Below are positions 1 through 23,192 of a stretch of DNA of 23,192 nt, in pieces. The translations under genes and the position numbers were made by a program. Location: positions 1 through 23,192 of IMG/VR virus record IMGVR_UViG_3300032293_002069. One strand, given 5' to 3'. The number at the start of each line of letters is the position of its first letter. The stretch's first letter is position 1. The notes beneath the pieces were generated by a model. It did no database searches. It was not told where the DNA came from and was given only the letters and a program-made list of their open reading frames with translations. The stretch is from a virus.

Positions 1-183
1 ACCGAATTCTGCCGCCGGATCGAAGCCAGCGACTTTTTAACCGGACGCCGCCGAGAAGCAAACCAAAAGAAATGGACAGCCGATCTCGACTGGTGCATCA
101 TTCCCAGCAACGCCGCCAAAATTAGAGAAGGAAAGTACGACAACCCCAAGACATCCGATGCACCCCGAAAATCTTTCTGGTAA
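1..183 (+). CDS. Phage replication initiation protein, C-terminal end (partial)
   Basis: The reading frame is open from base 1 and ends at TAA 181-183, so only the last 60 residues are present. They contain the pattern SDFLTGR, then W-T-A-D-L-DW, then EGKYDNP. This order is typical of the C-terminal tail of phage replication initiator proteins (RepO/DnaD-like helix-turn-helix proteins), which ends with SDFLtGR...W..dfDWl..p.N..KilEGkYdn. Known family members bind the phage origin and recruit the helicase loader. The next gene being a DnaC-like loader fits this pairing. The N-terminal DNA-binding part lies outside the window, so the exact subfamily cannot be judged. Function is inferred from this tail and the context only. 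Confidence 0.7.
   Translation, partial: TEFCRRIEASDFLTGRRREANQKKWTADLDWCIIPSNAAKIREGKYDNPKTSDAPRKSFW
146..155 (+). promoter_or_regulatory. Degenerate start-associated motif
   Basis: CCAAGACATC matches 8 of 10 positions of the CCGAGACACC motif and lies 2 nt before the ATG at 158. It sits inside the end of the preceding gene. It is the reason the start at 158 is preferred for the helicase loader. Confidence 0.5.
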
Positions 184-970
184 TACCCAAGCTTTCAGAG
201 CCGGAGCCCTCCCCGACGGAAACCGCGAAGTCGGCCACCGAGAGCCGATGGAGCGCCCATGCCATACCCACCGATGCGCCGGGAAAATCTACACCGTCGA
301 AATGCGCGAAGGCCGTCACTTTTTCGTGACACCATTCTGCGACGCCTGCGTCCTAGACATTAAGCGCCGGGAAAGAGAAGCGGAGGAGGAGGACGAAAAA
401 GCCCGATGGCTAAAGGCGACGACAAAGCGCTGGATGGACGCCTGGGGCGGACCCGCGTCCGCATACCACAAGACCAACTTCGACAAGCTACCGCTTCCCC
501 ACCACAGCAACAAAGCGCTGCTGTGGACCCCGGACGAGCAACTCGGCCTGATTTTAGTCGGCCCCAGCGGAAGCGGAAAAAGCCGGACCATGTACCTCCT
601 CCTGGACCGCCTACGCAGGGAGCGCCAGATCATCGCCGACGTTCAACCGTGCATCCAACTGCGCCAGAAGATTGTGAGCGCCGCCAGGAGCCGCCACGAA
701 AGCGACCGCCACGACCTAATCACCCAGCTTGCCACCGCGCCGGTCCTCTACCTCGACGACCTCGGCCAGATGAACAACACCGACGCCGCCGCCGAAGCTT
801 TACTCGAGATCGTCGAACTCCGCCACCGCGCCGAGCTTCCCACCCTTGCAACAACGCAATTTTCAGATGAGGAATTTATAAAGACCTTCAAACAGCGCCA
901 GACCGGCGAGGCCATCGCCCGCCGCCTGGGAGAATCCAGCCACATCATCAAGTTTCCAGCCATCCAATGA
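158..970 (+). CDS. DnaC/IstB-like AAA+ helicase loader
   Basis: Predicted ATPase of 270 aa that loads the replicative helicase at the phage origin. An N-terminal zinc-binding cluster is visible (C35, H38, C40 and C61-x-x-C64), followed by a charged helix and an AAA+ core. Walker A is GPSGSGKS (135-142), Walker B is VLYLDD (196-201), and the sensor-1 stretch is ATTQ (231-234), where DnaC relatives usually have ATTN. The C-terminal ARRLGE...IIKFP segment fits the arginine-finger and end-strand region of DnaC/DnaI loaders. The start at 158 overlaps the upstream gene by 26 bp. It is favoured because a degenerate copy of the start motif precedes it and codon use downstream is coding-like. An in-frame ATG at 248 would give a shorter protein that keeps the zinc cluster. 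Confidence 0.82.
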   Translation: MHPENLSGNTQAFRAGALPDGNREVGHREPMERPCHTHRCAGKIYTVEMREGRHFFVTPFCDACVLDIKRREREAEEEDEKARWLKATTKRWMDAWGGPASAYHKTNFDKLPLPHHSNKALLWTPDEQLGLILVGPSGSGKSRTMYLLLDRLRRERQIIADVQPCIQLRQKIVSAARSRHESDRHDLITQLATAPVLYLDDLGQMNNTDAAAEALLEIVELRHRAELPTLATTQFSDEEFIKTFKQRQTGEAIARRLGESSHIIKFPAIQ

Positions 971-1143
971 AAGACCTCGCCGCCGTCATTATAGCCCTGG
1001 GAGGCCTTGCCAGCTACACCCGCCTCGTCGAAACCAACAACCCAGGAGGAGCCGGAGGAGCCGCGATCATTGCCCTCGCCCTTTCCATGGCTTTGATCGG
1101 ATCAAACAGCAGACCCCCAACCCCTCCCCCACCAACACCATGA
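967..1143 (+). CDS. Small membrane protein, two predicted hydrophobic segments
   Basis: This 58-aa frame starts at an ATGA overlap with the loader and ends at an ATGA overlap with the next gene, so it fills the interval exactly. The translation begins MKDLAAVIIALGGLASY and contains a second hydrophobic stretch (AAIIALALSMALIG) after a Gly-Pro-rich turn, then a proline-rich tail. Two short transmembrane helices are likely. It could be a holin-like or membrane-anchoring protein, but its place among replication genes argues against a standard lysis holin, and no family is recognised. The exact fit of both overlaps and the clean hydrophobic pattern are the main reasons to call it a gene. Confidence 0.6.
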   Translation: MKDLAAVIIALGGLASYTRLVETNNPGGAGGAAIIALALSMALIGSNSRPPTPPPPTP

Positions 1144-1592
1144 CCCCGAAACACAACGTGATCACCGCCTTTGCCCGAGGCCTCATGAAACAGCCGGAGC
1201 TCCTAGCAGTAAGCTGCACGCCCCGCCGATTGACCATGACGACGACAAAAGGCGACTACTCGCGCCTCGTTGGAAAAGGCGGAGCCCACATCCGCGCCAT
1301 GGAGCGCCTGGGAGACGAATACGACATCACCGTCATTCTGGCCGATGCCGTCGAAAACGTCGCGCCGATTGCCGCCACCTTGAAGGAGCCGGAGGACGTC
1401 CTCGCCGACGCCGTCCGCATTCTGCGACCAACGGCAAAGATCGACAGCAAAAAGAACAAGGAGCGAGGCGTCCTCGAGGTCACCGTCGACGCCCGCCCCG
1501 CCTTGAGCGACACGGCCCGCGCCGCCATTGATACGCTAACACACAGCATCGCCCGCACAGCCCTGCTGAGAATGGAGGTCGAATGGCGCTGA
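1140..1592 (+). CDS. KH-domain RNA-binding protein
   Basis: This 150-aa protein carries a clear type II-like KH signature: DYSRLVGKGGAHIRAMERL (about 39-57), with the GxxG loop GKGG at 45-48 and the following Ile51. In KH proteins this loop grips four nucleotides of single-stranded RNA or DNA. The arrangement recalls bacterial KhpA (UPF0109), but here it lies in a longer protein with an extra C-terminal segment (about 75-150) that looks like an alpha/beta extension. The substrate cannot be read from sequence. It starts at an ATGA overlap with the small membrane protein, in the replication operon. KH proteins are not common phage products. A link to the C-rich motif found before many phage starts is inference only. 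Confidence 0.72.
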   Translation: MTPKHNVITAFARGLMKQPELLAVSCTPRRLTMTTTKGDYSRLVGKGGAHIRAMERLGDEYDITVILADAVENVAPIAATLKEPEDVLADAVRILRPTAKIDSKKNKERGVLEVTVDARPALSDTARAAIDTLTHSIARTALLRMEVEWR

Positions 1593-1846
1593 CCCGATAC
1601 GACGCCCCAGGCCGGTACCTCGTTGAGAGCAGCGACCCGAAGCGAGCCGGAGAAGCGTACATGGTTGACCTTTTCGCCTTTGCCGGAGACGGACAATGCG
1701 CCTGCGAAGATTGGACAATCCGCATCCACCCTCACCGCGACGCAGGCACCGAGCCGCCGCGCCGTTTTTGCAAACATATCGCAGAGGCCCGCGAAGCCTT
1801 CACCGACGAGATCATCGCCGGATTTATTGCCCAGGCCATCAGCTAG
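1583..1846 (+). CDS. SWIM zinc-finger protein
   Basis: An 87-aa protein with the SWIM pattern CxC (C39, C41) followed by CxH (C63-K-H65), spaced as in SWIM zinc fingers. These fingers are known to bind DNA or proteins, for example in SWI2/SNF2-associated proteins and RAD51-related complexes. The finger makes up most of the protein, so it is probably an adaptor rather than an enzyme. The start is supported by GGAGGT just upstream, and the gene overlaps the end of the KH gene by 10 bp. Two helicases occur later in the window; a functional tie to either is only a guess. Confidence 0.68.
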   Translation: MALTRYDAPGRYLVESSDPKRAGEAYMVDLFAFAGDGQCACEDWTIRIHPHRDAGTEPPRRFCKHIAEAREAFTDEIIAGFIAQAIS

Positions 1847-1860
1847 AGCCCACCCCGAAC

Positions 1861-1870
1861 CCGAGACACC
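1861..1870 (+). promoter_or_regulatory. Start-associated motif, exact copy 1
   Basis: Exact CCGAGACACC, touching the ATG at 1871 with no gap. No Shine-Dalgarno sequence is visible before this start. Confidence 0.8.
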
Positions 1871-2440
1871 ATGAAAAAACCGAAAAGCCCCGAGATAACA
1901 AAAGCCGAGGAAGCCATCCAAAAACTTGAGCACGACCGAGACAACGACCCGCGCCTCCCGCCGATCATCAGCAAAAGAGACGCAGCCAAAGCAACAGCCC
2001 ACAAACTCGACAACGAGATCAACAAGATCAAAAACGAGTACAGCGATAGAATCTGGAAAGCACGTCGCCAACTTTCAGACGCCCACCAAGCCGCCAGAGA
2101 TACGGTCCCAAAGCCACCCGAGCGCCTGCGCCTAGCGATTGAGAAAACGATAAAAGGCACGACCACAGTCCTCGAGGCCGTCGCCTGGAACGAAGACGGA
2201 ACCCGCGCCATTTTGAAATGGCCCGGACACAAATTCTGGAACGGAATCGGGAACCCACAAGCGTACAGCCCAACCGAGTACTTTCTGGTTGATACAGAAG
2301 GCCTCGAAAAAAACCAAAACCGAGGAATCACAAGCGCAAAGCACGATCCCGAAGCCGTAAAGGCGGACTGCAAAGGCCGACTCAGCCCAGCCACCAAAGC
2401 CGCCTGGATGGCCTGGATCAACGGAGGAAAGGAGCCATGA
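1871..2440 (+). CDS. Hypothetical protein with N-terminal coiled coil
   Basis: A 189-aa protein of unrecognised family. Roughly the first 75 residues are highly charged and lack helix breakers over long stretches (EEAIQKLEHDRDND, then KLDNEINKIKNEY), suggesting a coiled-coil hairpin. The C-terminal half is a small globular region rich in Trp, Gly and Lys, ending WMAWINGGKEP. The start is set by an exact start-associated motif directly against the ATG. The stop overlaps the next start (ATGA), which suggests translation coupled to the RecU-like gene. A role in recombination or replication is suggested by position only. Confidence 0.75.
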   Translation: MKKPKSPEITKAEEAIQKLEHDRDNDPRLPPIISKRDAAKATAHKLDNEINKIKNEYSDRIWKARRQLSDAHQAARDTVPKPPERLRLAIEKTIKGTTTVLEAVAWNEDGTRAILKWPGHKFWNGIGNPQAYSPTEYFLVDTEGLEKNQNRGITSAKHDPEAVKADCKGRLSPATKAAWMAWINGGKEP

Positions 2441-2958
2441 GCAACAACAAGCAAAAAGGCAACTTTTTCGAAGACCTAGTGACGATGGTCGCCAGCAGCT
2501 ACCACGCCCAAGGCATCGCCAAGCTTGAGAAGGTCGACCCGCCGGTCGCCATCAAGTACCGGCCCGGAGGCCGACCATTGATCATCCCGAAGCAAAGCCC
2601 GTTCCTGGACTTTGTCGGAGTTTGGACAGCGCAGGAAGGCCGCGCCCTTTTCATCGAAGCCAAGAGCACCGAGCAACCCCGTCTCGAGTTTGGGAACGAG
2701 ACAGGCATCAAAGCCAGCCAACTGGCCAGCCTCCGCACTTGGCACAACACCGGAGCCGTTGTGGGAGTTTTGTGGCACTACCTGGGAGAAGTCCGCCTCG
2801 TCACGCTTTCCACCATTGCAGCGACCGAGCAAACAGGCCGCAAGAGCATCCGATGGAACGACGCGGAGCCGTTGCCCAGAGGAAAAGGCCTCGTCGAGTT
2901 TGACTTTTTGTCCGTTTTATCGTATTTCTACGGCCTACCCACCGAACCACCCCAATGA
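2437..2958 (+). CDS. RecU-like Holliday junction resolvase (PD-(D/E)XK fold)
   Basis: A 173-aa nuclease candidate resembling RecU, which cleaves four-way DNA junctions formed during recombination. The N-terminus has KGNFFEDLV with E12 and then SYHAQGIAKLEKVDPP, matching the G..FE..i...n..Y...giA...K.p.P pattern of RecU. The catalytic core is FLDFVG (D58), then LFIEAKST with E74 and K76, giving the D...ExK arrangement. Length is close to that of RecU proteins. The start has a strong Shine-Dalgarno region, GGAGGAAAGGAG, just upstream. It lies between two unknown genes in the replication block and could resolve recombination or replication intermediates before packaging. Confidence 0.8.
   Translation: MSNNKQKGNFFEDLVTMVASSYHAQGIAKLEKVDPPVAIKYRPGGRPLIIPKQSPFLDFVGVWTAQEGRALFIEAKSTEQPRLEFGNETGIKASQLASLRTWHNTGAVVGVLWHYLGEVRLVTLSTIAATEQTGRKSIRWNDAEPLPRGKGLVEFDFLSVLSYFYGLPTEPPQ
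2942..2951 (+). promoter_or_regulatory. Degenerate start-associated motif
   Basis: CCGAACCACC matches 8 of 10 positions of the motif and ends 3 nt before the ATG at 2955. It lies within the last codons of the resolvase gene, so coding constraint could also explain the similarity. Confidence 0.4.
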
Positions 2959-3248
2959 GAACCCGAAACAACCCGAACGACAACCCCGTCACCCACGCCC
3001 TCCTTTCCCGAGCCCTTGACCCAATTGTGGCATGGTGCCAAGAGGAGCGAGGCCGGAAAAGCCAACTCCTCCTGGCGATGCAAGCCGCAGCCGAGCCGGA
3101 GACAATACACCGGTCCATTCTTGAAAGCTGGCTCAAAGAGAAGCCAGAGGACCGAAACCAGCCCAGCCTTGCAGCGGGAATGCTACTTTTACAGGTCGCC
3201 GAGACCCTCGGAATCTTAACCATTGCCGAGGTCTTCAAACGCCAGTAA
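2955..3248 (+). CDS. Small, mostly helical protein (possible HTH regulator)
   Basis: A 97-aa protein beginning at an ATGA overlap with the resolvase. The middle (about 30-85) reads as consecutive helices: KSQLLLAMQAAAE, HRSILESWLKEKPED and PSLAAGMLLLQVAETLGI. The order of helix, turn, SxxESWLKE and a helix rich in Ala and Leu resembles small phage helix-turn-helix proteins, but no diagnostic HTH is convincing. It may be a small DNA-binding regulator. Nothing in the flanks shows an operator for it. The following 32 bp before the ParB-like gene are A-rich and hold no clear ribosome binding site. Confidence 0.65.
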   Translation: MRTRNNPNDNPVTHALLSRALDPIVAWCQEERGRKSQLLLAMQAAAEPETIHRSILESWLKEKPEDRNQPSLAAGMLLLQVAETLGILTIAEVFKRQ

Positions 3249-3280
3249 AAACCCGATTCAAACCCAATAATAACAAGCCA

Positions 3281-4333
3281 ATGACACCCATCACACCCCA
3301 CAAGCTCTCCCTGTTGTTTCCCGACATGGAGGCAGCGCAGTACGAATCCTTCAAAGCCACGATCAAAGAGGGAGGCCTCCGGGAAGACATCATCCTCCTC
3401 GACGGCCAGATCCTAGACGGTCGCCACCGCTACCGCGCCTGCCTTGACGTGGGCATCAAGCCGACTTTCGAGAACTACAACCCCGCCGTCCATGGCATCA
3501 GCCCCGCTCAATTCGTCATTGACCGGAACCTCGAGCGCCGCCACTTGAGCGCCAGCCAGAAAGCCGCCATCGCCCTCGAGGCCTTGCCCCACTTCGAACG
3601 CGAAGCCCTCGAGCGAAAGCAACAAAGCCAATTCAAAGTCGTCCCCAAGGAGGAGCCCGGAACACCGGAGACCGGCGAGGCCGCGACCGACGAGCCGCCG
3701 CAGTACACCAAAGACGACGGCAACGCCAAAACCACCGTACGCGAACACACCCGCCGCAACCAGCCCACCGGCCCCGTCCCCGCGCCCCTCGAAGGCCAGA
3801 GCACCAAAGGCAAAGCCGTCGACCTCGTCGCGGAGCGATTCGGAACCAGCCCGACCATGGTCAAGCTTGCCAAGCGGATCAAAAAGGACAACCCCGACCT
3901 CTACCAAGACGTCCTCGCCGGTCGCGTTACCGTGACAGCCGCCGCCGCCACCATTGACGCCGCCAAGAGCAACGAAGAGAAGAAGGCCAAGAAAGAAAAG
4001 GAGCGCCAAGCCCGCAACGCCAGCCTGATCATTTTGGAGGAGAAGTACGGCCCGACTTCCCAGGTCGTCACCGCCGCCCGGAAGGGAACCATCCTCAAGG
4101 ACAACGAGCACCTCGGCACTTTTTCCGAGCTTCCACCGGAGCAAGGCAAGCTCCTGCTGCCTTTGCTCGCCAAAGGCTGGACGCTACCCAAGGCCCAGCA
4201 ATACATGGACGGAAAGCTCACGACCGAGAGCACCATCGACGACCTCATCAACAGCGCCATCGCCAGCAAGGCCGACGAAGGCGTCCCGTTTGTCCGCGTC
4301 TTTGGCGCATTCACCGTGACCGTGACCAAGTAA
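3281..4333 (+). CDS. ParB/KorB-like nucleotide-binding and HTH protein
   Basis: A 350-aa protein with an N-terminal ParB/sulfiredoxin-fold domain. The hallmark box is QILDGRHRYRACLDVG (about 43-58), and the second box is IDRNLERRHLSASQKAAIAL (80-99). After a charged, Pro- and Glu-rich linker (about 110-175), a helix-turn-helix reads VAERFGTSPTMVKLAKRI (183-200), as in KorB/ParB central domains. The C-terminal region is helical and unrecognised. ParB proteins bind CTP and DNA sites and act in segregation or gene regulation. No ParA gene is seen in this window, so partition is not implied. The perfect hairpin right after its stop codon could be its own target or an RNA structure. The start lacks a Shine-Dalgarno. 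Confidence 0.8.
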   Translation: MTPITPHKLSLLFPDMEAAQYESFKATIKEGGLREDIILLDGQILDGRHRYRACLDVGIKPTFENYNPAVHGISPAQFVIDRNLERRHLSASQKAAIALEALPHFEREALERKQQSQFKVVPKEEPGTPETGEAATDEPPQYTKDDGNAKTTVREHTRRNQPTGPVPAPLEGQSTKGKAVDLVAERFGTSPTMVKLAKRIKKDNPDLYQDVLAGRVTVTAAAATIDAAKSNEEKKAKKEKERQARNASLIILEEKYGPTSQVVTAARKGTILKDNEHLGTFSELPPEQGKLLLPLLAKGWTLPKAQQYMDGKLTTESTIDDLINSAIASKADEGVPFVRVFGAFTVTVTK

Positions 4334-4343
4334 CCCCAGCGCC

Positions 4344-4366
4344 CCGGCGGAGCGACCCTCCGCCGG
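4344..4366 (+). terminator. Perfect 9-bp GC hairpin after the ParB-like gene
   Basis: Arms CCGGCGGAG (4344-4352) and CTCCGCCGG (4358-4366) are perfect inverted repeats around a 5-nt loop, 11 nt past the ParB-like stop codon. No U-tract follows, so a classical intrinsic terminator is unlikely. RNA processing, transcript stabilisation, a pause site, or a protein operator are alternatives. It is called a terminator only as the nearest category. Confidence 0.5.
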
Positions 4367-4377
4367 AGCCTACCACC

Positions 4378-4387
4378 CCGAGACACC
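4378..4387 (+). promoter_or_regulatory. Start-associated motif, exact copy 2
   Basis: Exact CCGAGACACC, 6 nt before the ATG at 4394. The block CCGAGACACCCAACCCATG is identical to that at 18544-18562. Confidence 0.8.
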
Positions 4388-4393
4388 CAACCC

Positions 4394-4591
4394 ATGGACC
4401 GAAAAGACATCCTCCTCCGCGCCGCCTACGACCTACTCACCCGAGCCAATGCCCACGGATACGTTCAAGACGCAAACGAGATCCTGGTCCGCTACGACGC
4501 CGCCGACTGCGACGGTGCCTGCTTGAGAGACGACATCGCCGCCGAGCTTAACCTCGACGACAGAACCCCACCCATCCCCCTGCAAGAGTAA
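4394..4591 (+). CDS. Small acidic hypothetical protein
   Basis: A 65-aa acidic protein preceded by an exact start-associated motif, which sets the start. Its sequence suggests two or three helices (DILLRAAYDLLTRA, then DANEILVRYDA, then CLRDDIAAEL). It contains two Cys close together (DCDGAC), not enough for a convincing zinc site. It is not recognised. It stands alone between the hairpin and another motif-preceded gene. Confidence 0.65.
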   Translation: MDRKDILLRAAYDLLTRANAHGYVQDANEILVRYDAADCDGACLRDDIAAELNLDDRTPPIPLQE

Positions 4592-4601
4592 CCCCACGCC
4601 A

Positions 4602-4611
4602 CCGAGACACC
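4602..4611 (+). promoter_or_regulatory. Start-associated motif, exact copy 3
   Basis: Exact CCGAGACACC, 2 nt before the ATG at 4614. Confidence 0.8.
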
Positions 4612-4613
4612 CA

Positions 4614-5006
4614 ATGAACCCCGAAGACACCACAGCAGCCGAAGCCGCCCTCGCCGCCATTCACGACCAGATCGCCGCCGAGAACGCCCGCCACCAAAAC
4701 GCCATGGACCCGCTCAAAAAAGCGGAGAGAGAAGCCACCGACAAACTCGCCCTGCACAAGCTAGGATTCAAAGCCGGGAGCTTAATCGAAATCACAAAAC
4801 GGATCGGCTACGGAAAAACAGCGAGAGAGCAAACCCAAATGGTCCGCGTGACACGGATCACAGAAGTCTCCGGCCAATTTGGCATCCGATTCAAAGGACA
4901 CGTGATCCGGAAAAGCGACGGAAAACAAGCCGAGTACCGCCAAGACTTTTGGACAGATAACATCAGAGTCCTCGAAGTTGAAGCCCCAGCCGAGGAGGCA
5001 AAATGA
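4614..5006 (+). CDS. Hypothetical protein: helical N-terminus plus beta domain
   Basis: A 130-aa protein. Residues 1-50 form a charged, likely coiled-coil helix (AALAAIHDQIAAENARHQN, then KKAEREATDKLALHKLG). Residues 55-122 look like a small beta domain with alternating hydrophobics (GSLIEITKRIGYG, MVRVTRITEVSGQFGIRFKG, FWTDNIRVLEVE). That layout is seen in small phage proteins that bind nucleic acids, but no family is recognised. The stop overlaps the helicase start (ATGA), and an AGGAGG-type site for the helicase lies in its last codons, so the two are probably translated together. Confidence 0.7.
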   Translation: MNPEDTTAAEAALAAIHDQIAAENARHQNAMDPLKKAEREATDKLALHKLGFKAGSLIEITKRIGYGKTAREQTQMVRVTRITEVSGQFGIRFKGHVIRKSDGKQAEYRQDFWTDNIRVLEVEAPAEEAK

Positions 5007-6571
5007 AGTGGAACCCCGAGTACCGCCTCCGTGACTACCAGCGAGAATGGTGCCGCAAAGTTTCCGACGGATTCAACAACGGCCCCGAGAACGTCCCCAT
5101 CAAGAGAGGCCTCGGCACCGCCGGAACCGGAGCCGGAAAGACCATCATGGCCAGCGCCTTGATTTACGCCGAGCAGAAAACCCCCAGACCAAAGCCCTGC
5201 CTCTTCCTGGCCGACCGGGACGAGCTCGTCGGCCAAGCCGCCGACAAGATTTATAAGACAACGGGAACTTTTGCCGACATCGAGAAAGGGACCAGCCGAG
5301 CCAGCCCCCAGGCCGACGTCGTAGTCGGGAGCATTCAGACCATCAGCCGCAGCGACCGCTTGCACCGATTCGACCCGGACCAATTCGGCCTCGTCATTTG
5401 TGACGAAGCCCACCTGAGCCTCGCCGACAACTGGCAGCGGACCCTGCGCCACTTTGAACCGGCCCGAATTCTAGGCATCACGGCAACGCCAAGCCGCCAC
5501 GACAAAAAGAAGCTCCTGGACTTTTACGAAGCCGAGCTGGCCTCCATCGGCCTTTTCGACTTGATCAACCTGGGAGCCCTTGCACCGATCACCGTCCAGA
5601 CGATAGGCATCGAGATCGACGCCACCCGCGCCAGCTTGAGCGACAGCGAGGACAACGACGAACTCGCCGAAGCCGTCGAGCCTTACTGGGACGCCATAAT
5701 CGACGCCTGGGAGGCCAACGCCCGCGACCGGCCCACCTTGATCTTTCACCCCAGCCGGAAGGCCAGCCGCGCCTTCACCGAGCGCCTCCAGGCCCGAGGC
5801 ATCCGCGCCGCCCACATTGACGGGAGCAGCAAGAACCGCGCAGAGATCCTGCAAAGCTTCACAGACGGGAAAATCGACGTTTTGAACAACGCCGTCCTCT
5901 TGACGACAGGATACGACGAGCCCCGGATCGGCTGCATCATTAACCTGCGCCCCACCCAGAGCAAGACGATGTACCAGCAGATCGTCGGACGCGGAACCCG
6001 CCTTTTCCCAGGCAAGGACAACCTCCTCCTTTTGGACTTCCTCTGGCAATTTGCCGAGCTAGGGATCATGAGGCCCGCCGACTTGATCGCCGACAGCGAG
6101 GAGCAGCGCAACGCCGTCCAGCGCCGCCTGGAAGCCGGAGAGCAGCAACTCAACCTCCAGGAGATCGACGAGGCCGTGATGGGAGAGCGAGAGCAGGCCA
6201 TGGTCCGCGCCTTGAAGGCCGCGAAGAAGCACGGAGGGAAAGTCTACGACGCCCGGAGCATCGCCGCCGTCTGCCACATTCCCGCCCTGGTGGACTACGA
6301 ACCCCTCGCCCGATGGGAGAGCAAGCCAGCCAGCGAGAAGCAAGTGGCGTGGCTAGCAAAACACGGGATCGACCCGGACACGGTCAGAGGCCGAGGCCAC
6401 GCCAGCGCGATCATGGACGCGATGATGGAGAGGTACAAGACCGGAGCCGCCACCATACGCCAGACCGTAACCCTGGCCCAGATGAAGATCGAGGAGCCCT
6501 GGAAATTGAGCATCCAGCAAGCAAGCGAAATCATAGACGCCAAATTTCAGCAGTACAAGGAAAGACGGTGA
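5003..6571 (+). CDS. DEAH-box superfamily II helicase
   Basis: A 522-aa nucleic-acid-dependent ATPase of the ResIII/SSL2-like group. Motifs in order: Q-like LRDYQREW (9-16), Walker A GTGAGKT (41-47), motif Ia LADRDEL (69-75), Walker B DEAH (134-137), motif III TATP (160-163), motif IV LIFHPSRK (246-253), motif V TTGYDEP (301-307), motif VI QQIVGRGTR (325-333). The last 180 residues form a helical extension. Such phage helicases resemble T4 UvsW or the motor part of type I/III restriction enzymes and are thought to remodel recombination or origin structures. The start has a good site, GAGGAGG, and overlaps the upstream gene. No nuclease domain is fused to it, arguing against a restriction subunit. 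Confidence 0.88.
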   Translation: MKWNPEYRLRDYQREWCRKVSDGFNNGPENVPIKRGLGTAGTGAGKTIMASALIYAEQKTPRPKPCLFLADRDELVGQAADKIYKTTGTFADIEKGTSRASPQADVVVGSIQTISRSDRLHRFDPDQFGLVICDEAHLSLADNWQRTLRHFEPARILGITATPSRHDKKKLLDFYEAELASIGLFDLINLGALAPITVQTIGIEIDATRASLSDSEDNDELAEAVEPYWDAIIDAWEANARDRPTLIFHPSRKASRAFTERLQARGIRAAHIDGSSKNRAEILQSFTDGKIDVLNNAVLLTTGYDEPRIGCIINLRPTQSKTMYQQIVGRGTRLFPGKDNLLLLDFLWQFAELGIMRPADLIADSEEQRNAVQRRLEAGEQQLNLQEIDEAVMGEREQAMVRALKAAKKHGGKVYDARSIAAVCHIPALVDYEPLARWESKPASEKQVAWLAKHGIDPDTVRGRGHASAIMDAMMERYKTGAATIRQTVTLAQMKIEEPWKLSIQQASEIIDAKFQQYKERR

Positions 6572-6657
6572 GGACATAAAAACCCCCACCGGAGGAGGCC
6601 CGTAGAATAAGGGATTCAGCGCGAAGAAAAAAAGTGAAAAAAACTTCATTCTCGCCG

Positions 6658-6686
6658 TTGACAATACACGATAAATAGGGCATAAT
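6658..6686 (+). promoter_or_regulatory. Sigma70-like promoter with A-tract upstream element
   Basis: TTGACA (6658-6663), 17-bp spacer, CATAAT (6681-6686). The spacer contains ATAAATAGG, also found in the promoter candidate at 18506. The phased A-tracts at 6627-6643 sit where an UP element would lie. It would transcribe the small winged-helix gene and those after it. The -10 box overlaps the ATG at 6685, so that ATG would not be on the transcript. Confidence 0.68.
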
Positions 6687-6715
6687 GGCAGCACGTTCAA
6701 AGAGCGAACGCAACC

Positions 6716-6725
6716 CCGAGACACC
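6716..6725 (+). promoter_or_regulatory. Start-associated motif, exact copy 4
   Basis: Exact CCGAGACACC, 8 nt before the ATG at 6734 and about 30 nt downstream of the promoter -10 box. Confidence 0.8.
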
Positions 6726-6733
6726 CAAAACCG

Positions 6734-6910
6734 ATGTTCTACCGCAACCTGATCCTCAACAAATTGAACCGCAGCGCCAACAAAAGCGCATGGTTTCACA
6801 CCGACTGCGACGCGATGATGAAAGCCGCCGACGATTTAGAAAAAGAAGGCTTGATCAAGCAAGCAGGATCAGGACGCGGAGAAGTCCGGTACGTCCTTGT
6901 CACAAAATAA
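6734..6910 (+). CDS. Small winged-helix-like protein
   Basis: A 58-aa frame starting MFYRNLILNKLNRSANKSAW. Its second half, MMKAADDLEKEGLIKQAG followed by SGRGEVRYVLV, matches the last helix, Gly-rich wing and final strand of a winged HTH domain (LekeGLI..g.grg.ryvL). It is preceded by an exact start-associated motif and by the strong promoter at 6658. A longer open frame in another phase (6685-6936) overlaps it but has unusual, Arg/Gln-rich composition and its ATG lies within the -10 box. The protein may regulate the promoter from which it is transcribed; that is inference. Confidence 0.68.
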   Translation: MFYRNLILNKLNRSANKSAWFHTDCDAMMKAADDLEKEGLIKQAGSGRGEVRYVLVTK

Positions 6911-6919
6911 CCACCCAAC

Positions 6920-6929
6920 CCGAGACACC
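6920..6929 (+). promoter_or_regulatory. Start-associated motif, exact copy 5
   Basis: Exact CCGAGACACC, 7 nt before the ATG at 6937. Confidence 0.8.
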
Positions 6930-6936
6930 CAAAAAC

Positions 6937-7287
6937 ATGAGCACCACCACCGCCCCCGCCCCCCTTTACTTGACCATTAACTCCGAGATCGGAGTCGCCG
7001 CCCGGATCTTCACCGATACCCAAGACCCCGCACGCTTCACAGTCAGCATCTGGGACACCGACGCAGACGCTCTGGTCGGGAACTATTGCGGAGTGCCCAC
7101 CTGGGAGGCCGCGAAAGCCTACGCCGACAAAGCGGGCGACTTGAGCCCCGCCCAAAAGCTCGCAGCCATTCTGGAAGACGCCCCTGAGTTTGACGACAGC
7201 CTCGGGATCAATATGAGAACCCTCGCCGGAGCCTACAACGAGCTCCGCGCCAACATTCAAAAACTGAAAGAGGAGCTCGAAGCCTAA
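6937..7287 (+). CDS. Hypothetical protein, beta-rich N-terminus
   Basis: A 116-aa acidic protein. The N-terminal part alternates as short strands (LYLTINSEIGVAARIFTD, then RFTVSIWDTDADALVGNY), followed by WEAAKAYADKAG and a C-terminal helix (YNELRANIQKLKEELEA). The frame is open upstream to 6685, but the start at 6937 is chosen for three reasons: an exact start-associated motif lies 7 nt upstream, codon use changes sharply there, and the upstream stretch is occupied by the 6734 gene in another frame. The family is not recognised. The beginning resembles small phage proteins with a single-domain alpha/beta fold. Confidence 0.72.
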   Translation: MSTTTAPAPLYLTINSEIGVAARIFTDTQDPARFTVSIWDTDADALVGNYCGVPTWEAAKAYADKAGDLSPAQKLAAILEDAPEFDDSLGINMRTLAGAYNELRANIQKLKEELEA

Positions 7288-7304
7288 GCCCCGCAACCCC
7301 AACC

Positions 7305-7314
7305 CCGAGACACC
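7305..7314 (+). promoter_or_regulatory. Start-associated motif, exact copy 6
   Basis: Exact CCGAGACACC within the extended form AACCCCGAGACACCCGAA, 9 nt before the ATG at 7324. This is the widest spacing seen. Confidence 0.8.
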
Positions 7315-7323
7315 CGAACCACC

Positions 7324-7764
7324 ATGAGCACCATCGCCCCAAAGTTACCCATCGCCAAAATCCGCGAAATTATCCGCTCCGGCTTTTTCCTCCGAGACAT
7401 GATGACCGGAGGCACCCGCGAGGAATTCGCCCGCCAGAACGTCGGCCCCGAGCTACTAGCCCGCGCCGCGCAGATTGCAGGCCTTGAAATTCCTGAACGC
7501 TTCCAGGTCGACCGGATGGAGGCCAACGCCGAGATCGCCCGCCTGCAAGAGGTCGCCGCCCGCTGGGAATTGCGCCGCCGGGAATACCTCGACAAGATCA
7601 CCGACACGCGTACGGCCTTTAACAGCTTCCAAGAGCTACTCGACGCCCCCGGTGGATATTTCCCCAGCCTCCGGAAAACGGTCGCGGAGGAAAGCTTTCT
7701 GGCCGATTGTTACGACGCCGCCCAAACCGAGCGAGGCGACAGCCGCCGCGCCTTCCTTTCCTAA
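7324..7764 (+). CDS. Hypothetical helical protein
   Basis: A 146-aa, mainly helical protein of unknown family. It begins MSTIAPKLPIAKIREIIRSG. A charged helix at about 60-90 (RMEANAEIARLQEVAARWELRRREY, positions estimated) could be a coiled coil. No enzyme motif or metal site is visible. Start set by the exact motif 9 nt upstream; no Shine-Dalgarno. It belongs to a run of four short unknown genes between the central promoter and the nuclease-helicase pair. Confidence 0.7.
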   Translation: MSTIAPKLPIAKIREIIRSGFFLRDMMTGGTREEFARQNVGPELLARAAQIAGLEIPERFQVDRMEANAEIARLQEVAARWELRRREYLDKITDTRTAFNSFQELLDAPGGYFPSLRKTVAEESFLADCYDAAQTERGDSRRAFLS

Positions 7765-7777
7765 CCCAACCCCAACC

Positions 7778-7789
7778 CCGAGACCCACC
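7778..7789 (+). promoter_or_regulatory. Variant start-associated motif
   Basis: CCGAGACCCACC is the motif with two extra C, in the usual context after AACC, 2 nt before the ATG at 7792. Confidence 0.6.
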
Positions 7790-7791
7790 CG

Positions 7792-8079
7792 ATGAAACCC
7801 AAGATCAGCACCGCCACCGCCCGCGACATGACCGCCCTGGCCCTTCAACACCTGACCCCAGGAGAGGAGGCCGAGCGATTCATCAAAGCCTGGAGCAGCG
7901 CCCTGCCGCAGCTTTTCGACATCAGCGAGCACGACCTCGACAAGGCCACCGGCCAAGCCTGGGCCGAATTCCAGCAATGGCACCGGGACACGATCACCGC
8001 CAAGGTGGGAGCCGTTGCCGTTTCCATTCTTGAATTCTTGCAAGCCGCCACCCCAAACCAAAAAACCACCCGAGCATGA
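7792..8079 (+). CDS. Hypothetical protein
   Basis: A 95-aa protein, mostly helical by composition (ARDMTALALQHLTPGEEAE, then WAEFQQWHRDTITAKVGAVA). Aromatic residues are clustered in the middle. No motif is recognised. The stop overlaps the next start (ATGA). The start follows the variant motif with 2 nt spacing. Confidence 0.65.
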   Translation: MKPKISTATARDMTALALQHLTPGEEAERFIKAWSSALPQLFDISEHDLDKATGQAWAEFQQWHRDTITAKVGAVAVSILEFLQAATPNQKTTRA

Positions 8080-8294
8080 GCACAGCCAGACCCAACACCA
8101 CCCGCCGCCGGACTTTCCGCACAACCGGCCTGTACGCCGTTGACAGCGCCGACGCCAAGCAGATCATCGTCGAGCTTGAAGGCGACACCCTCGCCTTTAG
8201 ACACGCCGGGAGCCGCGTCCGATACCGCCTGGACATTCCCCAGGCGATGCGCGAGGCCATCATCCGCCACGCCGAAAGCCTTCCCACCACCTAA
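8076..8294 (+). CDS. Hypothetical small beta protein
   Basis: A 72-aa protein with a basic N-terminus (ARPNTTRRRTFRTTG) followed by alternating strands (GLYAVDSADAKQIIVELEGD, then LAFRHAGSRVRYRLDIPQ) and a C-terminal helix. The basic tail plus small beta sheet would suit nucleic acid binding, but this is only a shape argument. It begins at an ATGA overlap with the preceding gene. The next 84 bp to 8378 contain no convincing gene. Confidence 0.62.
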   Translation: MSTARPNTTRRRTFRTTGLYAVDSADAKQIIVELEGDTLAFRHAGSRVRYRLDIPQAMREAIIRHAESLPTT

Positions 8295-8378
8295 CCCAAA
8301 CCACCCACCCCCCGAGGGATTGATCAGCGCCGCCGGGAAAATTGCCCAATTGATGCCACCCCCTCCCGCCGCCACCCC

Positions 8379-8774
8379 ATGAGCCCCGCCAAAGCCGCCG
8401 CCTTGACCATTTCCGAAGCCTTGAAGCACCTCAAGCCACGGAGAGAGGAAAAGCCCCTGCAAGACGACATCGAGACCACGCTCCGCGCCAGCTTCGAAAG
8501 CGTAGCGAGAGAGCACCGCCTCGACCGCCAGAGCAGAATCGACTTTTTGATCACCCTGGACGACCCGCCCCAGCGCATCGGCCTCGAGGTCAAGACCGGA
8601 GGAAGCAGCCAAGGAATCGCCGCCCAGCTACTCCGGTACGCTTTGTCGGAGCAATTCGACGCCCTGGTCCTTTTGACGACCAGCCCCGCCCGAGGCCTTC
8701 CCCACGCCTTCACCGTCAAAGGCCGGACCATTCCCCTAGTCGTCCTTAACATAGCCCACAACGCCCTGACCTAA
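8379..8774 (+). CDS. PD-(D/E)XK family nuclease
   Basis: A 131-aa predicted endonuclease. The core is SRIDFLI (D55), then IGLEVKTGG with E70 and K72, giving D-x14-ExK, followed by SQGIAAQLLRYA, whose Gln83 fits the helix that often follows this catalytic core. An acidic residue (E40) in the preceding helix could complete the site. The last third has a central strand, FDALVLLTT. The gene ends at TAA 8772-8774 and the SNF2 helicase starts at the next base, so the two are tightly linked. Phage SNF2 helicases are often found beside small nucleases such as VRR-NUC proteins, and this pair may work in the same way on branched DNA. Confidence 0.75.
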   Translation: MSPAKAAALTISEALKHLKPRREEKPLQDDIETTLRASFESVAREHRLDRQSRIDFLITLDDPPQRIGLEVKTGGSSQGIAAQLLRYALSEQFDALVLLTTSPARGLPHAFTVKGRTIPLVVLNIAHNALT

Positions 8775-10511
8775 ATGACCACCCACGGCACCGTCACGTA
8801 CCGCCACCCGACCGCCAAGCAAGCCGCCGCCGCTTGGAGGATTGACACCACCCCCAACCTCCGCGCCACCCTCCGCCGCCTATTCCCCGCCACCAACTAC
8901 CAGAAGACGCCCCACATCGAGCTCCCGACCACCCCGGACAAAAGCCGAGACTTGGAATGGTTTTTGCAGCGATACCCCCACCGGATCGACCCCCACCACC
9001 ACCGCCTCCTGACTTCCATGGCCGACGTCAGCCGGGAGACCGAGCGAGACGCCGCCGAGATCCTCTCCGACGGATACGAGCCCCAGCCGGTCAACCTAGC
9101 AACGCCCCTCCGGAGCTACCAAGCCGTCGCCGTTGACCTTTGCCGGAAGGTTAAAGGCCTCCTGTTGGGAGACGACCTCGGCCTCGGAAAGACCGCCGTC
9201 GGGATTGCCCTGACAACCTACCAGGACGCCCGCCCCGCCGTCGTCATTTGCCAGACCCACCTCCCGAGACAATGGGCCGCGCAATTTAAGAAATTTGCCC
9301 CCCAGCTTTCCGTCGAGATCGCCCAAACGATGAAACCCCACGCCTGGAGGAGCGACGTCCTGATCTTGCCCTATTCGAAAGCCGCCGGATGGCGTGACGC
9401 CCTAGACCACATCAAAACCCTCGTTCTTGACGAGGCCCAGGAATGCCGCAAGAGCACCAGCGCCAAGTACGCCGCCGTTTCCAGCATTGCCAGGAACGCC
9501 ACGTACCGCCTGGGATTGACGGCAACACCCGTGTACAACTACGGTGGCGAGACCTTCAACGTCTGCGAGCCCCTCCGACCGGGAGAACTTGGCACCGCCC
9601 ACGAATTCATCCGGGAATGGTGCGCGGAGGGAGGCCACACCGACACGGCCCGCGTACTTGAGCCCCAAGCCCTCGGAGCCTACCTCCGCGAGAAAACGAT
9701 CATGCTACGGCGGACCCGCGCCGACGTCGGACGCGAAGTCCCACCGGCCCAGATCATCGCCCAGGTCGTCCCCTTCAAACACGCCGTGATTGACGCCTTT
9801 TTGAGAAAGGACGCCCATCAACTAGCCCGGACCATTCTGACCGGAAGCTTCACCGAGCGAGGACAGGCAAGCCGGGAATTTGACAACCGCCTGCGACAGG
9901 CGACAGGCATCGCCAAAGCGCCGTACGTGGCCGAGCTTGTAATCGACCTCGCGCAGGCCGGGAAGAAAGTCGTCCTTGGAGGATGGCACCGCCAAGTGTA
10001 CGAGATTTGGCGCGAAGCCTTCAAAGAGAAAGGCGTCCCCCACTGGCTGTACACCGGGACCGAGAGCGCCACAGCCAAAGCCGCCGCCGTTGAAGCATTC
10101 ACCAAAGCACCGGAAGGAGCCGTCCTCATTCTTTCACTTCGAAGCGGAGCAGGCCTCGACGGCCTCCAATACCACAGCGACACCATCGTCAGCGGAGAGC
10201 TCGACTGGAGCCCCAAGGTCCATGAACAATTCAACGGACGCGTGGTCCGCGACGGCCAGGAGAACGAAAGTACGATCATTTACCCGATAGCCGAGACCGG
10301 GAGCGACCCCGTCATGGCAAAAATTCTCGGGGTGAAGATTGAGCAAGGCCTCGGAATTACAGACCCGACCGTCGACCCGGGACAAGCCTCGAACCAATTC
10401 GGCGACAGCAACAACGAAGAGATCGTCAAAAACCGGAGCGCCGCACTTGCGCGAGACTTCCTGAGCCGCTACGATAAAGCCCACCCAAGCCCCGAACCCG
10501 AAGAAGACTGA
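8775..10511 (+). CDS. SNF2-family DNA helicase/translocase
   Basis: A 578-aa SNF2-type superfamily II ATPase. Motifs: LRSYQAVAVD (112-121), Walker A DLGLGKT (134-140), motif Ia QTHLPRQW (160-167), DEAQ (219-222) replacing the usual DEAH, motif III TATP (249-252), motif V SLRSGAGLDGLQ (454-465), and motif VI QFNGRVVRDGQ (485-495). About 100 N-terminal residues precede the motor. Phage members of this family are thought to remodel DNA in replication or recombination. It follows the PD-(D/E)XK nuclease without a gap. Its TGA stop is built into a start-associated motif for the next gene. Confidence 0.88.
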   Translation: MTTHGTVTYRHPTAKQAAAAWRIDTTPNLRATLRRLFPATNYQKTPHIELPTTPDKSRDLEWFLQRYPHRIDPHHHRLLTSMADVSRETERDAAEILSDGYEPQPVNLATPLRSYQAVAVDLCRKVKGLLLGDDLGLGKTAVGIALTTYQDARPAVVICQTHLPRQWAAQFKKFAPQLSVEIAQTMKPHAWRSDVLILPYSKAAGWRDALDHIKTLVLDEAQECRKSTSAKYAAVSSIARNATYRLGLTATPVYNYGGETFNVCEPLRPGELGTAHEFIREWCAEGGHTDTARVLEPQALGAYLREKTIMLRRTRADVGREVPPAQIIAQVVPFKHAVIDAFLRKDAHQLARTILTGSFTERGQASREFDNRLRQATGIAKAPYVAELVIDLAQAGKKVVLGGWHRQVYEIWREAFKEKGVPHWLYTGTESATAKAAAVEAFTKAPEGAVLILSLRSGAGLDGLQYHSDTIVSGELDWSPKVHEQFNGRVVRDGQENESTIIYPIAETGSDPVMAKILGVKIEQGLGITDPTVDPGQASNQFGDSNNEEIVKNRSAALARDFLSRYDKAHPSPEPEED

Positions 10512-10517
10512 GACACC
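10508..10517 (+). promoter_or_regulatory. Start-associated motif with one mismatch, overlapping a stop codon
   Basis: CTGAGACACC (9 of 10) contains the helicase TGA stop at 10509-10511 and ends 4 nt before the ATG at 10522. Confidence 0.7.
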
Positions 10518-10521
10518 CGCC

Positions 10522-10845
10522 ATGAATCCACCCGACCCCAGCCCGCCACCTCTTGAGGAAAACCCCGAGTACGCAAACGCCAAACCGGAAGCGCCACCGG
10601 CAAAGCCCAGCAAGATCAAACTGCCCAAAGGGAGCATCCTGCAAATGAAGGCGACAAGCTACATCGTCAAAGGAGGAGGCCGACACCACGTCATGCTGGC
10701 CGGAAAGGGCCGAAAGTTTGAACCAGGGATGAAGGTGCAAATTTTCGGTCACACGTTGACCTGCAAGAACAGCACCGACAAGACCGTCCGCCTGGACACC
10801 GAGCCCGACGTCGTGATCGATTCAAGACCCATCGCCAAACGCTAA
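10522..10845 (+). CDS. Hypothetical protein, proline-rich tail plus beta domain
   Basis: A 107-aa protein. The first 35 residues are disordered-looking and rich in Pro and Glu (MNPPDPSPPPLEENPEY). The rest is a small basic domain with short strands: KGSILQMKATSYIVKGGGRH, then MKVQIFGHTLTCKN and VRLDTEPDVVI. This could be an OB-like or SH3-like barrel, but no family is recognised. Because the window shows no standard SSB, an OB-fold single-strand binder is one possibility to test. Start set by the near-exact motif. Confidence 0.65.
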   Translation: MNPPDPSPPPLEENPEYANAKPEAPPAKPSKIKLPKGSILQMKATSYIVKGGGRHHVMLAGKGRKFEPGMKVQIFGHTLTCKNSTDKTVRLDTEPDVVIDSRPIAKR

Positions 10846-10854
10846 CCCACAACC

Positions 10855-10864
10855 CCGAGACACC
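10855..10864 (+). promoter_or_regulatory. Start-associated motif, exact copy 7
   Basis: Exact CCGAGACACC, 2 nt before the ATG at 10867. Confidence 0.8.
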
Positions 10865-10866
10865 CC

Positions 10867-11544
10867 ATGAACGCACAACCCACCCTGGCCATTGATTGCA
10901 CCGAACACGAAGCGTGGCAGCTAATTCGACCCCTGCGACCAGGAGAGGACGGGCGGACCATTTACCTCTCCGACCGGAGCGAAGATCCGGAGTTTGCCGA
11001 CGACTTCCAATGGATAAAAGACCAGGAAGGAGCGCCTCTCATTGCCTTCCACTACCGAGGCGACCACATCGTCACCGCCGCCATCATGGAAGCCATCACG
11101 CCAGAAGAGCTCGCAGCCGACAGCGCCGTCGCCGCCGACGTTCACGACGCCCGCGGCGCCCAACTAGCCCACCGCCTAGACCTTGACGCCGACACGTACG
11201 AGATTCTGGAGCCAGACCACACCGGCCTCGCCAAAGACCGCCTCAAAGCCGCGCCCGAATTCAGCCAACTGGAAAAAATCTTTGCAGAGGAATGGATCAT
11301 CGAGAACCAGCGCCACGGCCTAAACCACGGACTGCTGCAAGACCTTCTCCGAGACCATACCCACCAAGACGCCCCACGCTTCCAGGGATGGGGACCGCAA
11401 CTCCTCAACAACCGAGAGCGCCGGATCGCCGCCACCGTAATCCAATGGCTAGGAACCAACGTGGGCATGGCCTTTCTTCACCGCGTCAACCGGAGCAGCG
11501 CAAACAACCTCGTCAACCACCTCGACAGCCGCCCAAGAGCATGA
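10867..11544 (+). CDS. Conserved-looking phage protein of unknown function
   Basis: A 225-aa acidic protein. The N-terminal half has short strands around RTIYLSDRSEDPEFADDFQW and APLIAFHYRGDHIVTAA. The C-terminal half is helical and includes NNRERRIAATVIQWLG followed by TNVGMAFL. I recall similar ERiaAtvIQWLGTNvG-type segments from other phage proteins without known function, but cannot name the family. No catalytic motif is visible. It starts after an exact start-associated motif and overlaps the methyltransferase start (ATGA). Confidence 0.68.
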   Translation: MNAQPTLAIDCTEHEAWQLIRPLRPGEDGRTIYLSDRSEDPEFADDFQWIKDQEGAPLIAFHYRGDHIVTAAIMEAITPEELAADSAVAADVHDARGAQLAHRLDLDADTYEILEPDHTGLAKDRLKAAPEFSQLEKIFAEEWIIENQRHGLNHGLLQDLLRDHTHQDAPRFQGWGPQLLNNRERRIAATVIQWLGTNVGMAFLHRVNRSSANNLVNHLDSRPRA

Positions 11545-13109
11545 AAAAAACCGCCACCACCACCAAGCCAGCACAACCGGACCCAACAGTCCCCCAGGTC
11601 CGATGCGCCCACACCCGCCTCGTCAACCCAGCCGAGCTCAAGCCCCACCCGAAGAACCCAAACACCCACCCGCCAGAGCAGGTCCGCCTGTTGGCAAAAA
11701 TTATCGCTTCAACCGGATTCAGGAACGCCATCGTCGTCAGCACCCGAAGCGGATTTATAACGAAGGGACACGGAAGGCTAGACGCCGCCCTCCTCAACCA
11801 CTACACCCTCGTCCCGGTCGACTTCCAGGACTACGACACCGACGAGCAGGAGATCGCCGACATCCTCGCCGACAATTTGGTCTCGGATTTGGCCGTGATG
11901 AACCGCAGCGCCATGCGAGGCCTCCTCAAGGAGCTCGAGGACAAAAACCACGACCCCGAGCTCGCCGGATTTTTGCAGGCCCAGACCGATCAAGCCAACG
12001 AGAAGAAGAAGCTGGCCGGGAACCTTTCACGAAAATTCATCGTGCCACCATTCACCGTCCTGGACACCCGCACCGGCCCATGGATTGCACGCCGCCAACT
12101 TTGGGAAGCGCTGGGCATTAACAGCAGCCAAGGGAGAGACGAGAAACTGACGTACGCAGCCAGCAGCCAGAGCGCCAGCGTCTATTCAGCCAAGAACGCG
12201 TACGAGGCCCAGGTCGGACGGAAGGTCACCTGGGAGGAATTCATCGAGAACAACCCTGACGTGAAACTTTCCAAAACAACCAGCAGTTTCAACCCCGCCA
12301 TGTGCGAGGTCATTTTTCACTGGTTTTGTCCACCCAACGCGGCAATCCTCGACCCCTTCGCAGGAGGATGCGCCGCCGGAATCGTTGCCGCCGTCCTCGG
12401 CCACCGTTTCACCGGGATCGAGCTCCGCGCCGAGCAGATCGCGGAGAACTACCGCCAAGCCGCCCAGTTTTTCAACGACACCGGGATCAACCCAGCCCAC
12501 CAGCCAAAGTGGATTCATGGAAGCAGCCTGGACATGGAAACGCTCCTGCCACCAGATGCAAAATTCGACCTCGTCCTTTCATCGCCGCCCTACCACGACC
12601 TCGAAAAGTACAGCGACCAGGAAGGCGACCTGAGCAACCAGACAGAACCGCAATTCAGAGAGATGCTAAAGACCGTCGTGGAGCTTGCCACCGCCCGCCT
12701 GCTTCAAAACCGATTCTCCGCCTGGGTCGTTGGAGACTACCGCCCCGCCCCGAACGTCCTCCGATTCATGGCGACCGACATCATCAGAGCGAGCCCCGCC
12801 CCGCTTTACAACCACGCCACGTACATCACCCCAGCCACGTCCCTGGCCGTCCGAGTCTCGCGGAGCTTTTCAGCCCTTCGAAAGCTCGGGAAGAACAACC
12901 AAGACATCGTCTTTTGTTACAAAGGCGACCAGATCGAGCTCGAGAACCGCGCCGACGCCGCCGCCATTGAACACATCACATTCTGCTACAACGGAGAGGT
13001 CAAGACCATCCCCGAAGCACTAGGATCGATGGGAGCCCGAGACATCGTGCCCCTCGGCGACATTTTGTCAGAACTCACCCAACAGAGAGACAGCGAAACC
13101 ACCGAATAA
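11541..13109 (+). CDS. ParB-fused DNA methyltransferase
   Basis: A 522-aa protein transferring methyl groups from S-adenosylmethionine to phage or host DNA. An N-terminal ParB/sulfiredoxin-like domain contains NPAELKPHPKNPN (about 29-41) and ITKGHGRLDAA (73-83). The methyltransferase part has motif I DPFAGG (271-276) and catalytic motif SSPPY (347-351), of the (S/D/N)PP(Y/W) type used by amino-methyltransferases. The segments FIVPPFTVLDTR, HDLEKYSDQEGDLSNQ and ALRKLGKNNQDIVFCYKGD match a widespread phage family with this fusion, in which SCPPY is more usual. The ATG at 11541 overlaps the upstream stop; the frame is open further upstream, but that stretch is the 10867 gene. No restriction nuclease partner is adjacent, so protection of phage DNA is likely. 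Confidence 0.85.
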   Translation: MKKTATTTKPAQPDPTVPQVRCAHTRLVNPAELKPHPKNPNTHPPEQVRLLAKIIASTGFRNAIVVSTRSGFITKGHGRLDAALLNHYTLVPVDFQDYDTDEQEIADILADNLVSDLAVMNRSAMRGLLKELEDKNHDPELAGFLQAQTDQANEKKKLAGNLSRKFIVPPFTVLDTRTGPWIARRQLWEALGINSSQGRDEKLTYAASSQSASVYSAKNAYEAQVGRKVTWEEFIENNPDVKLSKTTSSFNPAMCEVIFHWFCPPNAAILDPFAGGCAAGIVAAVLGHRFTGIELRAEQIAENYRQAAQFFNDTGINPAHQPKWIHGSSLDMETLLPPDAKFDLVLSSPPYHDLEKYSDQEGDLSNQTEPQFREMLKTVVELATARLLQNRFSAWVVGDYRPAPNVLRFMATDIIRASPAPLYNHATYITPATSLAVRVSRSFSALRKLGKNNQDIVFCYKGDQIELENRADAAAIEHITFCYNGEVKTIPEALGSMGARDIVPLGDILSELTQQRDSETTE

Positions 13110-13134
13110 ACCCCCCCAACACCCAAACACACCC

Positions 13135-13944
13135 ATGGACCCCAAAGCCTACGCCCGCCAAGCCCTCGCCGCCGTCACGCTCAACGCGCAACGCCTAGCA
13201 ATTCAATTTGAGACCTCCAGCCAACGCTTCACCAAGGCCGTGACCATTGCCTACCTGAGCGGAGCCCAACAAACCGCCGCCTTCATGACCCGCAACGACG
13301 GAGAGGTCACAAGCCAGCAGATCGAGAAAGGCCTGCAGGAGGCCGGACACCTCCTCGGCTTCGAACTTCGAAGAACAAACGAGGAGCACATCGTCGGCCA
13401 GACCAAACCGGAGGAGCCCACCGAAGCCGCCCCGGACATTTTCAAACACTGGCCCCGCCCATGGAAAGCCCAGACCGAAAACGGAACCGTCGGCAACATC
13501 GAAGCCGCCAACGGAGAGCCCGTCGTCCAGGTCCAGCCATTAAGCCCAGCCTTCGAAAGCGACATCATCGAGCGCAACGTCTACCGCCAAACGATGGCAA
13601 AACAGATCGCCGCCGCCGTCAACGCCTACAAACCGACCACCGCACCCCCAGCGCCGGAGCCCACCGACCGCAACGCCCGAAGCGCCGTCGCATTGCTTGA
13701 GCAACTTATCAGCGCCGCCGAAACGACGCCCGCCGCCGCCTTTTTCGACTTTGCTCGCCAGCTTGCCCAGGAATGCGACACGGCCCGCGCCGCCAAAGCC
13801 TACGAACCCGACGCCCCAGCCCTCCAAGCCTTCGCAGAGCGCAACAACCTCGAAGATTGCAGCCTCCGCCACCTTTGCCAGATCGTCGACGACGCCCGGA
13901 CCATGGAAAACGCACCCCAAGACCCAAAGCCCAGCAAGGACTGA
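13135..13944 (+). CDS. Hypothetical protein
   Basis: A 269-aa protein with a helical N-terminus (AYARQALAAVTLNAQRLAIQ), a middle region rich in Pro and Glu (about 85-130) and a helical C-terminus. No domain is recognised. The high Ala and Glu content and lack of hydrophobic stretches suggest a soluble, partly disordered protein. It is preceded by a C-rich leader with only a weak similarity to the start-associated motif. It is the first gene after the methyltransferase and may start the transition to packaging genes. Confidence 0.7.
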   Translation: MDPKAYARQALAAVTLNAQRLAIQFETSSQRFTKAVTIAYLSGAQQTAAFMTRNDGEVTSQQIEKGLQEAGHLLGFELRRTNEEHIVGQTKPEEPTEAAPDIFKHWPRPWKAQTENGTVGNIEAANGEPVVQVQPLSPAFESDIIERNVYRQTMAKQIAAAVNAYKPTTAPPAPEPTDRNARSAVALLEQLISAAETTPAAAFFDFARQLAQECDTARAAKAYEPDAPALQAFAERNNLEDCSLRHLCQIVDDARTMENAPQDPKPSKD

Positions 13945-13958
13945 AAGCCACCCCAGCC

Positions 13959-13967
13959 CCAGACACC
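13959..13967 (+). promoter_or_regulatory. Variant start-associated motif (one base deleted)
   Basis: CCAGACACC is the motif without its first G, directly against the ATG at 13968. It decides this start over in-frame ATGs upstream. Confidence 0.55.
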
Positions 13968-14465
13968 ATGAGCCCCACCACCTTCCCAGAGCAGGACACC
14001 ACGTACGCCAAGGACCAGCCCGAGTACCAACCCCTCCCCGCCTACCGCTACCACGACCACGAAGGTACCATCCTTTGCTGTTGGCAGCTTTCGATCAGGG
14101 AGCGCCTCAAGCTACTTTTCACCGGGAGACTATGGCAACACGTTCTCACCTTCAACCTTCCCCTTCACCCGCAACGATTGAGCGTCGACAAACCCGAGAT
14201 CCCCACACCGGCCCCAGAAGCCGCCGACTTTGTCCAATGGGCCGACGACCACCCCAAGATCGAGAACGCCCTCGCCTTCCTCTACGGTCCCGAGCACAGC
14301 CGCGAACTGACCAAGCGAGCCTTTTACAGCGCCGCCAAATTCAGGTGCCCAACCTACGTCGGAGAATGGATCGAGTACAACGGCCTCGCGTGCATTGCAG
14401 GCCCAGACCTCCTCGCCGCTTTCATTAAAGCCCACGAAGCATCCAAAAAACGCGCCACGACATGA
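13968..14465 (+). CDS. Conserved phage protein of unknown function
   Basis: A 165-aa protein. The N-terminal half includes LSIRERLKLLFTGRLWQ, then LTFNLPLHPQRLSVDKPE. I recognise this arrangement (W.lsf.eRl.lLFtGklW...lTFn.PltPq.lsv) from many small phage and prophage proteins with no assigned function. The C-terminal half (about 80-160) is extra and helical, with RCPTYVGEWIEYNG. The start at 13968 is chosen over upstream ATGs because of the variant motif. The stop overlaps the next gene (ATGA), placing it in the packaging operon. Confidence 0.72.
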   Translation: MSPTTFPEQDTTYAKDQPEYQPLPAYRYHDHEGTILCCWQLSIRERLKLLFTGRLWQHVLTFNLPLHPQRLSVDKPEIPTPAPEAADFVQWADDHPKIENALAFLYGPEHSRELTKRAFYSAAKFRCPTYVGEWIEYNGLACIAGPDLLAAFIKAHEASKKRATT

Positions 14466-15334
14466 GAAACGAGATCGACGACCGCCTGGAACTTGAATTC
14501 GAAGCCGACGCGGAGTGGAAGGCCTACCAGACCCGCGTCGCCCGGATTCTAACGAAGCGCAACGGAGGCAAACCCCTCAACAAAGAGGAGACCGCCATCC
14601 TGGCCGACTATAAGGTCGCCACCGGCCTGAAGGAGCCGCCCCGAAACCACCAAGGCGAGATCATCCCGCCCATCCTCTACGGATACAACGAAGCCGCCGA
14701 GGCCTTCAACGTGGCCAGGGAGCAACTGTACACGCTTCGAAAGAACAACAGCCCCGCCTTCACCCACAACATCATCCTCGCCGCCACCTTGAGCGAGGAA
14801 CTAAAGGCCAACCCAAACCCCGAGTACGCGCCCCTTAACGCCATCCACACCGGAGCCAAAGGCAAGCTGACGCCGGAGCTAATGGAGAGCATCGTCGCCC
14901 AACTCAGCACCTGCCCCGTCCTTTCCACCGTAGCCGGAGCCCACGGAATAACTGGTGCAACGCTATCGATCTGGAGGAGCAAAGGCGAGGCCGGAGAAAA
15001 GAGGTACGTTGAATTCTTTAAACGCACAGAGGCCGCGCTGGAAGAAAGCCGCCTCGGCCTAATTCGAGACATTGCAACGGACCCCGACTGGAGAGCCAAG
15101 CTGACCATCCTGGAGCGGACCCAGCCGGAGAAATTCGGACGCGTCCACCGCCTCGAGCACACCGGGAAAGACGGAAAAGACCTCCCGGCCCCGACCACGG
15201 CCACACCGATGGTCACGGTCATTCTTGGCACCGGCCAGACCGGCCCGAACCCCTACGACCCCGACGCGCCGCCGCCGGAGGAGATCCCGGAGGAGCCCGA
15301 CGACGACGAGGATGGAGAGGAGGCCGGAGAATGA
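14462..15334 (+). CDS. Probable terminase small subunit
   Basis: A 290-aa protein with two possible helix-turn-helix segments: GYNEAAEAFNVAREQLYTLR (74-93), and CPVLSTVAGAHGITGATLSI followed by WRSKG (151-175). After the second come FFKRTEAALEESRLGLI and a TILERTQPEKFGRV segment (about 214-227), a layout seen in small terminase and related phage HTH proteins, where the latter ends the HTH-oligomerisation core. A long acidic tail (PEEIPEEPDDDEDGEEAGE) closes the protein. Small terminase recognises packaging sites and hands DNA to the large subunit, whose gene lies about 1.8 kb downstream. The start is an ATGA overlap. It is longer than most small terminases, so the assignment is moderate. Confidence 0.62.
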   Translation: MRNEIDDRLELEFEADAEWKAYQTRVARILTKRNGGKPLNKEETAILADYKVATGLKEPPRNHQGEIIPPILYGYNEAAEAFNVAREQLYTLRKNNSPAFTHNIILAATLSEELKANPNPEYAPLNAIHTGAKGKLTPELMESIVAQLSTCPVLSTVAGAHGITGATLSIWRSKGEAGEKRYVEFFKRTEAALEESRLGLIRDIATDPDWRAKLTILERTQPEKFGRVHRLEHTGKDGKDLPAPTTATPMVTVILGTGQTGPNPYDPDAPPPEEIPEEPDDDEDGEEAGE

Positions 15335-15564
15335 GCCAAAAAGCGACCGCCCGCCGAAAGCCGACTAAAGGCGACCTCATCGCCCTCGTAAACCTTGCCG
15401 CCCACGAAGCAGGCAGCGCCCTGAACGTCTACCACGACGACCGCCAGCCAGACCGCGCTGGAGAGATGCAGCGCCGACTGGGAGAGCTTCAACGATTGAT
15501 GCTGGAAGCCGCCAGCCACTACCCACCGCCCCGAGCAAGCCCATGGACGCCCCCGACGACCTAG
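15331..15564 (+). CDS. Small hypothetical helical protein
   Basis: A 77-aa basic protein with a Lys/Arg-rich N-terminus (MSQKATARRKPTKGD), a helical middle (LIALVNLAAHEAG, then MQRRLGELQRLMLEAASHY) and a proline-rich end. A good GAGGAGG site precedes the ATG, and the gene overlaps both neighbours. No family is recognised. Confidence 0.65.
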   Translation: MSQKATARRKPTKGDLIALVNLAAHEAGSALNVYHDDRQPDRAGEMQRRLGELQRLMLEAASHYPPPRASPWTPPTT

Positions 15565-16223
15565 CCGCCCTCCTGGCCGGATTGACCGGCGAGGCCATCG
15601 CCGGACAAGGCCGCGTCAACGACCTACTCCACAAGACCCCCGCCCTAACGACCGGCCTCAACACCGGAGACCTTGCCCTGCACACCAAGAGCAACCACGT
15701 GACCCTCAACCACGCAGGGATCGCCGCCGCCGCAAAGCAGATTCAGCACCTCCCCGAAGACGGATGGGCCGTGCATTGCATCATGGGCGGAGACTTCCAC
15801 GGATTCGACGTCATCCCCACCATTCAGCACCTCGCCGGATGCGCCATCGATACTCTGACCATCGCCACGCTTTCCTTTTCAAAACGCAACCTTTCAAACC
15901 TTGCCCTCATGCTTGACCAGGGAACCGTCCGCACCGTCGGCCTGTTGACCTCGGACTATTTCGCCAAGGCCGACGCCTTGATCTACGGAGCAGCCAAGCG
16001 AGAGCTCATCGAGAAACGCACCGGCCACCGCCTCGCCTTCACTCGGACCCACGCCAAGGTGATCTGCATCAAGACCGACGATGGCCGCTATTTTGTAGTC
16101 GAGAGCAGCGCCAACCTGCGAAGCTGCGTCAACTTCGAGCAATTCGCACTTTTTCAAAGCCGGGAGCTTTTCGATTGGCATTCTGACTGGATCGACTACC
16201 TTCTCACCACAGGAGGAAAATAA
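15543..16223 (+). CDS. PLD-superfamily-like protein
   Basis: A 226-aa protein resembling phospholipase-D-type proteins. The HKD-like block is FTRTHAKVICIK (H170, K172), followed by FVVESSANLRS (SSAN, 188-191), which matches the GSxN part of the HxK...GSxxN motif with Ser-Ser-Ala-Asn. An earlier block, IATLSFSKRN (107-116), fits the strand and loop seen at the start of each half-site. Only one HxK is visible, so it would need a dimer to make a full active site, as in Nuc-like nucleases. The Asp following HxK is not clear. A nuclease role in packaging is possible but unproven. It overlaps the upstream gene by 22 bp. Confidence 0.65.
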   Translation: MDAPDDLAALLAGLTGEAIAGQGRVNDLLHKTPALTTGLNTGDLALHTKSNHVTLNHAGIAAAAKQIQHLPEDGWAVHCIMGGDFHGFDVIPTIQHLAGCAIDTLTIATLSFSKRNLSNLALMLDQGTVRTVGLLTSDYFAKADALIYGAAKRELIEKRTGHRLAFTRTHAKVICIKTDDGRYFVVESSANLRSCVNFEQFALFQSRELFDWHSDWIDYLLTTGGK

Positions 16224-16227
16224 AGCC

Positions 16228-16353
16228 ATGGCCAAAAAAGCAGCAAAGAAAGCAGCCACCAAACGAGCACGTCCACGCCCACCCCGGCCCCGCCCCGGCG
16301 GAGGAGCCCGCAGCGGAGGAGGAGCAGGCGACGACGGCGGAGATCCATTCTAG
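16228..16353 (+). CDS. 41-aa basic protein with SSB-like acidic C-terminal tip
   Basis: A short frame from ATG 16228 to TAG 16353, with AGGAGG at 16211-16216 ahead of it. The N-terminus is strongly basic (MAKKAAKKAATKRARPRP), a Gly-rich linker follows, and it ends GDDGGDPF. The end resembles the acidic tip of bacterial SSB proteins, which ends in Asp-x-Pro-Phe and docks many repair and replication enzymes. A peptide with a DNA-binding tail and an SSB-type tip but no OB-fold would be unusual. It could alternatively be a packaging or histone-like peptide. The good ribosome site supports translation. Confidence 0.55.
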   Translation: MAKKAAKKAATKRARPRPPRPRPGGGARSGGGAGDDGGDPF

Positions 16354-16420
16354 GCCACCACCGGCCACCCCGAGACCCGAAAGCACCGACGGCAACGCAC
16401 CGCCGCCCCACCGAGCCCAC

Positions 16421-16606
16421 ATGACACCACCCCAAACGCCCCCAGGATACAACACCACGCATCGCCGCCGAGCCGAGGCCGGTCGCTGCGTAGGATGCGG
16501 AAGCGGAAAGCTTCACACGCTCCGTTTTTGCTTTCCCTGTGCCAGCGCCAAAGCCGAGGAGGCCCGCCTCGCCTACAAAGCCCGAACCCGGACCAAAGCA
16601 GCATGA
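16421..16606 (+). CDS. Small zinc-ribbon protein
   Basis: A 61-aa protein with two CxxC pairs, CVGC (about 23-26) and CFPC (about 37-40), about 10 residues apart, plus basic flanks (RRRAEAGR and YKARTRTKAA). It is a probable single zinc ribbon binding nucleic acid or protein. A degenerate start motif, CCGAGCCCAC (16411-16420), touches the ATG. The stop overlaps the next start (ATGA). The 67 bp before it hold the motif-like CCGAGACCC and no other gene. Confidence 0.65.
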   Translation: MTPPQTPPGYNTTHRRRAEAGRCVGCGSGKLHTLRFCFPCASAKAEEARLAYKARTRTKAA

Positions 16607-17118
16607 AGCACCGCCGCCCCTTTCAGACTTGGAAAGACCTCGAGACCGACGAGCCCGTCCCAGGCCCGGAAAAAAGCCTCCGCCTTTTTGCATTCAGGAA
16701 CCCCAGAATGAACTTCATCGAAGTTTACCTCTGGTCCCACGCCTACCAAATGCGAGCCGCCCGCCAGCGAGCAAGCCAGAGAGAGCGAGCCAAAACCCAA
16801 GGCTTTTTTCACGAATTCCATGAGCAAAAGATCGACCGCAACCGCCGAGGCCACGCCATCGGAAGCAAGAAGATCGGAGAAATTCACCTGTGCCGCAAAT
16901 TCCTGACCGTTGACACCATTTCCCACGAAGTCCACCACGCCACCCTGGCCTGGGGCCACAGGTTGAAACGGCCCCTGCCACAGACGACCGAGGAATCCTG
17001 GACCGAGCCCAAGCACAACGTCCGATGGAGCCCCGAGGAATTGAGCGCGACCCTCCAAGGCCAATGGACCGACGACCTCGTACAAGCCTTTTGTGAGCAC
17101 GTAGCCGCCCGGAAATGA
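16603..17118 (+). CDS. HExxH putative metallopeptidase-like protein
   Basis: A 171-aa protein with the segment IGEIHLCRKFLTVDTISHEV (about 91-110), and HEVHH at 108-112 giving HExxH. Two His and one Glu of this motif bind and activate zinc in zincin peptidases. The later EELSATLQG and AFCEHVAARK region (E165) could provide the third ligand. This strand-helix arrangement, with a hydrophobic strand before HExxH, resembles the ImmA/IrrE or SprT-like folds, but no regulator partner is nearby. Its place directly before the large terminase, with an ATGA overlap, is odd for a regulator, so it may act on a packaging or head protein. The start at 16603 is chosen over in-frame upstream ATGs because it makes the ATGA overlap. 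Confidence 0.68.
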   Translation: MKHRRPFQTWKDLETDEPVPGPEKSLRLFAFRNPRMNFIEVYLWSHAYQMRAARQRASQRERAKTQGFFHEFHEQKIDRNRRGHAIGSKKIGEIHLCRKFLTVDTISHEVHHATLAWGHRLKRPLPQTTEESWTEPKHNVRWSPEELSATLQGQWTDDLVQAFCEHVAARK

Positions 17119-18509
17119 TCACGCTAGAGCTTCAACCGAAGCAGGCCGAAGCCTTCACCAGCCGAGCCACCGAACTGCTGTACGGCGGAGCCGCCGGAGG
17201 AGGAAAGAGCCACCTCGTCCGGGTCGCCTTGATTGCATGGTGCCAGATGATCCCCGGCCTGCAATGCGCCCTTTTCCGCCGGACTTTTGCCGACCTTCAC
17301 AAAAACCACATGGAAGGCCCAACAAGCTTTCCCCAGCTTCTAGCGCCCCTGGTCAACGCAGGCCACGCCCGCATCGTGCAAGGGGAAATCATATTTAGCA
17401 ACGGGAGCCGGATAAGCCTGTGCCATTGCCAGCACGAAAAAGACAAGCTCAAGTACCAGGGGGCCGAGTTTCACGTCCTAGCCATCGACGAGCTAACCCA
17501 CTTCACCGAAACCATTTACAGGTACCTCCGGGGCCGCGTCCGCATGACCGGCCTGGACATACCCAAGCACCTCAAGCACCTTTTCCCCAGGATCATCACC
17601 AGCGCCAACCCCGGTGGCCCCGGGCATTCATTCGTGAAGCGGACCTGGGTGAAGAAAGGCGAACGACCGCACCGAGCGAGCAAAAAGGAAGGTGGATTTA
17701 TTCGACAATTCATCAGCGCCAAGCTTTCCGACAACTACGCCCTGCTCAGAGACGACCCCGAGTACGCCACCCGCCTCGAAGGCCTCGGCGACGCCGCCCT
17801 GGTCCGCGCACTAAGGGACGGAGACTGGGACGTCGTAGCCGGTGCGATGTGGGGCGAGGTTTGGAGAAACGCCCGCCACACTTGCGAAGCCTTCCCCATA
17901 CCGCACGACTGGCCAATCTGGGTCGGAGCCGACGACGGGTACAACGACGCCGCTGCAATGGTATGGTTTACAGAGAACCCCAGGACCAAGACCGTGTACG
18001 CTATTGCCGAGCTTTACCAGACCGGCCTCCTCCCGGAGCAATTCGTCACCCTTGCCACCAAGATCAACAGATCGATTTTGAGGACCGACGAGCGAGGCGA
18101 CATCAGCGCCAACACCGAGCCCATCCGAGGCTTTATGGACAGCGCCGCCTTTGCCGACCACGGCCAGACCGGCCCCAACGGAGAGAAGGCCGTGCCCCGA
18201 GGGAACCAACTGGTCGCCCTGGGCCTCAAGCTAAAACCAGTCCCCAAGTGGCAAGGGAGCCGCGTCCATGGCGTCCAGGAGATCCACCGCCTCCTTGCAC
18301 CCAACAGCAAAGACCCGGAGAAGCGCCCCGGCCTCATTTTCTTCAAACGCTGCAAGCAGGCCATCGAGACGATCCCGACAATAGGCCGAGACGACAAGCA
18401 GCCGGAGGACACCGACCCAGACAACCCGGACGACCACATCGTCGACGCCGTCCGCTATGGCATCCAGTTCAAACGAGGAAAACCCGGAACATTGAAAATC
18501 AACGCTTGA
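17115..18509 (+). CDS. terL: Terminase large subunit
   Basis: A 464-aa DNA-packaging motor with nuclease. The ATPase has Walker A GGAAGGGKS (24-32), Walker B VLAIDE (120-125) and a coupling-motif-like SANPGG (162-167). The RNase H-fold nuclease has acidic residues in GADDGYND (D272/D273), FMDSAAF (D341) and DDHIVDAVRYG (D443). It pumps phage DNA into the procapsid and cuts it at start and end. It begins at an ATGA overlap. Its stop codon overlaps a promoter -35 box (18506-18511). In most phages the portal gene follows directly; here about 2.4 kb of other genes intervene. Confidence 0.92.
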   Translation: MITLELQPKQAEAFTSRATELLYGGAAGGGKSHLVRVALIAWCQMIPGLQCALFRRTFADLHKNHMEGPTSFPQLLAPLVNAGHARIVQGEIIFSNGSRISLCHCQHEKDKLKYQGAEFHVLAIDELTHFTETIYRYLRGRVRMTGLDIPKHLKHLFPRIITSANPGGPGHSFVKRTWVKKGERPHRASKKEGGFIRQFISAKLSDNYALLRDDPEYATRLEGLGDAALVRALRDGDWDVVAGAMWGEVWRNARHTCEAFPIPHDWPIWVGADDGYNDAAAMVWFTENPRTKTVYAIAELYQTGLLPEQFVTLATKINRSILRTDERGDISANTEPIRGFMDSAAFADHGQTGPNGEKAVPRGNQLVALGLKLKPVPKWQGSRVHGVQEIHRLLAPNSKDPEKRPGLIFFKRCKQAIETIPTIGRDDKQPEDTDPDNPDDHIVDAVRYGIQFKRGKPGTLKINA

Positions 18510-18533
18510 CCTTTGCGGGATAAATAGGACAAT
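18506..18533 (+). promoter_or_regulatory. Putative promoter after the terminase gene
   Basis: TTGACC (18506-18511), 16-bp spacer, then GACAAT (18528-18533). It contains ATAAATAGG (18520-18528), the same string found in the spacer of the promoter at 6658. It overlaps the terminase stop and would drive the 18560 gene and its followers. The -10 box is weaker than that of the first promoter. Confidence 0.5.
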
Positions 18534-18543
18534 GCGCCCACAC

Positions 18544-18553
18544 CCGAGACACC
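18544..18553 (+). promoter_or_regulatory. Start-associated motif, exact copy 8
   Basis: Exact CCGAGACACC, 6 nt before the ATG at 18560, in the context CCGAGACACCCAACCCATG seen also at 4378. It is the last exact copy in the window. Confidence 0.8.
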
Positions 18554-18559
18554 CAACCC

Positions 18560-18946
18560 ATGACCACCCCCGACCTCTTCCCCGGATTTGACAGCAGCAG
18601 CGCCGCCTCCATTCTTGCCAGCGCCCATCAGGCCACCCGAGCAGGCCAGAGCGTCCAGCGACACCACAACGCCCTCGCGCTACTTTGGCCCGGAGAGTTT
18701 ACAACACCGGCCAACCTTGAGCGCCGCCTCCGCCGCGTCCAGGACGAGCACCGACGGCAACGCGACCACCGGACCAGCCTCCTGAGCTTGACGCCGGTCA
18801 CCCTTTCCGAAGCGCAACCCGGAGAGCGCCTCCTGGTGGCCTTCCTTGGCATGACCACCGAGGCCATCGAGATCGTCCCGAACCTTCCAGAGCACGCCGA
18901 CAAGCTGAAGAACCGCGCCGCGCAGCTTTACCGCTTCACCCGATGA
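18560..18946 (+). CDS. Hypothetical protein
   Basis: A 128-aa basic, mostly helical protein. It contains a helical basic stretch (ERRLRRVQDEHRRQRDHRT) that could be a coiled coil or DNA-contact helix, and a hydrophobic strand, RLLVAFLGM, in the second half. No motif is recognised. It begins the accessory block between terminase and portal, has its own putative promoter and start motif, and overlaps the next gene (ATGA). Confidence 0.7.
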   Translation: MTTPDLFPGFDSSSAASILASAHQATRAGQSVQRHHNALALLWPGEFTTPANLERRLRRVQDEHRRQRDHRTSLLSLTPVTLSEAQPGERLLVAFLGMTTEAIEIVPNLPEHADKLKNRAAQLYRFTR

Positions 18947-19161
18947 GCACCGCGCCCCAGCCTTTCCGATGGAGCCCACCCAAGCCAGAGCCCCCAACGG
19001 CCCTGACGACCAGCCGCCTCCTGCCTTGCTTTGTCCGCCGGACCTACACCGGCCCGGACACCTTCACCGACCGCCTCGGCTTCCAGGCCCAGACAGCGAC
19101 CGAGCGCCACGCCTTGAGCCTTTGGAAACCAGGAAACCCCGAGATCATCATCACCCCATGA
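18943..19161 (+). CDS. Small hypothetical protein
   Basis: A 72-aa protein beginning at an ATGA overlap and ending at another one, so it bridges its two neighbours. It is rich in Pro and Thr with a short central strand (SRLLPCFVRRTYTGPD). No family is recognised. The overlaps at both ends are the main support. Confidence 0.62.
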   Translation: MSTAPQPFRWSPPKPEPPTALTTSRLLPCFVRRTYTGPDTFTDRLGFQAQTATERHALSLWKPGNPEIIITP

Positions 19162-19805
19162 AAAAACGAAGCATGAACCCCAAAGGAGGCGACGACGACA
19201 TCCACACGCCCGACGACCTCGCCCTGGCCATTGTCCGCCACTTCCAGCCCACCGGGACCATCCTGGAGCCTTGCAGCGGGGGCGGAGCCTTCCTCCGCGC
19301 CTTTGACGCCTTCAACGCCGAGCACGCCGACCCGATGGACGGTCCCCACGATGCACGCCTCTGGTGCGTCCATTCATTCGAGATCAAAAAAGGCACCGAC
19401 TTTCTAAAGCAGGAGCCGCCCCCGCACAAATACGACTGGATCATCACCAACGAGCCCTGGAGCCTGTACCGGCCCTTTTTGGCGCAGGCCTTCAAATTTG
19501 CCCGCAACGTGGTTTTTTTGGACAAGCTCAACGCCTTTTTCAGCACGAAGGCCCGATTTAACATCGCCGAGCAAGCCGGATATTTCATGGAGCAAGTGGC
19601 CCTGGTCGAGCAGCCGCCGCCGCCCTGGAAAGAAATGGGCTTTCAGCTTGCCGCCGTCCACTTTCGGGAGCGCACGCCCAAGGAAGCCGCGACCGGCCTC
19701 CTGGGAGCGCCAAAGATTGTCCGCCTGCACTACGACCCCAAGAGCACCCAGCGAGATCCCGCAAAGCCTACCGCCGCCGATGTTCCTTTTTTGCCCCTCA
19801 CATGA
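19158..19805 (+). CDS. Class I methyltransferase-like protein with altered catalytic motif
   Basis: A 215-aa protein with the N6-adenine or related methyltransferase layout. Motif I is ILEPCSGGGAF (35-45), where the FxGxG-type S-adenosylmethionine loop reads CSGGGAF. The DWIITNEPWSLYRPFLAQ segment (93-110) fits motif IV, but the expected NPP(Y/W) is NEPW, with Glu instead of the first Pro. A hydrophobic helix and FLDKLNAFFSTKARF follow, then the usual C-terminal strands. In some family members this segment reads TNPPWS. The change may alter or abolish base methylation, or mark a subfamily. The start is an ATGA overlap; a second ATG 15 bp in is possible. Confidence 0.68.
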   Translation: MKKRSMNPKGGDDDIHTPDDLALAIVRHFQPTGTILEPCSGGGAFLRAFDAFNAEHADPMDGPHDARLWCVHSFEIKKGTDFLKQEPPPHKYDWIITNEPWSLYRPFLAQAFKFARNVVFLDKLNAFFSTKARFNIAEQAGYFMEQVALVEQPPPPWKEMGFQLAAVHFRERTPKEAATGLLGAPKIVRLHYDPKSTQRDPAKPTAADVPFLPLT

Positions 19806-19858
19806 GGAGGCAAAAGGGAACAAGCCATCACCTTTTCACCGTATTTTATTCAGATTCT

Positions 19859-20263
19859 ATGCAAACGACCCACCTCTGCCCCTTTTGCACCGTTATCCCC
19901 CTAGACCGCAAAGACCGCCCCGAACTAAAGGACAAGCCGGTCCAGCTTTCGTGCAGCCGCTGCGACGTCCACGCCATCGGAGCCACCGAAGAGGAAGCCC
20001 TCGAGCATTTCAGGAACCACCGGCCCCTGGAGCACAGGCCGGTCACCATTCCCGCCGCCCTACGCGCCGAGCTCGAGCGCACAGCCGCCATCGCCCAACT
20101 CAAGGACGACGGGCTGACCGAGGCCGAGACCTTCGCGCTCGCCGCCCTGGGAGGCGTCCCATTGACCCGGACCCCGACCGGCCTCCGCACCGGCCCCTGC
20201 GGAGTATTCAGGATCAACGGAGCGTGGCAGGTGATCCAAGGCCAGCCAGCGCCAGAGAAATGA
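19859..20263 (+). CDS. Lar-like zinc-ribbon protein (putative restriction alleviation)
   Basis: A 134-aa protein beginning MQTTHLCPFC and continuing with SCSRC and ATEEEALEHFRNH. The order CPFC, then CxxC, then EEA-x-x-x-(W/F)-x-x-(R/H) is that of Lar-type restriction alleviation proteins, which have Lar's CPFCG...C..C...EEA..WN.R. Known Lar proteins relieve type I restriction by promoting host modification. The C-terminal half (about 50-134) is extra. An in-frame ATG at 19802 would make an ATGA overlap with the upstream gene, but the intervening codons are AT-rich and unlike the phage, and CPFC near the N-terminus is usual. The AT-rich stretch 19833-19858 could be a promoter, with no clear boxes. 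Confidence 0.55.
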   Translation: MQTTHLCPFCTVIPLDRKDRPELKDKPVQLSCSRCDVHAIGATEEEALEHFRNHRPLEHRPVTIPAALRAELERTAAIAQLKDDGLTEAETFALAALGGVPLTRTPTGLRTGPCGVFRINGAWQVIQGQPAPEK

Positions 20264-20264
20264 C

Positions 20265-20292
20265 TTGTGAGACGGCCCGGACAAAGTAGGCT
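20265..20292 (+). promoter_or_regulatory. Putative promoter, TTGTGA type, copy 1
   Basis: TTGTGA (20265-20270), 16 bp, TAGGCT (20287-20292). The GACTTGTGA string at 20262-20270 recurs at 20887-20895, and GTGAGAC-GGCCCG (20267-20279) is similar to 20867-20880. It lies between the Lar-like and papain-like genes. Confidence 0.42.
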
Positions 20293-20298
20293 TTTCTC

Positions 20299-20754
20299 AT
20301 GACCGTCCTCGCCGCCGACATCATCGAACGCGCCATCCTGCACAACTACGCATTCAGCGCCAGGAACCCGCTCCTCCTCGTTGACAGCACGTACGCCACG
20401 GTCAACGACGCCGACGCCCAAGGCTACTTTTCCGCCGTTGCAAGAGTAGCCCAGCAGCAACTCGGCGAGTGGGTAGAAAACGTGATCGATTGCGACAAAT
20501 ACGCCCGCCTCGTCGCTACCCTAGCCATGGTCGGCCACGCGCAGGAGCCCGCCGCCGTCAAAAAAAAGACCGGCCTCGCTGTCGGGGTTTTTGCGTACGT
20601 TTCAGACACCCTCGGCCCGCACGCGATCAACTTTATGGTCACCAAGGTCACCGGCCAGACCCACCTCCGGGTCCGCTTTTTTGAGCCCCAGACCGGCGAG
20701 GAATTGCAGCTTTCCAACAGCGAGAAAGCCGGTATTTTGTGGGCGATCCTATGA
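20299..20754 (+). CDS. Papain-like fold protein (MOA C-terminal/agglutinin-like family)
   Basis: A 151-aa protein. Three conserved segments are visible: NVIDCDKYAR (C65), LGPHAINFMV (H108) and FFEPQTGEE (E129). A DCD-(D/K) cysteine, HA-(I/L)-N histidine and EPQTG glutamate in this order are seen in phage proteins related to the C-terminal domain of Marasmius oreades agglutinin, a papain-like cysteine protease whose triad is Cys, His and Glu. The N-terminal 40 residues resemble the leader region of such proteins. Activity and substrate are unknown. It sits just upstream of the lipoprotein and portal genes, with an ATGA overlap to the lipoprotein. Confidence 0.62.
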   Translation: MTVLAADIIERAILHNYAFSARNPLLLVDSTYATVNDADAQGYFSAVARVAQQQLGEWVENVIDCDKYARLVATLAMVGHAQEPAAVKKKTGLAVGVFAYVSDTLGPHAINFMVTKVTGQTHLRVRFFEPQTGEELQLSNSEKAGILWAIL

Positions 20755-20870
20755 AAACGCTTTTTGCCATTGCCATCGCCGCCGCCCTGACCTCTTGCAC
20801 CGGCCCCAAGCAGCCCCAGGAGCCCCGCACAATTACACTCACGCTCCCGGCGATCCCCTACGGAGAGTGA
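20751..20870 (+). CDS. Small lipoprotein
   Basis: A 39-aa protein beginning MKTLFAIAIAAALTSC: a basic residue, a hydrophobic segment, and a lipobox ALTSC with Cys16 as the lipidation site. The mature part is short and rich in Pro and Gln (TGPKQPQEPRTITLTLPAIP). It is predicted to be exported and attached to the membrane. Its length and Pro-rich mature part recall Rz1-type spanin lipoproteins, but no Rz gene surrounds it, so a superinfection-exclusion lipoprotein is another option. The start is an ATGA overlap; it was found by translating this short interval. Confidence 0.7.
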   Translation: MKTLFAIAIAAALTSCTGPKQPQEPRTITLTLPAIPYGE

Positions 20871-20889
20871 GACCGGCCCGAAAAAGGAC

Positions 20890-20918
20890 TTGTGACAGCT
20901 AGCGCCAGACGCTACCAT
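20890..20918 (+). promoter_or_regulatory. Putative promoter, TTGTGA type, copy 2, with inverted repeat
   Basis: TTGTGA (20890-20895), 17 bp, TACCAT (20913-20918). A perfect 5-bp inverted repeat, TAGCG (20900-20904) and CGCTA (20910-20914), separated by 5 nt, overlaps the -10 region and could be an operator. It would drive the portal gene. It shares GACTTGTGA with 20262-20270. Confidence 0.45.
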
Positions 20919-20946
20919 CGACGGCAACGCCAAAAGCCCGCCGCCC

Positions 20947-22461
20947 ATGCCCGTCAACACACCTCACCCCGCCTACCAGGACCGCGTCGCAGAATGGGAA
21001 CAAGTAGAGGACTGCGTCGAAGGAGCCAAGGCCGTCAAAGCCAGAGGCCAGACCTACCTGCACGCCTTGAGCAACCAGAAGCCCGAGGACTACAGCTCGT
21101 ACAAACGCCGCGCCGTCTTTTTTCAGGCCACCGCACGCACCGCCGACGCGTGGCTGGGGATGCTGGCCCGCCGAGCGCCAGCCGTTACCGCCCCCGGCCT
21201 TGACGCCATTCTCGCCGACATTGACCTCCAAGGGAACCCCGTCGGGAATTACAGCGAGACGGTCCTCTGGCACTTGATCAAGACCGCCCGCGCCGGAACC
21301 TTGATCGACTGGAGCCTGACCGACAACAGGCCGTACGTCGCCCACTACGCCGCCGTCGACATCATAAACTGGACCGTCCAGCGGATCGGAGGCGTCCCGA
21401 CGTTGACCAGCTTGATCTTGCACGAAATCAGCGAGGACTACGTCCCAGCGACCGGAACCACTGCCCCGGACCCATACGAGCGCCCCAACTACCATCAATG
21501 GCGAGAATTCACCCTCAACATCGCCCCGGCCCCCGAGGGAACCCCAGCCGACACCCCCGCCGTCCGGTCGGTCACGTGGAAACTTTGGAGGCAAAAGCAA
21601 GAGAGCAAGCCGATCACCACCACCACGAAGAAGGCCACCAAAGGAAGCAAGGCCGAGGGGGACGAATTCATCCAGATCGCCACCGGAGAACTCACCCGCC
21701 GGAACATTCCCCTCCCGGCGATCCCTTTTGTGTTCCACGGAACCGGCGACGACCGCGCCACACCGGACAAGCCCCCGCTCCTTGACCTTTCCGAGATTAA
21801 CCTCTCCCATTATTGCCTTTCCGCCGACTACGAACACGGCCTCCACATTGCAGGCCTTCCAACGCCCTGGGCCGCTGGCTTCACCAGCGACGGAGACACC
21901 AAACTCAGCCTCGGCATGACCACCGCCTGGGTGAGCGACGACGTCCAAGCGAAATGCGGATTTTTGGAATTCACCGGGACCGGCTTGACCGCCATCAAGG
22001 ACGCCCTGAAGGACAAGGAAGCCCAGATGGCCAGCCTCGGAGCCAAGCCCCTCGAGGCCCGGACCCAGGACGCCGAAGCCCTCGAGACCGTGAAGCTCCG
22101 CGCCAGCGCCGAGAGCAACAGCCTGACGAGCATCGCCGAAGCCGCCAGCCGGAGCCTGGGCGAGGTCGTCCGCTGGCTTGCATGGTGGGCAGGGACCGCC
22201 GCCACCATTAAAGACCTCGAGCAGAGCCACACCGTCGCCATCAACAAAGACCTCATCAGCCACAAGATCAGCCCCCAGATGTTGACCGGCCTGACCGCCG
22301 CCCTGCAGGCCGGTGCCATCAGTTACGAGACTTATTTCTACCAACTGGTCGAGGGAGAGATCATCCCCGAGGGACGCACCGTCGAGGAGGAGCGGACAGG
22401 CATCGACAACAACCCGCTCCCACCCGCCGCCAAAGATCCCGAACCCGACCCCACCGCCTAA
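20947..22461 (+). CDS. Portal-like protein, DUF4055 family
   Basis: A 504-aa protein with the features of DUF4055 phage proteins, which serve as portals. The N-terminus contains YSSYKRRAVFFQATARTADAWLG (about 49-71, in two parts), which matches the Y..Yk.RA.ff.atartv..l.G pattern of these proteins, followed by GNYSETVLWHLIKTARAGTLIDW, a helix-rich middle, and DKEAQMASLGAKPLE in the stem region. Portals form the dodecameric ring at a capsid vertex through which DNA is packed. It comes before the MuF-type head protein, as expected. No Shine-Dalgarno is visible before the ATG; the 76 bp upstream hold a putative promoter. Confidence 0.85.
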   Translation: MPVNTPHPAYQDRVAEWEQVEDCVEGAKAVKARGQTYLHALSNQKPEDYSSYKRRAVFFQATARTADAWLGMLARRAPAVTAPGLDAILADIDLQGNPVGNYSETVLWHLIKTARAGTLIDWSLTDNRPYVAHYAAVDIINWTVQRIGGVPTLTSLILHEISEDYVPATGTTAPDPYERPNYHQWREFTLNIAPAPEGTPADTPAVRSVTWKLWRQKQESKPITTTTKKATKGSKAEGDEFIQIATGELTRRNIPLPAIPFVFHGTGDDRATPDKPPLLDLSEINLSHYCLSADYEHGLHIAGLPTPWAAGFTSDGDTKLSLGMTTAWVSDDVQAKCGFLEFTGTGLTAIKDALKDKEAQMASLGAKPLEARTQDAEALETVKLRASAESNSLTSIAEAASRSLGEVVRWLAWWAGTAATIKDLEQSHTVAINKDLISHKISPQMLTGLTAALQAGAISYETYFYQLVEGEIIPEGRTVEEERTGIDNNPLPPAAKDPEPDPTA

Positions 22462-22464
22462 CCC

Positions 22465-23192
22465 ATGCCACGCCCGCAAAGCCAAGCGGACCTCTTCGCA
22501 GACGAAAGCACCACCCACGCCTGGAAGATTCTCCGGGTCGCGGCAACGCACCGCAATCGCGCCCTCGCCTTTTTGACCGACCTCGAGCTCGAGCTCGCCA
22601 AATTGATCGAGCGGTACAGCCCCAGGACCGCCGCCGGAAAGCGCCTCGTTGAATTCAAGAAGGACACCGACGCCACCATCCGCGACACGTACAAGACCAT
22701 TGCAAAGGCCCACCAAGGCGACCTTTCAAAGCTTGCCGAGATCGAAGGCCTCGCCACGGCCCAGGCCTTCAACAACAGCATCGGAGTCGACCTTTTCAAA
22801 GACACCCTGACGCCGGAGCTAATCGAGCAAGTGATCCAGGAGCCGGTGATTCTAGGCCACCAAGCGAAGGAATGGTGGCTGGGACAGGACCAAGACCTCC
22901 GCCGGAAGTTTGCAGCGCAAATGGCGATGGGACAAGCCCTCGGAGAGACCAACGAGCAACTTGTCAAACGCGTCCGGGGGAGCCAAGCCGCCAGCTTCAA
23001 CGACGGGATCATGGCCGTGAAGAAGAGGGAGGCCGAAGCCCTGGTCCGGACGAGCGCCATCGCCACCAGCAACGCCGCCAGCTTGAAGAGTTACGAGGAG
23101 CTCGGCCCGATGGTCAAGGCCATCCAATGGATCAGCACCCTGGACAGCCGGACAACCCACATCTGCAAAGCCCTGGACGGCCTACGCTGGAC
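22465..23192 (+). CDS. MuF-type minor head protein (partial)
   Basis: The frame runs off the window after 242 complete codons. It starts MPRPQSQADLFADESTTHAW. The segment ALVRTSAIATSNAASLKSYEE, followed by IQWISTLDSRTTHICKALDG (about 192-240), is the hallmark of the phage Mu gpF/SPP1 gp7 head-morphogenesis domain, with RT-x-x-x-x-x-x-N and D-x-R-T-x-x-x-C-x-x-x-D-G. These proteins sit inside the head near the portal. The protein probably continues past the window. The N-terminal 130 residues are helical. Start 3 nt after the portal stop. Confidence 0.86.
   Translation, partial: MPRPQSQADLFADESTTHAWKILRVAATHRNRALAFLTDLELELAKLIERYSPRTAAGKRLVEFKKDTDATIRDTYKTIAKAHQGDLSKLAEIEGLATAQAFNNSIGVDLFKDTLTPELIEQVIQEPVILGHQAKEWWLGQDQDLRRKFAAQMAMGQALGETNEQLVKRVRGSQAASFNDGIMAVKKREAEALVRTSAIATSNAASLKSYEELGPMVKAIQWISTLDSRTTHICKALDGLRW

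Follow-up and report, generated by a model that had tools for sequence, protein, structure and literature searches.

What does a phage gain from placing one ten-base sequence, CCGAGACACC, just 5' of the start codon in roughly one gene out of three? The window, that is, the whole stretch of DNA that was analysed, comprises 23,192 nt of an uncultured phage (IMG/VR record IMGVR_UViG_3300032293_002069). The reading that we favor, with a probability of roughly 0.6 judging from the sequence, is that CCGAGACACC is an RNA-level translation-initiation element that heads translationally coupled blocks of genes and is probably read by a trans-acting factor.

Copies of the motif and their background

All eight exact copies reported in the initial annotation were recovered, each on the + (coding) strand and 0-9 nt from an ATG, with none on the - strand of the window. 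Among the six degenerate copies that had also been proposed, those preceding ATG 10522 and ATG 13968 hold up with one mismatch each, and the one preceding ATG 7792 is likely:

1861..1870, + strand: exact copy, 0 nt to ATG 1871
4378..4387, + strand: exact copy, 6 nt to ATG 4394; strong hairpin (about 4338-4371) directly upstream
4602..4611, + strand: exact copy, 2 nt to ATG 4614
6716..6725, + strand: exact copy, 8 nt to ATG 6734; within the leader of a sigma-70-like promoter
6920..6929, + strand: exact copy, 7 nt to ATG 6937
7305..7314, + strand: exact copy, 9 nt to ATG 7324
7779..7790, + strand: probable variant copy, CCGAGACCCACC, preceding ATG 7792, with the CCGAGAC core intact
10508..10517, + strand: copy with one mismatch, CTGAGACACC, 4 nt to ATG 10522
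10855..10864, + strand: exact copy, 2 nt to ATG 10867
13958..13967, + strand: copy with one mismatch, CCCAGACACC, 0 nt to ATG 13968
18544..18553, + strand: exact copy, 6 nt to ATG 18560; within the leader of a second promoter-like site

The other three proposed copies, at 158, 2955 and 16421, are indistinguishable from chance. The first two have 2 mismatches and lie within the upstream gene, and 46 such matches occur in the coding sequence of the window; near 16421, the match has 3 mismatches and a better one lies about 40 nt off.

All eight exact copies fall in the non-coding 3.4% of the window (787 of 23,192 bases). With at most one mismatch, there are 10 matches in leaders and 4 in coding sequence, against 4.75 expected from shuffling the whole window. 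When the window's own 17 gap leaders (44% C) were put through dinucleotide shuffles, exact copies averaged 0.047 and never numbered more than 2 over 2,000 trials, compared with the 8 observed. Thus, chance and C-rich composition are both rejected as the source of the motif by the two kinds of shuffle and by the coding and leader counts. The core holds 16.2 bits of information and the flanks are only weakly conserved, so that recent duplication alone does not account for the copies: AGACACC is identical in all 14 sites, whereas flanks and spacers differ. The extended form reads AACCC[C/A]GAGACACCCAA.

Several local features deserve mention. The C-to-T change in the 10508 copy creates the TGA stop of the gene upstream. 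The leader pair 4593/10846 is the only direct-repeat pair tied to the motif; the large direct repeats are otherwise mostly coding and bear no relation to it. Within the -10 box of the promoter upstream of 6716, ATG 6685 opens a frame that runs through the motif copy and is also open in the relative contig L083, so that initiation there might make this copy part of a coding sequence.

Start anchoring and the absence of Shine-Dalgarno sites at gap starts

The motif is present at 10 of 17 starts that follow a gap and at none of 21 coupled starts (Fisher p = 4e-5). Counting the likely copy at 7792, 11 of the 17 gap genes have it and 6 do not; the motif is, therefore, not obligatory. Across the window and L083, none of the 13 leader copies tested is farther than 9 nt from its start, in gaps of up to 174 nt, a degree of anchoring for which random placement within the gaps gives p = 2e-6, or p = 0.003 for the summed motif-start distance once the two gaps exceeding 100 nt are set aside. 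Short gaps force part of this anchoring.

The GGAGG-type sites that had been pointed out at 1583, 2437, 5003, 15331 and 16228 are indeed present, and strong Shine-Dalgarno sites are limited to these five genes, which overlap the upstream gene or begin within 4 nt of it. None of the 17 gap leaders contains a Shine-Dalgarno sequence of at least 4 nt complementary to the anti-Shine-Dalgarno sequence. The motif and Shine-Dalgarno sites are, accordingly, mutually exclusive, and the motif stands where a Shine-Dalgarno sequence would be expected. The predicted anti-Shine-Dalgarno duplex of the motif leaders is about -3.0 kcal/mol or weaker, compared with -9.5 to -12.0 for the Shine-Dalgarno leaders, and the bases AGACACC lie outside what the anti-Shine-Dalgarno sequence can read.

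The proposal that the motif does not work by ordinary anti-Shine-Dalgarno pairing stands on this weak pairing and on the invariant AGACACC; the argument originally offered, namely, the variable gap to the start, is weak taken alone because the GAG within the motif is 5-14 nt from the ATG, in the usable Shine-Dalgarno range. That same spacing is what recommends a minimal Shine-Dalgarno reading, in which GAG pairs with the CUC of the anti-Shine-Dalgarno sequence within an unstructured C/A-rich leader, and the rest of the motif is habitual leader sequence spread by cassette copying. The phage's other leaders are likewise G-poor and A/C-rich, its GGAGG sites indicate that the host ribosomes probably use the anti-Shine-Dalgarno sequence, and one leader cassette, shared with L083, has been copied or exchanged. 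However, pairing at only about -3 kcal/mol, the 13968 copy (CCCAGACACC), which is devoid of GAG, and the conservation of AGACACC next to varying flanks and spacers make this reading improbable. Pairing with rRNA at large was rejected as well, the longest perfect complement of AACCCCGAGACACCCAA being 6 nt in the 16S and 23S rRNA of E. coli, which may not be those of the host.

In predicted folds, the motif is unpaired with a probability of 0.69, compared with 0.50 for random sites, and at 4394 and 6734 it is free, downstream of hairpins. The location between genes and the strong hairpin directly upstream of the 4378 copy would also suit an RNA-processing or mRNA-stability site, where cleavage or protection shapes intercistronic 5' ends. 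Such a hairpin, however, is known at one copy only, two promoter-proximal copies are close to natural 5' ends, and no Rfam family matches the window, so that we consider a processing site most unlikely. No tRNA was recognised in the window either.

Beyond what is established, that is, the position, strand and start-anchoring of the motif, its exclusivity with Shine-Dalgarno sites, weak anti-Shine-Dalgarno pairing, predicted single-strandedness, and repetition in one relative, we infer an action in translation. Under the initiation-element reading, CCGAGACACC would be a cis-acting element in an unstructured, A/C-rich leader, 0-9 nt from the AUG, marking those genes on which ribosomes load afresh, presumably the first genes of translationally coupled blocks; further inside a block, genes would depend on overlapping stop and start codons, some with a classical Shine-Dalgarno sequence. 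The conserved bases beyond GAG would be read by a trans-acting factor, either a protein of the phage (the KH-like product discussed below is one candidate) or a host ribosomal component, and this factor would raise or time initiation for a group of genes that are mostly small and non-structural.

Promoters, a shared leader cassette and relatives

Two promoter-like sites and a cassette shared with L083 bear on the other functions initially listed for the motif:

6658..6686, + strand: sigma-70-like promoter, TTGACA-17-CATAAT (11/12), upstream of motif 6716; conserved in L083
18506..18533, + strand: second promoter-like site, TTGACC-16-GACAAT (9/12, weak), upstream of motif 18544
6563..6730, + strand: promoter-leader-motif cassette of 169 bp, 91% identical to L083rc 656-823

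Both sites share GATAAATAGG, and the boxes of neither include the motif. A promoter-like site lies upstream of 2 of 10 motif copies, and most copies have no promoter. Two copies would be placed shortly after a promoter, in its 5' leader, and most of the rest would separate genes within one putative operon, which suggests that the motif travels with starts rather than with promoters. Translation is favored over transcription and recombination because the copies are start-anchored and mostly lack a promoter.

The cassette heads a different gene in L083 than in the window. That the shared block stops a few bases from the motif while the flanking genes differ could point to a recombination boundary or module-exchange sequence. 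This appears highly improbable, given that the motif is missing from all coupled gene boundaries, that its placement 0-9 nt from starts would be left unexplained, and that the block contains a conserved promoter, so that conserved regulation accounts for the sharing.

The suggested scan of relatives was productive in one of them: L083 has four further leader copies, 7-8 nt from starts, along with an exact copy at rc 3096 that falls within a gene. In relatives identified through TerL (at most 45% identity), the exact motif is absent, and other TerL-related phages have their own, different start-linked repeat, ACAGAAAG. A start-linked 12-mer occurs in 33 IMG/VR contigs, with two copies in L083 only; a 16-mer occurs in 3 contigs, L081 and L082 having one exact copy each. 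Searches with the KH protein and the SNF2 helicase found no relatives, and the portal found one (36% identity). A host origin of the motif was rejected: among 84,980 genomes, the 16-mer followed by ATG occurs in six single-hit stretches, with no multi-copy locus. Two of the six are on contigs of one Rhizobium genome.

Candidate readers and known start-associated systems

Two products of the phage are candidate readers of the motif:

1140..1592, + strand: 150-aa protein with a KH type-II-like domain and a GKGG loop (gp1140-1592)
6734..6910, + strand: 58-aa winged-helix-like protein (weak evidence), first gene 3' of the promoter

The first is a candidate KH-like RNA-binding protein on the strength of sub-threshold matches: 19.6 bits and E 8.4e-4 against Pfam KH_KhpA-B, under the curated cut-off of 32.1, and E 1.5 against the NusA KH domain. 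A single-sequence structure model of low confidence (pLDDT 46.6) has an element order matching alpha-beta-beta-alpha-alpha-beta, and the top Foldseek matches of this model are mostly to uS3 and KhpB, with E 3.6e-3 and above. The second is a candidate alternative reader, at the DNA level. It lends some appeal to a stoperator-like scheme, in which a phage repressor bound to the asymmetric 10-mer between genes halts elongating transcription, a mechanism of cluster A mycobacteriophages, in which 13-bp repressor sites of the GGTGG[A/C]TGTCAAG type, asymmetric, directionally oriented and located in short intergenic spaces, have been reported, and are not described as tied to start codons (PMC9283540). 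Our motif shares the asymmetry, the single orientation relative to transcription and the many intergenic copies, and the first gene behind the main promoter is that of the winged-helix-like protein. Yet the copies are anchored to start codons and not just intergenic, no integrase or repressor was recognised within the fragment, the motif is in neither promoter box, and the known consensus matches the window at chance level only (3 matches with two mismatches, each on the - strand, compared with 1.3 expected); this scheme is, in our view, unlikely.

The closest known kind is the Start-Associated Sequences (SAS/ESAS) of cluster K mycobacteriophages, with the same layout and a different sequence, as the initial annotation had recognised. 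SAS-type repeats, first reported for a single mycobacteriophage cluster in 2011 and, in the papers cited here, still of unproven function, are short and asymmetric and precede, in one orientation and at 3-9 bp from the ATG, about 11-19 mostly non-structural genes; the cluster K sequence, GGGATAGGAGCCC, is 13 bp long with an AGGAG Shine-Dalgarno core inside, and the ESAS are the subset preceded by a SigA-like promoter block (PMC11373665; PMC12699233). The motif described here is likewise in one orientation, a few nucleotides upstream of the ATG, but it is C/A-rich, lacks the AGGAG core or any Shine-Dalgarno sequence beyond GAG, can abut the ATG, and belongs to an unrelated phage. With up to 2 mismatches, GGGATAGGAGCCC has a single match in the window (2 mismatches, inside a gene, chance level). 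As for ESAS, a promoter-like site stands at 2 of 10 copies and in L083; no 17-bp inverted repeat was noticed in passing. Non-Shine-Dalgarno initiation via unstructured leaders (e.g., PMC3121790), which needs no specific sequence, is similar in its A/C-rich, weakly structured leaders and differs in that this phage keeps a near-invariant 10-mer.

An unrelated phage with the SAS layout and no Shine-Dalgarno core separates start-associated function from ordinary anti-Shine-Dalgarno pairing and provides a cleaner test case, and the candidate RNA-binding reader is a product of its own genome. The most far-reaching reading is a private translation-start code: the KH-domain protein would bind CCGAGACACC in the leaders of phage mRNAs and recruit host ribosomes to those starts or license them there. 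This is doubtful; if true, the phage could turn on a whole group of genes jointly through translation. As TerL-related phages have a second, different start-associated repeat, ACAGAAAG, such elements may be widespread, with each lineage having its own.

Motif copies and their background

The window, an IMG/VR virus record of 23,192 bp, has all its genes on the + strand, among them:

DnaC-like loader, RecU-like protein, ParB-like proteins, two helicases and a ParB-methyltransferase
small and large terminase, portal and Mu F-like protein

Protein comparison with IMG/VR contigs and named phages found no close relative: the large terminase (TerL) reaches at most 45% identity to the former and about 41% to the latter, and the remaining proteins match no better. 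The coding-strand skew is very strong (A over T 0.30, C over G 0.17).

A sequence search recovered, all on the + strand, the eight exact copies of the ten-letter motif that the initial annotation had placed at 1861, 4378, 4602, 6716, 6920, 7305, 10855 and 18544; the gap from copy to ATG is 0, 6, 2, 8, 7, 9, 2 and 6 nt, respectively, within the 0-9 nt claimed. With genes assigned manually from the ORF list (38, besides the incomplete first gene; 787 bases are left as non-coding), all eight copies are non-coding. At one mismatch, 10 matches fall in leaders and 4 in genes, and at two mismatches 13 and 46, respectively; the signal thus stands out only at zero to one mismatch and weaker copies carry little meaning. 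In the suggested shuffled-leader background (dinucleotide shuffles, 44% C), exact copies averaged 0.047 and never exceeded two; C-rich composition is no explanation for the motif. When both strands of 87 contigs of at least 8 kb were surveyed for 10-mers recurring shortly before ATGs, the window shared the top count with L050, a contig whose 10-mer is a simple trinucleotide repeat.

Across 14 aligned leader sites, the 10-nt core holds 16.2 bits of information, with the first C and AGACACC invariant, position 2 being C, A or T, and position 3 being G in 13 sites. The flanks show only a bias toward A and C, so recent duplication alone does not account for the copies. Two long leaders that lack the motif, those of 16421 and the portal gene at 20947, have CGACGGCAACGC in common (about 16388-16400 and 20918-20930).

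Two kinds of start signal and a possible reader

We divided starts into gap starts, preceded by a gap of at least 10 nt (n = 17), and coupled starts, which overlap or abut the previous gene (n = 21). The motif, at no more than one mismatch, precedes 10 gap starts and no coupled start (Fisher p = 4e-5), with a probable variant at 7792 as an additional gap-start candidate, whereas Shine-Dalgarno (SD) matches of at least 4 nt occur at none of the gap starts and five coupled ones. The motif therefore marks the heads of coupled gene blocks; such heads would be points of fresh ribosome loading. At 10508, the upstream gene ends in a TGA that accounts for the sole mismatch (CTGAGACACC); the motif has thus been preserved around a stop that was required. 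All 13 copies tested lie within 9 nt of a start (chance 2e-6 under random placement in gaps), and with the two gaps above 100 nt left out the summed-distance test still gives p = 0.003; the motif is thus anchored to starts.

Computed with the E. coli tail, which may not be the host's, anti-SD pairing is about -3.0 kcal/mol for motif leaders (+0.1 at 13968) against -9.5 to -12.0 kcal/mol for the five SD leaders. The earlier argument that the variable gap speaks against SD pairing is insufficient alone, because a GAG within the motif lies 5-14 nt from the ATG and might act as a minimal SD; the invariance of ACACC, however, is beyond what this GAG can account for. Structure prediction leaves the motif unpaired more than random sites (0.69 versus 0.50), and no notable complement to it was found in the rRNA of E. 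coli, which may not be the host. The 4378 copy is separated from the ParB-like gene by a very stable hairpin without a U-run (4338-4371; the 63-nt leader folds at -22.6 kcal/mol, z -5).

Only two promoter-like sites in the window lie ahead of motif copies (6658-6686 and 18506-18533), and most copies sit between genes within one operon. The motif tracks starts, not promoters, and is therefore best read as an element acting in translation. The main rival, a stoperator-like DNA site comparable to the repressor sites of cluster A mycobacteriophages, has in its favor a 58-aa winged-helix-like protein, whose gene comes first downstream of the main promoter, and has to contend with this tracking of starts. 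A translation element with conserved bases would require a reader, for which there is one putative candidate:

1140-1592, + strand: 150-aa KH-like protein with a GKGG loop and a sub-threshold match to the Pfam KhpA/KhpB KH domain (E 8.4e-4)

This protein also has a faint NusA KH match, and its low-confidence model has mainly ribosomal protein uS3 and KhpB as its best structural neighbors. The targets of KH domains are short single-stranded segments, which are often rich in C and A; these binding habits and the KH-like matches are what suggest the protein as a candidate. The adjoining gene (1583-1846) encodes a product of 87 aa in which a SWIM-like zinc-binding pattern, CxC...CxH, was spotted by eye; it has no NCBIfam match.

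A relative with a shared cassette

Searching IMG/VR contigs with the 16-mer ACCCCGAGACACCCAA yielded one real relative, L083 (IMGVR_UViG_3300032293_001860). Its reverse complement (L083rc) carries four leader copies, two CCGAGACACC and two CAGAGACACC, each 7-8 nt ahead of the ATG in a run of consecutive genes. An exact motif copy also lies within a gene (3096); the motif is absent from its scaffold-like, capsid and tail-region genes. L083 and the window have in common GC content and extreme strand skew, but no proteins. The skew of L083 (A over T 0.29, C over G 0.14) resembles that of the window, and both differ from the other loci in the same comparison. The sole notable DNA common to both is a 169-bp cassette (window 6563-6730, L083rc 656-823; 91% identity), which holds the motif, a short predicted hairpin that leaves the motif free, and a promoter:

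6658-6686, + strand: sigma-70-like promoter, TTGACA-17-CATAAT, 11/12

The genes downstream of the cassette differ. The window and L083 may come from separate regions of related genomes, or even of the genome of a single kind of phage. The L083 capsid region recurs almost unchanged in another metagenome (L124), with 8 mismatches across 8,987 bases. In both contigs, the -10 box contains an ATG from which a reading frame runs across the motif (MAARSK.ERNPETPK; window 6685-6733, L083rc 778-825); in L083 this frame is in phase with the downstream gene. The ATG may be an alternative start, but it is probably not transcribed from the cassette promoter.

Start-associated repeats in other phages

The Start-Associated Sequences (SAS) of cluster K mycobacteriophages are asymmetric repeats in one orientation, a few bases before the ATG of mostly non-structural genes, a subset with an extended (ESAS) block upstream (PMC3203893); this block contains a SigA-like promoter, and the function of SAS is still called unclear (PMC11373665). 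As the initial annotation had it, the likeness is one of position: the layout matches, whereas the motif fails the SAS sequence definition and lacks the AGGAG core, and therefore falls outside SAS. It is a new form of the same kind of element.

In five contigs reached via TerL (L024, L032, L033, L035 and L037), 34 of 35 copies of ACAGAAAG lie 4-12 nt, mostly 6-7 nt, before an ATG, on the - strand of the loci; a TATAAT-like (-10-like) box often lies about 12-14 nt ahead of them. In L037, one copy (- strand, about 18135-18150) is preceded by the 14-mer AAATAGGGCATAAT, which in the window is the promoter -10 region (about 6673-6686). On the - strand of L062, L069 and L070, a repeated leader cassette of roughly 50 nt, ending in ACCAACT[T/A]ATAACTACTAAGAACTATTATG, precedes 3-5 genes each. 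Start-associated repeats, each specific to its lineage, may occur more widely than the single case described so far.
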